Below are positions 1 to 64,000 of a stretch of 64,000 nt of DNA, in pieces. The DNA comes from a virus, in the IMG/VR virus record IMGVR_UViG_3300032770_000004, positions 79,375-143,374 of that record. One strand, written 5' to 3'. Position 1 is the stretch's first letter; every line of letters starts with the position of its first letter. The notes under the pieces are model-generated. The model was not told where the DNA came from, made no database searches, and saw only the letters and a program-made list of their open reading frames with translations. The position numbers and the translations under genes were made by a program.

Positions 1-282
1 CCAGGAATGGGTCACGGGCCAATTGGAGCTGTACGTCAAGGCAATACAGGCATTCCTTTCCTTCAAGGTGTGAGGATCAGCCAGAAAATGGTCGGCGGTA
101 AGGTTCACCGAAGCATCGCTACGTTCCGTTTGGTCTCTTCGAAACAGAAGGGTTCGGGAAAATGGGTTCATCCAGGCATTGTTGCCAAAAGGTTCTTTGA
201 TGAAGCTGAACGCTGGGCTCTAGACCAATGGGAGACCCAAATCGTTCCTGCCATTCTCAACAAGTTAGGACAGACCCTCTGA
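1..282 (+). CDS. Partial virion protein, C-terminus only (tail completion/neck-like)
   Basis: The reading frame is open to the first base of the window, so this is the C-terminal part of a gene that starts upstream; the ATG at base 7 need not be its start. The visible part ends with a 'GKWVHPGIVAKRFFDEA' stretch followed by an amphipathic helix with 'WETQIVPAIL'. A 'W-x-HPG-x-x-A-x-x-F' block of this kind is seen in small neck or tail-completion proteins of tailed phages, which suits its place ahead of virion genes. The last 18 bases overlap the end of the convergent gene. The structural role is inferred. Confidence 0.6.
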   Translation, partial: PGMGHGPIGAVRQGNTGIPFLQGVRISQKMVGGKVHRSIATFRLVSSKQKGSGKWVHPGIVAKRFFDEAERWALDQWETQIVPAILNKLGQTL

Positions 283-609
283 GTGGTCTTTCTTGGCGTA
301 CTTGACGCTAGCTCGATTGAGTAGGTCTATGAGATTGGCAACTACGTCCATCAGGTCGGCGCCGCTAATCCTGTCATGCGGATAGGTCTCGTTGAAGCGT
401 TTTGCCTCTTCTTCCAATAAATCTATCATCTTAGAGCGGACATCGTAAATCCAATCGGTTCGATAGTTGCTGACATTCTCGCCTCTATCTAGTGCGGCCT
501 TGATTTCTAGCCGCTTCATACGGCCATATTGCATCTTGATTGCTGGATCCGTACGTACTCTGTACAGGACATTAGCCATGAATTGGACTTGGTCTTCTGT
601 GAGTTCCAT
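265..609 (-). CDS. Hypothetical 114-residue helical protein
   Basis: I do not recognise the family. It is charged, mostly helical and has no membrane segment; a glutamate-rich stretch (LLEEEAKRF) lies in the middle. It is the only minus-strand gene among virion genes here. Its 3' end overlaps the upstream virion gene by 18 bases, a compact convergent arrangement. No Shine-Dalgarno sequence is visible, but TATACT at 617-622, preceded by TG and one base (extended -10), stands 7 bases before the ATG. The transcript would then begin at or next to the start codon. Function unknown. Confidence 0.6.
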   Translation of the reverse strand: MELTEDQVQFMANVLYRVRTDPAIKMQYGRMKRLEIKAALDRGENVSNYRTDWIYDVRSKMIDLLEEEAKRFNETYPHDRISGADLMDVVANLIDLLNRASVKYAKKDHSEGLS

Positions 610-616
610 ACCGTCA

Positions 617-622
617 AGTATA
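617..622 (-). promoter_or_regulatory. Candidate extended -10 (TATACT) for the 609 gene
   Basis: On the minus strand TGGTATACT ends 7 bases before the ATG at 609. The -35 region is weak. The spacing implies a leaderless or nearly leaderless mRNA. Confidence 0.4.
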
Positions 623-635
623 CCAAATCCCGATG

Positions 636-641
636 TAATCT
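636..641 (+). promoter_or_regulatory. GTAATCT motif upstream of the 680 gene
   Basis: TAATCT preceded by G lies in the intergenic region, 38 bases before the ATG at 680. It is the same element found in many other junctions of this window. Confidence 0.35.
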
Positions 642-651
642 AAGCCTCGTT

Positions 652-665
652 GACGGTTAACCGTC
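652..665. promoter_or_regulatory. 14-bp perfect palindrome GACGGTTAACCGTC
   Basis: A perfect palindrome lies between the GTAATCT motif at 636 and the start of the 680 gene. It is also upstream of the divergent 609 gene, whose start region carries one more GACGGT half-site (610-615, minus strand). It fits an operator for a small dimeric regulator; no regulator can be assigned. Confidence 0.35.
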
Positions 666-679
666 TGGAGATTTAAACC

Positions 680-1132
680 ATGGCTAAATTTGGCGTCACC
701 TTGCAGCGCACCGCTTCTACCACACTCGCTGTCGGATCTCTGACTGCGGCTGCCTCGAACATGCGTCGCGCAAAGGTCTATGACTTTTTCCTCGGCTCGG
801 AAGCAACCCCTGCTGACAATGCATTCCTCTGGCAGGTACAGCGCTGCACAACCGCTGGTACTGCCGGTACTAACCCTACACCGCTAGCTCTCGATTCGGC
901 AGATACTTTGGCTTCGACTATCGTTGCTGGTCAGGCTCACACAGTTGACCCCACCGGTTCGACTGTCCTCATGTCGGTTCCTTTGAACCAGCGTGCCACC
1001 TTCCGTTGGGTCGCTGCCCCGGGTGGTGAACTCGTGATTCCTGCTACCGCCTCGAACGGTGTCAAGTGGGAGACTCCTACCGCTGGCGGTCTCGTCAGTG
1101 TTACTTGCTCGGTCCAGTACGAAGAGCAGTAA
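680..1132 (+). CDS. Small virion protein (decoration/structural-like)
   Basis: 150 residues, rich in Ala, Thr, Ser and Val with few charges, as in beta-rich virion proteins. It starts after a TGGAG ribosome-binding site 10 bases upstream. It opens a run of closely packed plus-strand virion genes: the next starts 9 bases after its stop. I recognise no family. The alternation of short hydrophobic strands and the A/T/S-rich composition suggest a decoration or minor tail protein, but this is inference from composition and position. Confidence 0.6.
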   Translation: MAKFGVTLQRTASTTLAVGSLTAAASNMRRAKVYDFFLGSEATPADNAFLWQVQRCTTAGTAGTNPTPLALDSADTLASTIVAGQAHTVDPTGSTVLMSVPLNQRATFRWVAAPGGELVIPATASNGVKWETPTAGGLVSVTCSVQYEEQ

Positions 1133-1141
1133 GAAGGTCAT

Positions 1142-1393
1142 ATGCGTAAGGTTCAAGGATACGCAATTATCACTGATCCGAACGCGCCAACAGTTGAGTT
1201 TGATACAATCACCTGTTGTCACTGTAACATTGTCGTTCGCGTCTATCCGGCGCCCGCCCCCATGGTTGGTGGGTTTTGCCGAATGTGCATGAAGTATACG
1301 TGCGACGCTTGCGCGGGGAAAGGCTGCACGCCTTTTGAGAAAAAGCTAGAGGCGATCGAATCGCATGAACGGTTCCTTCGTTCAATCGAATAA
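1142..1393 (+). CDS. Small zinc-finger phage protein
   Basis: 83 residues with a C-x-x-C pair near residue 23 (CCHC), then GFCRMCMKYTCDAC and GCTPFEKKLE. The cysteine pairs are consistent with one or two zinc sites. The 'GFCRMCMK...C..C....C.PFEKK' pattern occurs in small proteins encoded among virion genes of many proteobacterial phages; their role is not established. Start supported by AAGAAGG upstream. It sits 12 bases before the next virion gene and is probably co-transcribed with it. Confidence 0.75.
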   Translation: MRKVQGYAIITDPNAPTVEFDTITCCHCNIVVRVYPAPAPMVGGFCRMCMKYTCDACAGKGCTPFEKKLEAIESHERFLRSIE

Positions 1394-1405
1394 GGATAAC
1401 CCTTC

Positions 1406-2398
1406 ATGGCAGATACGAAAATCACCGGCTTAACGCAATTGACTGGAGCCGGATCCACAGCAGATACCGATGACCTTGTCATTGTTGATGTCTCTGACAC
1501 GACAATGGCGGCATCTGGTACTGATAAGCGTATCACCGTAGCCGACGTATCTCAAGCGGTCTTTGAGCGCCCACCTCCTGTCTGGACTACAACTACTCCC
1601 GCCGTGCCCTCGGCTGGTGCCAAAATCTTCTCCCGAGTACGAGCCGGTAAGGCGCGTGCGGCACAGATTGGTCCGAGTGGGCTTGATTATCCGTTTCAAG
1701 CTGGAGTTGATGTCAATTCTTGTTGTTGGTTGAGACCCGCAGGTAACAGCACTACGGTTACTGCGATGGGTTTCCCCGCCCCAACTGCTATTGGTACTGC
1801 TACGACCGCTAACTGGGCGAACACGAACCTGCTCACATCGATGAAGAGAATTTCCTACATCTCTTCGACAACTGCTTCTTCTTCCGGTGGTATGAAGATT
1901 AACGTTCTGAACTTCTGGCGCGGCAACGCGGCAGGGCTCGGCGGATTCTACTTCTGCTGCCGTTTTGGTATTGCGGCCCAACCCACCAACTGGCGTATGT
2001 TCTGCGGCATGTACGGCAGCACCACCAACCCGAGCACCACCGCTGATCCGAGCGCCTGGACCGTTGGTGCGATTGGCGTATGCAAGTCGTCCGCCGATAC
2101 CAACCTCCAGTTCATCACCGTTGGTACCTCCGCAGCATTGTCATCGACAGGTCTCGGTCTTCCAAGCACAGCCCAAGTCGTCGAGGTACGCATCTTCGCC
2201 GCCCCGAACAGCAGCTCGGTAGGCATCTCGTGCGAAATTCTTAACGGTGTTGGCGGTCCAGTTGACTATACATACAGCAGCACTCAACTGCCAGCAATTA
2301 CTGCCGGTCTGCTTCCCATGCTTTGGGCCAACAACGGTGGCACAGCAGCGGCTGTCGACCCGCACCTGATGGGTATGTACGTCGAGACCGACTTCTAA
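1406..2398 (+). CDS. Virion protein with fibre-type N-terminus
   Basis: 330 residues. The N-terminus (MADTKITGLTQL followed by 'DTDDLVIVDVSD') matches a recurrent opening of phage fibre or adaptor proteins, in which the short N-terminal part attaches to the particle. The rest is Thr/Ser/Ala/Gly-rich and probably beta-structured, with no enzymatic motif. AAGGATAA upstream of the ATG serves as ribosome-binding site. A head-fibre or tail-fibre role is inferred from the N-terminus and the neighbouring large repeat protein. Confidence 0.65.
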   Translation: MADTKITGLTQLTGAGSTADTDDLVIVDVSDTTMAASGTDKRITVADVSQAVFERPPPVWTTTTPAVPSAGAKIFSRVRAGKARAAQIGPSGLDYPFQAGVDVNSCCWLRPAGNSTTVTAMGFPAPTAIGTATTANWANTNLLTSMKRISYISSTTASSSGGMKINVLNFWRGNAAGLGGFYFCCRFGIAAQPTNWRMFCGMYGSTTNPSTTADPSAWTVGAIGVCKSSADTNLQFITVGTSAALSSTGLGLPSTAQVVEVRIFAAPNSSSVGISCEILNGVGGPVDYTYSSTQLPAITAGLLPMLWANNGGTAAAVDPHLMGMYVETDF

Positions 2399-2414
2399 TA
2401 GGTAGGAGGGCTTC

Positions 2415-5400
2415 ATGGCCGACAGTTTCCTACTAGAAGACGGTACAAGTCACATCCTACTAGAAGATGGCTCAAGTAAGCTACTTCTAGAAGGTACACC
2501 ATCACCACCGTTTGATCCTTCAACGGGTTTCCCTTATCAGCAATCGGAAGCATTTCCGCATCGTTCGGCTGCGCGCAGCATAGCTCTAGTCTATGGAGCA
2601 TTTGTTCCGCCTCCGCAATTCGGTACTGCCGTTCGATTCAATGGCAATGATAACTCGGGCCTAGAGAACACGACAGTCCCGGGAATTGGCCCTACTAACT
2701 TCACTGTTGCTGTGTTCTTCTGGATGCCGTCGTTGCCGTCTGGCTCAGACGAAAGCATTTGGATGCTCCAAGACAACAGTGGAGGCACTCCAACTAACTG
2801 GATCAACCTTGAAGTCAACGGCACAGATTTGCCTGGCCATCTTGTATGCAGCAGCAGTCCAGCTGTTGACATCGACCTCGGCGCAGTTTCGGCCAACACG
2901 TGGTATTTCGCTGTCATCAGCGTGAATACTAGTGGCAATGGTGACGCATATGTCGGCAAGATAAACACCACTCTGACTCATACCTCGCTGAGCAGCTTGG
3001 CGACTGGCTGGACACCGACTGACTGGACAGTTGCGACAGACAACTTCACCGAGCCATTAAACGGCCGTATCACTGGTCTGAAGTTGTGGACTACTGCCCT
3101 AAGTTCTGGGCAGGCTTCCAGCGAAGCAACTTCAATCAGTCCTATCTATACACCGAATGTTTACGCGTGGTACAAGCTAGACCATTCAGCCACCAAGCTT
3201 ACGGATTGGAGTGGCAATGGCAATACACTGGTTGCTAGAGGTTCAGGAACCTGGGTAGACGAAGAAGGACCCTTCTTGCTCCCCGGTCCTTTCGATCCCC
3301 AGCTGTTTCCATGGAAAGTTCAACCTACAGATTTTTCTGTGGTTCCAACACAGAGAAGGCAGCTGCTCTCTAGTATTGCAGAGCCAATCTATGTTCCTGC
3401 CGTTGCTCCGTTTGATCCTTCAACAGGGTTCCCGTGGGAACCTCAAACGGAAGTCATTCGTGCTATCTATCGACGCCCCACTACGGAAACGTATGAAACG
3501 ATTTACATTCCAGGTGCGGCCCCGTTTGATCCTTCAACGGGATTCCCGTGGGAACAACTGCCGGATCCTGTACGTGCATCCCATAGAACCAGAGCAAGCG
3601 CTAGTTTCCTGTTCGAAACACTCTTAGATTTTGGACCCACTCCTAAGTGGTATCCTGACTATCCAGACTTCCCAGGACGCTCAGCCAAACGTCCAGTAAA
3701 CGTTGGTGGCTCGTTCCATCAGTTGTTGGATTATGGACCGTTACCGACATGGCTTCCTGACTATCCAGACTTCCCAGGACTTTCAGCCAAACGTCCAGTA
3801 AACGTTGGTGGCTCGTTCCATCAGTTGTTGGATTATGGACCAATTCCAAGATGGCTTCCTGACTATCCAGACTTCCCAGGACGCTCAGCCAAACGTCCAG
3901 TAAACGTTGGTGGCTCGTTCCATCAGTTGTTGGATTATGGACCGTTACCGACATGGCTTCCTGACTATCCAGATTTTGTTTGGGCAGCTCGGCGTCCAGT
4001 CAACACTGGCGGAAGCTTCCAGTCTTTGCTTGACTTTGGACCGCTACCGACATGGCTTCCTGACTATCCAGACTTTGCGCGTACGCGCCAGCCTTCGGTC
4101 GAGAAGGGATGGTTTGCTCTGGTCATCCAAGAGCACGAACCGATTACGGACTGGCTGCCTGAATATCCAGACTTCGCAGCTCGTGGACCACGCAAACCGG
4201 TCGCTGTCGGAGAGTTTGAGTGGATTTTCGTTGCTCCACAAACCGTTGCCGAGTTGTGGTATCCGGACTATCCAGACTTTGTTTGGGCAGCTCGACGTCC
4301 AGTCAACACTGGTGGTTTGTTCTGGACCAATCTAGAGTACGAACCGACAGATTGGTTCCCGGAATATCCCGCCTCCATCTTCCGCAAGACGCCTCCTCCG
4401 CACACGTGGAACGCGTTTATTGATGTTGCCCAAGGTTTCGCGCCTATTCTCTCTTGGGCTCCTGAGTATCCAGACTTTGCCCGAGCCCGCCATTCACTCG
4501 TCAATGAGGGTTGGAGCGCGTTTGTCAATGTTACTGCGTCTAGCGGATATGCACCGCTTGGATCCTGGTATCCTGACTATCCAGCATTCGTCTATGGACA
4601 AAAGACTATCGCCTCAAACCTTGCTTCAGTTCTAGTCAATGTCGACTATGTACCGAAGCTAGGATGGCTGTCTGAATACCCAGACATGGTTCCTAGAAAA
4701 CAGGGCATCGACCTTGTTTCGACAGGACCCACGTTTGTCAACGTTGACTATGTACCGAAGCTAGAATGGGCACCGAAATTCCCCGATGAAATGCCAACTC
4801 CGTTGAGCATGTCGGCAGCTCTTCGTGCTTCAGTAGGTGTCATCCATACTCAGGCTCCTCTTGTTCCGTTGGGTTCGTGGTACCCAAGCTATCCAGATCG
4901 AATCTTCCAGGATCCGCGTTGGGACGGTTGGTTCGCGTTTGTCAACATAGCAACAGCTACACAGACCAAACTCGACTGGCTGCCTGAAATCCCAGATTTC
5001 ACACAACGCCAGAAGATGGCTGTTCAGGGCGAAGTCTTTGAAACGCTTGGAAACCTCAACCAGGTAATCTTCCAGGCAAGGTTCGCTGAGCATATTCAAC
5101 GCGCCTTGTTCCTCAAGTCGCTGGAGCTTCCATTGCCTAATACACTTACCAGAATCTATGGAATCCATCAGTCCGACGTTGTCATTGCAAGCGCCATCAA
5201 GGTAGCTCTTGCTGATATGCGTGCCAATCCATGGACCCTGGATTACGTCTTCGCTTCTTTGCCGCAGGATCCAATCACCTGGAAGGAGTACGGCGAGAAG
5301 TCTGTACAGGCAGCCAAGGAATGGTTCCTTAAGACAGATATCGCCGTTATGGTAACTCCTCTCATGGATGAACTTAAGGCACCAGCCATTTCCATCACAC

Positions 5401-6122
5401 TTAAGGAATCGACCGAAGCAACCAACGAATCGACCCTCGGTGACGTTGACAGCGAGCCTATTGAAGACAACGACACCGTGTGGCCACCACTCTGCGCCCC
5501 ATTCACCCCAGCTTCGTACGTACCTTCTACCGGTGTCGTGACACTCCAGACAGCACCGGTTGACTTCTATCTTGCTCCCGGAATGTTCATTGTCGACAAA
5601 CGCGGCCAAGCCTATGAAATCTTGGATACTACTGACAGCTTGACGTTCAGCATCGCAGCTGATTCAGTTCCGGATCTCCGAGATTGTACCTTCAAGTCTT
5701 CGCGCCCCAACTACAAAGTTTCGGTTGAGTCTAGCTCGTTCCGCGAAGTCTACACTGTGGGCGTACATGTAGGCGCAGAGCCTGTGTACTGCACGTGGCT
5801 TCACAGCATCGTTTTGTTTGCTCTTCTCCGCTACAAGCAAGTTCTTCTTGAGGCTCGTGGATTTGAGCGATCCACCGTTTCTAGCACCGATTTTGAACGC
5901 AATCCTGCCTTCGAGACGGAAAACGTCTATAGCCGATACATTAATGTCAGCGGCTACGTCCGTCAGTACTGGCCGAAGAATGTCAGCATCAAGACCGACG
6001 CTGTCATTCCGTATGAAATCAAGGTTTCTGGCCAGGATGCCGATGTAAAGGTCGGCGGCGATGTTGACGACCTTCTTTGGATTGGCGACCAAGATATGAT
6101 CGATCCCAATAAGCGTAGGTAA
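2415..6122 (+). CDS. Large virion protein: LamG-like domain, 14 WxPDYPDF repeats, conserved C-terminus
   Basis: 1235 residues. Residues 1-30 carry three LLEDG/LLLEG copies. Residues ~75-270 look like a concanavalin/LamG jelly-roll (FTVAVFFWMPS, WYFAVISV, WYKLD). PFDPSTGFP-type motifs follow, then about 14 copies of W-[LYFA]-P-[DE]-Y-P-D-[FM] between residues 412 and 862 at roughly 33-residue spacing; the first three copies are almost identical even at DNA level. The final ~350 residues are unrelated, non-repetitive and helical then beta-rich, perhaps the particle-attached domain. GGAGG ribosome-binding site. A fibre, whisker or collar role is inferred; the repeat motif matches no family I know. 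Confidence 0.7.
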   Translation: MADSFLLEDGTSHILLEDGSSKLLLEGTPSPPFDPSTGFPYQQSEAFPHRSAARSIALVYGAFVPPPQFGTAVRFNGNDNSGLENTTVPGIGPTNFTVAVFFWMPSLPSGSDESIWMLQDNSGGTPTNWINLEVNGTDLPGHLVCSSSPAVDIDLGAVSANTWYFAVISVNTSGNGDAYVGKINTTLTHTSLSSLATGWTPTDWTVATDNFTEPLNGRITGLKLWTTALSSGQASSEATSISPIYTPNVYAWYKLDHSATKLTDWSGNGNTLVARGSGTWVDEEGPFLLPGPFDPQLFPWKVQPTDFSVVPTQRRQLLSSIAEPIYVPAVAPFDPSTGFPWEPQTEVIRAIYRRPTTETYETIYIPGAAPFDPSTGFPWEQLPDPVRASHRTRASASFLFETLLDFGPTPKWYPDYPDFPGRSAKRPVNVGGSFHQLLDYGPLPTWLPDYPDFPGLSAKRPVNVGGSFHQLLDYGPIPRWLPDYPDFPGRSAKRPVNVGGSFHQLLDYGPLPTWLPDYPDFVWAARRPVNTGGSFQSLLDFGPLPTWLPDYPDFARTRQPSVEKGWFALVIQEHEPITDWLPEYPDFAARGPRKPVAVGEFEWIFVAPQTVAELWYPDYPDFVWAARRPVNTGGLFWTNLEYEPTDWFPEYPASIFRKTPPPHTWNAFIDVAQGFAPILSWAPEYPDFARARHSLVNEGWSAFVNVTASSGYAPLGSWYPDYPAFVYGQKTIASNLASVLVNVDYVPKLGWLSEYPDMVPRKQGIDLVSTGPTFVNVDYVPKLEWAPKFPDEMPTPLSMSAALRASVGVIHTQAPLVPLGSWYPSYPDRIFQDPRWDGWFAFVNIATATQTKLDWLPEIPDFTQRQKMAVQGEVFETLGNLNQVIFQARFAEHIQRALFLKSLELPLPNTLTRIYGIHQSDVVIASAIKVALADMRANPWTLDYVFASLPQDPITWKEYGEKSVQAAKEWFLKTDIAVMVTPLMDELKAPAISITLKESTEATNESTLGDVDSEPIEDNDTVWPPLCAPFTPASYVPSTGVVTLQTAPVDFYLAPGMFIVDKRGQAYEILDTTDSLTFSIAADSVPDLRDCTFKSSRPNYKVSVESSSFREVYTVGVHVGAEPVYCTWLHSIVLFALLRYKQVLLEARGFERSTVSSTDFERNPAFETENVYSRYINVSGYVRQYWPKNVSIKTDAVIPYEIKVSGQDADVKVGGDVDDLLWIGDQDMIDPNKRR
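3648..3956 (+). repeat. Three tandem 102-bp coding repeats
   Basis: The Trp codons at 3648, 3750, 3852 and 3954 mark three 102-bp (34-codon) units that differ at only a few bases. Each codes for W-x-P-DYPDFPG-x-SAKRPVNVGGSFHQLLDYGP. Diverged copies continue to about base 5000. The identity points to recent unequal recombination. Confidence 0.9.
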
Positions 6123-6126
6123 CGTG

Positions 6127-6132
6127 TAATCT
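6127..6132 (+). promoter_or_regulatory. GTAATCT motif 7 bases before ATG 6140
   Basis: TAATCT, preceded by G, lies 4 bases after the stop of the previous gene and 7 bases before the ATG, which has no Shine-Dalgarno. It fits a -10 element for a leaderless mRNA. Confidence 0.5.
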
Positions 6133-6139
6133 TTTTCCT

Positions 6140-8533
6140 ATGCCGATTCCGGATCATCTTCGTCAACACCATATCTTTGCTGGTGGTAACTGGGGAGCAA
6201 TGTCGGGCGAAAAGCCCATGCATAAACCCATAGTTCCTGCAACTCACGAGAATCTCGTGCGTGCGCTGAAAGGTATGGGATTGAAGTTTGAAGAGACCCA
6301 TGGCAAATACGAACAGCCTGAACGTTCTGTCATCATTTACAATCCAAGTCGCCAACAGATGCGCCACCTTGGCAAGATGTTTGGCCAGGACAGCGTAGTT
6401 CACAGCCAGGGCGGTCAGCACAAACTCGTCTACACTAACGGACCCCACGAAGGAAAGGAACGTGGCACCGCTTTGACGGGAGAGCCGATTGAGTTCTTTG
6501 CCAATCCACCTGATGACTACTATACCCATCTTCCAGGCCATGGCTATTTCCGTGTGAACTTTGATTGGAACAAAGAGCCGGAAGGTGAACCTGTTCAGTC
6601 AGGCCTCGCTAAGGCTTGGCCTACTGAGAAGGAATCTAAGGCGAACCAAGAAACACATCGAGTAATTGGAGATCTCGCAGAAGAAAGGGGCAAGGTTATA
6701 GCTTCCCCACGCCCCGTCCATTCCAAGGATTTTGGAATCAATGCTCATAGAGCACCCTTTGGTGGTGGTGGGCTCTCGCTTCGTAATACTGCTATCTCGG
6801 GCGATAAGCGACATTATATGCCAGCCATATCTATCAACGACCAAGAACTTGAGCGTATGAATGAGTTGGCCACACCTCCAAATCCAGAAATGCGTTCCAC
6901 CTCTGAAAGATACGGTAACGCGGATCTCCTGAATTCAACTGCCGAACCACTAGAAGGAACTGAAACCTATTGGCAAAGCATTGGGGCACATTCCGCCCTG
7001 CCTCATCCTAATGCTTACCCCTGGCACGATGACAATTTGCCCGATTGGGATCGCGAAGATGCGCTTGCTCGCGCACGAAAGCTAAAGTTGATCAAGGCCG
7101 ATGAACAGCATCTAGAAGACCAGAATGCGCCAGTAGGAGTTTCGACATACGCAAAGTTCGCAGCTCCTTATGGTTCAGTCAATCCTTCGGCTCCATCCGA
7201 TCTGACTCATTATCCATACCACGGCAAGCTTCCTGAGATTGAAAATCTTGTGAAGCAGCATGGCTACAAAACTTACTATGCCGGTGGTAAGTATGGCAAG
7301 CCCGACCTTGTGAACAAGAACTACAACACGGGCCATCTGATGATTTACGATCCGACTCCTGGCTCTGGTGGCGACTTCAAACATGAAGAATACACCAAGG
7401 GTTGGCGACAGATTCACGAACTCGCCCATGCATTGACATATCCTGAGCTGAACAAAATCTACGGCGAAGGGCGTCGAATGGGCAAGCTTGGTATCCATCG
7501 CAATCTCAATGAAGCTATGCGAGCCGTTCACTGGGAATGGTTGGCTGCACACAAGCAGCGTGAACTGGGAGAGCAGCTTGGTATCCATATTCCAGATAAC
7601 GTATTCCACAAAGAACTGAATACTGTGATGCACGATGCCGTACATCGTGCTGTTACTGGCAAGTTCACTGAACCTTCTGGCGAAGGATTCACACCACATG
7701 AGCATAAGGTTCCATTGAGCCATGCCATGGATGTGCTACGCGATGAAGCCCAAAACATGGGCCTTCAGCATCGTCACCAGACACTCAAGCCCGCTGCTAT
7801 CGCTAAGCACGAAAAGCGCGAAGAATTACTGGCAAAGGCTTTTCCTCTTGAAAAGCGCTCCAAGAATGTACGCGAGCATCTTGCTTACACTACAGAAGAA
7901 CAACGTATAGCCCGCACGAAAGCCTTCCTACCAAAGATTGGCATCAACGTTCGCGATCCTGAAGCTCTGAACTTTCAGAGTATCAGAGAAGCCCCTCATT
8001 GGGTAAATAAAGAAGGACGTACAGTCAGTGTAGCAGAATCTAAACACGCCATTAATTCGGTACCGCCAGCATTACACGAAGCTGGCCATGCGCTTACCGC
8101 TCCGTACGGAAGATCCATCGAGCAACACCAAAAGGACATCGGTGAAGTAGACATGCCCATTTCACCTAGCCAGAAAATTGACGAGGGGATGGCCACTAAA
8201 ATGGGACACGACCTTGGTCGTCGAGCTGGTATTCCGCCCCAAATGAGCGATCCATATGGTACCAGAATTACGGCCCGTTCTCATGGTTATGACCCCAAAA
8301 CCATTCCTCACGCTAAAAGCAAGGTGCCGGATTTTCAACGCGGCGCGGTACGGGCGGCTATGCGTACTGAGTTAATGGATCAGGGTCTTGCTGGAATTCA
8401 GAATGGCAAGGTCATGCGCATCGGTACCGGCGAAGAAGGATCCGGCTACTTCGGTTACCGTTCTCTTAAAGACATTCACGCAAAAATTAACGCTAGAGCT
8501 ATGGGCTACGGCCCCAAGCCGAAGAAACCATAA
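6140..8533 (+). CDS. Large phage protein with two HExxH (zincin-like) motifs
   Basis: 797 residues. Two separate zinc-protease-type motifs are visible: HELAHA (His426, Glu427, His430) and HEAGHA (His646, Glu647, His650). Each is followed by a Glu-containing helix that could supply a third ligand (NEAMRAVHWEW; KIDEGMATKMGHD). The N-terminal ~170 residues have a compact mixed alpha/beta look. It lies between the repeat protein and the Lys/Ala-rich protein, ahead of the tail sheath, so it may be a virion-borne or maturation protease. That role is inferred from the motifs; the two copies suggest an internal duplication. No Shine-Dalgarno precedes the ATG. Confidence 0.65.
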   Translation: MPIPDHLRQHHIFAGGNWGAMSGEKPMHKPIVPATHENLVRALKGMGLKFEETHGKYEQPERSVIIYNPSRQQMRHLGKMFGQDSVVHSQGGQHKLVYTNGPHEGKERGTALTGEPIEFFANPPDDYYTHLPGHGYFRVNFDWNKEPEGEPVQSGLAKAWPTEKESKANQETHRVIGDLAEERGKVIASPRPVHSKDFGINAHRAPFGGGGLSLRNTAISGDKRHYMPAISINDQELERMNELATPPNPEMRSTSERYGNADLLNSTAEPLEGTETYWQSIGAHSALPHPNAYPWHDDNLPDWDREDALARARKLKLIKADEQHLEDQNAPVGVSTYAKFAAPYGSVNPSAPSDLTHYPYHGKLPEIENLVKQHGYKTYYAGGKYGKPDLVNKNYNTGHLMIYDPTPGSGGDFKHEEYTKGWRQIHELAHALTYPELNKIYGEGRRMGKLGIHRNLNEAMRAVHWEWLAAHKQRELGEQLGIHIPDNVFHKELNTVMHDAVHRAVTGKFTEPSGEGFTPHEHKVPLSHAMDVLRDEAQNMGLQHRHQTLKPAAIAKHEKREELLAKAFPLEKRSKNVREHLAYTTEEQRIARTKAFLPKIGINVRDPEALNFQSIREAPHWVNKEGRTVSVAESKHAINSVPPALHEAGHALTAPYGRSIEQHQKDIGEVDMPISPSQKIDEGMATKMGHDLGRRAGIPPQMSDPYGTRITARSHGYDPKTIPHAKSKVPDFQRGAVRAAMRTELMDQGLAGIQNGKVMRIGTGEEGSGYFGYRSLKDIHAKINARAMGYGPKPKKP

Positions 8534-8536
8534 TCT
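8531..8536 (+). promoter_or_regulatory. TAATCT motif overlapping stop codon
   Basis: The TAA stop of the preceding gene is the first half of TAATCTTT; the next gene begins 23 bases later. Here the base before is A, not G. Confidence 0.3.
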
Positions 8537-8559
8537 TTCAACGAGATGGGAATGTAAAC

Positions 8560-10404
8560 ATGTCCGAGAAAACCTATACAGTCGAAGAGCTTTTGGCCGC
8601 TTGGAAGAAGGTCGAGGCCGAGAAGATCCAGAAGTTCGAAGCAGAGCTAAAGATGCTCCGTGCTCGTGAGCTAAAGAAGGCACTCGTGCCTCCCCACAAG
8701 CATGACGAAGGCACCACTGCTAGTGGTGGTATTGAGGATGTTCCTTCGGACAAGATGACCGACAAGACAGAAGTTTCTGTTTCCGTCAGTGCTTCTGATG
8801 ATGATGGTGGATCCGTCAGTCGTTCGTTCAGCTTTGATACCAAAGACGCCAAGAAGGCCGAGAAGAAGGCCGAGAAGAAGGGTGCCATCTGCGCTAAGTG
8901 CGGAATGATGAAGTCCATGTGTAAGTGCAGCCTGATGAAGGATGTTGCTCCAAGCGGATTCATGAAAGCCATGGTCTCGGACGAAAAGGGCAAGCTTATT
9001 GATACCGGCAAGCGCGACGGTAGCAAGCTCGCTCATGATGCCAAAGAGAAGCAGTACAATGAAGGCACCGAGAGTGACCCGGGTTCTGGTGGAATCATTA
9101 CCAAGGGGCCCAAGGCCATTCGTAAGGCAGCTGCTCAAGGTGGCCCTGCTAAGACCAACACTAACGACGCCGCCAAGAAGATGGGGGCTCCCAAGCGTTC
9201 AGCTACTGAAATGCAGCCCGACTCAAAGCTTCCACAGGAACCCGAGAAGCTTAACACTCAGAAGGCTGAATTCCTTAGCAAGCCTCCCGTATCTGAAGCA
9301 CAGCGACGCGCGATGTTTGCCGCCGCTTCGGGACACAGCACTCTTGGTATCCCGAAGTCTGTAGGTAAGGAATTCTCGGATGCAGATCAGGGCGGAAAGC
9401 TTCCTGAGCACAAGAAGACCAAGAAAGACGAAGTGCCAATGGCAAAGGAACACATTGGTTTTGACAAGTTGAAGAACAAGCTTGCTCATAAGCCTGGGGT
9501 TTCTGATCCCGCTGCTGTAGCCGCTGCAATTGGCCGCAAGAAGTATGGTCAAGCAGAAATGAGTCGAGCTGCTCATGCCGGAAAGGCTGCCCATAAAGCA
9601 GAACCTCCAATGGCTAAGCCGCCTTCCGGAAAGAACATGGCTACGGCCGTTCCAACCAGCAAGCCGATGGCTGCCCCTAAGATGGGTATGATGAAAGAGG
9701 AAAAGGGTGCCGTAAATTCTGATCCTATCGAAAAGGCTGCTGATAAAGAATCCGTCTATCGCGAGCGATACGAGAAGGAACAGGCAGCCAAGCGTGCAGA
9801 AGCCGACAAGAAAGCTCATGCCGAACATGGCAAGATGAAAAATACCATTCGCAATCTTAGCCCCAATTCCCCCTTCAAGCGAGACCTTGCCGGTGGATCG
9901 CTTCGAGTGAACAAGGACGCTATCGCAGACGCAGGGCCGATGTCCGAAATGGCAGCTCCAGATTCGACTGGATATTCTATGCGATCAGAGCTTCCCATGA
10001 AGAAAGACTCGATGACCGAGACCAAGCCTATGGGTAAGCCGGGCATCTTTGGACGTCTCCATGGCGGAATGCATGCCGCAGGAAACGCGATGTCGAAACC
10101 TGCTGCTATGCCAATGGCCGCTCCCAAGCCTGCAATCCCTGCTATGGGTGCAGGTCCAGGACACGCTGCTCAGGCCCCAACTACTCCTGGTGCTATGGGA
10201 TCGCAAATCGCCAAACCTCTAGCTCCGATGCCAAAACTGAAGCCAGCTGCTGTTGCCGCAGGCGTCAAACAGTACGGACAAGGACTGCCAACAGCTCCAG
10301 GTGGTCCAGGCGCAGAAAAGACATCAGCAAGTCGTCCTTCTGCAATGACAACATCAATCAAAACCGCCCCGGCAACTGGAGCTACAGTGCCCGGGAAGAA
10401 GTAA
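8560..10404 (+). CDS. Low-complexity Lys/Ala/Pro/Met-rich protein with Cys motif
   Basis: 614 residues. A short N-terminal helix (residues 1-45) is followed by Ser/Asp-rich sequence, a Cys cluster CAKCGMMKSMCKC near residue 113 that could bind zinc, and long disordered Lys/Ala/Pro/Met-rich stretches. One block, DPAAVAAAIGRKKYGQAEM, resembles a 'DPxALAAxIGRKKYGxxxF' motif I associate with phage structural or maturation proteins; a shortened second copy (VKQYGQ) lies near the C-terminus. Position just before the sheath gene suggests a scaffold-like or internal virion role. This is inference; no enzymatic motif is present. Confidence 0.55.
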   Translation: MSEKTYTVEELLAAWKKVEAEKIQKFEAELKMLRARELKKALVPPHKHDEGTTASGGIEDVPSDKMTDKTEVSVSVSASDDDGGSVSRSFSFDTKDAKKAEKKAEKKGAICAKCGMMKSMCKCSLMKDVAPSGFMKAMVSDEKGKLIDTGKRDGSKLAHDAKEKQYNEGTESDPGSGGIITKGPKAIRKAAAQGGPAKTNTNDAAKKMGAPKRSATEMQPDSKLPQEPEKLNTQKAEFLSKPPVSEAQRRAMFAAASGHSTLGIPKSVGKEFSDADQGGKLPEHKKTKKDEVPMAKEHIGFDKLKNKLAHKPGVSDPAAVAAAIGRKKYGQAEMSRAAHAGKAAHKAEPPMAKPPSGKNMATAVPTSKPMAAPKMGMMKEEKGAVNSDPIEKAADKESVYRERYEKEQAAKRAEADKKAHAEHGKMKNTIRNLSPNSPFKRDLAGGSLRVNKDAIADAGPMSEMAAPDSTGYSMRSELPMKKDSMTETKPMGKPGIFGRLHGGMHAAGNAMSKPAAMPMAAPKPAIPAMGAGPGHAAQAPTTPGAMGSQIAKPLAPMPKLKPAAVAAGVKQYGQGLPTAPGGPGAEKTSASRPSAMTTSIKTAPATGATVPGKK

Positions 10405-10407
10405 TCT
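10402..10407 (+). promoter_or_regulatory. GTAATCT motif upstream of tail sheath gene
   Basis: TAATCT overlaps the stop codon of the previous gene and lies 18 bases before the sheath ATG, which also has GAGGA. Confidence 0.35.
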
Positions 10408-10425
10408 CTCGATTCGAGGACACAA

Positions 10426-12945
10426 ATGGCTAAGAGCTTAGTTACAGACGCCGGAACGCTAATCATCCCAGGCGCTTATGCAAAGTACAAGGTCGTATCG
10501 AACCCCTCTGGGCTCTCGACTACTGGCGTACTCATGCTCGTTGGTGAAGCCGACGCAGGCCCTGATTATACACTAGAAGCCGATCTCGAAGAGAACGCTT
10601 TCGGTCCTGATCAGCTCGCTGATGTCATCACGAAGTACAAGTCTGGTCCGTTAGTAGACGCTATGCGCTCTGCTGTCGCTGCCGCAAATGATCCTGATAT
10701 CGTCGGTTCGTTCAACCGTGCCATTCTAGTAAAGACTAATGTCTCCACTAAGGCCAGCGGAACCCTTCCTAAGGTTGGTGGTGGTACATACTCCGTAATC
10801 GCTGACCTAAGCTATGGAAAGCTTGGCAACCAGATTCTTTACCAGACCGTTCAAGCTCAAGCAGAAGTTGTTCCTTCAACGGGCGCTTTCACCTACATTC
10901 CTAACGCCGGAAGCGTTCAGTCCAGCTGGCGTGTAAATGGTGGTACTGCGGATTCACAGCTCTTCAACGCCAACGAATCGCCTTCCGCTTTTGTCACTGC
11001 TGTCGGTGCCCTTACAGGTCTCGCTGCTAGCGGCGGCGTGAATCGCGGTATCATTTCAGTCTCTGGGACCCTAGCGGTTCAGGCTGATCCTCCTGGAACC
11101 AATCTCCAGACCATTCTGCTGACTCGTTCTGTCAACTGGACGGTTCTCCCGGTTGTTGGCGATACTCTCATCATTCCTACCGGATCTGTAATTGCCGGTG
11201 GCAGCAATGTTAACGTCGGAGCTTATGTCATCACTGCCGTAACTTCTGCTACCTTGACTGCCGTCAAGCTCAGCGATGCCGGTAGCGGTGCTGCTGTCCC
11301 TGGTGTAGTTACCAACCCCGCTAACGTTTCGGCCGTTTCAATCGCAGCTGTAACTGATGCACAGGCTTGGAGCCCGGTGACAATTTCACTCACTGCCGCT
11401 ACGTCAATCAGTGGCGTCGGTAAGTCTCTTGAAATCTCGGAAGAGGCTGGTGGAACTGACCTTCTATCGCGCATGTTCTACGAGCTTGGAACTACTACGC
11501 CTGCTACCTACATCAGCAAGACCGGCGCTCCCCAGCTTCTGGTTAGCGCTGCTGAACGCGAAGTAACACTCAACACCAGCCGCTCTTCGGATTCGGTCAC
11601 TGAGTCTATCACTGCTGGTGGCGACATCGTTCTCAAGCTTTCGTACACTGGTACGACTGCTACTGTCACCATCACGCCGACCACCCTTACTACAACCGTC
11701 ACTGGCGGTACGGGCGGCAATCTATCTCTGACGTTGGCTGATTACGCCACCGTTTCGGACATGGTCACTTACATTAACACCCAGACCGGCTATACAGCTT
11801 CGGTTGGTACGGTGGCTCTTGGCTTCCTACCTCCTTCCGCTTTGGATCAGGTCGTGGCAGCCGGTATCTGCTCGGATTGGGGTGCCCAGAATGGTCGTAT
11901 CAAGGCCAATGCCTACGAATTCTACACTGCGGTTTCGCAGAACAGTGTTCTAGTGCAGATTGGTAATCCCGCAGCCCAACCCGCTCTTGGCCTACCCGAT
12001 GTCATGTCGGCTCCAGCTCTGTTGACGGGTGGTGGTCGTGGCGGAACTTCTGATACTCAGATTTCGAACGCGCTTCTCGCTCTTGAAGCTGTACAGGGCA
12101 ACTTCCTTGTGCCTCTCATTTCGCGAGACGCTACTCTAGACATTGCAGACGGTTTGACTGATAGTTCGTCAACCTATACCGTAGCTGCGACGCACGCGTC
12201 GTCGCTTAGCCATGTGCTTAAGCTCTCGACATTCAAGCGTCGTCGTAATCGTCAGGCCTTCCTGTCGATTGACTCGGACTTCACTACCAGCAAGAACACC
12301 GCTGCAAACATTGCCTCTTGGCGCTGCTCGATGACTTTCCAGGACTTCAAGCAGGTTGGTGGAGACGGATCCATTACTCAGTTCCAGGCATGGATGGGAG
12401 CTGTACTGGCCGCATCGATGCAGGCAGCTGGATTCTACAAGAACATCGAGTTCAAGGGAATCAACACGAGCGGAATCCTCTCGCGTGCCGGTGACTTCGA
12501 TGACCGTAACGACAGCCAGCTCGAAGATGCACTCGAATCGGGCCTCATGCCCGCCAAGCGTGCTCTGACTGGTGGTTACATCTGGGCTAGCGATCAGACT
12601 ACTTACGGACGCGACAACAACTTCGTCTTCAACAGCGTTCAGGCTGTTTATGCGGCCGACACCGTGTCTCTAACAACCGCTCAGCGAATGGAAACCGCTT
12701 TCGCTGGTCAATCGGTAGCTGACATTAGCCGTCCCGTTGCTCAAGCGTTCCTTGAAAGCATCATGGCCGACATGCTTCGTTTGAAGCTAATCGCCCCCTC
12801 CGATGATGCCCCCAAGGGCTTCAAGAATCCGAGCATTAAGATCATCGGTAACGCCATGTTGGTGTCGGTCGAAATCAAGCTCGCAACGGCTATTGATTTT
12901 ATTGCAATAGATTTTTTGGTAGCTCCGGTTGTGCAAGCCGCATAA
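10426..12945 (+). CDS. Contractile tail sheath protein
   Basis: 839 residues. The N-terminus (LIIPGAYAKYKV...TGVLMLVGEADAGP) and the C-terminal part (RRRNRQAFLSID, a region with FNSVQAVYAADTVSL, then SVEIKLATAIDFIAIDFLV) follow the layout of myovirus sheath proteins, whose terminal domains interlock in the contracting tube. The middle (about residues 180-480) is Thr/Val/Gly-rich and probably forms outward inserted beta domains, which makes it longer than minimal sheaths. GAGGA ribosome-binding site. It is followed by an endonuclease and then the tail tube, the usual sheath-tube order with an intruding gene. Confidence 0.85.
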   Translation: MAKSLVTDAGTLIIPGAYAKYKVVSNPSGLSTTGVLMLVGEADAGPDYTLEADLEENAFGPDQLADVITKYKSGPLVDAMRSAVAAANDPDIVGSFNRAILVKTNVSTKASGTLPKVGGGTYSVIADLSYGKLGNQILYQTVQAQAEVVPSTGAFTYIPNAGSVQSSWRVNGGTADSQLFNANESPSAFVTAVGALTGLAASGGVNRGIISVSGTLAVQADPPGTNLQTILLTRSVNWTVLPVVGDTLIIPTGSVIAGGSNVNVGAYVITAVTSATLTAVKLSDAGSGAAVPGVVTNPANVSAVSIAAVTDAQAWSPVTISLTAATSISGVGKSLEISEEAGGTDLLSRMFYELGTTTPATYISKTGAPQLLVSAAEREVTLNTSRSSDSVTESITAGGDIVLKLSYTGTTATVTITPTTLTTTVTGGTGGNLSLTLADYATVSDMVTYINTQTGYTASVGTVALGFLPPSALDQVVAAGICSDWGAQNGRIKANAYEFYTAVSQNSVLVQIGNPAAQPALGLPDVMSAPALLTGGGRGGTSDTQISNALLALEAVQGNFLVPLISRDATLDIADGLTDSSSTYTVAATHASSLSHVLKLSTFKRRRNRQAFLSIDSDFTTSKNTAANIASWRCSMTFQDFKQVGGDGSITQFQAWMGAVLAASMQAAGFYKNIEFKGINTSGILSRAGDFDDRNDSQLEDALESGLMPAKRALTGGYIWASDQTTYGRDNNFVFNSVQAVYAADTVSLTTAQRMETAFAGQSVADISRPVAQAFLESIMADMLRLKLIAPSDDAPKGFKNPSIKIIGNAMLVSVEIKLATAIDFIAIDFLVAPVVQAA

Positions 12946-12952
12946 GGTTTGA

Positions 12953-13411
12953 ATGAGTACTAAGACTTACTACGAAACGCACAAGGAAGAGATCAAGGCA
13001 AGGTCGCGCGCTTGGTATTGTGCGCATAAAGATGAAGCTGCTATTCGTAAGAAGGCCTATCACCTTAAGAACCTTGAAAAGGCCAAGGCAGATCAGAAAG
13101 CTTGGCGTAATGACAACAAGGATCGGATTCGCGGTAATCTATTGAAGCGAAAGTATGGAATTACTTTCGAACAGTACAAGGAGATGTTCGAAAAGCAAGA
13201 CGGTAAATGTGCCGTCTGTGAAGCGCCCGGAGCACTCCTAAATCAGTACGGGAAGGTCGGCCTTCATGTGGATCATAACCACGTGACTGGACAGGTCAGG
13301 CAACTTTTGTGCTCCAATTGCAATACAGCACTTGGATTGCTGAAAGAATCGCCAGACACGATCCGGAAACTACTGAGTTACGTCGAACGTAATTCGGAAA
13401 AAGTGGAGTAA
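12953..13411 (+). CDS. Endonuclease VII-like free-standing nuclease
   Basis: 152 residues. The N-terminal half is a Lys-rich helical region. The C-terminal half has the recombination endonuclease VII pattern: YGITFEQYKEMFEKQDGKCAVCE, then LHVDHNHVTGQVRQLLC-x-x-CN. The two Cys pairs would hold zinc and the DH-N-H residues the active site. It lies between sheath and tube, seven bases after the sheath stop, with AAGG before its ATG. Such nucleases behave as homing endonucleases in phages. Two relatives are at 29344 and 38702. Confidence 0.85.
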   Translation: MSTKTYYETHKEEIKARSRAWYCAHKDEAAIRKKAYHLKNLEKAKADQKAWRNDNKDRIRGNLLKRKYGITFEQYKEMFEKQDGKCAVCEAPGALLNQYGKVGLHVDHNHVTGQVRQLLCSNCNTALGLLKESPDTIRKLLSYVERNSEKVE

Positions 13412-13417
13412 TATCAT

Positions 13418-13891
13418 ATGCCCGCACGCACTATGCATGGCGCCAGAGCTAAGGTGTTCATCGCCGATCCCAACAGCGGCAAGCCCCAGCTCGTCGGTAT
13501 TTTCAACAACGTATCATGGGGTCTAACCTATGATGTTCAGCCAGTGAACATTCTCGGACGCTTCTCGCCCGATGAACTCGTTTACACTGCACAAGAGCCT
13601 GTGACGGTTACTGCCTCTGGTTTCCGTGTAGTCAACTCTGGTCCTCATGTCATCGCCAAGGTTCCGAATCTGGTGGACCTTCTGACACACGAATACATCG
13701 AATTGTCGATTAGCGACCGTCTTAACCCCGGTCTTGATATCGCCCGCATTCACCACGTTCGCCCAACAGGCTACAGCACCACCCTCTCTGCCCGCGCGCT
13801 CGAAGAAGTCACCGTTACGTTCATGGGTCTACTTGTTGACGACGAAAGCACGACTAATACTGAAGCTCCTGACGCTGCTACACTTCCGTAA
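13418..13891 (+). CDS. Tail tube protein
   Basis: 157 residues, beta-rich. The 'FNNVSWGLTYDVQPVNILGR' opening, 'EPVTVTASGFRV' and the C-terminal beta strand 'EEVTVTFMGLLVDDE' fit the split beta-barrel tail tube proteins of contractile phages, which form the inner tube inside the sheath. Its place directly after the sheath gene (apart from the inserted nuclease) supports this. The gene is followed by a strong terminator. A second protein with a similar layout is at 51579. Confidence 0.75.
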   Translation: MPARTMHGARAKVFIADPNSGKPQLVGIFNNVSWGLTYDVQPVNILGRFSPDELVYTAQEPVTVTASGFRVVNSGPHVIAKVPNLVDLLTHEYIELSISDRLNPGLDIARIHHVRPTGYSTTLSARALEEVTVTFMGLLVDDESTTNTEAPDAATLP

Positions 13892-13919
13892 CATTCTGTA
13901 ATTAACTTTTACCCTCATT

Positions 13920-13950
13920 GGGCTACATGGGAGACCATGTAGCCCTTTTT
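13920..13950 (+). terminator. Rho-independent terminator after tail tube gene
   Basis: A perfect 10-bp stem, GGGCTACATG / CATGTAGCCC, with loop GGAGAC is followed by TTTTT. It closes the sheath-tube transcription unit. Confidence 0.95.
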
Positions 13951-13996
13951 ATTACCATCTTGACCGAATACCACGATTCTGCTAGAAACTGGTGGC

Positions 13997-14533
13997 ATGA
14001 AAGTGCTCGGCAAATTTTTGAACAATGGTGCCTATAAGAGGGCTCACGAGATCGAAGGTTTCCCTAAGCAGGTGGCCTTGGTCATTGGTGGTTATCACGC
14101 TCGCCTATCTGACAAACAGCAATTCGAATTTTTGAAGGGGGAACACAGGCGACTGAGCATGTTGCGTCACGCTGGCGTGCCTACTATGAAGGCGCGAATC
14201 ATGCGCGTTTACAATCCGCACGAGAACAGGGAACAGTGGGCACTGATCATGTCCAAAATGAAGGCGTCCCTTCACGACCTTGGCGGGGTCCACGCGCTCA
14301 CTCTTAAGCAGTGGGCATCGTTTCTGAAGACCTTGCGCTGCCTCGCCAAGAGCAATCTGATTGTCCTAGACCTTCAATTCCTCGTGGGAAAGGACAAGGT
14401 AGTGGTCAATGATCCATCTGATGTCACCGTTCCTCCGAGCGACAACGAGGCCCCCAGGAATTGGGACGCGCGCGTCCACCGCGCCGAACAGCAATTCAAA
14501 TTTCTTTATCCCGATCAGGAGATCCCCCGTTAA
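13997..14533 (+). CDS. Kinase-fold-like protein, paralogue 1
   Basis: 178 residues. Order of motifs: a glycine-loop-like 'LNNGAYKRAHEI', a strand 'VALVI' where kinases normally have the ATP-binding Lys (absent here), a helix with Glu (GEHRRLSMLRHAGVP), then 'LIVLDLQFL' and 'VVVNDPSDV'. The last two resemble the catalytic loop (Asp) and the metal-binding DFG position (Asp-Pro). The two following genes share the same layout. It could be an atypical kinase or a pseudokinase; the target is unknown. It starts 47 bases after the terminator, so it needs its own promoter, which I could not identify. Confidence 0.6.
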   Translation: MKVLGKFLNNGAYKRAHEIEGFPKQVALVIGGYHARLSDKQQFEFLKGEHRRLSMLRHAGVPTMKARIMRVYNPHENREQWALIMSKMKASLHDLGGVHALTLKQWASFLKTLRCLAKSNLIVLDLQFLVGKDKVVVNDPSDVTVPPSDNEAPRNWDARVHRAEQQFKFLYPDQEIPR

Positions 14534-14536
14534 ATT

Positions 14537-15118
14537 ATGTCAAAACCATATGTATTAGTAGGGGAGCCACTTGGTGGCGGCGCCTATAAGGACTGCTATG
14601 ACATTGTGCAGGCTCCCGATTACGTGGCGCTCGTTCAGGCAGGTGGTGGTTCTGCCCAAAATGCCTTCGGAGGGTGTAAGTATCTTGCTCGCGAATTGGC
14701 TGGTCTGAAGAAGCTCGCAAAACTGGGTCTTCCTGTTTTGGAGGGCAAAATTAGGCGGGTGATCCTCAAAGGTGAACCCGGCGAACCGATTCGTCACAGT
14801 AAGGTGTGGGCTATTGTCGCGCCCAAATACGAATACTGGTGGTATGATGGCGGCGCATTCCCGAAGAAGCTTAAGCGTGGCCATTTCAAGGAACTTTTGA
14901 GGATCTATCGTACGCTCGAAAAGAACAAGGTAATCGTCAACGACCTCCAATTTCTCGCTAGAGGTACCGATGATGTTGTGATTGCTGATCCGCTTTCGAT
15001 AGGCCATCAATACGACAGCGGTTTTTATAGGGATGATATCCGGAGAATCACCAAAAGAATCAAAAACTTGGTAAGGAAAAAGAAAAATGGGAAAGGCAAG
15101 GCTCCTAAGAACAGGTGA
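14537..15118 (+). CDS. Kinase-fold-like protein, paralogue 2
   Basis: 193 residues, paralogous to its neighbours: 'LGGGAYKDCYDI' loop, 'YVALVQ' strand without the usual Lys, 'ARELAGLKKLAKLGLPV' helix, then 'VIVNDLQFLA' and 'VVIADPLSI'. The C-terminus is strongly basic (RKKKNGKGKAPKNR), which could bind nucleic acid or a membrane surface. It begins 3 bases after the previous stop and its last 32 bases overlap the third paralogue, so the three are translated as a set. Activity is unproven. Confidence 0.6.
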   Translation: MSKPYVLVGEPLGGGAYKDCYDIVQAPDYVALVQAGGGSAQNAFGGCKYLARELAGLKKLAKLGLPVLEGKIRRVILKGEPGEPIRHSKVWAIVAPKYEYWWYDGGAFPKKLKRGHFKELLRIYRTLEKNKVIVNDLQFLARGTDDVVIADPLSIGHQYDSGFYRDDIRRITKRIKNLVRKKKNGKGKAPKNR

Positions 15119-15614
15119 AATCCTCGGCACTGGCTGCTACAAAATCTGTTACGCTTTGGGGGGCGAGAAGAGCGGCAAGGCTGTGTTGCTAAATCGCTGG
15201 AATGAACACGATTCATCCCATACTCGTATGCTTTCTAAAAGAGAGCGTCCGTATCTACAGACTTTGCGCAAAGCAGGAGTACCTGTCATCAAGTATCAAG
15301 AGAGGCGCATACGCCATAAGGGAAAGATCACCATCGGCCTCGTCTGCAAGCGGTATGATTTTTCGTTCAAGGGGATGTGGCGAGTAGATCAGCTTAAAGA
15401 GGTTCATCTCTCGTCTCTTCAAAAAATTCGCGATAGCCTTAAGAAGGCGAATCTAAAGGTCACCGATCTCCAATTCTTGGCTACCAATTCTGGAGAAGTA
15501 GTGGTAGCTGATCCACTTAATGTCAGGAAACACGCTGAACATTTTGACACAGCCAGTTGGACTGACGTCCAAGGCTTTATCGATGCCATAACCAAAAGGG
15601 AAAAGGTCGCATGA
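15087..15614 (+). CDS. Kinase-fold-like protein, paralogue 3
   Basis: 175 residues. Motifs: 'ILGTGCYKICYAL' loop, 'AVLLNRW' strand, 'RERPYLQTLRKAGVPV' helix, 'TDLQFLA' and 'VVVADPLNV'. The shared D-L-Q-F-L and [ND/AD]-P pair defines the family in all three tandem genes. The start at 15087 lies inside the previous gene, with AAGGA upstream; the protein begins at the same relative place as its paralogues, which supports it. Its stop overlaps the next start (ATGA). Function unknown; kinase or pseudokinase is the best structural guess. Confidence 0.6.
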   Translation: MGKARLLRTGEILGTGCYKICYALGGEKSGKAVLLNRWNEHDSSHTRMLSKRERPYLQTLRKAGVPVIKYQERRIRHKGKITIGLVCKRYDFSFKGMWRVDQLKEVHLSSLQKIRDSLKKANLKVTDLQFLATNSGEVVVADPLNVRKHAEHFDTASWTDVQGFIDAITKREKVA

Positions 15615-15820
15615 TCGGCTACATTAGGAATACCCCACACGCGCTTATGGAGCTGGTAGGCATCAGACCCCTACCTGAGGCTCCAGGTGTTGAATATCAC
15701 GTCGTATTGGCCTGTTCTGGCGATCCTAGGGCCATTGCCGGTGCCACACGTCTCTTGGGAGTAGACCTACTATCGCCAGAATACGTTTATGAACGGAATG
15801 TCATCAAGTTAGGTAAGTAA
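15611..15820 (+). CDS. Hypothetical 69-residue protein
   Basis: Small protein coupled to the kinase-like triplet by an ATGA overlap. It is slightly hydrophobic, without a clear membrane helix or cysteine motif; 'GDPRAIAGATRLLGVDLLSPEYVYER' suggests a small alpha/beta fold. Its coupling suggests it works with the kinase-like proteins, perhaps as a partner or substrate, but nothing in the sequence proves it. Confidence 0.55.
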   Translation: MIGYIRNTPHALMELVGIRPLPEAPGVEYHVVLACSGDPRAIAGATRLLGVDLLSPEYVYERNVIKLGK

Positions 15821-15823
15821 TCT
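15818..15823 (+). promoter_or_regulatory. GTAATCT motif 8 bases before ATG 15832
   Basis: TAATCT overlaps the previous stop codon and lies 8 bases before an ATG lacking a Shine-Dalgarno. It sits in a small inverted repeat, AAGTAA-TC-TTACTT (15815-15828). Confidence 0.5.
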
Positions 15824-15831
15824 TACTTGAC

Positions 15832-16113
15832 ATGGCACCTAAGCTCAATGAGTCTACATACGAACTTATCGATAGTCACGAAGGTCGATTGCAGCGCGTA
15901 GAAAGTACCGTTCAGGCTTTGGCAGTTGATGTCAAAGAGATCAGCGTCAAGCATGACGTGACCCAGGCGACCGTCGAGAAGGGGTTCGCTCAGATTTCTG
16001 AGATCCAGAAGAAGAAGCTAGAATGGCGCAGCAGCCTTGTTTCTGGAATCATCATAACCATAATCGGCGCCGCTATTTCTTTGGGTCTTGAAAGGCTCAT
16101 TGTCCACCACTAA
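15832..16113 (+). CDS. Coiled-coil protein with C-terminal membrane anchor (holin/lysis-like)
   Basis: 93 residues: a soluble heptad-like helix (residues 5-65) and one membrane helix near the C-terminus (SSLVSGIIITIIGAAISLGL). The layout is that of XhlA-type lysis proteins, which anchor a coiled coil to the membrane. The following gene overlaps by one base (TAATG) and encodes a two-helix membrane protein, so the pair could be a lysis-associated or holin pair. The endolysin gene is 39 kb away at 55049, which weakens the lysis reading. Confidence 0.6.
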   Translation: MAPKLNESTYELIDSHEGRLQRVESTVQALAVDVKEISVKHDVTQATVEKGFAQISEIQKKKLEWRSSLVSGIIITIIGAAISLGLERLIVHH

Positions 16114-16358
16114 TGAACTTTCCAAAGAAGATCGAGAAGACACTCGTCTTTGCTTGGTCTAGCATATTGATGTTCGTGGTGATCCTGTTGGCTCAGTACC
16201 TTCCAGCAGTGAGCGCGCTGTACGGTACTTTTGTTACAGGTCTTGTCGGTCTAGCCACGGCATTCTTCGCCGGGCATGTCAGTGCCCAATGGGTTTCTTC
16301 TAAGACTGCTGACCGATCTGACCGACCCCCTGAACACGGGCCAAAAGTCGAGCCCTAA
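16113..16358 (+). CDS. Small two-helix membrane protein (holin candidate)
   Basis: 81 residues with two membrane helices (about 13-33 and 37-57) joined by a short turn, a basic N-terminus (MNFPKKIEK) and a charged C-terminal tail. Size and topology suit class II holins. It is translationally coupled to the coiled-coil membrane protein (TAATG). Its last 59 bases overlap the convergent gene at 16300-16968. A holin role is inferred from topology only. Confidence 0.6.
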   Translation: MNFPKKIEKTLVFAWSSILMFVVILLAQYLPAVSALYGTFVTGLVGLATAFFAGHVSAQWVSSKTADRSDRPPEHGPKVEP

Positions 16359-16968
16359 AGTCATCATCGTTCTCGTTGATTGTTCTGGTTAAGCCGACAA
16401 ATTCATGGCCTATAGCTTCTAGCTCTTCGCCAGTAGCCTTCTTTAGGCTTGGATATGTCTCGGTAATGGTGTTGAAGGGAATTTCCAGAAACTCAATGAG
16501 GTGCTGATGATAGCCCTTAGTTCCAATGAAGAATTGAGTTGGATAATTATTGAGACTGGTGGCTACGGGATAACTGATGTACGTATATTCAATGCGTTGA
16601 AGCGGCTGTGTCATTCTATTCAGATTTGGAAAAAGTTCTTGTTCTGTGAGTTCTCTTTCGATGTCTTCGAATAGATGATCAGTAGTATAGTTTGGACCAT
16701 CAGTTTCAGCTATAATGAACATGCCGCCGTTTGAAATCCACCAAGTCGAAACTAGTCCTAGATAGCCAATTTCGCGGCGAGTCGTTGCCGGATTCATGAC
16801 CTCAGACAGCCTTCGCTTGAAAATTAGGTTTGATTGGCGTGTATCTAGCTCAATTCTAAGGCCACCATTCAGACTTAGGAACTGATCTACCAAGATGGAG
16901 TCCTTGGCACTTTCGTAAGCTTTCAGTTGTAGCCAGGATGGATCTTCTTGTGGTGGAAGAGGGAACAT
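16300..16968 (-). CDS. Hypothetical 222-residue protein
   Basis: Soluble mixed alpha/beta protein with no motif I recognise. It has strands such as 'GGLRIELDT' and 'GGMFIIAETDG' and a C-terminal 'DDDFRARLLARVQGVG' helix. The start follows the stop of a 37-codon gene by 4 bases (TGA-gagg-ATG), so reinitiation from that gene is likely; the GAGG is too close to be a normal ribosome-binding site. It converges on the holin-like gene with a 59-base overlap. Confidence 0.6.
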   Translation of the reverse strand: MFPLPPQEDPSWLQLKAYESAKDSILVDQFLSLNGGLRIELDTRQSNLIFKRRLSEVMNPATTRREIGYLGLVSTWWISNGGMFIIAETDGPNYTTDHLFEDIERELTEQELFPNLNRMTQPLQRIEYTYISYPVATSLNNYPTQFFIGTKGYHQHLIEFLEIPFNTITETYPSLKKATGEELEAIGHEFVGLTRTINENDDDFRARLLARVQGVGQIGQQS

Positions 16969-16972
16969 CCTC

Positions 16973-17086
16973 TCATTTTACCATAGACTCTGGAAGCGGC
17001 AATTGAGGCTGTGGCTTCAGACGCTCGCGTTCTTGGCGCTCTTTTTCGCGGCGAATCAACTCATCGATGATCCATGCAGGAAGCAT
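16973..17086 (-). CDS. Small 37-residue charged protein
   Basis: A short gene: MLPAWIIDELIRREKERQ, then an Arg/Glu-rich helix and a Pro/Gln/Leu tail. Small proteins with 'P-x-W-[IV]-I-[DE]-x-[IL]' followed by RRE repeats and a PxLxLP tail are familiar to me from bacterial genomes, without known function. TAATCT (17094-17099) lies 7 bases before its ATG and its stop is 4 bases from the next start. Both make it a credible first gene of a two-gene unit. Confidence 0.55.
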   Translation of the reverse strand: MLPAWIIDELIRREKERQERERLKPQPQLPLPESMVK

Positions 17087-17093
17087 ATGAAGT

Positions 17094-17099
17094 AGATTA
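17094..17099 (-). promoter_or_regulatory. GTAATCT motif 7 bases before ATG 17086
   Basis: On the minus strand GTAATCT lies 7 bases before the ATG of the 37-codon gene. It is divergent to the copy at 17129 on the plus strand. Confidence 0.5.
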
Positions 17100-17128
17100 C
17101 ACCAAACCAAATCAGATTACTAGCCCGA

Positions 17129-17134
17129 TAATCT
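17129..17134 (+). promoter_or_regulatory. TAATCT motif 7 bases before ATG 17142
   Basis: GATAATCT stands 7 bases before the ATG of the ClpP-like gene, which has no Shine-Dalgarno. Confidence 0.5.
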
Positions 17135-17141
17135 AGCCTCT

Positions 17142-17888
17142 ATGCGCCTTATTCCGTTCCTGCTCCTAGTTATCATGGGCTGTTCAAGCACCATGGCTTC
17201 CGTAACGCCTAATGATCCAGCAATACCAGTTCTGCCTCCGTTTTCAGTACAAAGTACTGAACCAACTGATCCCGGTCCAACTCCTTCACTCGTAGAACCT
17301 AAACGAGATGCTGATGACAAACCACTCGTAGCTACTGTGTACTTCGAGGGCGACATTGGCCCAGAGGCAGTTAGAATCTTTGCCCAGCTCGTAGATGAGG
17401 TCCAGGCAAAAGATGTGGATTATTTGATTATTGACATCAGCAGCCCAGGTGGCGATGTCGAAGCTGGATACACCATTTCCAAGATGATCGAAATGTCACC
17501 TGCCAATATTGTCTGTGTAGTAGATGGAGAAGCCGATTCGATGGCATTCTTCATTCTTCAGAGCTGTGATCAGCGTTACATGACTAAGCGCAGTGTATTG
17601 ATGATCCACAATCCTGCATTCCAGGTTCATCCAAACGAACCTGAATATCCAGACTACTATAACAACAAGGCGGACTTTGCCAATGCTTCAGCAGATGCTC
17701 TGCTGGAACATGAGTCTTCAAAACTGAAGATCTCCAAGACCGAACTCGCCTCGCACATTCAAGGCTCGCGACAGTGGTGGTTAAATTGGAAGAAGGCCGA
17801 TGAAATTGGAGCTGTTGATGGCACAGTCAAGAGCGTTCAAGATGTGGCCAAAGACCTTCGAGCTGGCAAGAATGTTCACTTCGAATAA
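17142..17888 (+). CDS. ClpP/S14-like serine protease with lipoprotein signal
   Basis: 248 residues. Residues 1-14 form a lipoprotein signal peptide ending in a lipobox-type Cys14 (LLVIMGC), then a Pro-rich linker to about 55. The rest has the ClpP/crotonase-fold protease layout: oxyanion-loop motif ISSPGGD (residues 99-105), nucleophile Ser133 in 'EADSMAF' and His156 in 'LMIHNP'. The usual third Asp is not clear: 'GSRQWW' stands where ClpP has R-D. A membrane-anchored periplasmic protease is the natural reading, unlike cytoplasmic phage head proteases. It is a lone plus-strand gene in a minus-strand block, ending in a 13-base convergent overlap. Confidence 0.8.
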   Translation: MRLIPFLLLVIMGCSSTMASVTPNDPAIPVLPPFSVQSTEPTDPGPTPSLVEPKRDADDKPLVATVYFEGDIGPEAVRIFAQLVDEVQAKDVDYLIIDISSPGGDVEAGYTISKMIEMSPANIVCVVDGEADSMAFFILQSCDQRYMTKRSVLMIHNPAFQVHPNEPEYPDYYNNKADFANASADALLEHESSKLKISKTELASHIQGSRQWWLNWKKADEIGAVDGTVKSVQDVAKDLRAGKNVHFE

Positions 17889-18268
17889 TCGAAAAATTTC
17901 CAGTGGATATTGTGATACTTCCTTCTGAGCGAATTCACTAATCCAGCACCACCACGGCTAATCGCGGTGACCGTGACTAAATGAGGAAGCTTTTCTCGAA
18001 GAACACGGATCCACATCTTTGTTCCTAGCTTCTTGCCGCGATACTTTTTGTCAACCCAGGTACCGTAAGCGTAAAGACGGCCACGTATTAAGTCGAATCG
18101 AAAGAAGCCGACGATTTTGCCGTTCTCCTGAGCAATAATGGCGTGATCAGAAGGACCCATCCCCCAACGACATAGCGTTCGATATGCCGCAACGGGAATA
18201 TTCTCTCGTCGCTTTTTGGATTCCTGACAGATGGCGTGGCTCTTATCCACTAAGTACAATCGAATCAT
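17876..18268 (-). CDS. GNAT-family N-acetyltransferase
   Basis: 130 residues from the ATG at 18268, chosen because it overlaps the stop of the upstream ATPase gene (ATGA) and starts the fold (MIRLYLVDKSH). GNAT features: 'AIIAQENGKIVGFFRFDL' as strands 2-4, then 'AYGTWVDKKYRGKKLGTKMW', where the R-G-K-K-L-G stretch is the acetyl-CoA pyrophosphate loop (R/Q-x-x-G-x-G/A type). The substrate cannot be told; host or phage proteins or small molecules are possible. Confidence 0.75.
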   Translation of the reverse strand: MIRLYLVDKSHAICQESKKRRENIPVAAYRTLCRWGMGPSDHAIIAQENGKIVGFFRFDLIRGRLYAYGTWVDKKYRGKKLGTKMWIRVLREKLPHLVTVTAISRGGAGLVNSLRRKYHNIHWKFFDYSK

Positions 18269-19488
18269 CGGGTCCTGGCTAGGTCGCGGATTACGTCGTC
18301 GATAGGATTGGTTGCGAACCCCATTGGCCTCTTCTCTTGTAGAACAGGTGGCTTCCAACCGGCATCATAGGCCTTGGTGTAGATTTCGGCCAGAATGGTC
18401 GGCGCGGTGAAGGTTCCGGGCGTGCCAGTAAGGCGCTGAAAGACTTCGTTTGCCTTTTCAACGGCAAGAGCTTCGAAAGTGATCTCGGTCGAGAGACGTC
18501 CAGGCCGGGTGATCGCCTTGTCCAGATTATCGAGCTTGGCATTAGTAGTGGCTACAATTCGAATATCGAGAACAGCACCCATGATGCCATCACCCAGATT
18601 CAGAATCGAACTAATCGCAGAAAGATCTCCATCGGCTCGATTGACGAGGCATCTATCGGCATCTTCGATAAGAAGAACGATTGGCATCTTGCCTAGATCT
18701 TCACGAAGAGACGTTAGAGCACTGAGGGAGGTTGGATTGGCAAGGACAGCGATCTCGGCCGCTGGAGTGAGTACGAATCCAACGCCCCGAGTCTCTGCAA
18801 GTAGGCCACGAAGCGCGAACGTCTTGCCTGACCCAGGAACGCCAGCAAGAATGTGTAGACGTCCCTTGGGATTTTTGGCAACGAGATCTTCCTTAATTCT
18901 GTCATAGAGGACTAGCTCGTTTTCTGTATAGTTACCGCGCTCTAGTTTATGGCCACCGGTTCCAACAGGCAGAAACTCAATCCCTTTCGGAGTAGAGCAC
19001 ATCATGTAGATAGTGCCAGCTGGAGGCTCTGGATCTACTTGTGCAGCAATATCTTTCGATAGAGTTTCGAATAGACCTTCGTCGAAACTGATTAACGTGA
19101 ATGAGCCGTACTTCGTTTCTTCGGTTCCCCCTTCTTCGGGTTTCTCTCTTTCAAATCGGCAAAAGAACGCGCCGCCAGTAAAGAAGAAGATACTGGTGTC
19201 TTCGTGGTATTCTTCAAGATACTCAACATCGAATCGCGTAATGAAGTTTGGATTCTGGCCGAGATCCGTTAGCTTGCCGAGTATGTTATCAAGAATTTCC
19301 TTGGGCTTAATCTTCCAAGAACAATTCCATGTCTTTTTCTGTACGAGGCCGATCTTTGCGCCAGTAGCTCGTAATGACATCATTGCCGCAATGACATCTG
19401 CTGCCAAAGGTATTGAACGAGCCGTTAACGGAAGAAGCTCCCACCACTTGTTATGGTCATATCCACAAAAGTCTTTGAATAGTTTCAT
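18265..19488 (-). CDS. AAA+ ATPase
   Basis: 407 residues. The N-terminal ~200 residues are of unknown fold. The AAA+ core follows: Walker A GVPGSGKT (216-223), Walker B VLLIEDAD (271-278), sensor 1 TTN (314-316) and an arginine-finger segment RPGR (328-331), with a small helical lid after it. The 'ATTN...LD.A..RPGR' block is typical of the BCS1/proteasomal-type clade of protein-remodelling ATPases. It lies in a coupled minus-strand series with a GNAT enzyme downstream. The partner is unknown. Confidence 0.8.
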   Translation of the reverse strand: MKLFKDFCGYDHNKWWELLPLTARSIPLAADVIAAMMSLRATGAKIGLVQKKTWNCSWKIKPKEILDNILGKLTDLGQNPNFITRFDVEYLEEYHEDTSIFFFTGGAFFCRFEREKPEEGGTEETKYGSFTLISFDEGLFETLSKDIAAQVDPEPPAGTIYMMCSTPKGIEFLPVGTGGHKLERGNYTENELVLYDRIKEDLVAKNPKGRLHILAGVPGSGKTFALRGLLAETRGVGFVLTPAAEIAVLANPTSLSALTSLREDLGKMPIVLLIEDADRCLVNRADGDLSAISSILNLGDGIMGAVLDIRIVATTNAKLDNLDKAITRPGRLSTEITFEALAVEKANEVFQRLTGTPGTFTAPTILAEIYTKAYDAGWKPPVLQEKRPMGFATNPIDDVIRDLARTR

Positions 19489-19492
19489 TCAC

Positions 19493-19777
19493 TTACCGGA
19501 TGAGTTGAACGAGCGATTCGAGGCGACGCCCGCTGATGAAGAGAAGATAGTTGCCAGCATTACTTAGGAAATAGCCATCCAGACTTCGGATGAGATACCC
19601 AGCATGATAGCACGAGTCCACAGCTTCGCCATAGACCCTCTTGACGCTCTTTTCATCGCCATGAATAGGCCAGAGCACGGAAGCACGTTCGACCAGGGCG
19701 GCCTTGTTAGGCATTCCTTGATAGTAGGTCTTGAACCATTGGACGGCGCCAAGAACGGCGATTTGCTCGATTGTCAT
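19493..19777 (-). CDS. Hypothetical 94-residue protein
   Basis: Start chosen at 19777: its ATG overlaps the stop of the nucleotidyltransferase gene (ATGA) and GGAGG lies 4 bases upstream. The protein is helical with several aromatic residues (WFKTYYQG, YHAGYLIRSLDGYF), resembling a small winged-helix or adaptor, but I recognise no family. It stands between the RlaP-like enzyme and the AAA+ ATPase. Confidence 0.6.
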   Translation of the reverse strand: MTIEQIAVLGAVQWFKTYYQGMPNKAALVERASVLWPIHGDEKSVKRVYGEAVDSCYHAGYLIRSLDGYFLSNAGNYLLFISGRRLESLVQLIR

Positions 19778-20469
19778 TTTTCCTCCAGCCATTTTGTCAT
19801 CACACGGATCATCAGCTCGTTAAGAGCTTCCATGTTTGGGTGGACGGGGAGGGGACTGTCCTTTTCGGCCTTCTCCATCAGAGTACGGTAATACTTGAAA
19901 GTCTTGTCGAGCGTTTCCCAGGGAACCTTGCGAGCCTTGATTGACAACAGATCCTGGCGCTGCTCTTCATTCTGCTTGACCTGAAGCTTGCCGGTCAGTA
20001 GGGCGTTGTATCCAGTGTGAAGTAGACGAACCATGTGCATGGCATCCTTGCCATCGTAGTCGAATTCACTCGGGCCAGTGATGACTCGCTTGTAGTTGCT
20101 GGAGGCATAGCCAAGGTAGGTCTTGGCGATCTTCCGAGAAAGGAAAAGGTTGCGTTCCTTCAGAATCTCCTTGGCAAGAGGGGTCACGTAGATGTGATCG
20201 GAAGCTTCGGTGAACAAAACTTCCAGTACATTGGGATTGGCTTGGGCAGCGAGACTGAATGTCTTGCGCACTTCCCAAAGAGTGAAATCCAGGCCACCTT
20301 CCATCTTTTGGATGGTCTCCGGACCACTCAAGAATCCAAGCACATGTGCGTGTTTGGGGAAAAAGAATCCACGAAAGTCTTCGTCGCTTTCGGGAGTATT
20401 CAGGCCGTAACCGTAGCTTCCCGCGCGAGTTACATAAGCCTCTTTAGGTAGAACGCTAAGGTCCAACAT
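19774..20469 (-). CDS. RlaP-type nucleotidyltransferase (Pol beta superfamily)
   Basis: 231 residues. The N-terminus holds the minimal nucleotidyltransferase signature: GSYGYGLNTPESDEDFRG (17-34), where the Gly-Ser pair and the two Asp of D-E-D (29, 31) would bind nucleotide and metals. The rest is helical, as in the 'RNA repair pathway DNA polymerase beta family' (RlaP), which in bacteria sits near RNA ligases. Here it shares a minus-strand block with RNase H and a Ro60-like gene, suggesting RNA-end processing. GGAG upstream of the ATG. The substrate is inferred. Confidence 0.8.
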   Translation of the reverse strand: MLDLSVLPKEAYVTRAGSYGYGLNTPESDEDFRGFFFPKHAHVLGFLSGPETIQKMEGGLDFTLWEVRKTFSLAAQANPNVLEVLFTEASDHIYVTPLAKEILKERNLFLSRKIAKTYLGYASSNYKRVITGPSEFDYDGKDAMHMVRLLHTGYNALLTGKLQVKQNEEQRQDLLSIKARKVPWETLDKTFKYYRTLMEKAEKDSPLPVHPNMEALNELMIRVMTKWLEEK

Positions 20470-20833
20470 ACTGAGTATCTCCCATCTTCATGAGGTAATC
20501 CCATTCCTGAAGGTCACCCCACGCATTCCTTACCACATCCTCCAACAATAATACAACTGGAATCTTGATTTTCGCCATTACAGCTGCTGCGTAGCGGTGC
20601 GAGCCTGTCAGAAGTTGAATGGGTTTGGTAATGTCCCATGTCGCTTTAGGCGAAAAGAGTGATCTCGGGCCACTGATGTGGACAAATGCCGAGAAATATC
20701 CCACCAGAGCAGGTTTGGTTGTATCCCATCCGAAGCGAGCAAACTGCTCGGCCAGATCGATGACTTGCTCTGGCCGAGCAACCCTATGGGGCGGTAGGCA
20801 ATCTTCGGTATCCACCCAAATTGGATCGGCCAT
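20456..20833 (-). CDS. ParB/sulfiredoxin-like fold protein
   Basis: 125 residues. The 'LLTGSHRYAAAVMAKIKIPVVLL' block (residues 75-97) matches the G-x-H-R motif of ParB/Srx-type domains, which bind and can hydrolyse nucleotides. No DNA-binding helix-turn-helix is visible, so it is not a partition protein in the strict sense. It overlaps the RNase H stop by one base (TAATG) and the following gene by 14 bases. A nucleotide-related or regulatory role is inferred. Confidence 0.65.
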   Translation of the reverse strand: MADPIWVDTEDCLPPHRVARPEQVIDLAEQFARFGWDTTKPALVGYFSAFVHISGPRSLFSPKATWDITKPIQLLTGSHRYAAAVMAKIKIPVVLLLEDVVRNAWGDLQEWDYLMKMGDTQYVGP

Positions 20834-21393
20834 TACAGGATCCTCCCGAGTACATTCCGGGTGCCATACACACGTTCCTTGTAGGCCTTGACAATAGCTC
20901 GCTTACGCCGCCGCTCGTCGCGCTTACGAGTCCTTCGACGCTTGCGCGACTCGACCGGAGCATAGCGATCCCTTCCTGCTTTGGCTAGTTCATCGACCTT
21001 GTCATTGAAGATGTCTCCGGAGTGACCTCGCACCCAGCGCTTTACGGCGCCAGCTTCAGCGAATAGCTTCTGGAGGATCTTGACAATGTCCTTGTTGGCA
21101 TTTGCCTTGTACGTACAATCGGCCAGATTCAGAGTGTACTGGCTATCGCTCACCAGTTCCACGTCGTTGCCGATGTGCAACTTTCGGTCGATGACTGCTC
21201 GTAGACCCGAGATCGCAGCCTGTAGCTCCGCGATGTTGTTAGTGCCAACTGGGCCACCTTCGCTACCGGCTGTGATGATATCTTCCCAGTCAGTTACTAA
21301 CCAGCCCATGCCGATTGGACCAAGGGCTGCCCCCGTCGAGGAGCCATCGGTGTAAACTGAAATGGTCTTCCTCTTTGGGGGCTGATCGGTCAT
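20833..21393 (-). CDS. rnhA: Ribonuclease HI with basic C-terminal tail
   Basis: 186 residues. All four acidic catalytic positions of RNase HI are visible: Asp16 (VYTDGSS), Glu56 (NNIAELQA), Asp83 (LVSDSQYT) and Asp134 (NDKVDELA), with the His124 loop (RGHSGD). It degrades RNA in RNA-DNA hybrids, for example replication primers. After residue ~145 a strongly Arg/Lys-rich tail (RKRRRTRKRDERRRKRA) is added, unlike the minimal enzyme, and could increase nucleic-acid binding. TAAACT stands 7 bases before the ATG and no Shine-Dalgarno is visible. Confidence 0.9.
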   Translation of the reverse strand: MTDQPPKRKTISVYTDGSSTGAALGPIGMGWLVTDWEDIITAGSEGGPVGTNNIAELQAAISGLRAVIDRKLHIGNDVELVSDSQYTLNLADCTYKANANKDIVKILQKLFAEAGAVKRWVRGHSGDIFNDKVDELAKAGRDRYAPVESRKRRRTRKRDERRRKRAIVKAYKERVYGTRNVLGRIL

Positions 21394-21398
21394 GGCGG

Positions 21399-21875
21399 TT
21401 AGTTTAGCAGAGGTGGAGGTGTTTTCTTCGGGGCGGTGAAAGGATTGTTAAAATCGAAGTCGACCAGCTCGGCTCCCTTGAAAGCAGCGGCCAGCGCAGG
21501 AATGGCAGCGACCAACTTGTCACGAGCCTGGGCCTCTAGGTCGTTATTGGTATCGATAGTCGGAATGGCATCCCAGGGTCGGTTCTGAACAATGTCGGCA
21601 AGCAGATCGTAGAGATCTACTGACATCAGCACTCTGGACTTAGGGCGAGCGGCCATCTGAATGGCCCAAACATTGACAGCATCGAGCACGGCAGCGCAGT
21701 CTTTGTATGCCGTGACTGCTCCAGCGACGAGCCTGGGAAGCGCTTGGGTCTTGGTAGGATTCTCCTCGATAACCTTGCGGAAATTGCGGGCGAAATGGAC
21801 GCCGAGTTCGATAATAACCAAGTCTTTAAGCGACTTCAGCTGTTCCAGAGTGAGTGACAGTTGACGTACCTTCAT
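21399..21875 (-). CDS. Hypothetical 158-residue protein
   Basis: Start at 21875 is chosen because AGAGG lies 5 bases upstream; an in-frame ATG at 21914 lacks one. The protein is helical, Ala-rich, with a Pro-rich end (PKKTPPPLLN). I see no known motif. Its first 50 bases overlap the end of the 84-residue gene upstream in another frame, and its stop is 5 bases before the RNase H start, so it is probably in the same transcript. Confidence 0.55.
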   Translation of the reverse strand: MKVRQLSLTLEQLKSLKDLVIIELGVHFARNFRKVIEENPTKTQALPRLVAGAVTAYKDCAAVLDAVNVWAIQMAARPKSRVLMSVDLYDLLADIVQNRPWDAIPTIDTNNDLEAQARDKLVAAIPALAAAFKGAELVDFDFNNPFTAPKKTPPPLLN

Positions 21876-22080
21876 AATTCCTCTCGTAGACCATACAGAA
21901 ATACTTCTTGTCAAGGAAAATCACGGTTTCAGCACCGTTACTTTCCTCGACCATCCACACCAGGAGATCGGACCACTCTCCTTCGTGGGTACCGCAATCC
22001 ATACCCTCACCCGTCTGGAGGTTTCGGTAGTAGACGCTGTAACCGCCATCTATTGTCACCACGTCGAATCGGGCTTGCAT
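21826..22080 (-). CDS. Hypothetical 84-residue protein
   Basis: Small protein, 'MQARFDVVTIDGGYSVYYRN', then an acidic aromatic segment (WSDLLVWMVEE) and 'IFLDKKYFCMVYERNY'. No family is recognised. A TTGACT-16-TAGTAT promoter ends 6 bases before the ATG, so the mRNA would be leaderless. Codons 17-23 contain an inverted copy of the promoter spacer (22014-22032). The 3' end overlaps the next gene by 50 bases. Confidence 0.5.
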   Translation of the reverse strand: MQARFDVVTIDGGYSVYYRNLQTGEGMDCGTHEGEWSDLLVWMVEESNGAETVIFLDKKYFCMVYERNYEGTSTVTHSGTAEVA

Positions 22081-22105
22081 GATGACATACTACCGAACCT
22101 CCAGA
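22014..22105. repeat. Inverted pair of 18/19-nt sites around promoter and start of the 22080 gene
   Basis: TCTGGAGGTTTCGGTAGTA (22014-22032) recurs in inverted orientation at 22088-22105 with a single T missing. One copy covers the -35/-10 spacer of the 22080 promoter and the other lies inside the gene. This fits a two-site operator. Confidence 0.7.
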
Positions 22106-22114
22106 GAAAGTCAA
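22087..22114 (-). promoter_or_regulatory. Sigma70-type promoter, TTGACT-16-TAGTAT
   Basis: -35 TTGACT at 22109-22114 and -10 TAGTAT at 22087-22092 on the minus strand, 6 bases before the ATG at 22080. Confidence 0.6.
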
Positions 22115-22123
22115 CACCCCACT

Positions 22124-23002
22124 TTATGCAGTGGGACGAATCGTCTTCAGGGTGTCGAGGGTGTGGTTGATCGCGGTCAGGAAGAAGTCCACGATCTCGT
22201 CGTGCTTGGTGGTCTTGAGGTACTCGAAGTCGGAGTTGCCAGTCAGGTGGGCGTGGATGGCATAGAGCACCTTCGAAGCCACCTCGTCCTCCTTGTCGCG
22301 CGACTGGTTGAAGTTGCCCATGACGTACGCCATGAGCTTCTGACCAGCATGGGTCGTCGCACGGCCCGCTCGGATGTCCTCCACGAAGTTCTTGACCTTT
22401 TGGGGGAAAGCCTCGGCAGCCAGGGTGATCGCCCCCGCTACGGGGCCACGACCAAGCCCACCACGACCCTTGAATGCCATGGCGACCTTGAGTCCTCGCT
22501 CGAAATCGTGCCTCATCATGCCAGCGAGCACCGCACTCGTACCGGTGCGACGGTGATTGAGGATCTTCTTGATTCCGTTCAACGCCTTGACCTGGAAAGC
22601 CGAATCGGGATCGCCCGTTACGAGCCGCAGAACGTCGGCCGTGCTACGGGCCGCTCCTGTATCGATCGTGTCGCGAACGTCAGGATCGATGCCGAACTTC
22701 AGGTCCACCGTCATGGAGATGCCGGACTTGATGATCGCGAGAAGACGATGCTGCCCACTGAGCAGGTTTCCTTTCTTGTCGAAAAGAATCCGCTCGCCGT
22801 TGTACTTCCACTTACCGAGCTGGAGTTCCATTGCGTACTGATCGACTCGGGTTGCCTTCACCGGCCGATTGTGCGCGTTGTGGTTGTCGAGAAGGTACTG
22901 GGCGATGACAGGAGTAATGGTCACCCCGTCTACGCTCTGGGAAGTCAGAGGCACGTCGAAAGGAGCAGGCGCCTGGGACTTGTTGTGTCGAACGATCATC
23001 AT
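22124..23002 (-). CDS. DGQHR/ParB-like phage protein
   Basis: 292 residues from the second in-frame ATG (23002), which has AAGGA 6 bases upstream. The motif 'NLLSGQHRLLAIIKSG' (83-86 GQHR) is the nucleotide-binding type seen in ParB/Srx-fold and DGQHR-domain proteins. A long helical C-terminal domain follows. Proteins with this layout occur in phages and actinobacteria, without assigned function. The gene is preceded by a promoter with a 15-bp inverted repeat between -35 and -10, so it is probably repressed, perhaps by itself. Its GC content is clearly above that of the virion genes. Confidence 0.65.
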   Translation of the reverse strand: MMIVRHNKSQAPAPFDVPLTSQSVDGVTITPVIAQYLLDNHNAHNRPVKATRVDQYAMELQLGKWKYNGERILFDKKGNLLSGQHRLLAIIKSGISMTVDLKFGIDPDVRDTIDTGAARSTADVLRLVTGDPDSAFQVKALNGIKKILNHRRTGTSAVLAGMMRHDFERGLKVAMAFKGRGGLGRGPVAGAITLAAEAFPQKVKNFVEDIRAGRATTHAGQKLMAYVMGNFNQSRDKEDEVASKVLYAIHAHLTGNSDFEYLKTTKHDEIVDFFLTAINHTLDTLKTIRPTA

Positions 23003-23026
23003 GGTTTTTCCTTTTTGGAAGGGTTG

Positions 23027-23067
23027 AACTTCTTCGGATGGCAACTAATGTACCATCCGAAGAAGTT
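23027..23067. promoter_or_regulatory. 15-bp inverted repeat operator in the 23002 promoter
   Basis: AACTTCTTCGGATGG (23027-23041) and its exact inverse (23053-23067) are separated by 11 bases. The right arm fills most of the -35/-10 spacer and the -10 lies in the loop. This is strong structure for a repressor site. Confidence 0.7.
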
Positions 23068-23075
23068 TTGTGCAA
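23047..23075 (-). promoter_or_regulatory. Sigma70-type promoter, TTGCAC-17-TACATT
   Basis: -35 TTGCAC at 23070-23075 and -10 TACATT at 23047-23052 (minus strand) with exactly 17 bases between. It drives the gene starting at 23002. Confidence 0.65.
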
Positions 23076-23079
23076 GACT

Positions 23080-23290
23080 TCAGATGTTGACCTCGGCAAA
23101 CAGGGTGTCGAGGGCGTCTTCGAACTTCGGGCCCGTGCCTTCAGCCTCGAAGGCGCTCTCTTCGTCGGTCACCTTGATGGTGATGCCTCGCCCCGTCGAA
23201 ATCGTGAAAACTGGAATGGAATCGGGGGTTCTTGGCGTTGCGGGTGACGAGGTAGGCGACGGCGCATCCCTTCTGGTTTTTCGGTACCGC
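23080..23290 (-). pseudogene. Small frameshifted or start-less reading frame
   Basis: Between the DUF932-like gene and the 23075 promoter two frames join into sensible protein: 'GCAVAYLVTRNAKNP' in one, then 'DSIPVFTISTGRGITIKV' and an acidic end 'FEDALDTLFAEVNI' in the next. The switch falls in a run of five C on the minus strand (five G at about 23224-23228); with four C the frame would be continuous. No ATG, GTG or TTG precedes it in frame. The first part lies in the same frame as the upstream gene, after its stop. It may be a decayed gene, a recoded one or a sequencing error. Confidence 0.4.
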
Positions 23291-24514
23291 TTACTTCCAG
23301 CCCTCCGAAATCCAGCGACCGGCCAGCTGCTGGTAGCGGCGGGCCTCGGCCACCGTGGTCTCGCGGCCCAGAACCGCGTAGGCAGCCGCCACGTGAGCCG
23401 CGCTGCCCTGGGGGATGCGACCCAGGCGCTCCTCGGACTCCAGAACCCCCTGGAGCTTCGCGCGGTCGTCGCCCTCGAAACCGAACCCCTGCTCCTCGAT
23501 GGCGTCCAGAAGAATCGCGAACCGGGTCTGGGGGTCAACCTTGTTGAAGGTCTCCTCGGTCATGCCCTCGGGGAAGCGCTTCAGCGAGGCATCCCAGAGC
23601 GCGGGCAGCTCCTTCGCGGCCTCAGTGACCTTCGCGATGTCCGACTTCATGCGGTCAGCCGCGATCTTGGTCTTCTCCTCGGTGCCGAACCGGGCCGGGG
23701 CCGTGTGGCGTCGGCGAGTCGCGGTGCGGTCATCCTCGACGGTGACGTCCAGCTCGTGCGAGATCTGGCCAGCCGAGAAGTCCACCACGGTGTCGGTCAC
23801 CGAGAGGTACGCACCGCCCCAGAAGCTCAGCGAAGCGGCGCCGACCTCGGAGTTGCGGAAGTACACCACCGAGCGAACGACGCCGCAGCCGGTCGGGGTC
23901 GCGGTCGGGAGGATCACATGGCCGTTGGTCTGAGTGGCCGCGCGAGTCACCGAAGCGTTGCTGTTCTCGGGGAGCGAGGACTTGAGGACGTTCATCATGT
24001 TGCGGTCATCGAAGGCGGTCAGGCCGTGACGCGGAGTCACGACGGCGCGAATGGTCCGAACGTTCTTCTCCAGGGAGACGTAGGTGCGGAAGACCACCGG
24101 CTCGTTGCCGCGCACGGAGCGGTCGCGAATCTCGGCGTACATCATCGACCGGGTGCGGGGAGCGTACCACGCGAGGTTGTGCGACATGTAGCTGGGGTGG
24201 GCGACCTTCTGCATTGCCACGTTCACCAGCTGCGAAACCGCGTGCGGGGTGATCGCGTAGGCGGGAGCCGAAGGATCGCGACGGTCGACCGCCACGGCAC
24301 CATCGGTCGGGAACAGGCCAGTGGTCGGGAGGCGCACCAGGACGTCCTGGAGCTGCTCGCGGTCGATCTGGGCCTCCCAGCGGGCGAAAGTCGACAGCAT
24401 GGTATCGCGGGCCTGCATCCAGCGACCCAGGCCCTCGGAGGGGAGCCACGCGTCAAAGTTGAACGGGGTGCGGCTCGGAATCACGGGGGCGGTCTGCTCA
24501 GCGGGGGTGTTCAT
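23291..24514 (-). CDS. DUF932-like phage/plasmid protein
   Basis: 407 residues. The central part, with 'FRTYVSLEKNVRTIRAVVTPRHGLTAFDD', is in the style of DUF932 (phage/plasmid-like protein) members, which have no settled function. It is soluble and lacks cysteine motifs. A near-consensus promoter and a 30-base leader precede it, with AAAGG before the ATG. GC content is near two thirds, far above the surrounding virion genes, suggesting recent acquisition from a GC-rich genome. The family name is given with moderate certainty. Confidence 0.6.
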   Translation of the reverse strand: MNTPAEQTAPVIPSRTPFNFDAWLPSEGLGRWMQARDTMLSTFARWEAQIDREQLQDVLVRLPTTGLFPTDGAVAVDRRDPSAPAYAITPHAVSQLVNVAMQKVAHPSYMSHNLAWYAPRTRSMMYAEIRDRSVRGNEPVVFRTYVSLEKNVRTIRAVVTPRHGLTAFDDRNMMNVLKSSLPENSNASVTRAATQTNGHVILPTATPTGCGVVRSVVYFRNSEVGAASLSFWGGAYLSVTDTVVDFSAGQISHELDVTVEDDRTATRRRHTAPARFGTEEKTKIAADRMKSDIAKVTEAAKELPALWDASLKRFPEGMTEETFNKVDPQTRFAILLDAIEEQGFGFEGDDRAKLQGVLESEERLGRIPQGSAAHVAAAYAVLGRETTVAEARRYQQLAGRWISEGWK

Positions 24515-24529
24515 TGTCTTGCCTTTCGT

Positions 24530-24542
24530 ACTGCGAGTATGG
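24530..24542 (-). promoter_or_regulatory. Shared 13-nt leader box, copy 1
   Basis: CCATACTCGCAGT on the minus strand, just downstream of the -10 of the 24514 promoter. The identical 13-mer occurs at the same place in the 25161 promoter (25176-25188). Confidence 0.6.
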
Positions 24543-24546
24543 AAAG

Positions 24547-24575
24547 AGTATACAGCCGTCCTTTTGGAATGTCAA
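24547..24575 (-). promoter_or_regulatory. Consensus sigma70 promoter, TTGACA-17-TATACT
   Basis: -35 TTGACA (24570-24575) and -10 TATACT (24547-24552) with a 17-base spacer on the minus strand. Confidence 0.9.
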
Positions 24576-24594
24576 CAGGGGTCGAACAATATTT

Positions 24595-25161
24595 TCAGCC
24601 ACCCAGCACGGTCCTGAAGTAGAAACCACCCAGACCCTTCTCGCAGGGCTCCCATTCACAGGTCATGCCATACTTGATACCCAGGAGCTTAGCCTCAGTC
24701 ACAGCTTCCCGGCTGGGCGAGGTGGTGCCCTGGGCGTCGACATCCTCGTAGCTCCAGCCGCAGCGGTCGGTATGCGTATCGAGGCACAGCACGGTATCAT
24801 TGAAGAGCTTTTCGAGGTAGCCCAGCTTCACGAGCTTGCCGAGCCGCTCGTTGGCATCATTCATGAATGCATCCATGTCGATCTTGATGGGCAACGCGAA
24901 AGAGGCGTCGTAGAGGTACCCGATCCGGGCGTTGTTGGTGGTGAAGTAGACCACGGCGAGAGCGCCCTCGGGCATGTTCGCCTCTTTCCGGGCGTAAACC
25001 CAGTGGCAACGACGGGAGGTGACATTCCCGTTGGGTTGACGCACGAAGTCACGGTCATTCATGTCCTGAACGAAGGCGTACACGTACAGCCGGTTGTAGT
25101 CCAGAATCGGGCAGTCGGTCAGGTTGGATTCAACAAACTTGTAGAGCTTCTTGTTCGCCAT
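24595..25161 (-). CDS. Hypothetical 188-residue protein
   Basis: Start at 25161 (MANKKLYKF), because GAGG lies 6 bases upstream; an ATG two codons earlier overlaps that site. The protein is soluble with many aromatic residues and several Cys (RRCHWVYAR, DTHTDRCGWSYED, CEWEPCEKG). No family is recognised. It has its own consensus promoter and shares the leader box with the DUF932-like gene, so both are likely controlled together. Confidence 0.6.
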   Translation of the reverse strand: MANKKLYKFVESNLTDCPILDYNRLYVYAFVQDMNDRDFVRQPNGNVTSRRCHWVYARKEANMPEGALAVVYFTTNNARIGYLYDASFALPIKIDMDAFMNDANERLGKLVKLGYLEKLFNDTVLCLDTHTDRCGWSYEDVDAQGTTSPSREAVTEAKLLGIKYGMTCEWEPCEKGLGGFYFRTVLGG

Positions 25162-25175
25162 GTCCATCCTCGGTA

Positions 25176-25188
25176 ACTGCGAGTATGG
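25176..25188 (-). promoter_or_regulatory. Shared 13-nt leader box, copy 2
   Basis: CCATACTCGCAGT on the minus strand, just downstream of the -10 of the 25161 promoter; identical to 24530-24542. Confidence 0.6.
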
Positions 25189-25192
25189 TACA

Positions 25193-25220
25193 AGTATACA
25201 CTCCCCAAAAATAATGTCAA
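25193..25220 (-). promoter_or_regulatory. Consensus sigma70 promoter, TTGACA-16-TATACT
   Basis: -35 TTGACA (25215-25220) and -10 TATACT (25193-25198) with a 16-base spacer on the minus strand. Confidence 0.9.
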
Positions 25221-25224
25221 CAGC

Positions 25225-25500
25225 CTACTTCACGTCTGCTTCAATCATCTTAATCGCTTCGTCAATTACTTGTCTGGCCCAGTCATCGAACGACATATCT
25301 GCTGGTTTTTCTAGCAAGTAAGTACTACCTTCAGCGCCGCCGTGCTTGCAATAGAACTCCACTACGCTGAATTGGACTCCACTGACTTCAAGAAGAGTGC
25401 TTACTCTCATCAGCAAGGCTTCCACTGAAGTAGCATACATCCGAGGGGCTTTGGCCGTATCAGTGAGCATCCTGATGATTTTAGGGGTTAGAGCATTCAT
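25225..25500 (-). CDS. Hypothetical 91-residue protein
   Basis: Soluble alpha/beta protein: an N-terminal helical half, then 'VQFSVVEFYCKHGG' and a C-terminal amphipathic helix (FDDWARQVIDEAIKMIE). Start at 25500 overlaps the stop of the upstream membrane-protein gene (ATGA), so both are translated together. Function unknown. Confidence 0.6.
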   Translation of the reverse strand: MNALTPKIIRMLTDTAKAPRMYATSVEALLMRVSTLLEVSGVQFSVVEFYCKHGGAEGSTYLLEKPADMSFDDWARQVIDEAIKMIEADVK

Positions 25501-25742
25501 TTTTTGGAAGCGTAAATCGGCGTTCGCTTAGGAGGGGGAAACTTAATGTTCCTAAATTCTTCAATGGTTATGCGCCCGGATAATAGATCTTGATAGGCCG
25601 AGGCAACGACTCCCGGATATTCGACCATCCAACCGATGATTTGACGGCGATCTCGCTGGATTACCTTGATCAGAATTGTTGTATAAATCACTATGGCAAA
25701 TGCCACCAACAACAAACCCCAAGCAGATCCGATGGTTAACAT
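25497..25742 (-). CDS. Small single-pass membrane protein
   Basis: 81 residues: a membrane helix at about 3-27 (IGSAWGLLLVAFAIVIYTTILIKVI), a basic stretch (QRDRRQ) and a cytoplasmic helical region ending in Pro/Lys-rich sequence (FPPPKRTPIYASKK). The topology is N-out, C-in by the positive-inside rule. It is coupled to the next gene by ATGA. No clear promoter or ribosome-binding site is visible upstream. Function unknown. Confidence 0.55.
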   Translation of the reverse strand: MLTIGSAWGLLLVAFAIVIYTTILIKVIQRDRRQIIGWMVEYPGVVASAYQDLLSGRITIEEFRNIKFPPPKRTPIYASKK

Positions 25743-25817
25743 AATCCCCGACTACCGAGTCGCACAGTAGCAAGCCTTATTAAAGGAGGACACCGATGGC
25801 TTGAAACTCATTCGAGG

Positions 25818-25863
25818 AAAAACACCCCGTGGGGGCCAGGAGGAATCGAGGAACCCCACGGGG
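25818..25863 (-). terminator. Rho-independent terminator of the Ro60-like gene
   Basis: On the minus strand CCCCGTGGGG (25854-25863) and CCCCACGGGG (25825-25834) enclose a 19-base loop and are followed by TGTTTTT. The loop is long for a plain terminator, so an additional RNA role is possible. A small GCGG/CCGC hairpin precedes it. Confidence 0.75.
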
Positions 25864-25888
25864 CGCGGGTGACACCGCTACAAACCGA

Positions 25889-27478
25889 TTATAGCTCGAC
25901 CTTGTTGATCAAGTCAACCCAGTGTTGACCATTCAGCTGTCCCTTGAGGAACAGAGAAACGATGTCAAACACGCGGTCGTTGAAGCCGCCGACATTCAGC
26001 ACGTCGGCCATCTTGTCGGGCACCTGAACTGTAGCGCCCGGCTGAATGTCGATGCAGACCAGCTTTGCGCCTGGGTTGCGCTTCTTGAAGGCTGCCCATT
26101 CTGCGGCCATGTCAGTACCTCCAATGTAATGAGAAGCGTAGGCCGAACGAGCGAAAGAAACCCAGGACTCATTGTCCGACACGAAAATGACAGCGTCGGC
26201 CTTTGCCTTGGTTTCATTCAGGTGACGAAGAGCAGCCGCACAGTCAGTGCCGCCACCAGGAAGCTCTAGGAGCTTGTTTGCGTTTGTCATCACTGAATCG
26301 CGAGCTTCGAGTTTGATTGGCACAACTTGCGTGTGGAATGGCAACACGGTGGCGTCTTCGTTCTTGCGAACGACCGAGGCAGCCATGAGAGAGGCGACAT
26401 CAACGCAACGTACTGCCGTCGTACCGCCGCCGCGATAACCCGTAACGGGAGCCCTCATAGAACCCGAAATGTCAACAGCAACAACCACCTTGCCGGGCAG
26501 CTCGGGAACATTCTCCGTAGAGATTTCCAAAGCGTCCTGAAGAGCGCCAGTGATCTTGGCGGGCAAGTCGGCAGCATTCATGTACGCAGTCAGAAGCTGG
26601 TACGGAAACACCTTGGACTTGACGATTGACTCGCGATCCTTCAACAGATCAGCGATCTTCTTGACCTGAGTTCCGCCGTCCAAATTGAACACGCCATTGC
26701 GCTTCAGCGTGTTGAGATTCATGCGGAGAGTCTGCCAGCCCATCGACTCGGCAAGAACAGCCCACTGATCAGCGGACATCTTGACGTTCGAAAGGAACTG
26801 GAAGTTGATCTCAGGAGGCGCACCGGCTGGGTCCTTCTTGAACTTCTCGAAGGCGGCGACCTGAGCGGGGAGCAGATTGACATCATACTCCTTATCGAGC
26901 AGGTAGGCGAACATGTTGTTCATCGCAGGCGTAGTCGCCTTGGGGTGAACCATCTTGATGACATCGGCCAGTGACGGATCGTTTCCGATCGACTGAGCAA
27001 ACAGCTTGGAAGGACCCAGGCCATTCAGCATGCGCTGAATTGCCTTCTTGACCGCAGTGCCGAAGCTCTTGCGGCCGACCTTGCCCGAGCGAACAACTTG
27101 AACGAAGTTGCGGAGCATCTTGACGTTGTCAATCACGCGGGGAAAAGCCTTCTTGAAGTACACAAGACCGGCATTGCCTTCGCGCTCGACGGTCAACGAT
27201 GCGACCAGGAGAGCGGGCATGTCCTTCATGTAGCCGAATTCACGAGCATACACGGCCAGCTTGGCGACGAATTCGGGGCTGCACTTGGAGATCAACTTCA
27301 GAGTCATGTCGAGCTGGGTTTCAGCATCGGCGTAGAAGGTGTTGTTGAGGCAGCCAGTCAGCACGTATTGTGCGAGGGCGTGTTCGTCAGTGGTCTGGTA
27401 AGCGACACCTCCAGCCTCGTTGACAGCGGTGGTGGCATCTAAAGTACGACCGGGGTTCTTGAAAACGTTCTTGTTCAT
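25889..27478 (-). CDS. Ro60-like TROVE-domain RNA-binding protein
   Basis: 529 residues, close to the size of Ro60. Residues 1-325 form the helical TROVE HEAT-like ring (start 'QTTDEHALAQYVLTGCLNNTFY', which resembles Ro60/Rsr proteins); 330-529 is a von Willebrand A domain with a complete-looking MIDAS: D-I-S-G-S (Asp336, Ser338, Ser340), Thr411-Asp412 and Asp435 (VSDNES). Ro proteins bind misfolded RNAs and small Y RNAs. In bacteria Rsr works with exonucleases. GGAGGAG ribosome-binding site, extended -10 promoter and terminator frame it as a single-gene unit. Y RNA partner not proven. Confidence 0.9.
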   Translation of the reverse strand: MNKNVFKNPGRTLDATTAVNEAGGVAYQTTDEHALAQYVLTGCLNNTFYADAETQLDMTLKLISKCSPEFVAKLAVYAREFGYMKDMPALLVASLTVEREGNAGLVYFKKAFPRVIDNVKMLRNFVQVVRSGKVGRKSFGTAVKKAIQRMLNGLGPSKLFAQSIGNDPSLADVIKMVHPKATTPAMNNMFAYLLDKEYDVNLLPAQVAAFEKFKKDPAGAPPEINFQFLSNVKMSADQWAVLAESMGWQTLRMNLNTLKRNGVFNLDGGTQVKKIADLLKDRESIVKSKVFPYQLLTAYMNAADLPAKITGALQDALEISTENVPELPGKVVVAVDISGSMRAPVTGYRGGGTTAVRCVDVASLMAASVVRKNEDATVLPFHTQVVPIKLEARDSVMTNANKLLELPGGGTDCAAALRHLNETKAKADAVIFVSDNESWVSFARSAYASHYIGGTDMAAEWAAFKKRNPGAKLVCIDIQPGATVQVPDKMADVLNVGGFNDRVFDIVSLFLKGQLNGQHWVDLINKVEL

Positions 27479-27491
27479 CTTACTCCTCCAT

Positions 27492-27505
27492 CTGACTTAT
27501 GTCAG
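27492..27505 (-). other. Small inverted repeat in the Ro60-like leader
   Basis: CTGAC-ATAA-GTCAG (minus strand) lies between the -10 and the ribosome-binding site. It could be a weak operator or leader hairpin. Confidence 0.3.
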
Positions 27506-27521
27506 CAAATTGTTGCGTTAG

Positions 27522-27530
27522 ATTATAGCA
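27522..27530 (-). promoter_or_regulatory. Extended -10 promoter TGCTATAAT of the Ro60-like gene
   Basis: Perfect extended -10 on the minus strand. TTGACA lies at 27542-27547, but its 14-base spacing is too short, so the extended -10 probably carries the activity. Confidence 0.7.
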
Positions 27531-27543
27531 TCCTGGGTCTGTG

Positions 27544-28050
27544 TCAAGCCTTTTTCCGAATACCTGAGGTAATTTCGATGGGCAATCCACGAAGAAGTTC
27601 GTATAGCGGCTCATTCGCCTTAGGTAGATAAAAATTGCTGTCTTTGGCAACCTTATGGGCTTCTTCGCCCTTACAATACTTGCAATTTTCTAGTGGCACA
27701 CGGAAATCTCGATCGGGGACTCGAAAGTCTTCCAGACTTTTCTGATCACCAGCGATATAACCTGTAATCGTTGTGTATCCGTAGGAAACACTCAGAAGTG
27801 ACACTCCTACGATTGGAAACGAAAAGATGTGGGCACTATCATGCTCCCAGTCGGTTACATTTAGAAAGTACGAAGATAAGATCCAAGGATTTTCAGGCCT
27901 ATCGGGCCGCCAAAGCTTGATCTCCCCACACTTGATCCATTCGGCCATATCCCAGCTATGTCCAACTCGAATGACTGTTTCGATTTTAGATGCCCCACGA
28001 GAAAACTTTCGTAGATCATGCAAAAACAAGCTTTCTTTGAGTTTTTCCAT
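27544..28050 (-). CDS. Hypothetical 168-residue protein
   Basis: Soluble mixed-fold protein. A C-x-x-C pair (NCKYCKGEEAHKV) near residue 125 may bind metal; a Trp-rich stretch lies earlier (WRPDRPENPWILSSYF). I do not recognise it. It starts after AAAGG and a TTGACA-containing promoter, and stops just before the Ro60-like promoter, so it is probably a separate unit. It diverges from the tail-chaperone gene. Confidence 0.6.
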   Translation of the reverse strand: MEKLKESLFLHDLRKFSRGASKIETVIRVGHSWDMAEWIKCGEIKLWRPDRPENPWILSSYFLNVTDWEHDSAHIFSFPIVGVSLLSVSYGYTTITGYIAGDQKSLEDFRVPDRDFRVPLENCKYCKGEEAHKVAKDSNFYLPKANEPLYELLRGLPIEITSGIRKKA

Positions 28051-28057
28051 GGTACCT

Positions 28058-28087
28058 TTCTTAGGCTCAATGCCGACCTTTTGTCAA
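28058..28087 (-). promoter_or_regulatory. Promoter, TTGACA-18-TAAGAA
   Basis: -35 TTGACA at 28082-28087; the -10 (TAAGAA, 28058-28063) is weak. It would drive the 28050 gene. Confidence 0.5.
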
Positions 28088-28093
28088 GCAAGG

Positions 28094-28099
28094 TAATCT
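28094..28099 (+). promoter_or_regulatory. GTAATCT motif upstream of the tail-chaperone gene
   Basis: GGTAATCT lies 62 bases before the ATG at 28162, in the divergent region where the second virion block starts. Confidence 0.35.
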
Positions 28100-28161
28100 G
28101 TACCACGAGGACATCGATCGGAGCACTTAGCCCCGGTGTCCAATTCCAACTTGAGGTATCC

Positions 28162-28560
28162 ATGCAGAAAACCGAAGAATTTACCGTTTCCATTCCCACA
28201 TCTGACGGAGATACTCTCCGAGGAAAATTCAAAATCAAACTACGCCTGAGTCATCGCGATCGTCTTCAGATGGACGAAATCCGCCGAAGCCTTCTTGGTA
28301 CCAAATCCTCCGAAGCAAGTCAAGAGGCTTACGGATTGGCAACAGCGCTAGCCAAGATTCAGGTCCATCTAATTGACGCTCCTAGTTGGTGGAAGGAGAA
28401 CTCCAACGGACTTGACTTCGAAGACGATGAGGTGGTTCTACGCGTGCTCGAAGCCCTTACAAAGGTTGAGAGTGACTATCAAGCCAAGATAAAGAAGGAT
28501 GCAGATGAGGCTCGTGGAGATCTCAAGAAGGAAATCCTTGAATCTAAGGAGCCTAAGTAA
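28162..28560 (+). CDS. Putative tail assembly chaperone
   Basis: 132 residues from the ATG at 28162, chosen for the GAGGT 5 bases upstream; an in-frame ATG at 28018 runs antisense through another gene. The layout - N-terminal beta strands (FTVSIPTSDGDTLRGKFKIKLRLS), a helical middle (ALAKIQVHLIDAPSWW) and an acidic helical end (EDDEVVLRVLEALTKVESDY) - fits small proteins encoded just before tape measures and called tail assembly chaperones. No slippery-site frameshift could be assigned. It starts the second structural block. Confidence 0.6.
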   Translation: MQKTEEFTVSIPTSDGDTLRGKFKIKLRLSHRDRLQMDEIRRSLLGTKSSEASQEAYGLATALAKIQVHLIDAPSWWKENSNGLDFEDDEVVLRVLEALTKVESDYQAKIKKDADEARGDLKKEILESKEPK

Positions 28561-28823
28561 TGTACGGCTACAACTACCAATGGGTCCAGCAAGGCTGGCA
28601 ATGTCCCGTTTGTCAACGCGTATATTCCCCTTCGACGATGATGTGCCTTATGTGCCCTCCCAAGACAGAGGTTGCCACCACGTCAACAACCTATACGCCA
28701 TTTACACAAGTAGACTTAGACTACACCTGCCCACACGGTAAGGTTCTGGGATCGGGCTGTAATGAATGTGCGAGTGGTTGGTCCTTTACTACGACCATAA
28801 ATGACTCCAATAAAAACAAGTAA
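28560..28823 (+). CDS. Small zinc-ribbon-like protein
   Basis: 87 residues. Two cysteine knuckles (CPVCQRVYSP and CLMCP) followed by a second pair further on (CPHGKVLGSGCNEC) suggest one or two zinc sites. The 'GWQCPVCxRVYSPSTxxCxxCP' opening is familiar from small phage proteins of unknown role. It overlaps the previous stop by one base (TAATG) and precedes a helical protein and the tape measure, so a part in tail assembly is plausible. Confidence 0.65.
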   Translation: MYGYNYQWVQQGWQCPVCQRVYSPSTMMCLMCPPKTEVATTSTTYTPFTQVDLDYTCPHGKVLGSGCNECASGWSFTTTINDSNKNK

Positions 28824-28826
28824 TGA

Positions 28827-29333
28827 ATGTCCTGGATCAACGACCTCAAAGCATTAGCGATGCAATCGGTCCTCAAAGAGGATCTCGACTACCTTCTGCG
28901 TGATATTTTCCGTTGGTACTCCAAGGAGTTTGTCACTCCTTTACACGTTGTAGAGACACTTCCTTTAGAGGATGTTCTTCGGCACTATTATGAGGTTAAA
29001 TATGCCGAACTATCTGAACATGAACGGCTCGAAGAGATTGACCGTCTACTGTTGACAGAAGAGGCCCTCCGAATTCGCAAAGAACAGGAGGATGCTGATG
29101 ATGCCGATGCCTTTGAATATGCTAAGGCAGCTGAAAAGGTAGAGAAGTCTAAGGCACAAGCCAAAGAAGACCTGAAGCCACGTGTTGAACCTGAAGCTAC
29201 GCTACCAAAATTGAAGGACATGAAGGAACTCCCACAAGATATGGAGATCACCTTCATTGATGACAATGTAGATCCAGACGCCCTCTTGGAGGGCAGCTTC
29301 GGGCCGCCGTCCAAAAAGCCTAAGAACGGGTAA
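28827..29333 (+). CDS. Acidic helical protein before tape measure
   Basis: 168 residues, highly charged and mostly helical: 'LKALAMQSVLKEDLDYLLRDIFRWYSKEF' then 'EDVLRHYYEVKYAELSEHERLEEIDRLL'. The Ala/Glu/Lys-rich middle is followed by a Pro-rich acidic end. Position (chaperone, zinc protein, this, tape measure) matches the second tail-assembly chaperone of many myoviruses, but no sequence family is recognised. Its stop codon forms part of the GTAATCT motif serving the next gene. Confidence 0.55.
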   Translation: MSWINDLKALAMQSVLKEDLDYLLRDIFRWYSKEFVTPLHVVETLPLEDVLRHYYEVKYAELSEHERLEEIDRLLLTEEALRIRKEQEDADDADAFEYAKAAEKVEKSKAQAKEDLKPRVEPEATLPKLKDMKELPQDMEITFIDDNVDPDALLEGSFGPPSKKPKNG

Positions 29334-29336
29334 TCT
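29331..29336 (+). promoter_or_regulatory. GTAATCT motif 7 bases before ATG 29344
   Basis: GGTAATCTTT overlaps the previous stop codon and lies 7 bases before the endonuclease ATG, which lacks a Shine-Dalgarno. Confidence 0.5.
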
Positions 29337-29343
29337 TTGAATT

Positions 29344-29847
29344 ATGTCGCGCATGTCCAAGGAATACAACCGCGAAGCTAATCGTCGCTATCGAGAGCGT
29401 CATGGCGAAGCTCTGAAACAACGCAAAGCGGAATGGTATCAAGCCAACAAGGACCCCGCTAAAGAGGCAGCCAGATATGCTGCCGATAGAGAAAATCAAC
29501 GCGCTAAAAGACGAGAATACTACCAAGCCAACAAAGAAAATGTTAAGGCCCAAGTCAAGGCCTACGCTCAAAGAAATCCAGATCTGATTGTTCGAAGAAA
29601 CCTTAAACAATATGGCTTGACTTTAGAGCAGTACCAGAAAATGGAAACCGACCAGAATGGACTATGTGCCATTTGTGGGAAACCACCGACAAAAGGCCGT
29701 AAGCGTTTAAGTGTGGATCATAACCATACCACCGGTAAGGTCCGTCAGTTGCTTTGTGGTCGATGTAACACTGCTATCGGAATGACAGATGAGAGCGTAG
29801 AAATACTCCATAAAATCATCGACTACCTCAAGAGACATAATCAATGA
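29344..29847 (+). CDS. Endonuclease VII-like free-standing nuclease
   Basis: 167 residues. N-terminal Lys/Arg/Glu-rich helix (residues 1-80), then the endonuclease VII domain: YGLTLEQYQKM, GLCAICGKPP, LSVDHNHTTGKVRQLLCGRCN. The Cys pairs bind zinc and the DH-N-H motif is catalytic. It lies between tail assembly genes and the tape measure; its last codons overlap the tape-measure start (ATGA). It is related to the nucleases at 12953 and 38702. Confidence 0.85.
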   Translation: MSRMSKEYNREANRRYRERHGEALKQRKAEWYQANKDPAKEAARYAADRENQRAKRREYYQANKENVKAQVKAYAQRNPDLIVRRNLKQYGLTLEQYQKMETDQNGLCAICGKPPTKGRKRLSVDHNHTTGKVRQLLCGRCNTAIGMTDESVEILHKIIDYLKRHNQ

Positions 29848-32288
29848 GTGCAGGTAAAGAGCTGAAATTCCAGTTCATTTTGGATGAATCATCGTTCCAA
29901 CGCGTCAAAAAAGCAATCCAAGACCTTACTAGCGAAATGCAGAAGTTCGCTAAGGCCATGCAACCTGCCCAAGGAGGTGGGTTCGGACTTCTTGGTGGCG
30001 CGAATGTTGGTCGCCCCGGAACCGCCGCTGCTACTGTCACTCAGGCCGCTGGCAAGTCAGGCTTGAATCCCATCACGCAGGTAGTCGCAGCTAATGCCGA
30101 TGCCTTTAAGTCATTGGCTTCAGCCGGTACGACAAGCCTAAAAGGCCTAACAGATGCTCTTAAGAGATCTGTCAATGATCAGCTCCGTGAAGTTCGTGGA
30201 CTCCAGCAAGCATTGGATCGTCTTGGCGCTACCTATAACAATCTTGGTGGCAAAGGTACGACTGCCATGGCCGTACAGAACAAGATGGTCCAGGTTGCTG
30301 GTCGTCTCCAAGCAGCTCGTGGCCAACTTGGAACTCTTCAAGGTATGCTGGGTCCTCAGCCCGAGTTGATGCCAGAAATACCAGGACCAGAAGGTCCGCA
30401 GGGCCGCAGCAGGTTTAGTCAGTGGATGTATTCTCCTGCCAATGCCCCAGGCGGCAAAGCTCAATTCTTCGGAGGCGCCATTAAGGGAATCGGTCCTACC
30501 TCAGCCACTGGTGTCGCTGCCATGGGTGGAATAATTGTGGGCGGAATCATGGCAGCCATGCACGAAGCAATGGCTGGAACTAGAATGTACTCTCAAGCCG
30601 AAGCGCGCCGAGGTGACTTGGTAGCCGGTGAAATTTCACGTCTACGTAGCGGCGACATTACGCGTATGATCGCTCGCCAGGACATGCGTCAAGCCGCTGA
30701 GCGTCGTGGTGACTTGGATGCCGAAACTGGCTTTCTTGCTAAGGCTACTACCATAAGCGGCGCCGGTCTGTCTGCTGCCAAAAATCTTATTGCTATGAAA
30801 GGCGGCGCTAGCGGAACTGAAGATTTGACAGATCCTGAAGCCGCGATGTATGCGAATTATCAAAAGAAAGTAGAACAGTATGAACGTAGCGGCGACTTTA
30901 TAAACAAGCGTCTTGCTCTTGAGCGATTCAATTCTGAGTTTGGAGCACGTGTCAGTACTGGCCGTATTTTAGGCGCCGGTCTTAATCGCAAGATAGGCCC
31001 AAAAATGACAGGTCTCGGTCTAGTCCCCGGCTTTGGCGGAATGGGTCTCGGCACTACAGCTCAAGATACCTATTTGATGCAAGAAGCTGGATTGCATCGT
31101 CAAGGATACTCGATGGAACAGCTAGCCGGTGCTGTTCAGCAAAGCCGCCAGCTTGGTTTAGGCGGTGCGTATGCTGGTGAAATGATGGGTGCAGGTGCCA
31201 TGGGATGGGGACAATGGGGAGCCATTCGAGCCGCCGCCGCTCGTGGTGGTAATGCCAATCTTGCCTTGACTGCCCTGGGAGCTACATCTAACACCGCAGC
31301 TGGAATGGAAATTGGCCAAACAGCTTTTGGATTTGATCCTCGTGGAACTACCAGTGGAATCGGCCTCATGAGAGCCATTCAGGGTGGCGGATTTGATTTT
31401 ACTGGCGGCGTCAACGACATGAATCTTGCTGCTCGAATCCAACTCGGAATGGGCGCAGGTGACATGATGGCACAGGGTTTTGACCCCTATCAGCGAGGAC
31501 GCAATCTTGTAAGTGCCATCGGCCTCGGTCGTGGTCTTGGTACATACGGACAAGACTATCTTGGCAATGGAATGTCCTTTAAGCAACTGATGGATGCTGC
31601 CCAAGGCAATATTACTATTACTGGTAAAGCCATGGGTATCACTTCTGGCATGGCTCGCCAGCAACTCCAAAACATGGCCGGAAGTGTTTTCGAAAGATAT
31701 GTAGATCAGGGCGAAAATACTCCCATGGCTCACGCAATTCGTTCGTTCCGTCGTAGCGGAAAGAGCCTTAGTGCGTTCTTAAGAACTAGCGATGCCTCCA
31801 CGCGTGAAGCAATGGGTGCGTTCCTGGGAAGAGAAACAGGCCAAGGCGAAGAAGCGGGTTTGGGTGCCATTGGGCTTCTTGCTGGTGTTGGCAATACAAA
31901 GTTGCGATCCGGGAAAGTACCATATGGTGCCCTTGGTGAAGTCGAAAAGAGTAGGCTCGGTGCCGAAGCAGATCAAATGATCAAAGATGGACAGACCATG
32001 GCCGAAATGTTCTCTCAGGCAAAAGAAACATTCAAGCAGATGGGCACAGAAATCGAAATCCAAAAGAAATGGGCTTCGAATCTTGATGAGACTGCGGAAG
32101 CTTTTACAAATGCTTTGCATGACCTCGCCGATACGGTAAATGATACCGTCAAGCAAATCCGTACTGGCCAGCCAGCTGGACCTAGGTCTAGTACGGTTAA
32201 GGCTGAAGCAGCTGCTGCCGCAGAATCTCGTCTGCGAAACAATGGCTATATCGGCCAGCGTACCAAATCGCATCCCGATTGGAAGTAA
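29844..32288 (+). CDS. Tape measure protein
   Basis: 814 residues, Ala/Gly-rich and helical. The N-terminal region is coiled-coil-like (QRVKKAIQDLTSEMQKFAK); a hydrophobic stretch near residues 220-242 (AAMGGIIVGGIMAAM) may be the membrane-active segment. The remaining sequence has long Gly/Ala/Met-rich helices (MMGAGAMGWGQWGAIRAA...) and a C-terminal coiled coil. It sits between tail-assembly genes and the hub gene, as tape measures do, fixing tail length and helping DNA entry. The length is moderate for a large myovirus. Confidence 0.8.
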   Translation: MSAGKELKFQFILDESSFQRVKKAIQDLTSEMQKFAKAMQPAQGGGFGLLGGANVGRPGTAAATVTQAAGKSGLNPITQVVAANADAFKSLASAGTTSLKGLTDALKRSVNDQLREVRGLQQALDRLGATYNNLGGKGTTAMAVQNKMVQVAGRLQAARGQLGTLQGMLGPQPELMPEIPGPEGPQGRSRFSQWMYSPANAPGGKAQFFGGAIKGIGPTSATGVAAMGGIIVGGIMAAMHEAMAGTRMYSQAEARRGDLVAGEISRLRSGDITRMIARQDMRQAAERRGDLDAETGFLAKATTISGAGLSAAKNLIAMKGGASGTEDLTDPEAAMYANYQKKVEQYERSGDFINKRLALERFNSEFGARVSTGRILGAGLNRKIGPKMTGLGLVPGFGGMGLGTTAQDTYLMQEAGLHRQGYSMEQLAGAVQQSRQLGLGGAYAGEMMGAGAMGWGQWGAIRAAAARGGNANLALTALGATSNTAAGMEIGQTAFGFDPRGTTSGIGLMRAIQGGGFDFTGGVNDMNLAARIQLGMGAGDMMAQGFDPYQRGRNLVSAIGLGRGLGTYGQDYLGNGMSFKQLMDAAQGNITITGKAMGITSGMARQQLQNMAGSVFERYVDQGENTPMAHAIRSFRRSGKSLSAFLRTSDASTREAMGAFLGRETGQGEEAGLGAIGLLAGVGNTKLRSGKVPYGALGEVEKSRLGAEADQMIKDGQTMAEMFSQAKETFKQMGTEIEIQKKWASNLDETAEAFTNALHDLADTVNDTVKQIRTGQPAGPRSSTVKAEAAAAAESRLRNNGYIGQRTKSHPDWK

Positions 32289-32291
32289 TCC

Positions 32292-34322
32292 ATGGCTCGA
32301 TACTATGATGTGCTATACGATTTCGGAGAGTTTCCACAGGACTCTGGTGGTGGCGATCAGTTTACCCCAGACAGTCTGACGACTTCTCCGTATGCCATCA
32401 TGGCTGTATATCGCTATCGATACCCAGTGACTTTCAGTCGTGCGCAGGGGGCTAGTTTTGCGACCGGAAGTGATGCCACGAACGCCTCTGTTCAGCTACG
32501 AGAACTCACCCTTATCGTGTGCGATGACATTCAGAATTTGCAAGTACAATTCACTAAGTCTAACCACATTAGCCAACTATCTGCCACACTTCTGCCCGGA
32601 ATGAACTATCTGACCGAAATGTTTCCTGGAGACTGGGTGATGTGTTGGATCGTCAACAACAAAGATTCCTTGACCAGTCTCATTGACAGGATCAAGAACA
32701 ATAAAGCATGTAATAAGTTTTATGATGGGTTGAAATTCATTGGGAAGATAACTTCCGTCAGGAAGAACATTCAGCAACAACCTAGCGGTGTTCGCCATTC
32801 GTCCTATCAGGTGAATGCAGCCGGATTCACAGAGTTTGATGCACAGCTCTATTTTGAACCATATCTAGCAGCAACCAATCCCAACATTGTGACTCAGTGG
32901 CTCAAGCAGACAGGCGCTGACATTGACAATCTTATCGCTTCTAATGGCCAGGGAATCAGCATTAACAAGATACTCCCCTCTCTTCTCGATGCATTCTACG
33001 GTAAAGGTATTCCATCAAACTCTGGAGCTAATGCTGATATTCAAGGCATGCCAAATAACCAGACCGGCATTACGGCCAACTCATTCATCATTCCAGCACC
33101 CGTAGCAAACGCGCTTGGTATTTCGCAGGGATCCAAACCCAACAATCAAGTAGGATGGAATGATATTTGTGAAGTGTTGCAAGGCATTCAAAAGTATCAA
33201 CTCAGCAGCGCATCTCTCCAAGCAAGCATCATTGTTGATCTCCAGAATGGGAAAGAGGGAGCTAATGGAAGATCTGTAGCCGACATCTTCACGCCAGATG
33301 GGGTACCAGATGGTTCACGTCTTCGTAGGCGCGAAACAAAGGATCCGTTATTGGGAGTGTTCCTGCCCAGTCCGCCACAATTTACTGGCCAAAGGACTGT
33401 TTGGTCCATCATGCAACAGTACCTAAATCCCACCATCAATGAGATGTATACCTGTTTGCGAGTGAATCCGGCAGGAGACGTGCTGCCTACAGTAGTTACT
33501 CGTCAGTTACCCTTTAGCTCGGGCCTGATCAGCGATCTCTATCGTCCCAAGTTTATCAAAGTGGCCACCGCAGACGATAGCGATACCGAACGAAGTACTA
33601 CTTCTGGAGAATCAGACACAGAATCTACTGCTCCTCATCAGCTAGCACTTACCAGATTCATGGAACTTCCCCGTTGGCGAATTCATCCCATCCTCATTCA
33701 ATCGGTAGACCTGGGACGTAGCGATGCGTTGCGTTTCAATTTTGTTCATGTATACGGCGAAACCGGCCTTCAATCGCAGGATAGAACCAGTTACATCGTT
33801 CGAGATCCTCCCGTTTCAGATGAAATTGACATCAGCCGTTCTGGTCTTCGTCCATACATGCAATCAGTCAACTGCGCACCGACAGATACTCTTAATCGCA
33901 AGGCGGGTGATTGGATGTACATTATCAGTGACATCATCATGGGCCAACACCTAATGCTGACAGGTACCATGACTACGAAGGGAATCCAATCTCCAATTTG
34001 TCCAGGAGACAACATTGAATTCGATGGTCACGTACTTCATATTGAGGCAGTTTCCCACAACTTCCAAATGACAGGAGATGGCAAGAAGTTTTTCCATACA
34101 TCACTGGCCCTTAGTCATGGCGTAAAGGCAGATCAGGAGCCTGAATATGGAGACTTGTCTCTCTTCACTGGTTCTACACAAGAAGACCTCACTCGCTTTG
34201 ATGCACATCCAGCTTCGGAGTATTCCTTCAGTCCAAATCAGCCCAGCGAGCCTTCGTCGGCTACGACGCCAGCCGGTGATTATGAACCCACCGACGATGG
34301 TTCTAATGGTACCTCTGCATGA
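32292..34322 (+). CDS. Baseplate hub protein (gpD/gp27-like)
   Basis: 676 residues. Strands such as 'QVQFTKSNHISQLSATLLPG' and 'YLTEMFPGDWVMCWIVNN' resemble the first tube-like domain of hub proteins; 'YQVNAAGFTEFDAQLYFEPYLA' and 'GIQSPICPGDNIEFDGHVLHIEAVSHNFQMTGDGKKFF' are typical of hub C-terminal parts. The gene follows the tape measure and overlaps the spike gene by 4 bases (ATGA), the usual hub-spike order. It lies in the tail tip, holding the spike. Confidence 0.75.
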   Translation: MARYYDVLYDFGEFPQDSGGGDQFTPDSLTTSPYAIMAVYRYRYPVTFSRAQGASFATGSDATNASVQLRELTLIVCDDIQNLQVQFTKSNHISQLSATLLPGMNYLTEMFPGDWVMCWIVNNKDSLTSLIDRIKNNKACNKFYDGLKFIGKITSVRKNIQQQPSGVRHSSYQVNAAGFTEFDAQLYFEPYLAATNPNIVTQWLKQTGADIDNLIASNGQGISINKILPSLLDAFYGKGIPSNSGANADIQGMPNNQTGITANSFIIPAPVANALGISQGSKPNNQVGWNDICEVLQGIQKYQLSSASLQASIIVDLQNGKEGANGRSVADIFTPDGVPDGSRLRRRETKDPLLGVFLPSPPQFTGQRTVWSIMQQYLNPTINEMYTCLRVNPAGDVLPTVVTRQLPFSSGLISDLYRPKFIKVATADDSDTERSTTSGESDTESTAPHQLALTRFMELPRWRIHPILIQSVDLGRSDALRFNFVHVYGETGLQSQDRTSYIVRDPPVSDEIDISRSGLRPYMQSVNCAPTDTLNRKAGDWMYIISDIIMGQHLMLTGTMTTKGIQSPICPGDNIEFDGHVLHIEAVSHNFQMTGDGKKFFHTSLALSHGVKADQEPEYGDLSLFTGSTQEDLTRFDAHPASEYSFSPNQPSEPSSATTPAGDYEPTDDGSNGTSA

Positions 34323-35443
34323 GCATGATTCTAGATGACAATACAGTTATCCCAAGCTATCTAAGCATTCGCCAGCGTGGAGGTGGGTCGAATGATGGTG
34401 GAACCACGCTTACTGACTACACGCTGCGCCTCGGTGAAGTGAAGAAAATCATCTACCATGACGATCCTCTCAGCTACGGCAAGAAGACCGTAGAGTATGA
34501 AATCGAGGTACAGTATCGAGACGGCAACGGTATTTATACTTCCAGTACCTATCGCGGAGCAACTATCAGTACACTCTTCGGAGGTATTGCGGATCGCTTC
34601 CATGCAACATTCCGAGCCGACAATTCTTCTAAAGATGCGGCAGTTGGAACCGGTAGCAAGGTACTCGTTCTATGTCTCGCTGGCGATCAACAGAAAGCCA
34701 TCATCCTTGGCGGCGTAGAAGACCCGACCGGCACGCGGACTGAAGAATCTTCAAGTGGCCACAATCTCTTCTTTGAATTCAACGGAATCCAGGCAACCAT
34801 CGACAAAGATGGTCAGCTCACCCTAAAATTCCGTGGTGCTACCAAACAAGACGGCACGCTAGTAGACGGAGCAGTGACAGATGCCGAAGGAACGCAAGTT
34901 ACCATTGACAAGCAAGGAACATTGACCGTCTCAACCCCTAGTCAGGCTCAATATCTACAGCTCGACCACCAGAACAAGAAGCTCAACTTCAAGGCGGATC
35001 AGGAGTGGAATGTCAACATCAACGGCAAGGTGAACGTACAGGCTGGCGACGATGTCACCATATCTACTTCTGGAGGCGCTGTAAATGTCAATGCGAGCGG
35101 TAACGTTGTCATTAAGTCTGCTGGCGTTAAGGTAGGTGCAGCTACTCAAGCCTGGATGATGGGAACAAATTACCGTAATGCCCAACAGACTCTTAATCAG
35201 ACTCTGGCAAACGTTTTCACTGTTCTAGCTACCCTTCATGCTACGGCCGGAGTCTCAATGCAGGTAGCCTCTGGTTTGAACGCAACACCAGTCTATGGCG
35301 GCATCTTAGCTCTTCCTGGCTTCTCGGCCGCATCGCAGGCAATTATTCAAATGGGTCCTCAGATTGCTCAAGGAATGGCAGCAATCCGCGCCTTCGAAGC
35401 TGGATCCGCCACCTACCTAAGTACCGTGAACACCAACGACTAA
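34319..35443 (+). CDS. Baseplate spike protein (gpV/gp5-like)
   Basis: 374 residues. An OB-fold region (residues ~30-140) with 'GSKVLVLCLAGDQQKAIILGGVEDP' is followed by short regular strands (VTISTSGGAVNVNASGNVVIKSAGVKVG) that fit a triple-stranded beta-helix of a puncturing spike. The last ~90 residues are helical and Ala-rich, an extra domain not seen in minimal spikes. No lysozyme domain is inserted, unlike T4 gp5. It is coupled to the hub gene by ATGA. Confidence 0.8.
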   Translation: MSMILDDNTVIPSYLSIRQRGGGSNDGGTTLTDYTLRLGEVKKIIYHDDPLSYGKKTVEYEIEVQYRDGNGIYTSSTYRGATISTLFGGIADRFHATFRADNSSKDAAVGTGSKVLVLCLAGDQQKAIILGGVEDPTGTRTEESSSGHNLFFEFNGIQATIDKDGQLTLKFRGATKQDGTLVDGAVTDAEGTQVTIDKQGTLTVSTPSQAQYLQLDHQNKKLNFKADQEWNVNINGKVNVQAGDDVTISTSGGAVNVNASGNVVIKSAGVKVGAATQAWMMGTNYRNAQQTLNQTLANVFTVLATLHATAGVSMQVASGLNATPVYGGILALPGFSAASQAIIQMGPQIAQGMAAIRAFEAGSATYLSTVNTND

Positions 35444-35446
35444 TTT

Positions 35447-36076
35447 ATGGCAACATTTCCAATCAGCGTAGCCGAGCAGACAATGCTCGATCAAATCAAA
35501 GCAGACGGCATTTCGATTAGCTCTCGTGGCGTGGCCGTAGATGTTGATGGTGACGGCACGGGTGATACGCCCTACATTACTGATTTGCCGATGCCAGTCA
35601 AGAACTGGGATACGCTGGTGCCTTCTGGTTCAATCCTTGAAAAGAAGGTAGCCGATGGACTTCGTGTGGCCGCACTTCCCATTGTTCGTCAGGTGATGCC
35701 AATAGGATGGCACGATGAGAATGTTGGTTTCGGCCACTCAATCAGCGGATCCAACGTTACACTCAACAAGTTCAGCATTCCACAGGACCAGATTCTCCAG
35801 GCCCCCAGACAAGTAATGGCAACCGTATCCTGGTCAGCCTACTCTACAGTGGCGAGCACTGGCGTCAGTTACTTCCTTGACGTAAATGGCACTCCTACTA
35901 CATCGATGCCATTCTATTTCAACGAAGCCAACTCGCACAGGTCCATGTCTGGCAACTGGTTGCTTACCATTCCAGCCGGTACAGTAACCATCACCTTCTA
36001 TGCAGTAAGAAGCTCTGGAACGGGTGTTATCACCATGGATTCCAACGACTTCTCATCCCTCACACTGATGGGGTAA
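35447..36076 (+). CDS. Virion protein of unknown fold
   Basis: 209 residues, beta-rich: 'VDVDGDGTGDTPYITDLPMP' (possible calcium-binding Asp cluster), then 'GHSISGSNVTLNKFSIPQDQI' and a C-terminal jelly-roll-like stretch (LLTIPAGTVTITFYAVRSSGTG). Between spike and wedge genes; probably a baseplate or tail-tip accessory. No family recognised. TAATTT precedes the ATG directly and no Shine-Dalgarno is seen, so translation may be coupled to the spike gene. Confidence 0.6.
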   Translation: MATFPISVAEQTMLDQIKADGISISSRGVAVDVDGDGTGDTPYITDLPMPVKNWDTLVPSGSILEKKVADGLRVAALPIVRQVMPIGWHDENVGFGHSISGSNVTLNKFSIPQDQILQAPRQVMATVSWSAYSTVASTGVSYFLDVNGTPTTSMPFYFNEANSHRSMSGNWLLTIPAGTVTITFYAVRSSGTGVITMDSNDFSSLTLMG

Positions 36077-36079
36077 TCT
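36074..36079 (+). promoter_or_regulatory. GTAATCT motif 8 bases before ATG 36088
   Basis: GGGTAATCTT overlaps the previous stop codon and ends 8 bases before the wedge ATG, which has no Shine-Dalgarno. Confidence 0.5.
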
Positions 36080-36087
36080 TTTGACAT

Positions 36088-38643
36088 ATGGCTATTACTG
36101 ATGACAAGGTCAGGTTCTTTGGACCTGCTACGCTAGCGGCTAACGAAAATAAGGATCCGTTTGGTGCTGGTGGCACTTTCCAGTCGTCTACCTCCGTTCC
36201 GACCGATCCATTCTGGGATGTCGCATATTCTAGTGAGCTTAAGAATCGTTGGGATAAGGTTTATCCTTACCAGCTGCTTATTCTAGAACGCGTTAATGGA
36301 AGCTATAGCAATGCCAACATAAAGGCACGCTTCACTCTTCCTATTCCTCCCCAAGAACTGAATATCGATATGCCCTTCGCGATTGAAACAACAGTCACTA
36401 TGGGAGGTGTGATTGAAGAGCATAACGGCGCTCCCCTTAGGACAATTACGCTATCAGGAACGACAGGACTTCTGCCGCTTCGAGGCACGGTTGTTAAGCC
36501 AGGAATTCTTTCTCAAGCAACGACCATCTTTGCTGGTACATTCAGTGGCGTCAATACTATCACCAACTCTTTCAATCAAGCCGGGAACGTCCTTGGATTT
36601 GATGGCGTGACTCCTCCGAACGTCATTCCTGAGACAGACTTTGATGGAGATCTAGGCAACTCGACCGGATTCTATCAATTCATGCTCTTGCAACGATTCC
36701 TGGAGTCCTACATCACTCAGAAGAAGACGAACGAGGGTCGAAACCTACGACTCGCCTTCGCCATTTGGAAGGAACAGGAAGTCTACATTGTCAGTCCCGT
36801 TCTGTTTAGCCGCAGACGCAGCGCTGCGTCTCCAATGGAGTATATGTATACGCTCCAACTTCGAGCTTGGCGACGCATTACACTTGATGACAATCAAACG
36901 CAACCCTACAACAACTCCGTAGGTATTCGAGACATCAATAAACTTGCGCAGATTGCGAATGCCATCGATACAGGACGCAAAATCCTTGAAGGAGTACGCA
37001 ATACTCTTCAGGGTGTTCGTGCTGACATCCAGAACATTCTCTTTACTCCTCTTAGAGAGACTGGTCTCTTTGTCAAAGACATGATTGGCACCTCGCTTGT
37101 GGCTACCGACATGCCTTCCAACATCATGCAGGACTTCCGCGAAGGAATTCTAGAGCTGGTAACTCAAGGACAGGGAATCGACCAGCTTAGCCGCTCATTC
37201 AGTCGTGTGCCGCAGACCTATGAACAGACAGTGAGCGATATTCAAGAAGCCTTCCGAGACCTTGCTATCAGCAGCGGCAAGGCTGATACTGGAGCTGGCC
37301 AAGACCCAGCCAGCAAGCAAGCTGGTTTGTTCGGTGGAACACAAAATGCGAAGAACGCGGATCGCGCCAACAAGATTGCTGCCAATCCTCTTGATAACTT
37401 TAGCTTTTTCAACACCATTCGTATCTCTGACCTTAATCTACGTCCCGCTACTATCAAGAAAATCGAAGACGAGCGCACACGCGTACGCAACTATCGCCGC
37501 GAGGACTTCGAGAAATTCCGAGATCAGACTCTAACCGTCCTGGCCGACTTCAGCGATTTCGTAGGAGCAGGGAACAGTACCTACACCAAACTCTATGGAC
37601 TTCCTACACGCACCACGACTCGAACTCCTACTGATGATGAGTGGGATACCATTCACTCACTGAGTCAGCTCGCGCAGACCTATGACACCCTAGCTGCTTC
37701 GACGACCATCAACCAAGACGTCATTGATGACATTGAATATGTAGCCGGTCTAGCTACTCGCTCTGGCATCGCATTCCGTGTACCCAAGAGCAAGTTCGCC
37801 GTTCCATTCCCATACGGATATACGCTTGAACAATTGGCAGATCGCTACTTGGGAGACCCATTGCGCTGGCATGAAATCGCCACCCTCAATGGTCTCCAGG
37901 CACCTTACGTCGATGAAACAGGATTCCAGCTTCCACTTCTTGTGAATGGATCTGGAAACGATATTGTCATCAGCGATGCCAGCAACATTTTCGTTGGCCA
38001 GTTACTGTGGCTTTCCAGCTCGAACGTTCGTCGCGAGTCTCGTCGTGTTCAAAGAGTCGTTCAGACCGGTTCAGGCCAATTTGTTGTGACTCTCGATGGA
38101 GATTCGGATCTCGTTAAGTTCACCACAGTCGGCGCTTCGATTGTCCAGGGTTTCCTACCGAACACAGTTAATAGCCAGATGCAGATTTACATCCCATCCG
38201 ACATTGAACCTCCTGAAGAAGACTTCAGAGTCAAGAGCATTCCTGGCGTCGACTATTTCGATCCACTCGTACGTACGGGTGGGGTAGACTTATTGCTTAC
38301 CCAGTCTGGCGACCTTGTCATCACACCCGATGGTGATAGTCGTTTGGCCGTAGGTTTGACGAACTTAATCCAGAAGGTACGCTTGGCGCTCGCTACACCT
38401 CGTGGCAGCTTAATGCATCACCCCGACTATGGTATTGGCATCAAGCCGGGAACGAGTACCGCTGACATTTCAGCAAACGATCTTCTAAACAGCGCGGATC
38501 AGATGTTCAAGGATGACCCAGGATTTACTGGTGTCCAATCCGCAAGTGTCCGAAAAGACACGAATGCTGTGTATATGAAAATCGTAGTCGGCATTGCTGG
38601 CGGCACGATGTACATCCCAGTAGAAGTCCAAGCCAAACAATAA
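36088..38643 (+). CDS. Baseplate wedge protein with LysM-like and gp25-like domains
   Basis: 851 residues. A long N-terminal baseplate region holds 'ARFTLPIPPQELNIDMPFAIETTVTMGG', which resembles tail-tip adaptor proteins. Residues ~570-612 look like a LysM/gp53-type module (YTLEQLADRYLGDPLRWHEIATLN). The final ~125 residues are a gp25-like (lysozyme-like W) wedge domain: 'LIQKVRLALATPRGSLMHHPDYGIGI'. These are separate proteins in many phages, so this is a fusion. It precedes the gpJ-type wedge, as gp25 does in T4-like and P2-like clusters. Confidence 0.75.
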   Translation: MAITDDKVRFFGPATLAANENKDPFGAGGTFQSSTSVPTDPFWDVAYSSELKNRWDKVYPYQLLILERVNGSYSNANIKARFTLPIPPQELNIDMPFAIETTVTMGGVIEEHNGAPLRTITLSGTTGLLPLRGTVVKPGILSQATTIFAGTFSGVNTITNSFNQAGNVLGFDGVTPPNVIPETDFDGDLGNSTGFYQFMLLQRFLESYITQKKTNEGRNLRLAFAIWKEQEVYIVSPVLFSRRRSAASPMEYMYTLQLRAWRRITLDDNQTQPYNNSVGIRDINKLAQIANAIDTGRKILEGVRNTLQGVRADIQNILFTPLRETGLFVKDMIGTSLVATDMPSNIMQDFREGILELVTQGQGIDQLSRSFSRVPQTYEQTVSDIQEAFRDLAISSGKADTGAGQDPASKQAGLFGGTQNAKNADRANKIAANPLDNFSFFNTIRISDLNLRPATIKKIEDERTRVRNYRREDFEKFRDQTLTVLADFSDFVGAGNSTYTKLYGLPTRTTTRTPTDDEWDTIHSLSQLAQTYDTLAASTTINQDVIDDIEYVAGLATRSGIAFRVPKSKFAVPFPYGYTLEQLADRYLGDPLRWHEIATLNGLQAPYVDETGFQLPLLVNGSGNDIVISDASNIFVGQLLWLSSSNVRRESRRVQRVVQTGSGQFVVTLDGDSDLVKFTTVGASIVQGFLPNTVNSQMQIYIPSDIEPPEEDFRVKSIPGVDYFDPLVRTGGVDLLLTQSGDLVITPDGDSRLAVGLTNLIQKVRLALATPRGSLMHHPDYGIGIKPGTSTADISANDLLNSADQMFKDDPGFTGVQSASVRKDTNAVYMKIVVGIAGGTMYIPVEVQAKQ

Positions 38644-38653
38644 TTGGCCGGGG

Positions 38654-38659
38654 TAATCT
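38654..38659 (+). promoter_or_regulatory. GTAATCT motif upstream of the 38702 nuclease
   Basis: GGGGTAATCT lies 11 bases after the preceding stop codon and 42 bases before the nuclease ATG, so it is not part of a stop codon here. Confidence 0.35.
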
Positions 38660-38701
38660 ACATTCCATCCTGACAAGTAGTTCCTGAAGGATATCAATCC
38701 C

Positions 38702-39163
38702 ATGGCAGACAAATGGTATCAGACTTGTGTTCAATCAAAGCGATGCCCTAGATGCGGTAAGTCTAGGGGCTCATCGAAGTCGATCTATTGTCAAGCCTGT
38801 AGCGTCCATAACGCCAAACAAAAAATGATCCGTAAGAACGCGGGAGACTGTCCTAACCACAGGAACGTTAAGCGTCCGTGTGTTCTATGCAAATGGAGCA
38901 TCGCAGAAAGCTCACTTAGAAAATACGGAATTTCCTTAGAGGAGTTTGCTTGGATGGAACACGCACAAAATCGTTTGTGCGCGATTTGTCAACAGAGACC
39001 AGATTCTGGTCGAGATTTAGCCGTGGATCATGATCACGAAACCGGCCAAATTAGAGGACTACTTTGTGATCGATGCAACCCAGGTATCGGAATGTTCCCT
39101 AAGAAGGAAAATCTATTGCGAGCATACGAGTACCTGAAGAAGTTCGGAAAAGAAAATGGCTGA
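38702..39163 (+). CDS. Endonuclease VII-like free-standing nuclease
   Basis: 153 residues. An N-terminal zinc knuckle (CPRCGKSRG ... YCQACS) precedes the endonuclease VII-type core: YGISLEEFAWMEHAQNRLCAICQQRP, LAVDHDHETGQIRGLLCDRCN. Here the catalytic motif is DHDH rather than DHNH. It is inserted between the gp25-type and gpJ-type wedge genes; its end overlaps the gpJ-type start by 8 bases. It is a third relative of the 12953 and 29344 nucleases. Confidence 0.85.
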   Translation: MADKWYQTCVQSKRCPRCGKSRGSSKSIYCQACSVHNAKQKMIRKNAGDCPNHRNVKRPCVLCKWSIAESSLRKYGISLEEFAWMEHAQNRLCAICQQRPDSGRDLAVDHDHETGQIRGLLCDRCNPGIGMFPKKENLLRAYEYLKKFGKENG

Positions 39164-42100
39164 TATCCCAACTCCACGAAGCTACTCTCAGATCCTCGGA
39201 GAGATGGTTGACGCTCTTCTTTCGCGCCTCGGCCTTCCGAGTCTGCGAGTTGGCTCGCCTGCGCTTTCGATTCTAGAAGCCGCTGCCCAATCCGACCTTC
39301 GTAGCTCGCAAGACATTTTCAACCTTCTCAATTCCTTGAGTCTAGATCGTGCATCGGGCTTGGCGTTGGATCGCATCGGTGCCGATGAACAGGTTCCTCG
39401 CCTCGGTCAGACAGCCGCCTCAGGAGCCGTTGACATTAGCGATACTGCCTTCACTAAGATTTCAACGCTCATCTATCAGGGCCTTGGCTCTCCAATCGTA
39501 GGTACCATGACCTTGAATGTAGATGATGCTAGCCTTTTCCCGACTAGCGGCAACATCTACGTCGGTCGTGGCACTACCAATTACGAAGGACCCATTCCTT
39601 ACACTGCCACTACCAATGTCGGTAGCTATTGGGCACTGACTCTTGGAACTGGAACCACCAAATTCCACAATCTAGGAGAAGGAGTTGTACTTGCACAAGG
39701 CGGCAATCGAAACATTCCTGCTGGTACTCTAATGGCAACGCCACAAGGCAATGCTGGTACTGCTGTGCAGTTCTCGACCCTTTATGGCGCTACTATCCCC
39801 GATGGTGAAACACTAGTTCAGAACATTCCATCTGTTGCACGTGTTCCTGGGTCTATCGGCAACGTAATTGCTAACAGCGTTACCACATTTGTCTCTCCTC
39901 CGTTTACTACCGCTGCCGTCAATAACCCAGCTCCATTCGCCAACGGTCTTGATACTGAGGATGATCAGTCCTACCGTGAACGTATCCGCTCTGCTCGCAA
40001 TTCGCGCAGCAAGGGAACAGACCTTGCCATTCAGACTGGCGTTATTGGCATCACTGCCCTCGACGAGAATAAGCGCGTCCTAAGCGCGAGCATTGTCACA
40101 CGCGAAGACGAGCCCGTCACTCTCTACATCGACGACGGTACAGGATACGAGCCTATCTCTGAAGGAATCGCCTTTGAAATCATAGTAGACGATGCCTTGG
40201 GTGGCGAGCAGTATTTACAGCTGGCTAACGGTCGACCGGTTCAAAAAGCATCCATTGTCAGCGCACTTTCGGCTCCTTTTGTGCTTTCGGATAACTGTCA
40301 ACTTGCGGTTGAAGTTAGCGGTGTTAGAAGCACACATCAGTTCCCCGCTTCCGACTTCTCTGAAATCACCAATGCTAGCGCATTTGAAGTGGCAGCATCT
40401 ATCAACAGCGACCCCGCAATCAGCTGGTCGGCAAGCGCCACCAACAACGGCAATAATGTTCTCATCTTCGCCAAGGCTGACTCGAACGAGGATCTCCAGG
40501 TAGTTGCAGCAGATGCCGGTCTGATTGATGCCAACGACCTTCTTGGCTTCAATACCAATCCCGCCAAGACCCTTTGGCTCTACAAGAATGATGTTCTCCT
40601 TGAAAAGGATGGCGAGCTGGCCCTTCTTACTACCAAGCCACAAAGTCAGTGGTCTTCTATCGCCACGGGCGCGACTCTGAACATTTCGGTTGATGGTATT
40701 CCATTGACAATCACCATCAACGATGTCGACTTTATCAACGCCGGAACCTCCTACGTCAAGGTAGCTGCTACTAATTCTTTGGCGTCTTGGGCTCAGGTTT
40801 TGAACTATAAGATTCCAGGCGTCACCGTGACGGTTGATGGCGGATCTCTCGACTTTACTAGCAACAGTGGGCGAAGTTCGCGAGCAGCGATTGCCATCAC
40901 TGGCGGTTCCATGCAAGGTGCGATGTTTAGCACAATGACTGCCCAAGGCCGCAACAAGGACTATAGTCTGGATCGCAACCTTGGTCAAATTAAGCTAGAG
41001 ACACCACTCATAGCTGAAGATCGCCTAACCGCTGGAAGTCTCAATACTCGTGGTTTCGTGGTAACCCCAGCTTTCACTACCCATAATATTGCTTCTGTTG
41101 CCACCAGCGTTGCTGGCCAGAATGGCGCAGAACTTTGGGTGGTAGTTGATGGAAATGCTCAGATTGTCAATATCGGAGCTGGCATAGGTACATCATTAAC
41201 TGTAACCAATCCCACTTCTCCTACCTGGGGAAAACGCGTACGTTACAACAGTAACGCAGCCGCCAATCTCTTTGGTAACGCTCTAGAAGGTGACTGGGTT
41301 ATTGCGACAGACCTTGCATTTAACATTGCTAACCGTGGAGCATACCGTATCGCGGCAGTAGATGCTGGCGGTACCTGGATTGAAGTTGAACGTCCATCTT
41401 CGTGGTCCACTACTCAGGCTGCCTTCAATCTCTTGACGGGCGGAATGAAGGTCGTTCGTACCTTAGTAGAACCACAGCGTGTATTCATCACTACAGCCAA
41501 TAACTATACAGCCCTCAGTCTTGTGACGGCAATGCAGCCACAGCTTGATGGAGCAACCGCCGAAGTCTATCAAACCCAGCAGGTTCTTCTGCGCACCAAT
41601 AGCTTTACTGGAGGCGACATTGCGGTCGTAGCAGCCAATGACGAAGGCGTTCTCCTTGGCTTCCCCCTAACCGGAGCTGTGGCTAGCGGTATTAGCCACC
41701 TTGCAAGTATCGTCGCAAGCCATCCTCAGACTGGAACTCCTGGATTCAATAACTACACGGTATTTTCGGTCACTAGCTCAACAGTCATCAACTATGGATC
41801 CGGTACTGCTCCGAGCAGCAGCGGTATTCTCGTCGGACTCAAGGCTCTTGATGATACTAGCGGTACTAAGTATAGCAACAAGAACCACATTTCCGGTATC
41901 GCTTCACAGTCCGGTACTGTGCTGACATTACGTACCCCGGCACTAGAACAATGGCTACCGCAAGACCGCTTCTACGTATCGTCTTCATATGGAATCACTG
42001 CCCGAGATCAGATTGCGGTAGTGGTTGATGGCGATGAAATCAGCAAGCGTTATGTGATGAATATGTATCGTCGCGTAACCCCAGGCAGCACCACGTATGG

Positions 42101-44948
42101 TTCGACTAACGACTTCCATGACGCAGACAATGGTGGTGTTAGCTTGGCTGAAGCTTTTGGTACCAACTTCGATTGGTCAGACTTTGCCGTCCATATGAAA
42201 GCACGCGGCAAGGCCAACGGCATTATGTGGCGATACTATCGTCATGGCCCCGAAGGCAACTATGCTCGTGTCCAATACACTTACCCGACAGTTGCAAGTC
42301 AGGCCACATCAGTGGTGACTGTCAATACACGTCTTGATGATTACGTTGACATTGGCATCAGTCTTAGATCCGGCGCAGCACGTACCGGTGTTGGAATTCA
42401 CAACACATCAGCAATCGGCGCCATCGCTACTTCAGGACCGGACGTCAACAATCTTTATACCTACCTGTATGTAATGTACCTAGCAGTTTCGAGTGGCCAG
42501 CGTGTCATTCAGCTGAACTACACGGGCGGTAACGCAAATGTGTTTAGCGGCGTCGTCACGGGTGGCACTTCCGGAGCTACTGCGACAGTAGTTAGCGACA
42601 CCCCAGGAGGAACCGGTACTGGCGTGCTTATTCTAACAGGCCCAGTCGGTTCCTTTGTCAATGGCGAAACCATTACAGCTGGTTCTGCCTCTGCTACCAC
42701 TAACGGTACAATGTATGGTCTCACTACCCTAACTCTCACGCTTCCTTCGCCGGCTACAGACCATGGTTGGGCCGTTGGTAACATCATCTGGTTCCAGAGT
42801 ACCAATGTCAACTTCTCGTCGGGACCATACACTATCACTGCCCGTACAGCATCTAGCATCAGTTTCGTAGACGTTGCCACAACGCAAGGCGCTACAGCTA
42901 CGCCTGGGCGTGTAAGTCAGGATACACTTGGAGAAGTCACGCTCAATGGAAGTACAGTGGTCGTAGGCGACATCTTCACGATGACCCCCTCCCTTTCGAT
43001 GATTGTTGGAGCGCCTCCAGTATTTCAAACAATCAAGACCTTAACGCTCGGAAGTGACAGCTTTACGGGCCAATCACCTAATGCGGGAACTCCTACAACC
43101 ACGCTTTCGTGGTACTACATTGGAAACACTGCCAATGTCTCGTGGTATCCATTGGATTCAAGTAACACGCTTACGAACATCAATACCGACGTTAGCGGAT
43201 CTGCCAATACGCCAATCTCTGGATACATCTACGGAACTCCTTCGAGCACCATCCTTGCTGCAAGCTATGAAGCTCCTGGCAATGGCGGTATTGGAAATAC
43301 CTATCCTTGGTACAACCTCGTTGACGGCATCAACTACGTACTCTCTAACACGATGCCAGGATCGCCTTCGACCCAGGTCAATTTCACATTCAAGAATGCT
43401 ACGGATGGATCTCTATCGACGAATTCAGATTGGATTGATGAAGATGTTCGTCTTGTTCCGACCACCGTCGCAAACATCGTCAACTATCTCAACAGCGCTG
43501 CTATCGGCGGATTGTTTGAGGCAACCGAAATTGCTATTGCCCAAGACGGCCAGAAGCCGCAAATCACCACCATCACAGTTGGAAGCCAAGGTGACATCAA
43601 TGTCAGCGGCGGCAATGCCAACAACGTAGCGGTACCCATTGTTGGTAGCGCAGTTGTGGCGGCTGATACCTCCGTGGTTTCCGTCCTTGCTTCTGAAGCT
43701 GATGGACTGAGAGGAAATGCGTGGGTGCGCCTAGAGAATGCTGTGGTTGCTCCAAAGGCGATCATCACCAGTGCGACTGCGTTGACTAGTATCGACGCCA
43801 CGGGCGCAATCGTAGTAACGGGTACGAAGCTTTGGAAGTGGAGTGCTGATGGTGGATCCACAGAAGACATTGCATCGGCAAACTGGCAGATTGAACGTCA
43901 AGGAAACTACATGGCTTATGTTTGGACGGGCGCCAGTCCGTATACCAATTTCGCCAATGTAGCCGAAGGTGACTGGGTATACCTTACCAATTTCACCGGA
44001 ACGATGAATACCCTCAATACGGGTGTCTTCCGTGTAGTGCGAACCAACGGAGTAGATACTTTCTGGATCGAAAACCCAAACGGAGTAGAAGAGATTTCGA
44101 GTGCGGTTACGATGTTCTTTGACTACAACAGCGCTATCTACAACGATACGCTGATTATAAACACTCCATTGTGGGGTAGCGCCAACGTTGGTACGTGGAC
44201 CGTTCTTGCACCAGACCTTACCAATCAATACCGAATTCTTGTCAAAAGCTTGACAGGTCAAGTCCCCGTAGCGGCGGGTCCTGTAGCAGCTCTTGGAATC
44301 AACGCCGGATTGATCCAGGTCTATGAATCGAGCCCTTCACGCCTCACTAAGCAGATCAGTGGTATCGCCCCTAATGGAAGCTCGCTTGTTGACATCAAAT
44401 TCACGACTAAGGGCGGCTACCAGAATGTGGGTGCTGCATATGGCACGATTATCAGGGCTCTAGACAAACTCCAGTTTGGTATCGACCAGACAACGGGAGC
44501 CGTACAGTCTATCAATCCAGGTGTCGATGCCTATGTTCACAACGCAGGCCTAATTGCTGAAGCTAACAAGGTTGTCTATGGCGACGAGAGCGACAGCTCA
44601 AGCTATCCTGGAATTGCCGCTGCTGGAGCTAATATCAATATTAGTGGGCCAATTATTCGCAGGATTCAGGTCTCGTTTGCTGTCCGTGCCGCTACTGGCG
44701 TAGATACCCAAGACATTCGAGCCAAGGTACGATCGGCCGTTGCTTCTGTCATCAATCAAGCTGGCGTAGGTGAATCTATCGCTATCAGCAAACTAATTAC
44801 CGCAGCCCAGGGCATCAATGGAGTCGTGGGTATCACGGTACTCGCTCCTGTCTATGGAAGCGGCAACGATCTAATCCCAATTCAACCCTTTGAAAAGGCC
44901 TTGGTCTTGGACGTTGAACAAGACATCCAGGTCAGTCTCGTGGAGTAA
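39156..44948 (+). CDS. Very large gpJ-like baseplate wedge protein
   Basis: 1930 residues, several times the usual size (about 300-500). The N-terminal ~300 residues (LGLPSLRVGSPALSILEAAAQSD, then 'DDQSYRERIRSARNSRSKGT') and the last ~90 residues (RRIQVSFAVRAATGVDTQDI, then 'GINGVVGITVL') are recognisable gpJ/gp6-type parts. Between them lies about 1500 residues of Thr/Ser/Gly-rich beta-structured sequence, probably a chain of inserted receptor- or carbohydrate-binding domains displayed at the baseplate rim. No catalytic motif is evident in the insert. Confidence 0.75.
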   Translation: MADIPTPRSYSQILGEMVDALLSRLGLPSLRVGSPALSILEAAAQSDLRSSQDIFNLLNSLSLDRASGLALDRIGADEQVPRLGQTAASGAVDISDTAFTKISTLIYQGLGSPIVGTMTLNVDDASLFPTSGNIYVGRGTTNYEGPIPYTATTNVGSYWALTLGTGTTKFHNLGEGVVLAQGGNRNIPAGTLMATPQGNAGTAVQFSTLYGATIPDGETLVQNIPSVARVPGSIGNVIANSVTTFVSPPFTTAAVNNPAPFANGLDTEDDQSYRERIRSARNSRSKGTDLAIQTGVIGITALDENKRVLSASIVTREDEPVTLYIDDGTGYEPISEGIAFEIIVDDALGGEQYLQLANGRPVQKASIVSALSAPFVLSDNCQLAVEVSGVRSTHQFPASDFSEITNASAFEVAASINSDPAISWSASATNNGNNVLIFAKADSNEDLQVVAADAGLIDANDLLGFNTNPAKTLWLYKNDVLLEKDGELALLTTKPQSQWSSIATGATLNISVDGIPLTITINDVDFINAGTSYVKVAATNSLASWAQVLNYKIPGVTVTVDGGSLDFTSNSGRSSRAAIAITGGSMQGAMFSTMTAQGRNKDYSLDRNLGQIKLETPLIAEDRLTAGSLNTRGFVVTPAFTTHNIASVATSVAGQNGAELWVVVDGNAQIVNIGAGIGTSLTVTNPTSPTWGKRVRYNSNAAANLFGNALEGDWVIATDLAFNIANRGAYRIAAVDAGGTWIEVERPSSWSTTQAAFNLLTGGMKVVRTLVEPQRVFITTANNYTALSLVTAMQPQLDGATAEVYQTQQVLLRTNSFTGGDIAVVAANDEGVLLGFPLTGAVASGISHLASIVASHPQTGTPGFNNYTVFSVTSSTVINYGSGTAPSSSGILVGLKALDDTSGTKYSNKNHISGIASQSGTVLTLRTPALEQWLPQDRFYVSSSYGITARDQIAVVVDGDEISKRYVMNMYRRVTPGSTTYGSTNDFHDADNGGVSLAEAFGTNFDWSDFAVHMKARGKANGIMWRYYRHGPEGNYARVQYTYPTVASQATSVVTVNTRLDDYVDIGISLRSGAARTGVGIHNTSAIGAIATSGPDVNNLYTYLYVMYLAVSSGQRVIQLNYTGGNANVFSGVVTGGTSGATATVVSDTPGGTGTGVLILTGPVGSFVNGETITAGSASATTNGTMYGLTTLTLTLPSPATDHGWAVGNIIWFQSTNVNFSSGPYTITARTASSISFVDVATTQGATATPGRVSQDTLGEVTLNGSTVVVGDIFTMTPSLSMIVGAPPVFQTIKTLTLGSDSFTGQSPNAGTPTTTLSWYYIGNTANVSWYPLDSSNTLTNINTDVSGSANTPISGYIYGTPSSTILAASYEAPGNGGIGNTYPWYNLVDGINYVLSNTMPGSPSTQVNFTFKNATDGSLSTNSDWIDEDVRLVPTTVANIVNYLNSAAIGGLFEATEIAIAQDGQKPQITTITVGSQGDINVSGGNANNVAVPIVGSAVVAADTSVVSVLASEADGLRGNAWVRLENAVVAPKAIITSATALTSIDATGAIVVTGTKLWKWSADGGSTEDIASANWQIERQGNYMAYVWTGASPYTNFANVAEGDWVYLTNFTGTMNTLNTGVFRVVRTNGVDTFWIENPNGVEEISSAVTMFFDYNSAIYNDTLIINTPLWGSANVGTWTVLAPDLTNQYRILVKSLTGQVPVAAGPVAALGINAGLIQVYESSPSRLTKQISGIAPNGSSLVDIKFTTKGGYQNVGAAYGTIIRALDKLQFGIDQTTGAVQSINPGVDAYVHNAGLIAEANKVVYGDESDSSSYPGIAAAGANINISGPIIRRIQVSFAVRAATGVDTQDIRAKVRSAVASVINQAGVGESIAISKLITAAQGINGVVGITVLAPVYGSGNDLIPIQPFEKALVLDVEQDIQVSLVE

Positions 44949-44950
44949 TC

Positions 44951-45967
44951 ATGTCTCTTCCTGCACTTAGCAAAACATACTACGCATACGGAAACGCTAC
45001 TGCTCCAGCTACAGATACCGTAGGGCACATTGCTTCATCGAACGCCTTCCTGCTGAAGCAATTTCTCGTTGGTAACGCTGTTGTAGGTGGCTCGTCATAT
45101 GGCACCCGCAATCCCAACAGTCTTTGGACCATCATGGGCTGCTGCGATTCTACGCAAGTGAAGACAGATGGTACTGACCTCTGGACCGACTACACGAAGG
45201 TCGTCTGGGCGAATAGTGGGTCAGCACATTCGTGGATATGGTTGCGTAACACGACGATTGGCCGCGACATCGTGATTGATGCCAACTCCTCTGCCTTCAC
45301 GTCTATCCGCATCACTGGCTCACGCACCGCTGACGCTCCGTTCTCTGGTGGCACGACTACGGCTGGGCCGACCAGTACGTACGAGTATACGGCGAAGACT
45401 TATAGCAACGGTACGAACATCAACTCTCCGTGGATCGCTGACACGGTGACAAGTGCTACTAATTATGCGCATTTTTGCTGCCCGGGTGATGGCACATGGG
45501 CCTTCTACACCTCGCGCGGCGGGTCTGGATACTTCAACCAAGCGATCGAGATGGTGCAGACGACCAACGCTGCGTCGGCCGACCACTACAACACTTTTTG
45601 GATGTTGGACTCGGCCAGTGCCACGCGCGGTTGCTTCGCTGCTGGAAATCTGACGAGCAACAACACGGCGGTCGGCCGCACCTTCAATAACGCTACGGGC
45701 GCCAACGGCGGACTCAGCGCTGGAAATAACTTCGGCGGTAACGTCCTCAACTCAACGGGGCTCGACGCAGGTACATCGAACTACATGGCTGTCCCGATCC
45801 ATATCTACACGTTCACGGGAAGTGCCGCGTATCGAGGCCAGTGGCCGGATCACTACCATGTGGCGAATGCGCCGATTGGTGGAAGCTACCCTAGCGCTGC
45901 CGCACAAACACACGTAGTAGTTGGTGACGTAGTGTGTCCTTTCCCCGGCGTGAACCTTTTGACCTAA
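44951..45967 (+). CDS. Virion protein, probable tail-tip adhesin
   Basis: 338 residues, rich in Ser, Thr, Asn, Gly and Trp, with no catalytic motif. It starts 2 bases after the wedge stop, is co-oriented with it, and precedes two Ig-like/Kelch proteins, so it probably belongs to the host-contact apparatus. From about base 45,150 its GC and codon use shift towards G/C-ending codons relative to both neighbours, suggesting an exchanged receptor-binding region. No family recognised. Confidence 0.6.
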   Translation: MSLPALSKTYYAYGNATAPATDTVGHIASSNAFLLKQFLVGNAVVGGSSYGTRNPNSLWTIMGCCDSTQVKTDGTDLWTDYTKVVWANSGSAHSWIWLRNTTIGRDIVIDANSSAFTSIRITGSRTADAPFSGGTTTAGPTSTYEYTAKTYSNGTNINSPWIADTVTSATNYAHFCCPGDGTWAFYTSRGGSGYFNQAIEMVQTTNAASADHYNTFWMLDSASATRGCFAAGNLTSNNTAVGRTFNNATGANGGLSAGNNFGGNVLNSTGLDAGTSNYMAVPIHIYTFTGSAAYRGQWPDHYHVANAPIGGSYPSAAAQTHVVVGDVVCPFPGVNLLT

Positions 45968-45977
45968 GAGATAAGCC

Positions 45978-46934
45978 GTGACAGACGTCTCCAATATCGC
46001 GCTCTATGGGGATCAGGGTCCTTACTTTGTTCCGCTTGCGCAGATTCAGCCTAACCTTTCAGGAATGTACCTGCTAGGTGCCGTTAACAAGCTGAGTCTT
46101 GATGCTGTCGTCACGTCTTCCAATCAATTTATAGTAACTCTAGGTGAGCTAGTTACTCGCGCATCGACTAGTGCTTCTGACTATTCTGTCAGTGGTCCAT
46201 CAACAATTACGGTGACAGGAGTTACTTGGAACAGCACAGATACGTTCATCACGTGTACCTATACCGGCGCTTTCGTAGCTGGTACATACACACTTTCAAT
46301 TACTGCCGATACCATTTCCGATTTGAACGGAAACTTCAACAGTAACTCTCCTATCCCGCTTCTAAACACGACGTTTTCCGTGCCAACGATGACCTATGTC
46401 AGTCCTACTGGCGGTGCGTCTACAATACATCTGACCTATTCGTTGCCTCCTTACATTTCTGGAGACGCCGCTGTACCTGCCAATTGGATCATCACGGGAA
46501 GTGGTGTACCGGTGACAGTCACGAGTGTCACGACATCGGGGAACGACATCGTCTTGGGCGTTACCGAGCAAACCCAGGGGGCTAGCTATCAGGTGACAAT
46601 GCCAGCTGGCATCAGCGGAATTTCAGGCGTTAGCTACATAGCGTTATCTGGATCTTTCGTTGCCAACTTCACCGGAACCGGTATTGCACCGACTATCCTA
46701 ATCGCCTTCCCAGAGAACGATGCATACAAAGTGGACGTAATCTTTAGTGAGGCGGTAGTGGACACCGAAGCTTTGGTTGCTGCTAATTACAGCATCAACA
46801 ATGGGTTGCAGGTGTACTCCGTGGATAAGCTAAGTGATAGCTCCTATCGTCTCCACACAAGCCAGCAAACCGCTGGAGTAGTGTACACCCTCATCGTTAG
46901 CAACATTCATGATCTCAAGGGGAATCTGATTTAA
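45978..46934 (+). CDS. Ig-like domain virion protein (GTG start)
   Basis: 318 residues from GTG at 45978. It contains about three similar beta-sandwich modules (for example 'FIVTLGELVTRASTSASDYSVSG', 'TLSITADTISDLNGNF' and 'VDVIFSEAVVDTEALVAANYSI') in the style of bacterial Ig-like or SwmB-type repeats, which describe boundary conditions 'E-x-V-x-x-A-x-x-x-x-N-Y-x-I'. Such modules decorate phage tails and aid adhesion. The next gene begins with the same module type, which suggests the two share an origin. Confidence 0.65.
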   Translation: MTDVSNIALYGDQGPYFVPLAQIQPNLSGMYLLGAVNKLSLDAVVTSSNQFIVTLGELVTRASTSASDYSVSGPSTITVTGVTWNSTDTFITCTYTGAFVAGTYTLSITADTISDLNGNFNSNSPIPLLNTTFSVPTMTYVSPTGGASTIHLTYSLPPYISGDAAVPANWIITGSGVPVTVTSVTTSGNDIVLGVTEQTQGASYQVTMPAGISGISGVSYIALSGSFVANFTGTGIAPTILIAFPENDAYKVDVIFSEAVVDTEALVAANYSINNGLQVYSVDKLSDSSYRLHTSQQTAGVVYTLIVSNIHDLKGNLI

Positions 46935-46935
46935 A

Positions 46936-49900
46936 ATGCCAGCAACTACTACGTTCACAGGTATTGGAATTTCGCTTCAGTCTGTTACTCCACAGACTAA
47001 CGGATCTTCCTTGCTTGTGCGTTTTACAACAGTTCCACTTCAGGTAAGTCCACTTGGCGCTAATGATGCGTTGAATCCGGCTAACTATGCTCTTACGGGT
47101 CCTGGTTCTGCTGCCATTTCGAGTGTTTCATCGGTAGCTACGGATTCGCAATCTGTAGCCATCGCATTCAGTTCTCCACTTGCTGCTGGAACGTGGATAC
47201 TCACTGTAACGAATATTCAAACCCCCGGGGCCGTTGGCCTGATTCCGCCTACCAGCATGACCTTCTTGGTCACGGTTAGCGCCAATGCCACCTCATTGGC
47301 GGCTGGCGCTAGCAATGATGATGCAGAAAAAATCATTCGTAAGCACCTCAGTCAAGGAATGGCTGGTGACAACTGGAATGCTCTCATCGCGGGGCTAGCT
47401 AGTGGAGACGATGCAAACTGGACCAATGCCGAGCTTGCATTTGATCAGCTCTTTGAGATTTCCGCCAGCGGCGCTTATCTTGACCGTCTTGGCTCCAATC
47501 GCGGTATTGTTCGACCACCCGATGTCGGACTGAGCGATGACCTCTACCGCCAGCTCCTGATCGCCCTTAACAGCAACAAACTGACCCACGAAGCTCTCCG
47601 TGAAATCCTGGCTATCTTCTATGGCCAGGATGCATTGCGAGCCTGGGCAGAGACCTCGCTTGAGGAGCCATTTGCCCTTAAAGATGGATCTACGCTGACC
47701 TGGGAACTCGACGAAGATACGGACCTATCTACGACCTTCTCGGCTGAACAATTCACTCAAATCGAAGCCGCTACCGCACTCGAAGTCGCGTCCATACTAA
47801 CCAAAGCCATGGCCGATGCTGGTACCTTCGGCTATGCAGCGGCTGTTGTCAATCCAATTACTGGTGGCAAGCGAGTTCGCATCTATAGCGGCAGCCTGGG
47901 CCTTAAGTCTTTCGTACGCATTACTGGTGGAACAGCACAGCCCTTCGTTCGTTTCCCGCTCTACAAAGAGGTCTACAGTGGTACGGTCACTTCTGGACTT
48001 GGTTACAACTGGTCATATAGCAACCCTTCTCAGGGCGTTACCAGAATCTCGCTTACTACAGTCGGCCAGCCGCTAATCGATATCTCGTCAATTCAGGCGG
48101 GGGACTATGTAGTAATTGGCCCCAACATCAACGTAGCTTCGGGTTCGTACTCCATTACGGCTGTTGATTATTCGTGGAGCGGCACATCACTCACGCAATC
48201 GTTTGATCTCGATGTCGATTTGGGATTCGTTGGTTCTACTCTTCAAATAGGAAATGACGACTATCGCTTCTTCAACCCTCAGAAACAAACAATCCTTAAT
48301 GGATCCAGAACTGTGGTGGTTGCCCAGGTTCAGCCCGGTCAAGTCGATATTCAAATTCCTGCAACTACCCAGGCTGTCAGTAGAGGACCCAGAATCGCTG
48401 CATATGGTCGAGATAACGCAACCACATTGGCAGTGGAGAGCTACATCCGTGACACTGACGGAACGGTTACGCTCAATCTCAGCGAGAGCCTTGGTTCACC
48501 GCTCGCCGCCAATTCTCAAATCTTCCTAGAGGGCTTTAGGCCTGCGCTTAGTCGCCCATGGACTAGCCCCGGCGTACCTGGAACATACCCTGCTGTAGCT
48601 ACAGCAAACGCCAGTTATGGCACTTGTTGGACATCTACCCAGACTCCCCCGTCTGCAAATAAGCATTTCAGCAGAATGGTGGCGTTGCAGAACGATGACA
48701 TTCTGATTACCGGAGGACTCTCGTTCTCTGGTGGTGTCACTGCCGGTGAATCCGCGAAAGCTAATAGATTCCGTCTTGCATCAACCACTACCACGGTCAA
48801 TGACGGCAGTGAAGCCGATGGAGCATCGAGATTTTCGTATCAGTGGATCGCGACGGCAGATATGAATACGGCACGCCTGGAACACGCACAGTCCCTGCTT
48901 GCTGATGGGCGCGTATTGGTGACGGGTGGTCAGTCATCAACAGGAAGCGGGATAGTATTCAACGTTATCACCGCTAAGAATTCGCCAGAGATTTATTCTC
49001 CATCTACCAATACCTGGACCAATGTAGCCGCAATGTCTATGAAGCGTACGGGCCATCAACAGGTGACGATGAACAACAACAAAGTCATCGTGATTGGTGG
49101 CGCCTTTAACATGGGCACGGCCACGAATACTACCGAAATTTTCGATCCGTCAACTGGCGTATGGTCAGCTGGTGCTTCGATGTCCATTCCCAGATACCAG
49201 CACAAAGCGGTTGCTCTCTCTGATGGTCGAATCTTTGTGACTGGCGGACGCACGCTCGGCCAAACAATGGCTACGCCAAATACCTGTCTAGCGTACTGGA
49301 CAATGGATGACTCCAGCAATCCTACTTTTGTCAACGATTTAGTTGGTAGTTGGCCGCTGGCTGTGCATGGTAGCCCTACTATCATTGATGGAAAGGTTAA
49401 TTCGGCACGTGACTTCACTGTCTCTGGTTCATGGGCAGATGAAAATGGCTACCTGAATGATCCTACCGCTATTTCCCTGCTAACAGGCGAATGGACTATC
49501 GAATTCTGGCTTCCCGCTGGATCCGGAACAGACGGCGTACTATTCGCGTATGGAGGACCAACCGGCGTCCTTGCAGACAATCTACTTTTTGAAGTAGGTC
49601 TTGCCGGAGGTGCCATTTATTGGAAGTGGCAATATGGTGCTGGTGTGAATGTCACTGCCACGGCTACTACCACTTTGGCTGGATGGCAATATGTAGGAAC
49701 ATTCATTGCTGTCAGAAAGAAGTTCAATGGAACTAACTATGACGTTTCTTGGTTTCTCAATGGCGTCGTAATGGACACCTGGACAAACCAAACGAATTGT
49801 GCAGGCGGTACTAATGCACAATGGTTTATCTGTGCAGATCCTAAAACCTCACCTGTTGTGAATGGTGGATCGCGAGCTATTCTTGATGAAGCTCGTATCA

Positions 49901-51582
49901 GCAACGTCGCTCTTTTAGATTCCGATATCCTTAACGACTACTACACTACCTCAGGTTGGGTTGGTTTCTTGTGGGATATCGAAAACGTTGAGGGCGTAGC
50001 AACAGATAGAACCGCTTTCTATACTCCCGGTACTAATACCTGGACAGAAGGACCCAAAATGCAGTTCGGTAGAGCCCTGCATAACATGCATCTGCTACCA
50101 GATGGGAAAGTTTTGGTCTACGGAGGATATGGCCGCGATCTCACGACAGAACTCCCACCACAACATCAGGATGAAGTCACGACTTGGCCCAATCTGTCTG
50201 GCGTAACAATGTCGGCAGAGTATTGGGATCCAAATACCAATCGTTGGTATGCAACTGAAGCACCTTCACAGCTATATGTTGATGCATGTTCAGTTTATTT
50301 GCCAACTAGCAATCAGATTATAGTCACAAATCCTCGTAACACCGCACAATCAATTGACTATTCCCAAATTGGTGTTTACACTAATTCTATTCCTTTTAGG
50401 GTTGAGGCGTTCGATTGTACAAATAAGACCTGGAAAGTTCTTCCGATCCAAAATACATCGGATCAATATCTTTCCACCACCTATGGAATCCATGCAGGCA
50501 GCGATGTCGTACTGATTACAGGTGGAGTGAATGGAAGCCTTGTACCGTATCCTAATGCTACGCTTTTGACTCCAGGTGCCACACAGTTTGTAGGTGGTGG
50601 TCTAAACGGGCTCCATTCAGTCGTATCATCTACCACTGGATCTATCACCATCTCGACTCCGAGCTATCCATTCTTCTCGACCAATTTTGGAGACGCAGGT
50701 TATCAAGGCGGACAAGTTTTCGACACTACCAATTGGACATACAACGACCTATACACGAACTACACCTATCAGATTAGCAATTTTGTGCGTAGCTCTAACG
50801 TGGCGACGTTGACATTAAATACGACTGCCGGGCTCTCTGTCGGCCAGTCTGTATATGTCAACATCAATACCAATGTGCCGATGGGTATCAAAACCCTCAC
50901 GGCTGTAACACCTACAACTATCTCGTACGTTGATACTGGTACTGACATTGGCTCTACACCTACAACAGGCGTAGTTGATATCAATCAGAATCCCAATGCA
51001 GCGATCCGTATCGGCGCAGTAGCAACACAGCCCTCTACTGACCCTGGTCCATACATCTTTGATCCAAAACTCGGACTTTCTGTTCTCAGCACAGCTACTA
51101 CTCTTCAAACAGCTATTCTGACCGGCCAACAAGTAGGCACCTTGACGGTAGCAGACAACAGTGCGTTCCCTAACGCCGAAGGATATTTAGTCATTGACTT
51201 CGGAATGTCAACACAGAGCAGCCCCATCCGTTATCTAGGCAAGTTTGGAACAAACATGCTCATCGTTGATTTTAGTTATGTAGCCGAACATGACTTCACG
51301 GTTGGCTCTACTGTAACCCTTCTACAGGGAAGGAATCCGTTTGTACCTGCCATTCCTTTGGACTCGGCCAACTTCTACATCACCGGCTCTACTATTGGTC
51401 GTATCGCTGCCCAAAACTTCCTCGCTGGTGCTGCTGCGACTGGCATCACTTTGTCAATCGACGTGGTCTATCCAGGAGATCGCGGACTTGGAGCAGAAGG
51501 CTATCCCACCGAAAACGCATCCAAACTGTCAGATGTGGTCAGAATGTTCGGTGGAGATAACCTTGACGAGGAGGGCCTATGA
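46936..51582 (+). CDS. Tail protein with Ig-like, Kelch propeller and LamG-like domains
   Basis: 1548 residues. Ig-like module (1-120), a helical tail-type region (125-240: DDAEKIIRKHLSQGM ... LDRLGSNRGIVRPPD), beta region, then Kelch blades from ~576 (DDILITGG, DGRVLVTGG with 'EIYSPSTNTW', KVIVIGG with 'EIFDPSTGVW', DGRIFVTGG). A concanavalin/LamG-like domain (~783-1005) interrupts the propeller, which resumes at ~1030 (DGKVLVYGG). The C-terminal 300 residues are beta-rich. This is a plausible host-binding fibre; Kelch blades of this wording are abundant in Myxococcota. Its stop overlaps the next start (ATGA). Confidence 0.75.
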   Translation: MPATTTFTGIGISLQSVTPQTNGSSLLVRFTTVPLQVSPLGANDALNPANYALTGPGSAAISSVSSVATDSQSVAIAFSSPLAAGTWILTVTNIQTPGAVGLIPPTSMTFLVTVSANATSLAAGASNDDAEKIIRKHLSQGMAGDNWNALIAGLASGDDANWTNAELAFDQLFEISASGAYLDRLGSNRGIVRPPDVGLSDDLYRQLLIALNSNKLTHEALREILAIFYGQDALRAWAETSLEEPFALKDGSTLTWELDEDTDLSTTFSAEQFTQIEAATALEVASILTKAMADAGTFGYAAAVVNPITGGKRVRIYSGSLGLKSFVRITGGTAQPFVRFPLYKEVYSGTVTSGLGYNWSYSNPSQGVTRISLTTVGQPLIDISSIQAGDYVVIGPNINVASGSYSITAVDYSWSGTSLTQSFDLDVDLGFVGSTLQIGNDDYRFFNPQKQTILNGSRTVVVAQVQPGQVDIQIPATTQAVSRGPRIAAYGRDNATTLAVESYIRDTDGTVTLNLSESLGSPLAANSQIFLEGFRPALSRPWTSPGVPGTYPAVATANASYGTCWTSTQTPPSANKHFSRMVALQNDDILITGGLSFSGGVTAGESAKANRFRLASTTTTVNDGSEADGASRFSYQWIATADMNTARLEHAQSLLADGRVLVTGGQSSTGSGIVFNVITAKNSPEIYSPSTNTWTNVAAMSMKRTGHQQVTMNNNKVIVIGGAFNMGTATNTTEIFDPSTGVWSAGASMSIPRYQHKAVALSDGRIFVTGGRTLGQTMATPNTCLAYWTMDDSSNPTFVNDLVGSWPLAVHGSPTIIDGKVNSARDFTVSGSWADENGYLNDPTAISLLTGEWTIEFWLPAGSGTDGVLFAYGGPTGVLADNLLFEVGLAGGAIYWKWQYGAGVNVTATATTTLAGWQYVGTFIAVRKKFNGTNYDVSWFLNGVVMDTWTNQTNCAGGTNAQWFICADPKTSPVVNGGSRAILDEARISNVALLDSDILNDYYTTSGWVGFLWDIENVEGVATDRTAFYTPGTNTWTEGPKMQFGRALHNMHLLPDGKVLVYGGYGRDLTTELPPQHQDEVTTWPNLSGVTMSAEYWDPNTNRWYATEAPSQLYVDACSVYLPTSNQIIVTNPRNTAQSIDYSQIGVYTNSIPFRVEAFDCTNKTWKVLPIQNTSDQYLSTTYGIHAGSDVVLITGGVNGSLVPYPNATLLTPGATQFVGGGLNGLHSVVSSTTGSITISTPSYPFFSTNFGDAGYQGGQVFDTTNWTYNDLYTNYTYQISNFVRSSNVATLTLNTTAGLSVGQSVYVNINTNVPMGIKTLTAVTPTTISYVDTGTDIGSTPTTGVVDINQNPNAAIRIGAVATQPSTDPGPYIFDPKLGLSVLSTATTLQTAILTGQQVGTLTVADNSAFPNAEGYLVIDFGMSTQSSPIRYLGKFGTNMLIVDFSYVAEHDFTVGSTVTLLQGRNPFVPAIPLDSANFYITGSTIGRIAAQNFLAGAAATGITLSIDVVYPGDRGLGAEGYPTENASKLSDVVRMFGGDNLDEEGL

Positions 51583-52007
51583 GAGCACGTTCGATAGTCA
51601 CAGCAGGTGTCATTTGTTACATTAATGGTAAGCCTTTCGGGCGCGTCAAGGACTTTAGATTTGAAAGTTCTACCGGCAAGAAGCCGCAGTACGCTGTCGA
51701 CACGCTTGAGCCATACGAGTTGATTCCCACTATTACCAGGGTTACGGGGAGCATGACACTTCAACGTACTGTAGGAGACGCAGGTGCAGAAGGAGCTGCC
51801 TTGACGGTTCGTTTCGAAGACCTCCCACGCGAGCGTTACTTTAGCGTTCAACTCATTGAACGAGTCAGTGATACCCTCATTTTCGAAGCAAAATACTGTG
51901 CAGTTACGCGTCAATCCTGGAGTTTCCCCGAGAAAGGGGTTGTCACCGGATCCGTGGAATTCGAAGCCATCGACTGGTCCAATGAACTTCGCCCAGCCCA
52001 GGCGTAA
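51579..52007 (+). CDS. Second tail-tube-like protein
   Basis: 142 residues. The beta pattern - 'GVICYINGKPFGRVKDFRFESS', 'TITRVTGSMTLQRTVGDAG', 'VVTGSVEFEAIDWSNEL' - is that of tube-fold proteins, with a loop-strand-helix like the tail tube at 13418 but little direct identity. It could be an initiator of the tube at the hub or a tail terminator-type ring. GGAGG ribosome-binding site and ATGA overlap with the Kelch gene. Its stop forms the GTAATCT motif. Confidence 0.6.
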   Translation: MRARSIVTAGVICYINGKPFGRVKDFRFESSTGKKPQYAVDTLEPYELIPTITRVTGSMTLQRTVGDAGAEGAALTVRFEDLPRERYFSVQLIERVSDTLIFEAKYCAVTRQSWSFPEKGVVTGSVEFEAIDWSNELRPAQA

Positions 52008-52010
52008 TCT
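52005..52010 (+). promoter_or_regulatory. GTAATCT motif upstream of the 52033 HNH gene
   Basis: TAATCTTT overlaps the previous stop codon and lies 22 bases before the nuclease ATG, which also has GAGG. Confidence 0.3.
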
Positions 52011-52032
52011 TTGATCTATCGAGGTTTGATAG

Positions 52033-52431
52033 ATGAAAATTTGCAAGTGTGGTCAAGAATTTGAAGGAAAATGGAAGTGTGCTAAGTGCAAATCTCAGTA
52101 TCAGCACGATTGGTATCAGAAAAACAAACATAAAATTTATATAGATCCTCGTGCTAAAGCAAGCAAAAAGAAATGGCGAAACAAAAAGGCGGCAGAGTGG
52201 ACGAAGAAATATCACAATCTTAAGCGCGGACCTTGTGTGGATTGCGGTAAGACTTATCAACCCTGGCAAATGCAATTTGATCATATTGGTGATGACAAAT
52301 TCGATAATGTCGCCACAATGGTTCATGATTTCAAGCCCTTTGAAGAAATTGTAGCAGAGATTAAGAAATGCGATTTGGTTTGCGCAAATTGCCGTGCTGA
52401 TCGTACCTATAAACGTTTGCATTCCGAGTAA
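52033..52431 (+). CDS. HNH-type free-standing endonuclease
   Basis: 132 residues. N-terminal zinc knuckles (CKCGQEF, CAKCKSQ), a basic linker, then CVDCG, 'MQFDHIGDDKF', 'NVATMV' and a closing 'KKCDLVCANCRADRTYKR'. The D-H and later N with flanking Cys pairs define an HNH-type core different from the endonuclease VII group, and shared with the gene at 58616 (DFDHVRGHKSRNVAQMV). It is inserted between tube-like and fibre genes, as homing endonucleases often are. Confidence 0.85.
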   Translation: MKICKCGQEFEGKWKCAKCKSQYQHDWYQKNKHKIYIDPRAKASKKKWRNKKAAEWTKKYHNLKRGPCVDCGKTYQPWQMQFDHIGDDKFDNVATMVHDFKPFEEIVAEIKKCDLVCANCRADRTYKRLHSE

Positions 52432-52434
52432 TCT
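52429..52434 (+). promoter_or_regulatory. GTAATCT motif upstream of the fibre gene
   Basis: TAATCTTA overlaps the HNH stop codon and lies 15 bases before the fibre ATG, which also has GGAG. Confidence 0.3.
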
Positions 52435-52449
52435 TAGGAGTATTCCCCA

Positions 52450-55047
52450 ATGGCTATCATTAGACAAGAAAATTGGCTGTCACAACAAAGAGTGGATTTG
52501 CCACATCTTCGTTCTATTGAGCTTGGAGTCGCAGGCGACTTCGACTCTCTTGTCGGCCGCGCAATGGCGGGCAGCAAAGCCTTGGTAGTTCGTGGCTTTT
52601 CGATGGCTAATATTGCCACTAGTTCTCCTGCGACAGGTCTTCAGGTATCAACAGCTAACGGCATTCTCTATAATGTCAACGCGACTGAAGCAGGAAGCAT
52701 TCTATGGGTTCCGGCCGATCGAGCCGTGGAAATCCTTAACCCGGCCACGAACTCTCGTGTAACAGGCAGCTGGACCCCTTCAGCGGTCAATTACGTAGGT
52801 ATTGACTTCACCAGAACAGCCGATGCATCCACGACCGATCTCGTTCAGTTCCTTGATGCCAATACGCTCGTAGAGACACCCAAGTCTGTTCCACTAGCAA
52901 GGACGCTTGACTACCAATTTGTCATCAGCACCATCCCATTCGCTGGTCAGCCAAATCTTGTTCCTCTTGCTATCGTCACCCTGAATTCCAGCAGCCAAAT
53001 GACGGCCGTTCAGGACGCACGTCCAATGATGTTCCGTTTGGGTTCTGGTGGCGATGCTCCAAACCGTCAAAACGCCTATCCATTCCCAGATGGTCGCTTC
53101 GAGAATTACTCAACCCTGAGCAATACCCTCTTCAGTGGTGGCGACAAAGCCATTTTGAGCCAGAAAGATTGGTTTGATGCTGCGATGACTCGCATCCAAG
53201 AAATTGGTGGTGGCGAATATTGGTATTCGGCCACAGCGGATCGCAACGTCAACATGATTACTCACGACTCGCCATTCAGTAACGGCGAGTACTTCAGCTG
53301 GAATCTTGGTACCCAGACAATTTCGTGGCAGAACATTCGGTTTGTCTTTGACAACAGTACCGGATGGTACAACGATGTCCAGGACGGTAGCCTTTCGCCT
53401 TTGGCTGATGGACAATGTATCTACGTCGACCTGGATCGCACCAAGAACGCTGTCGGTCTAATCGTTCAATCCGCTACCTTGACAACCCTTGGCCCCGGAG
53501 CTGTACCCGGTAGTCGCTGGATTCTAGCTTGGCGCAAAGGCAATGACATCTTTACGCGCGGTTGGCGTTATGCTGTAGGCACTACATTCCAGCCAGCTAC
53601 CGCTACGAGTCTGGGAGAAGTAGAACTGAATCAGACTCCAGCCAATAGTTTGGCTCCGGTTGTAGTGACTATTGGTGTAAACGGAAGCGTACTGGTTAAC
53701 GGAATTACTACTAACGTTGCAGGGGCTGGCTACTATGCCATTTCTGCAATCGGCGGAAACACCTCTGCAAACTCTACGGTAGCTGGTACTGGATTGATCG
53801 GTTTAGGGGGTAATGATAGCGGCAACACCGGAGGTGGCGGTACAGGCGTTAACGGATTAGGGGGTAATGGTTCTGGTACGAGCATTGGCGGCTATGGTGT
53901 TGTCGGTCAAGGTGGTACTGCGTCTGGAACTGCCAATCAAGGTATCGGCGGATACTTCAGCGGCGCGGCCGGTGCAGGTTCAGGTACGGCCGTAAACGGC
54001 GGTACCGGTGCCGTTGCCATAGGCGGTATCCCTGCTAGTTCAGGGAGTGGCGGCATTGGTCTTATCTCAACTGGTGGAGCTGCTACGAGCGGGAACGGAG
54101 GCTTGGGAGCCGAAATTTCTGGCGGCAATACAGCTACTGGTGTTTCGGCCGGTACTGGTTTGTTGCTCTTTGGCGGCAACGCCACTGGCGGTACTGGCAA
54201 CGGCGGAGTAGGTCTTTCCGTAACAGGTGGCTCTACGGCTGGAGGCGTGAGCGGTCACGCTATCGTAGCGGTTGCTCGCACATCAAGTGGGGCACTTGGC
54301 ATTCTGGTTCAAGATTTCAGCAGCATCAATAGTAATGTCCTTGCTGAAATTGACGGATACCTCAACATCGCTTCTGGCGCTCCAAGCACCAGTGCCAATA
54401 TCAAGAATTTGATCACATCCAAAAACATCAATAAGATGTGGGCAAATGTCTCTCTACAATCCAATACTTATACGATCATAGATGGTGTTGGAATACTTAG
54501 TTGCACGGTGCATTTGGGAGCCATCGATGTATCTTTCGCTGCCAACATGGCAGATACAAACTATGAAGTCGAGCTTTCGATGGGTCGTCCGACATACACC
54601 GGTATTGGTGGGATCCGCTTCGGAAATCTGCTCGTACCATACGTCATTAGTAAGCACGTAGGATTTGTCACGATCGGCTTCAAGACAAGCATGGAACTTC
54701 ATCTAGCGTATACCTCTAGAGGCACAACTGCCTTTGCTGGTGGCGATATCGTTACTGAAGCCACTAGCAATGCCAAGGCTGTGGTGATTGCAGACTCCAA
54801 TGCTGGGGGATCTTTGGCGGCTGCGGGCTATTTGACGGTTATGCCTATAACGGCACTCAGTTTCGCGGGTGGCTTAGCATTAAGTTCTAGCTCTGGATCT
54901 GCAACTAGCACAGCAATTGGTACCATCAGTGGTTTGTGGCCTACATATCCTGGCTACATTGACCCTTCTGCAAATGATCCATTTACTGGCGCTGCCGCTT
55001 TCGGTGGTGAAACCTTCTATATCTCCGTAATGGGAATGCAGGCATAA
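52450..55047 (+). CDS. Tail fibre with glycine-rich repeat shaft
   Basis: 865 residues. The N-terminus (WLSQQRVDLPHLRSIELGVAGDFDSLVGRAMAG) is a recurrent particle-attachment module of phage fibres. A beta-structured region follows, then residues ~417-600 form a Gly-rich repeat shaft built on G-G-N/T and 'GxGxxG' units (GLGGNDSGNTGGGGTG), which could fold as a polyglycine-type or triple-strand bundle. The C-terminal ~260 residues are probably the receptor-binding tip. It starts after GGAG and is followed directly by the endolysin gene. Confidence 0.75.
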   Translation: MAIIRQENWLSQQRVDLPHLRSIELGVAGDFDSLVGRAMAGSKALVVRGFSMANIATSSPATGLQVSTANGILYNVNATEAGSILWVPADRAVEILNPATNSRVTGSWTPSAVNYVGIDFTRTADASTTDLVQFLDANTLVETPKSVPLARTLDYQFVISTIPFAGQPNLVPLAIVTLNSSSQMTAVQDARPMMFRLGSGGDAPNRQNAYPFPDGRFENYSTLSNTLFSGGDKAILSQKDWFDAAMTRIQEIGGGEYWYSATADRNVNMITHDSPFSNGEYFSWNLGTQTISWQNIRFVFDNSTGWYNDVQDGSLSPLADGQCIYVDLDRTKNAVGLIVQSATLTTLGPGAVPGSRWILAWRKGNDIFTRGWRYAVGTTFQPATATSLGEVELNQTPANSLAPVVVTIGVNGSVLVNGITTNVAGAGYYAISAIGGNTSANSTVAGTGLIGLGGNDSGNTGGGGTGVNGLGGNGSGTSIGGYGVVGQGGTASGTANQGIGGYFSGAAGAGSGTAVNGGTGAVAIGGIPASSGSGGIGLISTGGAATSGNGGLGAEISGGNTATGVSAGTGLLLFGGNATGGTGNGGVGLSVTGGSTAGGVSGHAIVAVARTSSGALGILVQDFSSINSNVLAEIDGYLNIASGAPSTSANIKNLITSKNINKMWANVSLQSNTYTIIDGVGILSCTVHLGAIDVSFAANMADTNYEVELSMGRPTYTGIGGIRFGNLLVPYVISKHVGFVTIGFKTSMELHLAYTSRGTTAFAGGDIVTEATSNAKAVVIADSNAGGSLAAAGYLTVMPITALSFAGGLALSSSSGSATSTAIGTISGLWPTYPGYIDPSANDPFTGAAAFGGETFYISVMGMQA

Positions 55048-55048
55048 A

Positions 55049-55588
55049 ATGGCTGATTTTGAAGATGCAATCGGTGTCATACTAGCGCATGAGGGTGGCT
55101 GGTGTTCTGTTGCTGCGGATCCTGGTGGCGAGACCAATTATGGTATCAGCACCCTCATTATCGAACGCGAAGGCATCACCAATGAGCAACTTGGATTACC
55201 GCCAGGAAGAGATCCTGGTTGGATGAAAGCCATGTCCGTAGATGCAGCCAAGATGATCTACCAGAATCTATTTTGGAACAAATGGGAATATGGCGCTATT
55301 TCGGATCAGACAGCAGCTACCAAGCTCTTTGACTGTTCCGTCAACTGTGGGCCCAATAGAGCCCATTTAATGGCCCAGAAAGCCGCCAACGCCTGTGGCC
55401 AGAATATCGCTGAAGATGGAATTTTGGGACCCGCCACGGTCGCTGCTATTAACGCTTGCGATCCAAAGGCTTGGGTAACCGCGTTCGCCCAGGAAATGAC
55501 AGACTACTACACTAACCTTGTCAAGGCCCGTCCAAGTCTCGGGATCTTCTTGAAAAATTGGCTGCACCGAGCTTCTTGGGGCGTGTAA
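55049..55588 (+). CDS. Endolysin: GH108-type N-acetylmuramidase
   Basis: 179 residues. The start 'ILAHEGGW' with Glu15 in H-E-G-G, then 'DPGGETNYGIS', is the GH108 signature (Glu is the catalytic acid). The C-terminal half (AANACGQNIAEDGILGPATVAAINACDP) matches the phage peptidoglycan-binding domain that accompanies it. It cleaves glycan strands of the cell wall. It has no signal peptide, so it needs a holin or spanin route; the best holin candidates are at 15.8-16.4 kb. It is coupled to the fibre gene. Confidence 0.9.
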   Translation: MADFEDAIGVILAHEGGWCSVAADPGGETNYGISTLIIEREGITNEQLGLPPGRDPGWMKAMSVDAAKMIYQNLFWNKWEYGAISDQTAATKLFDCSVNCGPNRAHLMAQKAANACGQNIAEDGILGPATVAAINACDPKAWVTAFAQEMTDYYTNLVKARPSLGIFLKNWLHRASWGV

Positions 55589-55591
55589 TCT
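55586..55591 (+). promoter_or_regulatory. GTAATCT motif upstream of the 55610 gene
   Basis: TAATCTTA overlaps the endolysin stop codon; AAGGAG follows 11 bases before the next ATG. Confidence 0.3.
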
Positions 55592-55609
55592 TATTGGAAG
55601 GAGAAAACC

Positions 55610-55957
55610 ATGGCAGGACGTCTAATCTCAGCTCTACACCTTACCATTACTGGTGCTACTAGTGGCGGCCAACTAACCATGGCTTCGACTGTTGGCCTTT
55701 ACAAGAATGCCAAGGCGTGGATTAGCAATACCGGTCAGACTAGTCGATTGGTGACGATCGCCCAGATAGTCGATTCCACACACGTTTTGGTCCGATTTGA
55801 TTTGGATCCACACGGTGGTGGCGTCGGTTCGACTCCTAACGACACCATTGGCATCTATCCGAACTACGGGTATAGCGACGTTTCGGCGTATAACGGCGGA
55901 ACGCTTGATCAGATGGATCAGTTCATCTACAACCCCAACGACGAGCCGCTGAGCTAA
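55610..55957 (+). CDS. Small virion protein of unknown role
   Basis: 115 residues, Thr/Ser/Gly-rich with strands 'TMASTVGLYKNAKAWISN' and 'SRLVTIAQIVDSTHVLVRFDL', so probably a small beta-barrel capsid or tail protein. GGAG ribosome-binding site. It ends the plus-strand virion block: its stop codon abuts the stop of the convergent minus-strand gene with no base between. No family recognised. Confidence 0.55.
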   Translation: MAGRLISALHLTITGATSGGQLTMASTVGLYKNAKAWISNTGQTSRLVTIAQIVDSTHVLVRFDLDPHGGGVGSTPNDTIGIYPNYGYSDVSAYNGGTLDQMDQFIYNPNDEPLS

Positions 55958-56305
55958 TTACTCATCGCTGTAGTCGTCGTCGTATCCCCAATCCTTCTCG
56001 AACTCGTACCAGTGATCGGCGCCAGCGCAGTCGCGCAGTGCGTCAAGAGCCCAATCCATCGGCGCATGGAGTACTTCAGATTCAGTTGGGAAAGCTGATT
56101 CGACCCGCATGAAAACGTCGTTGTTGTCGTTGAATCGAACCCCGGTGTAGTAGCGGCTATCGCCCTGGAGTGAGTTTTGGGTCATGAAGACGCGGAATCT
56201 CTCACGGGCATAGGGGAGGACAGCCAGAAGCGCCTTCTTCGTCTCTTCCGAGAGAAAAGGCGCCTGATAGTTGACTCCATTGCACCGCTTGAGGAAGTTG
56301 ATCAT
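55958..56305 (-). CDS. Hypothetical 115-residue protein from a leaderless promoter
   Basis: Start at 56305 (MINFLKRCNGVNYQAPF), because a perfect promoter (TTGACA-17-TATAGT) ends only 7 bases before it; upstream in-frame codons lie within the promoter. The protein is soluble, with acidic end 'DWGYDDDYSDE' and an aromatic/Arg core (RERFRVFMTQ). No family recognised. Its stop abuts the convergent virion gene. Confidence 0.6.
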   Translation of the reverse strand: MINFLKRCNGVNYQAPFLSEETKKALLAVLPYARERFRVFMTQNSLQGDSRYYTGVRFNDNNDVFMRVESAFPTESEVLHAPMDWALDALRDCAGADHWYEFEKDWGYDDDYSDE

Positions 56306-56312
56306 GATGTAG

Positions 56313-56341
56313 ACTATACGCTTACTTCTTCGTATTGTCAA
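56313..56341 (-). promoter_or_regulatory. Consensus sigma70 promoter, TTGACA-17-TATAGT
   Basis: -35 TTGACA (56336-56341) and -10 TATAGT (56313-56318) on the minus strand. The -10 ends 7 bases before the ATG at 56305; the -35 lies inside the end of the upstream gene. Confidence 0.85.
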
Positions 56342-56762
56342 CACCCGCATCTGGCACAGAAATTTCCACCTTCTCCAGGTGCATCATCATGTCGATGCCG
56401 ATGAAGAACGGGCCAATCTTATGCCAATCGGTGTCACCCTCGCGCGCGTAGATGACGGCCATCTGTCCGTCGTCATTGCCAACGTTGACAATGATCGTAT
56501 CTTCATTGTCATCCTTGTCAGTAGAAAGACTAAAGAAGACGTTGTTAATCTTCAAACCGTCTTTCTCTTCCATCTTCTGGAAGAGAGGATTGGTATCAAG
56601 CGACTGAATGAACTTGGCACGCCACTGGTCCCTGGTGAGATGTTGCTTGGCCTTAGGATCGTTCTTGGCGGCCTTAAGGACCACAGAAGACTTAGTGGTG
56701 GTCGTGGTCGGGGTGGTAGGCGTCCCAGTAAACAGGACAGCAAGGAGGGGAAGGAGGATCAT
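56322..56762 (-). CDS. Secreted or membrane-anchored protein of unknown fold
   Basis: 146 residues. Residues 1-13 (MILLPLLAVLFTG) are a short hydrophobic signal or anchor, followed by a Thr/Pro-rich linker (PTTPTTTTTK). The globular part is acidic with many Asp/Asn (STDKDDNEDTIIVNVGNDDGQM). A periplasmic location is likely. The start overlaps the stop of the peptide deformylase (ATGA), so they are coupled. Function unknown. Confidence 0.6.
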   Translation of the reverse strand: MILLPLLAVLFTGTPTTPTTTTTKSSVVLKAAKNDPKAKQHLTRDQWRAKFIQSLDTNPLFQKMEEKDGLKINNVFFSLSTDKDDNEDTIIVNVGNDDGQMAVIYAREGDTDWHKIGPFFIGIDMMMHLEKVEISVPDAGVDNTKK

Positions 56763-57259
56763 TTGATTTTACCTGACTTTTTGAGTTTGAGGATCGTACC
56801 CATGATGCGAGATCGATCCGCTGGTTTAAGGTGTTCTACGAAAATTTTCCCGTCAAGGTGTTCTAGCTCGTGCTGTAAACATTGTGCTCGAAGCCCAGTG
56901 GCGTGACACAATCCAGATTCCATCGTGTCGAGTTGGTATTTTACCACAACCTCTGGATACCTGTAAATCGTTTCGAATTGACCGGGTACACTCAGGCACC
57001 CTTCGTTCATTGGAACTTTCTTGCCGATAAATTCTGTAATTACTGGATTGACATATACTTCGCGACCAATACCAACGTCTACGATGACAATCCGTAAAGG
57101 AATTCCGACTTGAATGGCGGATAGCCCAATTCCACCAGCCTTCTTCATGGTAGCGTATAGCTCATTCAGAAAATCCTGATCAGGTTTGTCATCAACTTGT
57201 TTACTGACCTCTTTGAGCATTGGGTGGGGCCAGATCAAGATTTTGAGCGGTTCACCCAT
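56759..57259 (-). CDS. def: Peptide deformylase
   Basis: 166 residues, close to the usual size. The three signature motifs are complete: GIGLSAIQ (43-50), EGCLS (86-90, metal ligand Cys88) and HELEH (130-134, His130, Glu131, His134). It removes formyl groups from nascent N-termini and binds Fe2+ or Zn2+. Phage deformylases are known; one reason may be to maintain the activity during infection. The gene lies in a minus-strand series with a secreted protein downstream. GAAG ribosome-binding site. Confidence 0.95.
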   Translation of the reverse strand: MGEPLKILIWPHPMLKEVSKQVDDKPDQDFLNELYATMKKAGGIGLSAIQVGIPLRIVIVDVGIGREVYVNPVITEFIGKKVPMNEGCLSVPGQFETIYRYPEVVVKYQLDTMESGLCHATGLRAQCLQHELEHLDGKIFVEHLKPADRSRIMGTILKLKKSGKIK

Positions 57260-57362
57260 GGTTATCTTCCTTGCTGTTCGAGCCCTCCTTGAGAATGCGC
57301 GAGGCGGCCTTCGCGTCTTCGACGGCAGGAAGATGCAGCCGCTTGGCGATGGTGGAAATCAC
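57252..57362 (-). CDS. Possible 36-residue protein (GTG start)
   Basis: Reading frame V-ISTIAKRLHLPAVEDAKAASRILKE with a GTG that overlaps the stop of the preceding 19-codon frame (GTGA). It overlaps the deformylase start by 8 bases. The sequence is helical and G/C-rich like its neighbours. A longer alternative frame across the direct repeat is possible. It is short and weakly supported. Confidence 0.35.
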   Translation of the reverse strand: MISTIAKRLHLPAVEDAKAASRILKEGSNSKEDNHG

Positions 57363-57418
57363 GGCGCCTTCTCCTGTTCGAGCACCTTGCGCGCGGCTTC
57401 GATGGCGGCATCTGTCAC
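57359..57418 (-). CDS. Possible 19-residue repeat peptide (GTG start)
   Basis: Directly after the stop of the 57419 gene a GTG opens V-TDAAIEAARKVLEQEKAP, which ends with the same LEQEKAP-stop as that gene. It is probably the outcome of a 60-bp duplication rather than an independent gene. Confidence 0.25.
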   Translation of the reverse strand: MTDAAIEAARKVLEQEKAP

Positions 57419-57442
57419 TCACGGCGCCTTCTCCTGTTCGAG
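57359..57442. repeat. 24-bp direct repeat, 60 bp apart
   Basis: TCACGGCGCCTTCTCCTGTTCGAG occurs at 57359-57382 and at 57419-57442. Both copies encode LEQEKAP and a stop on the minus strand. Confidence 0.95.
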
Positions 57443-57712
57443 TTTGTCTGCTGCCCACGCGAGGCCCGCCGTTATCACAGACGGATCGCGCAGCCATGCC
57501 ACCACCCGCGCCCGAAACTCGCGCTCCCGCTCGGCCTTCTCACGCTCGTCGATCAGTTCCTCATTGCGTGCGGCGAGGTCGTGCTCGTTTCGCAGCGCGA
57601 CCTTCAGCTCCCGCTCGGCCCGCTTCCTGGCTGCGCGCTCGGCCGCAAGGGCGCGCACGGTGGCGAGCAACAACTCTTCTTCTGTGTACGGTTTTGGCGC
57701 GTCGTCGCTCAT
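57419..57712 (-). CDS. Hypothetical coiled-coil protein
   Basis: 97 residues from ATG 57712, which overlaps the stop of the CCA-adding-type gene (ATGA). It is a Glu/Arg/Ala-rich coiled coil (ATVRALAAERAARKRAERELKVALRNEHD), then a short Trp-containing end. GC content is markedly higher than in most of the window, as in the following mini-frames. Function unknown; the coil suggests oligomer formation. Confidence 0.6.
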   Translation of the reverse strand: MSDDAPKPYTEEELLLATVRALAAERAARKRAERELKVALRNEHDLAARNEELIDEREKAEREREFRARVVAWLRDPSVITAGLAWAADKLEQEKAP

Positions 57713-58416
57713 CGATCCTCCAGAGTGGGCTTCAGCCACAGCTTACCCGTAAAGATGGCTTGTTGAAACTCGATGCCCATGTTGTGTAGAAAGTCCAAAG
57801 TACCGATCGTGTCATGGGCCAAGCATCGAGTCAGCTCTTCTTGCTTCCTTTCGACGGAGATCTTGGTCTTCAGATTCTCCAGGACATGAAGATCCCACAT
57901 AGCCAGCTTGGTCTCTGAATGGATGCGGAATCCCTTAGTCAGAGAGAAACGCATCGCACGCATCACCCGCAGCGCATCCTCAGTAAAGCGGTCCAGAGGA
58001 TTCCCGACGCAGCGTAGAACCATGGCCTTCAGATCGGCCATGCCGTTGTGGGGGTCGATGAAGTTTCCATTCGAGTCCTTGGCAATAGCATTGACGGTGA
58101 AGTCACGGCGTGCCAGATCGTCCAGAAGAGTACCAGCCTCGACCTTGTCGGGGTGCCGACCGTCCGTGTAGCCGTATTCCTTGCGACACAGAACGAAATC
58201 AGCTGGTTGGTGACCCTTCAGATGGGCTCGAATGGTGAAGTGCTGAGGAGACTCCAGAAACACCTTGCCGTTGGCCTGTACCCACTCCAGCATGTGGGTG
58301 TAGGAATCGGCCTCGACAGCATAGTCGATATCCTTGGACCTCTTGCCCAGCAGCTCGTCGCGCACGGCGCCGCCAACCATGTAGAGCTTAACTTGCTTAT
58401 CGTGATGGTCGCTCAT
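57709..58416 (-). CDS. CCA-adding-type nucleotidyltransferase (short)
   Basis: 235 residues. Class II tRNA nucleotidyltransferase motifs are clear: GGAVRDELLGKRSKDIDY (15-32, metal Asp29 and Asp31), RRDFTVNA (103-110) and EDALRVMRAMRF (146-157). These build the active site that adds CCA or A to RNA 3' ends. The C-terminal body and tail domains (usually another ~150 residues) are missing, so it may act on other RNAs or be a compact version. The start overlaps the upstream 44-residue gene (TAATG). Confidence 0.85.
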   Translation of the reverse strand: MSDHHDKQVKLYMVGGAVRDELLGKRSKDIDYAVEADSYTHMLEWVQANGKVFLESPQHFTIRAHLKGHQPADFVLCRKEYGYTDGRHPDKVEAGTLLDDLARRDFTVNAIAKDSNGNFIDPHNGMADLKAMVLRCVGNPLDRFTEDALRVMRAMRFSLTKGFRIHSETKLAMWDLHVLENLKTKISVERKQEELTRCLAHDTIGTLDFLHNMGIEFQQAIFTGKLWLKPTLEDR

Positions 58417-58550
58417 TACATGATCTCCGGATGGGGAATGTTAAAAACGTGACAGGCGACATGCAAACAGGTGCGAATCGCCCAAAGAACTTCCGGAGTG
58501 GTATAGGCGGCAAGTCGCATCAGGGAGTTCATATATCGGGAAAGTATCAT
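58416..58550 (-). CDS. Small 44-residue protein
   Basis: Unassigned small gene: MILSRYMNSLMRLAAYTTPEVLWAI, then a Cys/His-containing end (CLHVACHVFNIPH). GTAATCT (58557-58562) lies 6 bases before its ATG, and its stop overlaps the nucleotidyltransferase start (TAATG). The promoter-like element and coupling make it credible as the first gene of that operon. Function unknown. Confidence 0.5.
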   Translation of the reverse strand: MILSRYMNSLMRLAAYTTPEVLWAIRTCLHVACHVFNIPHPEIM

Positions 58551-58556
58551 GTCGGT

Positions 58557-58562
58557 AGATTA
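58557..58562 (-). promoter_or_regulatory. GTAATCT motif 6 bases before ATG 58550
   Basis: GGTAATCT on the minus strand, divergent from the plus-strand copy at 58601. Confidence 0.5.
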
Positions 58563-58600
58563 CCTGTCAAGTGGGTCTATACAGATGGGTACTAGTGTAG

Positions 58601-58606
58601 TAATCT
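58601..58606 (+). promoter_or_regulatory. GTAATCT motif 9 bases before ATG 58616
   Basis: AGTAATCT lies 9 bases before the HNH-gene ATG, which has no Shine-Dalgarno. Confidence 0.5.
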
Positions 58607-58615
58607 CAACTACAT

Positions 58616-59092
58616 ATGGACCAAAAAACTTGCAAAAAATGTGGACAACTTAAACCCATTGATCGTTTTTCCACTTTTAAAGGCCGAGATGGAACTATGC
58701 GTCCTCGCGGTACCTGTTGGGATTGTAGAGACAATAAAAATCGATACACAGCCGACATCCTAATTGCTTACAGGAAAAACTACAACCAGAAGAAACGTTC
58801 GCTAAAACGAGAACGAGACGTCCAAAGAAGGCTAGAAGGGAAAAAATATGTAGATCAGCAGAAAGCTAAACCTTGTATGGATTGCGGAGTTCAATGGCCT
58901 CCGGTAGCAATGGATTTCGATCATGTTAGAGGTCACAAATCCAGAAACGTAGCACAAATGGTTTCTGGAGCACTCAAACTGGATCTGATCAAAGAGGAAA
59001 TCGCCAAGTGTGACTTAGTTTGTGCTTGCTGCCATAGACTTCGAACGGCTGCTCGCAAGGAAAATTTGAGTCCTACAGCCAACAGATCTTAA
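58616..59092 (+). CDS. HNH-type free-standing endonuclease
   Basis: 158 residues. N-terminal zinc knuckle (CKKCGQLK ... CWDCRDN), a long Arg/Lys helix, then CMDCG, 'VAMDFDHVRGHKSRNVAQMV' and 'KCDLVCACCHRLRTAAR'. It belongs to the same HNH group as 52033. Unlike the other four nucleases, it lies among minus-strand enzyme genes, opposite in direction, between the nucleotidyltransferase unit and a helicase. Its 3' end overlaps the helicase end by 20 bases. Its ATG is preceded by GTAATCT. Confidence 0.85.
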   Translation: MDQKTCKKCGQLKPIDRFSTFKGRDGTMRPRGTCWDCRDNKNRYTADILIAYRKNYNQKKRSLKRERDVQRRLEGKKYVDQQKAKPCMDCGVQWPPVAMDFDHVRGHKSRNVAQMVSGALKLDLIKEEIAKCDLVCACCHRLRTAARKENLSPTANRS

Positions 59093-60338
59093 GCTTTTTT
59101 TTGCTTCGAGTTATTGCCGTATAGCACCATCTTCTGCCCTCTAAAGAATTCAGTCTGATTGTAGGTTCCATGACCACTAGGACGTTTCCAAATTCAGATC
59201 CCTGGCTCTTGTGGGCCGTAAGAGCGTATCCGAGATTGGCATTCAGGTAGACTGGGCGCTTACCGTCAGTGTCTTCCTTGTCGGGATGACCATACCACGT
59301 ATCAATCAACTTACGAGCGGCCTTCTTGCTCGCATAGACGCTCACGTCACCCATGGTACCAAAAGCCTCCTTGTCGGCGATCAGGACATTCTTTTTACCC
59401 CATGGTGTCATGATCTCGGTAATGTAGTAGTCGATGAACGTGCTTGCGTTGCGATAGCGATCCGTAACAGGATAGGGCAATCGATTGAGCTTGAAGGGCT
59501 TGAGCAACATCGGCATGATTTCGCCGTTGTAGACATCCAGCGCATAGTTGTTCTTGGTTACCAGGAGAGGTTCGTGGAGCTGAGGAACATCAGGAAAGCC
59601 CTTTATCTTGCGGATCCCGTTATTGATTTGGTGGCGAGTAATGTTGCGATGGCTGATGGTGGCACCCTCGTTCTCCCAGACTGTCAACGCCTCGGGATAA
59701 AGTTGGCTCGGTACGACCGTCTCCAGTTCTCCTAGGGCATCTTCAGCAAAGTTCTCGGTACGAACCTTCATACTAACGCGAATGATCGGACTGTCGAGCG
59801 CCTGACGCAAGACCTCAGTGAGTTGTACCTTGAAGTTGGCTGGAAAATCGGGACTGAAGACGCTGAATTTCTGCTTGATGACCTCTGGCTCTACCGGAGG
59901 AAGCTGAAAGCCATCGCCGATCAGCACGATGTTGAGCTGGAGGCGCTTGGCGTAGCTGTATAGGTCGCTGAAGACATCGAAACCGACCATGGAGGCTTCG
60001 TCGATAATCAGAACGCCACTACTGGGGATCTCAACGGTGCCTATCTCACGATGCTTGAAGGTGACGTCTCCAGTCTCTTCGTCTTCCTCGGGCTCATATT
60101 GCCATCTGTGGATGGTTTTAGCTTTTAATCCCGTAGCCTCTCGGACTCTAACGGCCGCTTTGCCAGTAGGCGTAAGAACGAATTGATCGTCCCATTCATC
60201 TCCAAGAATCTTTATGAGGGTGGTCTTACCAGTACCAGCATAGCCGCTTATGACACCAACACCGCCGCCTTCGGGATGTGTTTTCTTAAGATCCCTCACT
60301 GCTTGAATCGCAGCTTCTTGTCCTGCGGTTAATTTCAT
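59073..60338 (-). CDS. SF1B DNA helicase (RecD2/Dda-like)
   Basis: 421 residues. Motif I GYAGTGKTT (32-40), motif II DEAS (113-116), motif III GDGFQLPPV (141-149), motif V AHKSQGSEF (375-383) and motif VI YTAITRSKK (406-414) are all present. The length and start 'MKLTAGQEAAIQAV' match Dda/RecD2-type 5'-3' helicases without long N-terminal extension. In T4 Dda helps replication initiation and fork passage; a similar role is inferred. Convergent 20-base overlap with the HNH gene. Confidence 0.9.
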   Translation of the reverse strand: MKLTAGQEAAIQAVRDLKKTHPEGGGVGVISGYAGTGKTTLIKILGDEWDDQFVLTPTGKAAVRVREATGLKAKTIHRWQYEPEEDEETGDVTFKHREIGTVEIPSSGVLIIDEASMVGFDVFSDLYSYAKRLQLNIVLIGDGFQLPPVEPEVIKQKFSVFSPDFPANFKVQLTEVLRQALDSPIIRVSMKVRTENFAEDALGELETVVPSQLYPEALTVWENEGATISHRNITRHQINNGIRKIKGFPDVPQLHEPLLVTKNNYALDVYNGEIMPMLLKPFKLNRLPYPVTDRYRNASTFIDYYITEIMTPWGKKNVLIADKEAFGTMGDVSVYASKKAARKLIDTWYGHPDKEDTDGKRPVYLNANLGYALTAHKSQGSEFGNVLVVMEPTIRLNSLEGRRWCYTAITRSKKKLKICWL

Positions 60339-60390
60339 TGTGAAGAGCCATGGCGACGCAGATACTCTACGCGAGACTTGTTTGTGTCCA

Positions 60391-61140
60391 TCAAATTTCT
60401 ACCTTGATGCGGTTCCAGAAGTTGGGGTTCGCACCTTCGTTGGGGTAGCCCCCAGGATTGCAATATACGCGGAACCCAAAAACAGACTGATAGTCAAAAG
60501 GATCATGCGTATGCCCGTGGATCCAAAGCCTGGGAAGAGTTCCGGCTTTCTGCCATTCAAGGAGCTTGTCTTTGATATACGCACAAAAGAAAATATTCCC
60601 AGAGCTGTCTTTCCATTTGGCAGCGATAGATTCATCGGTTGGGAAATGGTGGGAGACCACGATGTCGCCTGGGCTTGTTGCCAAAAAGGCTTTATGCTGA
60701 ATGTCAATCTGAGTTTCAGCATCGTGGATCAGACGATAGTCGATGAATGATTTCTTGGCGTATTTGTCACCGCAATCTGGATACCAGAGAGTACCGCCAG
60801 TGAAAGTCAGCCCTTCAAAGGGAATGCGATCTCCAGGTAGAAGAACATTCAGGTTGGGGATCTTGATGCCTGACTTCAAGAAGATGTTGGCGCCAACAAT
60901 GCTTCGATAAAAGTACTCGTGGTTTCCCGGAGTATAAAACACCCAATGGTAGCGATTACAGAATTTTTGTAAGACGTCTATCATCGTAGCTTCGGTCTTG
61001 AGACTTCCGATGTCTCCGGCGAGCACGACAGCTCGGGGCTTGTCAGTCACAATCTGTCGATCAAGCTCTGCCCACCACGCCTGCTTTTGACCGGGTGCCA
61101 TGAACTCGAAATGTAGGTCACTCATTACATGTAGAATCAT
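60391..61140 (-). CDS. Calcineurin-like metallophosphoesterase
   Basis: 249 residues from ATG 61140, which overlaps the upstream gene stop (ATGA). Metal-binding motifs in order: D8-x-H10 (SDLH), GDIGS (42-46), GNHE (72-75), a single His pair 'VVSHHFP', and GHTHD near residue 218. It is a dinuclear phosphoesterase of the calcineurin fold; the substrate may be a nucleotide, nucleic acid or phosphoprotein. It is the third of three tightly coupled genes after a lipoprotein and a 34-residue membrane peptide. Confidence 0.85.
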   Translation of the reverse strand: MILHVMSDLHFEFMAPGQKQAWWAELDRQIVTDKPRAVVLAGDIGSLKTEATMIDVLQKFCNRYHWVFYTPGNHEYFYRSIVGANIFLKSGIKIPNLNVLLPGDRIPFEGLTFTGGTLWYPDCGDKYAKKSFIDYRLIHDAETQIDIQHKAFLATSPGDIVVSHHFPTDESIAAKWKDSSGNIFFCAYIKDKLLEWQKAGTLPRLWIHGHTHDPFDYQSVFGFRVYCNPGGYPNEGANPNFWNRIKVEI

Positions 61141-61241
61141 CGGATGTGCCACCAAACGAGAACCCAATAGCATAGGTATCCCAAAAAAGCCATAATCGCT
61201 ACTGACAACAACATCAAGCCAGTTTCTTTGAAGGAATTCAT
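61137..61241 (-). CDS. 34-residue single-pass membrane peptide
   Basis: MNSFKETGLMLLSVAIMAFLG continues into YLCYWVLVWWHIR: one membrane helix with a Trp-rich end and few charges. Both ends overlap neighbours by ATGA: its ATG with the lipoprotein stop (61238-61241) and its TGA with the phosphoesterase ATG (61137-61140). This exact double coupling makes a real gene very likely despite the length. It could be a membrane tether or spanin-like partner of the lipoprotein. Confidence 0.7.
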   Translation of the reverse strand: MNSFKETGLMLLSVAIMAFLGYLCYWVLVWWHIR

Positions 61242-62320
61242 GGAGTTCCAGGACTACTGCCGATCAGATTGATTGGAAGGTACTTACAGCTGAGCCCGCC
61301 GTCTTCGCCCGAATCGGCATCAATCTCACCAGCATACCACACTTCTTTGATGTTGGTGAAGAGGTGAGTACCCGTAAAGACTACGGTTCCACCGCAAGTG
61401 ATGGTGAGAGTGCCGGTAGGCAGGTCGGTGGATCCAGGCAGGTCGTACCAGTGAACAGCCACATAGTATGGATGGGTATTCACGGGTTGTACAATCTGGG
61501 TAATTTCAGGACCGGTGTCATAAATGTCATCATGGTTCAGGTGCGGATCATTGAAGCCGCCATCATCCCAGGTTGGATTGGACCCGCTGGTGCAATTCGC
61601 ATAGTAGCAATCGTGCGTCCAATCGGTGAACCAGCTGGTATAGGAACCACCGTTGTCAAGCGGGATACCTAGATGTAGGTCGAGATCTTCGTTATAGAGA
61701 TCCCATGTTAGCGTGGCGACAAGATCGCATCCTTCATCGATGATGCCATTACAGTTGTTGTCAATACCATCACAAATTTCGGGCGTTGGAGTCACAGCAC
61801 CTTCGCAATCACCATAGCCGCCGTCTTCGCAAAACTGCGTACCATACCGACAAGCGGTGTTGGGGTGTTCCAAATCTTGTGGATTCCCTGGATAGCAAGG
61901 CTGAGCTGGGATATTCTCGTCGATCAACCCATTGCAATTATCATCCCTGCCGTTACAGACTTCGGGCTGATTGAACTCCTCCGGGTGTGTTTGACAGACT
62001 TCCCAATGGCTGTCTCCGTCGCAGTCCTGCCAAGATTGAAAACCGCACTGATCACGGCACGCACGAGGAGCTGCGTTCCCAACTACGCCGTCACAGTCTA
62101 AATCCTGGTTGCCACAAGTCTCGGTGGTCGGCAAAACAGCGCCAATACAGGCGCTTGCTTCGCAATCGAACCAGCCGGGCTTACAGGCGCCACGTTCTAG
62201 GTTCTCGACGGTGATGTTTGGATCTGGGGAACAGGCCTGTCCACAATAGACATCGGGCCCAAGCTTCGAAGGTCGACAGCTAAAGAGAATCAGCAATAGA
62301 ATGCTAATCCTTTTTACCAT
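61238..62320 (-). CDS. Cys-rich lipoprotein with MopE-type metal-binding motifs
   Basis: 360 residues. Residues 1-15 are a lipoprotein signal (LLLILFSC). The N-terminal half is Cys-rich with repeats of C-D/N-G-x-D-x-[ND]-C-[ND]-G: 'GNQDLDCDGVVGN', 'CNGRDDNCNGLIDE' and 'CDGIDNNCNGIIDEGC', the putative metal-binding motif seen in MopE-type proteins. The C-terminal half is beta-rich with Asp/His clusters (NHDDIYDTGPE). Such lipoproteins are common in Myxococcota and rare in phages; it would coat the host outer membrane. The stop overlaps the small membrane peptide start; the start overlaps the upstream gene by 17 bases. Confidence 0.8.
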   Translation of the reverse strand: MVKRISILLLILFSCRPSKLGPDVYCGQACSPDPNITVENLERGACKPGWFDCEASACIGAVLPTTETCGNQDLDCDGVVGNAAPRACRDQCGFQSWQDCDGDSHWEVCQTHPEEFNQPEVCNGRDDNCNGLIDENIPAQPCYPGNPQDLEHPNTACRYGTQFCEDGGYGDCEGAVTPTPEICDGIDNNCNGIIDEGCDLVATLTWDLYNEDLDLHLGIPLDNGGSYTSWFTDWTHDCYYANCTSGSNPTWDDGGFNDPHLNHDDIYDTGPEITQIVQPVNTHPYYVAVHWYDLPGSTDLPTGTLTITCGGTVVFTGTHLFTNIKEVWYAGEIDADSGEDGGLSCKYLPINLIGSSPGTP

Positions 62321-62615
62321 CGATAGCTCCTTCCAGCGCTCCGGTTCCGACCAGCACCTCGCCCTCTGAATCTAGAATCTTTTCCTCAGTAGCGCAGACC
62401 GAGCAGATGTGGCCGTAGTCTCTTACTTCCCAAGCATCGTGCTCGGCTGCCTCAGCGAAAGTTCCAGGGAAGACTCCACGAATCGCCAAGACCACCTTCT
62501 CGCCGGGCTGAAGCTTCATCCCCAGAGTCTTGACCCAATCTTCGGGGACTTCAAAGGTTTTATTGGGATCCTGGCCAGGATTGCACTTGTCGCAGAATGT
62601 GGTTGTAACTTCCAT
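62304..62615 (-). CDS. Hypothetical protein with two Cys pairs
   Basis: 103 residues. Cys pairs 'FCDKCNPG' (N-terminal) and 'ICSVCATEE' suggest a zinc site across the fold. The central part (LGMKLQPGEKVVLAIRGVFPGTF) is beta-rich. No family recognised. It is coupled to the upstream zinc-ribbon gene (TAATG) and overlaps the lipoprotein start by 17 bases. Confidence 0.6.
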   Translation of the reverse strand: MEVTTTFCDKCNPGQDPNKTFEVPEDWVKTLGMKLQPGEKVVLAIRGVFPGTFAEAAEHDAWEVRDYGHICSVCATEEKILDSEGEVLVGTGALEGAIDGKKD

Positions 62616-62911
62616 TAGGCTTTACCTCTGTACCCGCATTCCTTGCATACTAACATATTTCCGAACGGAAGTCGAATGACGCTGACCGAAGTCTGCTTAC
62701 AATCTGGGCATTCCAGTGGGTCTGGACGCTTAGGGAAGCCCTCAAGATCTTCTGCAACCTCAGTTTTATCCAGTATTTTCTGGATGGCCTTCTGGAGGCG
62801 CGATATCTGACGCTTCAGCTGATGATTCTCGCGCTTGGTTTCGGCAAGTAGCTTGTTGCGCTTCTTTTCTTCCTTTTGTTCCCGGTGCTGCGTACTGCGA
62901 TACTTAGGCAT
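62615..62911 (-). CDS. Coiled coil plus zinc-ribbon protein
   Basis: 98 residues from ATG 62911, chosen for AGGAG 7 bases upstream; an ATG six codons earlier lacks it. The N-terminal half is a Lys/Glu/Gln coiled coil; the C-terminal half is a zinc ribbon (LECPDCKQTS ... MLVCKECGYRGKA). It could bind RNA, DNA or a polymerase, but no family is recognised. It starts two bases after the upstream stop (TAAgATG). Confidence 0.6.
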   Translation of the reverse strand: MPKYRSTQHREQKEEKKRNKLLAETKRENHQLKRQISRLQKAIQKILDKTEVAEDLEGFPKRPDPLECPDCKQTSVSVIRLPFGNMLVCKECGYRGKA

Positions 62912-62912
62912 C

Positions 62913-63152
62913 TTACGCTCCTGTTGCATCCATCTCGATGATCCACTTTTCTCCGTCGTGCCACATCTTCATGGATTGGAAAGGGAGATTGCCACAATCC
63001 ATCAATCCTGGGGTTGATGTCAAAGTCTTCAATAGCTCGTACTGTCGCATCCTTGCTCCCATTGTCTTGGGGGTCGAAGGTTCATCCTCGATCCGAACGA
63101 CAAAGCGGCTTTCGGAGTCGTTGATGCGAACTTGCTTGAGCGTTTTGTTCAT
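62913..63152 (-). CDS. Hypothetical 79-residue protein
   Basis: Small basic protein: 'LKQVRINDSESRFVVRIEDEP', then 'MRQYELLKTLTSTPGLMDCG' and a beta-like end (WHDGEKWIIEMDA). No family recognised. Coupled to the upstream gene by TAATG and to the next by a two-base gap, so it is one link of the 8-gene minus-strand operon. Confidence 0.6.
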   Translation of the reverse strand: MNKTLKQVRINDSESRFVVRIEDEPSTPKTMGARMRQYELLKTLTSTPGLMDCGNLPFQSMKMWHDGEKWIIEMDATGA

Positions 63153-63346
63153 TAGAACACCAAGTCTTCTGGAATGTCATCGTCTTCGAATTCTTCTTCG
63201 TCGACCTCAATCAGGCCGCGCTCAATAAGCTCGGTGACGACCTCCTGGACGATCTCTTGTCTAACTGGTTTAGTTACTACCTTCGGTGGTAAGTATTCAG
63301 CAAAAACATCTTGGACTGCTTCTTCGAATTCTGCACGTGTTGCCAT
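63152..63346 (-). CDS. Hypothetical 64-residue acidic protein
   Basis: Helical with a strongly acidic C-terminus (VDEEEFEDDDIPEDLVF). No family recognised. TAATG overlaps on both sides connect it with the aminotransferase-like gene and the 79-residue gene. Confidence 0.55.
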   Translation of the reverse strand: MATRAEFEEAVQDVFAEYLPPKVVTKPVRQEIVQEVVTELIERGLIEVDEEEFEDDDIPEDLVF

Positions 63347-64000
63347 TAAAAACTCCCTGCGTATGCCTCGTTGAAATTTTGCACTGCTTGCTTGATGATG
63401 TCGTTGGATTGACCGGTCGAGATCCGATAGAAATTTGGAGGGCCACCAAACGCAGTGCCATTGACCATCATAACCTTGGAGTCCTTTAGGGCCTTAGCAA
63501 ATTTCTCAAGAGAAACGACTCCGATCCATTGAAACATGCCAACGGTTTTTTGACAGTAACTGCCACGACCAGCGAGCCAAACAATTTCATTCGCGTTGTC
63601 AATATGTTGGGAATGAACTTTCTCGAAGATTTGGTCTCGAATTAGATGGGTGTTACGAAGAGTAGCCGCAACATGGTATTGACTGATGGTAGGTACGCCA
63701 CTGGTAGTCATTTCTACATACCGGCTAGCATGATCAGCCAAGAATTGGTCTTCAGTTACAAGCCAACCTAGACGGACACCGGGCGCTCCGAGCATCTTTC
63801 CAGCACTCCATACTGAAATCTTAGCGGGTACTGGAAGATCCGAGGGCCATCCGTACGCCCTATGTGCATAGGCAGCATCCCAAATGTCAACGGGCTGTGT
63901 GAAGTTCTTGACCAGAAATCGAAGCGACAGTTTGCCATCTGGATTGTTTGGAGAAGTGATTACTTTAATGCTATGATCCCAGAACTTCTTGGGCTTATTG
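63346..64000 (-). CDS. Alliinase/tryptophan-aminotransferase-like PLP enzyme, partial
   Basis: The frame is open to the window end, so the N-terminal part lies beyond it. About 217 residues are visible. 'TSPNNPDG' matches the NPxNPxG loop of fold-type I aminotransferases, 'DAAYAH' follows the position of the PLP-contacting Asp-x-x-Tyr, and 'SVWSAGKMLGAPGVRLGW' holds the PLP lysine and Arg. The downstream 'YVEMTTSGVPTISQ' looks like the alliinase/TAA1 family (S/T-x-GV-x-x-x-SQ). Such an enzyme is unexpected in a phage. The substrate is unknown; a wider class I/II aminotransferase is the alternative. Confidence 0.75.
   Translation of the reverse strand, partial: NKPKKFWDHSIKVITSPNNPDGKLSLRFLVKNFTQPVDIWDAAYAHRAYGWPSDLPVPAKISVWSAGKMLGAPGVRLGWLVTEDQFLADHASRYVEMTTSGVPTISQYHVAATLRNTHLIRDQIFEKVHSQHIDNANEIVWLAGRGSYCQKTVGMFQWIGVVSLEKFAKALKDSKVMMVNGTAFGGPPNFYRISTGQSNDIIKQAVQNFNEAYAGSF

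Follow-up and report, generated by a model that had tools for sequence, protein, structure and literature searches.

The locus and its phage

The window, the whole 64,000-nucleotide stretch analysed here, corresponds to bases 79375-143374 of a 169,962-base (~170-kb) virus record. It carries genes for a tail sheath, a baseplate assembly protein, a Clp-protease-like protein and a TROVE-like protein, with the word GTAATCT recurring at gene junctions. The record has a 127-base terminal direct repeat and is therefore probably a complete circular map. The nearest named relative of the phage is Myxococcus phage Mx1 (169,621 bp), with identities of 47% for DNA polymerase III alpha, 43% for the terminase and 61% for the major capsid protein (MCP). 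Promoters are not mentioned in the published announcement of the Mx1 genome. PHROGs and Pfam searches of most window proteins returned no matches. Outside the window, the ribonucleotide reductase alpha gene (158415-161051 of the record) encodes an 878-aa product, seemingly with an intein-like insert that is missing from the ~570-aa Mx1 orthologue.

The family to which both phages belong consists of 162-182 kb myophages and was opened up by tblastn in phage records together with two-sequence alignments. IMG/VR single-protein scans with helicase and DNA polymerase gave no relatives; the scan with the terminase gave one 7.8-kb contig, whose corresponding junction also has GTAATCT, 7 nt ahead of the following ATG. 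A first set of ten phages (our own phage, Mx1 and eight IMG/VR genomes) was later extended by four genomes to 14 phages in all, among which MCP identity is 55-75% (55-61% for the four later-added genomes). Genes were called by a codon-usage script blind to both the motif and the Shine-Dalgarno (SD) sequence, and genomes were oriented with the capsid gene on the plus strand. Gene starts are hence computed ones; the published Mx1 starts give the same pattern.

Motif sites in the window

The sites below are given in window coordinates, with distances counted from the last T of the motif to the ATG, and with the number of relatives that have the motif at the orthologous junction.

6126..6132, plus: GTAATCT, predicted late promoter; 7 nt to ATG 6140 (797-aa gene), no SD; 6/8 relatives
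15817..15823, plus: GTAATCT, predicted late promoter; 8 nt to ATG 15832 (93-aa gene), no SD
17129..17134, plus: TAATCT preceded by A, predicted late promoter; 7 nt to ATG 17142 (248-aa Clp-protease-like gene); 2/4 relatives
29330..29336, plus: GTAATCT, predicted late promoter; 7 nt to ATG 29344 (167-aa ORF), no SD; TAA is the upstream stop
36073..36079, plus: GTAATCT, predicted late promoter; 8 nt to ATG 36088 (851-aa baseplate assembly gene), no SD; TAA is the upstream stop; 9/9 relatives
58600..58606, plus: GTAATCT, predicted late promoter; 9 nt to ATG 58616 (158-aa gene with cysteine pairs, conserved in 6 relatives), no SD
17094..17100, minus: GTAATCT; 7 nt to the ATG of a 37-aa ORF (16973-17086) abutting the next minus-strand gene
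17114..17120, minus: second GTAATCT; 27 nt to the same ATG (ORF 16973-17086)
58557..58563, minus: GTAATCT; 6 nt to the ATG of a 44-aa ORF (58416-58550), whose stop overlaps the next start
635..641, plus: GTAATCT, putative late promoter; 38 nt to ATG 680, SD present (CTGGAGAT)
8531..8536, plus: TAATCT, putative late promoter; 23 nt to ATG 8560; TAA is the upstream stop
10401..10407, plus: GTAATCT, putative late promoter; 18 nt to ATG 10426 (tail sheath gene), SD present; TAA is the upstream stop; 7/8 relatives
28093..28099, plus: GTAATCT within called gene 28018-28560; promoter role doubtful
38653..38659, plus: GTAATCT; 42 nt to ATG 38702
52004..52010, plus: GTAATCT, putative late promoter; 22 nt to ATG 52033; TAA is the upstream stop
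52428..52434, plus: GTAATCT, putative late promoter; 15 nt to ATG 52450 (865-aa gene), SD AGGAG; TAA is the upstream stop; 8/9 relatives
55585..55591, plus: GTAATCT, putative late promoter; 18 nt to ATG 55610, SD AAGGAG; TAA is the upstream stop; 6/6 relatives
27520..27525, minus: TAATCT without the G; TTGACA 16 nt upstream, and TATAAT overlapping TAATCT

An earlier note on this DNA had described eight SD-less ATGs closely preceded by TAATCT, and all eight were reproduced with spacers of 6-9 nt. The six plus-strand ATGs open ORFs of 93-851 aa, whereas the two on the minus strand open only 37 and 44 aa; the 37-aa ORF has no match in nine relatives. The eight sites listed at wider spacing are likewise all present, and seven of them are gene junctions, the doubtful one being that at 28094 inside a called gene. 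Overlap of the motif with the preceding stop codon was also confirmed, the TAA being the stop of the upstream gene at seven junctions (8531, 10402, 29331, 36074, 52005, 52429 and 55586). Further copies of GTAATCT at 5065, 13135 and 46738 are intragenic with no gene start nearby. The minus-strand site at 27520..27525 looks like a host-type promoter for the TROVE-like gene (25889-27478) rather than a late promoter.

Two pairs of predicted late promoters stand back to back on opposite strands (17094-17142 and 58557-58616), and the record holds several such divergent pairs. Convergent pairs within 60 nt were not found in the record.

Enrichment and strand use

TAATCT occurs 30 times in the window (21 on the plus strand and 9 on the minus strand), 18 of these preceded by G. 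The plus strand holds 15 copies of GTAATCT, compared to a mean of 3.8 and a maximum of 11 in 200 order-3 Markov simulations; TAATCT-N6-9-ATG occurs 9 times (simulated mean 1.5, maximum 5, again from 200 simulations). In the whole record GTAATCT is found 32 times on the plus strand and 8 times on the minus strand, for simulated means of 9.4 and 8.3, while the reversed word used as control gives 9 and 11. The excess thus lies on the strand of the structural genes. TAATCT-N6-9-ATG is found 23 times in the record (order-3 Markov mean 3.4, maximum 8). Before called starts, TAATCT at a spacer of 6-9 occurs 10 times on the structural strand and 0 times on the other; spacers of 10-14 are not seen, and 9 starts have spacers of 15-30. 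The earlier note had proposed such position statistics for the complete record, with a lack of enrichment outside the window speaking against the element. This objection falls away because enrichment before ATG persists in the rest of the record.

A de novo word count in the ten phages placed AATCTT, CAATCT or TAATCT among the words leading upstream of structural-strand genes in 10/10 cases. Upstream of other-strand genes, in contrast, TTGACA or different words lead, and AATCT-type words lead in 0/10. In the four added genomes AATCTT, AATCTA or TAATCT lead on the structural strand only (4/4). Hence the "phage-wide" use first suggested did not hold: the motif is at background level upstream of the other strand's genes in 14/14 phages and is limited to late/structural gene junctions on the structural strand in all 14, "late" being assigned from gene content. 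Counted within 64 nt of an ATG, YAATCT precedes 209 structural-strand genes as opposed to 26 other-strand genes in the ten phages. The late genes beyond these 209 are read through or have other promoters.

Pooling of the sites yields the consensus G..G[C/T]AATCTT. AATCT is nearly invariant, and single substitutions within it are at background when the ten genomes are pooled. In the same genomes the following base is T in 175/270 sites and G is preferred at -1 and -4 of the motif. The base preceding AATCT upstream of late genes is C 139 times and T 89 times, with C in most relatives. GTAATCT is therefore our own phage's spelling of the pooled family consensus; when it alone was counted across relatives, several looked negative until the C-variant was allowed.

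The motif is conserved at orthologous junctions, with a pooled odds ratio of 13.5 (p = 7e-22, for phages that are related and not independent) and p < 0.003 in 6/9 single comparisons. Kinship among the phages means that all pooled p-values overstate independence. Loci of only ~20 kb from phages with distant MCPs gave no clear spacing peak, being too short to show the motif; whole genomes of five phages from this distant tier do show it.

Spacing and the predicted start position

The motif-to-ATG distance is bimodal, with classes at 5-10 nt and 15-30 nt. In the ten phages the closer class is sharply peaked (38 genes at 7 nt, 11 at 8 nt and 0 at 6 nt) and is separated by a trough at 11-14 nt from a second mode at 15-24 nt. 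The two classes differ in their use of the SD (Fisher p = 2e-18, ten phages): across 14 phages it is present at 6/77 starts with 5-10 nt spacing (71/77 without), compared to 81/111 starts with 15-30 nt spacing. At SD-led sites a purine occupies the position 8 nt past the motif in 76% of cases, and a pyrimidine-purine step falls there in 47%, compared to ~20% at most neighbours. This +8 purine of the leadered sites coincides with the position of the A in the leaderless ATG. Thus, two independent site classes, leaderless and leadered, indicate the same start nucleotide. If the +8 base is taken as +1, AATCTT would lie at -12 to -7 with the preferred G at -14, the extended -10 position. The alternative register, with TAATCT at -13 to -8, would describe the same layout.

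The close-spaced subset looks leaderless, the ATG being the predicted +1, and to this extent agrees with the leaderless layout proposed in the earlier note. A TAnnnT leaderless reading is too narrow for the element as a whole: the first base is mostly C in relatives, and most sites appear not to be leaderless, the larger group lying 15-40 nt upstream of an SD-bearing start.

Absence of a -35 element and other promoter classes

When the sites are aligned, information is confined to positions -5 to +6 of the motif and to the start itself. A -35 signal was searched for as TTGACA (≤1 mismatch) 15-19 nt upstream and was found in only 3/209 sites. Upstream of Mx1 early-strand genes, TTGACA is followed by a TAnnnT -10 at 17 nt spacing, and related but weaker TTGACA/-10 patterns occur in several other phages. 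Because this early-strand TTGACA-N17-TAnnnT arrangement contrasts with the -35-less late motif, two promoter classes appear to be present in these phages. TTGACA is found 123 and 107 times on the two strands of our own record, compared to 28 and 29 for the reversed word; this is far above promoter need, and TGTCA/TGACA words are generally over-represented.

Several other repeated words were observed. On the Mx1 minus strand (L013, L014; e.g. record 87509, 88636 and 91425), AGATCCGCTAGTAT- or GGATCTGCTAGAGT-like blocks lie upstream of many early-strand genes and apparently form a second promoter class, again arranged in a fixed way. Also in Mx1 (e.g. record 85263, 96421, 115743 and 125817), GATCAAC-N3-GTA or GATCCAC-N3-GTA is followed after ~7-10 nt by an SD-less ATG, possibly a separate leaderless class of early or middle genes. 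In genome G009 an unrelated promoter-like word, AGATTCGCTAT, recurs ahead of genes on either strand, with 24 sites on the early strand.

The late motif is also found 6-9 nt before three tRNA genes. In our own record the tRNA-Gln and tRNA-Met genes (39981-39994 and 47533-47545, outside the window) follow TAATCT by 6-7 nt, and TTGACA is found 16 nt upstream. These may be either hybrid early/late promoters or sites of leaderless tRNA transcripts; both (39981, 47533) could also be host promoters.

A candidate phage sigma factor

The Mx1 annotation lists gene 2071-3078 as a putative sigma factor (phage sigma factor accession WNM70309). A match is present in 14/14 genomes, the orthologue in our own phage spanning the record ends. 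The PHROG family phrog_351, "RNA polymerase sigma factor", matches 11/12 sigma members, and a 12-member profile compared against the PDB matched only sigma factors (best E 5e-6), the best alignment running from region 2 through the LTxREAKVLRMRFG stretch of region 4.1. The single-domain Pfam match is weak (Sigma70_r2, E about 1e-3). An AlphaFold (AF2) model has a pLDDT of 72, and the 50 listed Foldseek PDB matches are sigma chains or sigma-containing complexes with E just above 1e-3. The ~350-aa phage proteins stop no more than about a dozen residues past LTxREAKVLRMRFG (that of L023 continues for ~18), so that the region 4.2 helix-turn-helix, the reader of the -35, is missing.

The missing region 4.2 fits the missing -35, and co-occurrence together with this anatomy makes the phage sigma the likely reader of the late promoter. 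The suggestion that the motif might be the -10 of a host or phage sigma factor is thereby narrowed to a phage-encoded candidate, which every one of the 14 genomes has. The possibility that the sigma is split, with its region 4 encoded by the following gene, was discarded because that gene's product resembles no sigma domain. In genome G007 the sigma gene (L143:10691-12862) is interrupted in frame by an insertion bearing an intein splicing domain (Pfam PF14890, E 3e-10), located near the -10-reading part, around the SETLIHFY motif.

Proposed late promoter and alternative explanations

The GTAATCT-type word is almost certainly a short promoter common to at least 14 related large phages. Enrichment, strand use, spacing and recurrence in 14 phages support the earlier proposal of a phage-specific promoter element with fixed geometry. 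More specifically, we assign a probability of roughly 0.83 to a late promoter without a -35, read by a phage sigma lacking region 4.2, with +1 located 8 nt after YAATCT. Its promoter role, start position, late timing, link to the sigma and leaderless translation are what we infer from the genome sequences. In the proposed mechanism, G..G[C/T]AATCTT would act as -10 plus extended -10 with no -35 partner, and would be recognised by RNA polymerase carrying the phage sigma (which comprises regions 2 and 3 and stops short of region 4.2). The RNA would start 8 nt after the last T of YAATCT. An ATG at the start point would give a leaderless message, translated from its 5' AUG without a Shine-Dalgarno, while an ATG at least 15 nt from the motif would give a short leader with one. 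Early-strand genes would be served by ordinary host-type TTGACA-N17-TAnnnT promoters, and because of this the phage sigma would supply the late switch.

The main competitor, which we consider unlikely, has host sigma-A or a host alternative sigma reading the motif as a TAnnnT -10, with no phage factor beyond perhaps an activator. TAATCT of our own phage does fit TAnnnT, an element that marks leaderless bacterial genes when placed ~12 bp upstream of the start (PMC3160421), and the two tRNA sites also bear TTGACA at 16 nt. However, most relatives have C as the first base, and the middle ATC is invariant instead of free; the -35 is absent, TTGACA-N17-TAnnnT being found separately upstream of early-strand genes; and strand-specific use needs a late factor.

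Far less probable is an RNA processing site, at which an endonuclease would cut polycistronic late RNA ~8 nt downstream to yield leaderless or short-leader messages. A fixed distance to the 5' end is expected here too, and many sites do lie between same-strand genes and overlap the upstream stop codon. The motif is nevertheless present at 66/146 junctions (45%) whose upstream gene lies on the opposite strand, compared to 223/1157 (19%; p = 6e-11), i.e. it is 2.4x commoner where that gene leaves no RNA to cut. It also directly follows intrinsic terminators in four phages (4 of 29 terminator junctions, too few for statistics); at 29800 of our own record it lies between a CCCCCAGGAG hairpin with T-run and the ATG. 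The G found at the extended -10 position, and the fact that every genome has a matching sigma gene, argue against processing as well. A signal for translation, to which the ribosome or a phage initiation factor would bind instead of to a Shine-Dalgarno, would account for motifs 7-9 nt before SD-less ATGs, but the same motif and flanks occur 15-40 nt before SD-bearing starts, as well as 6-9 nt before three tRNA genes where a start codon is absent, and the start-site signature is common to both spacing classes; we regard it as very improbable. Least credible of all is that chance or codon and stop-codon context yields the word. Although the motif's TAA frequently does serve as a stop codon, CAATCT, which contains none, behaves alike, and simulation, strand contrast, reversed-pattern controls and recurrence in 14 phages refute this explanation.

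For the late promoter read by the phage sigma, a stronger version can be formulated, which we hold to be speculative and rather improbable: one 8-bp element and a region-4.2-less sigma would fix the start to the nucleotide, so that as many as about half of the promoter-proximal late genes of some phages would be leaderless, and tRNA-Gln and tRNA-Met of this phage would start no more than 1 nt from their mature 5' ends, bypassing RNase P. The late promoter as proposed would present a natural sigma that ends before region 4.2 paired with a -35-free promoter outside the T4 group. Natural promoter pairs at 7 nt and 15-25 nt from the ATG would moreover make leaderless and SD-led initiation comparable in one infected cell.

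Comparison with known systems

The leaderless TAnnnT genes of Deinococcus and actinobacteria (PMC3160421) resemble the phage sites in that a -10-like element precedes an SD-less ATG at a short, constant distance. Those elements are host sigma promoters with a free middle, whereas in the phage element ATC is invariant, C or T stands first, and more than half of the sites appear leadered. Because its first base and invariant middle do not fit, the element does not belong to the host TAnnnT leaderless class.

AR9 and phiKZ likewise have short late elements of their own by which the start site is set (AACA-N6-TA/G and TATG, respectively; PMC5312081). These are read by phage multisubunit RNA polymerases and not by a sigma on the host polymerase, and AR9 leaders measure 26-491 nt. 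The promoters of the phiEco32 and phage 7-11 sigma factors are TAATGTATA and TGATGT (PMC4331800); there, too, a phage sigma has its own short promoter motif and temporal classes are formed. Their motif is unrelated, however, and leaderless starts are unmentioned in PMC4331800.

T4-like late genes have leaders with a Shine-Dalgarno. T4 late promoters, TATAAATA at -13 to -6, are read by the sigma gp55 with gp33 and the clamp gp45 (PMC1524935; PMC7892883). In common with that system, the element described here is a short rigid -10-type sequence without a -35 upstream of late genes, kept across a phage family that encodes its own sigma. Unlike in T4, the sequence is GYAATCTT, the sigma of ~350 aa covers region 2 through the beginning of region 4, and many sites look leaderless. 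The T4 late sequence TATAAATA was found 0/1 times in our own phage and 0/0 times in Mx1, which does not match a T4 gp55-type promoter. We would place the element among phage late promoters, T4-like in layout but different in sequence, and not within the T4 type.
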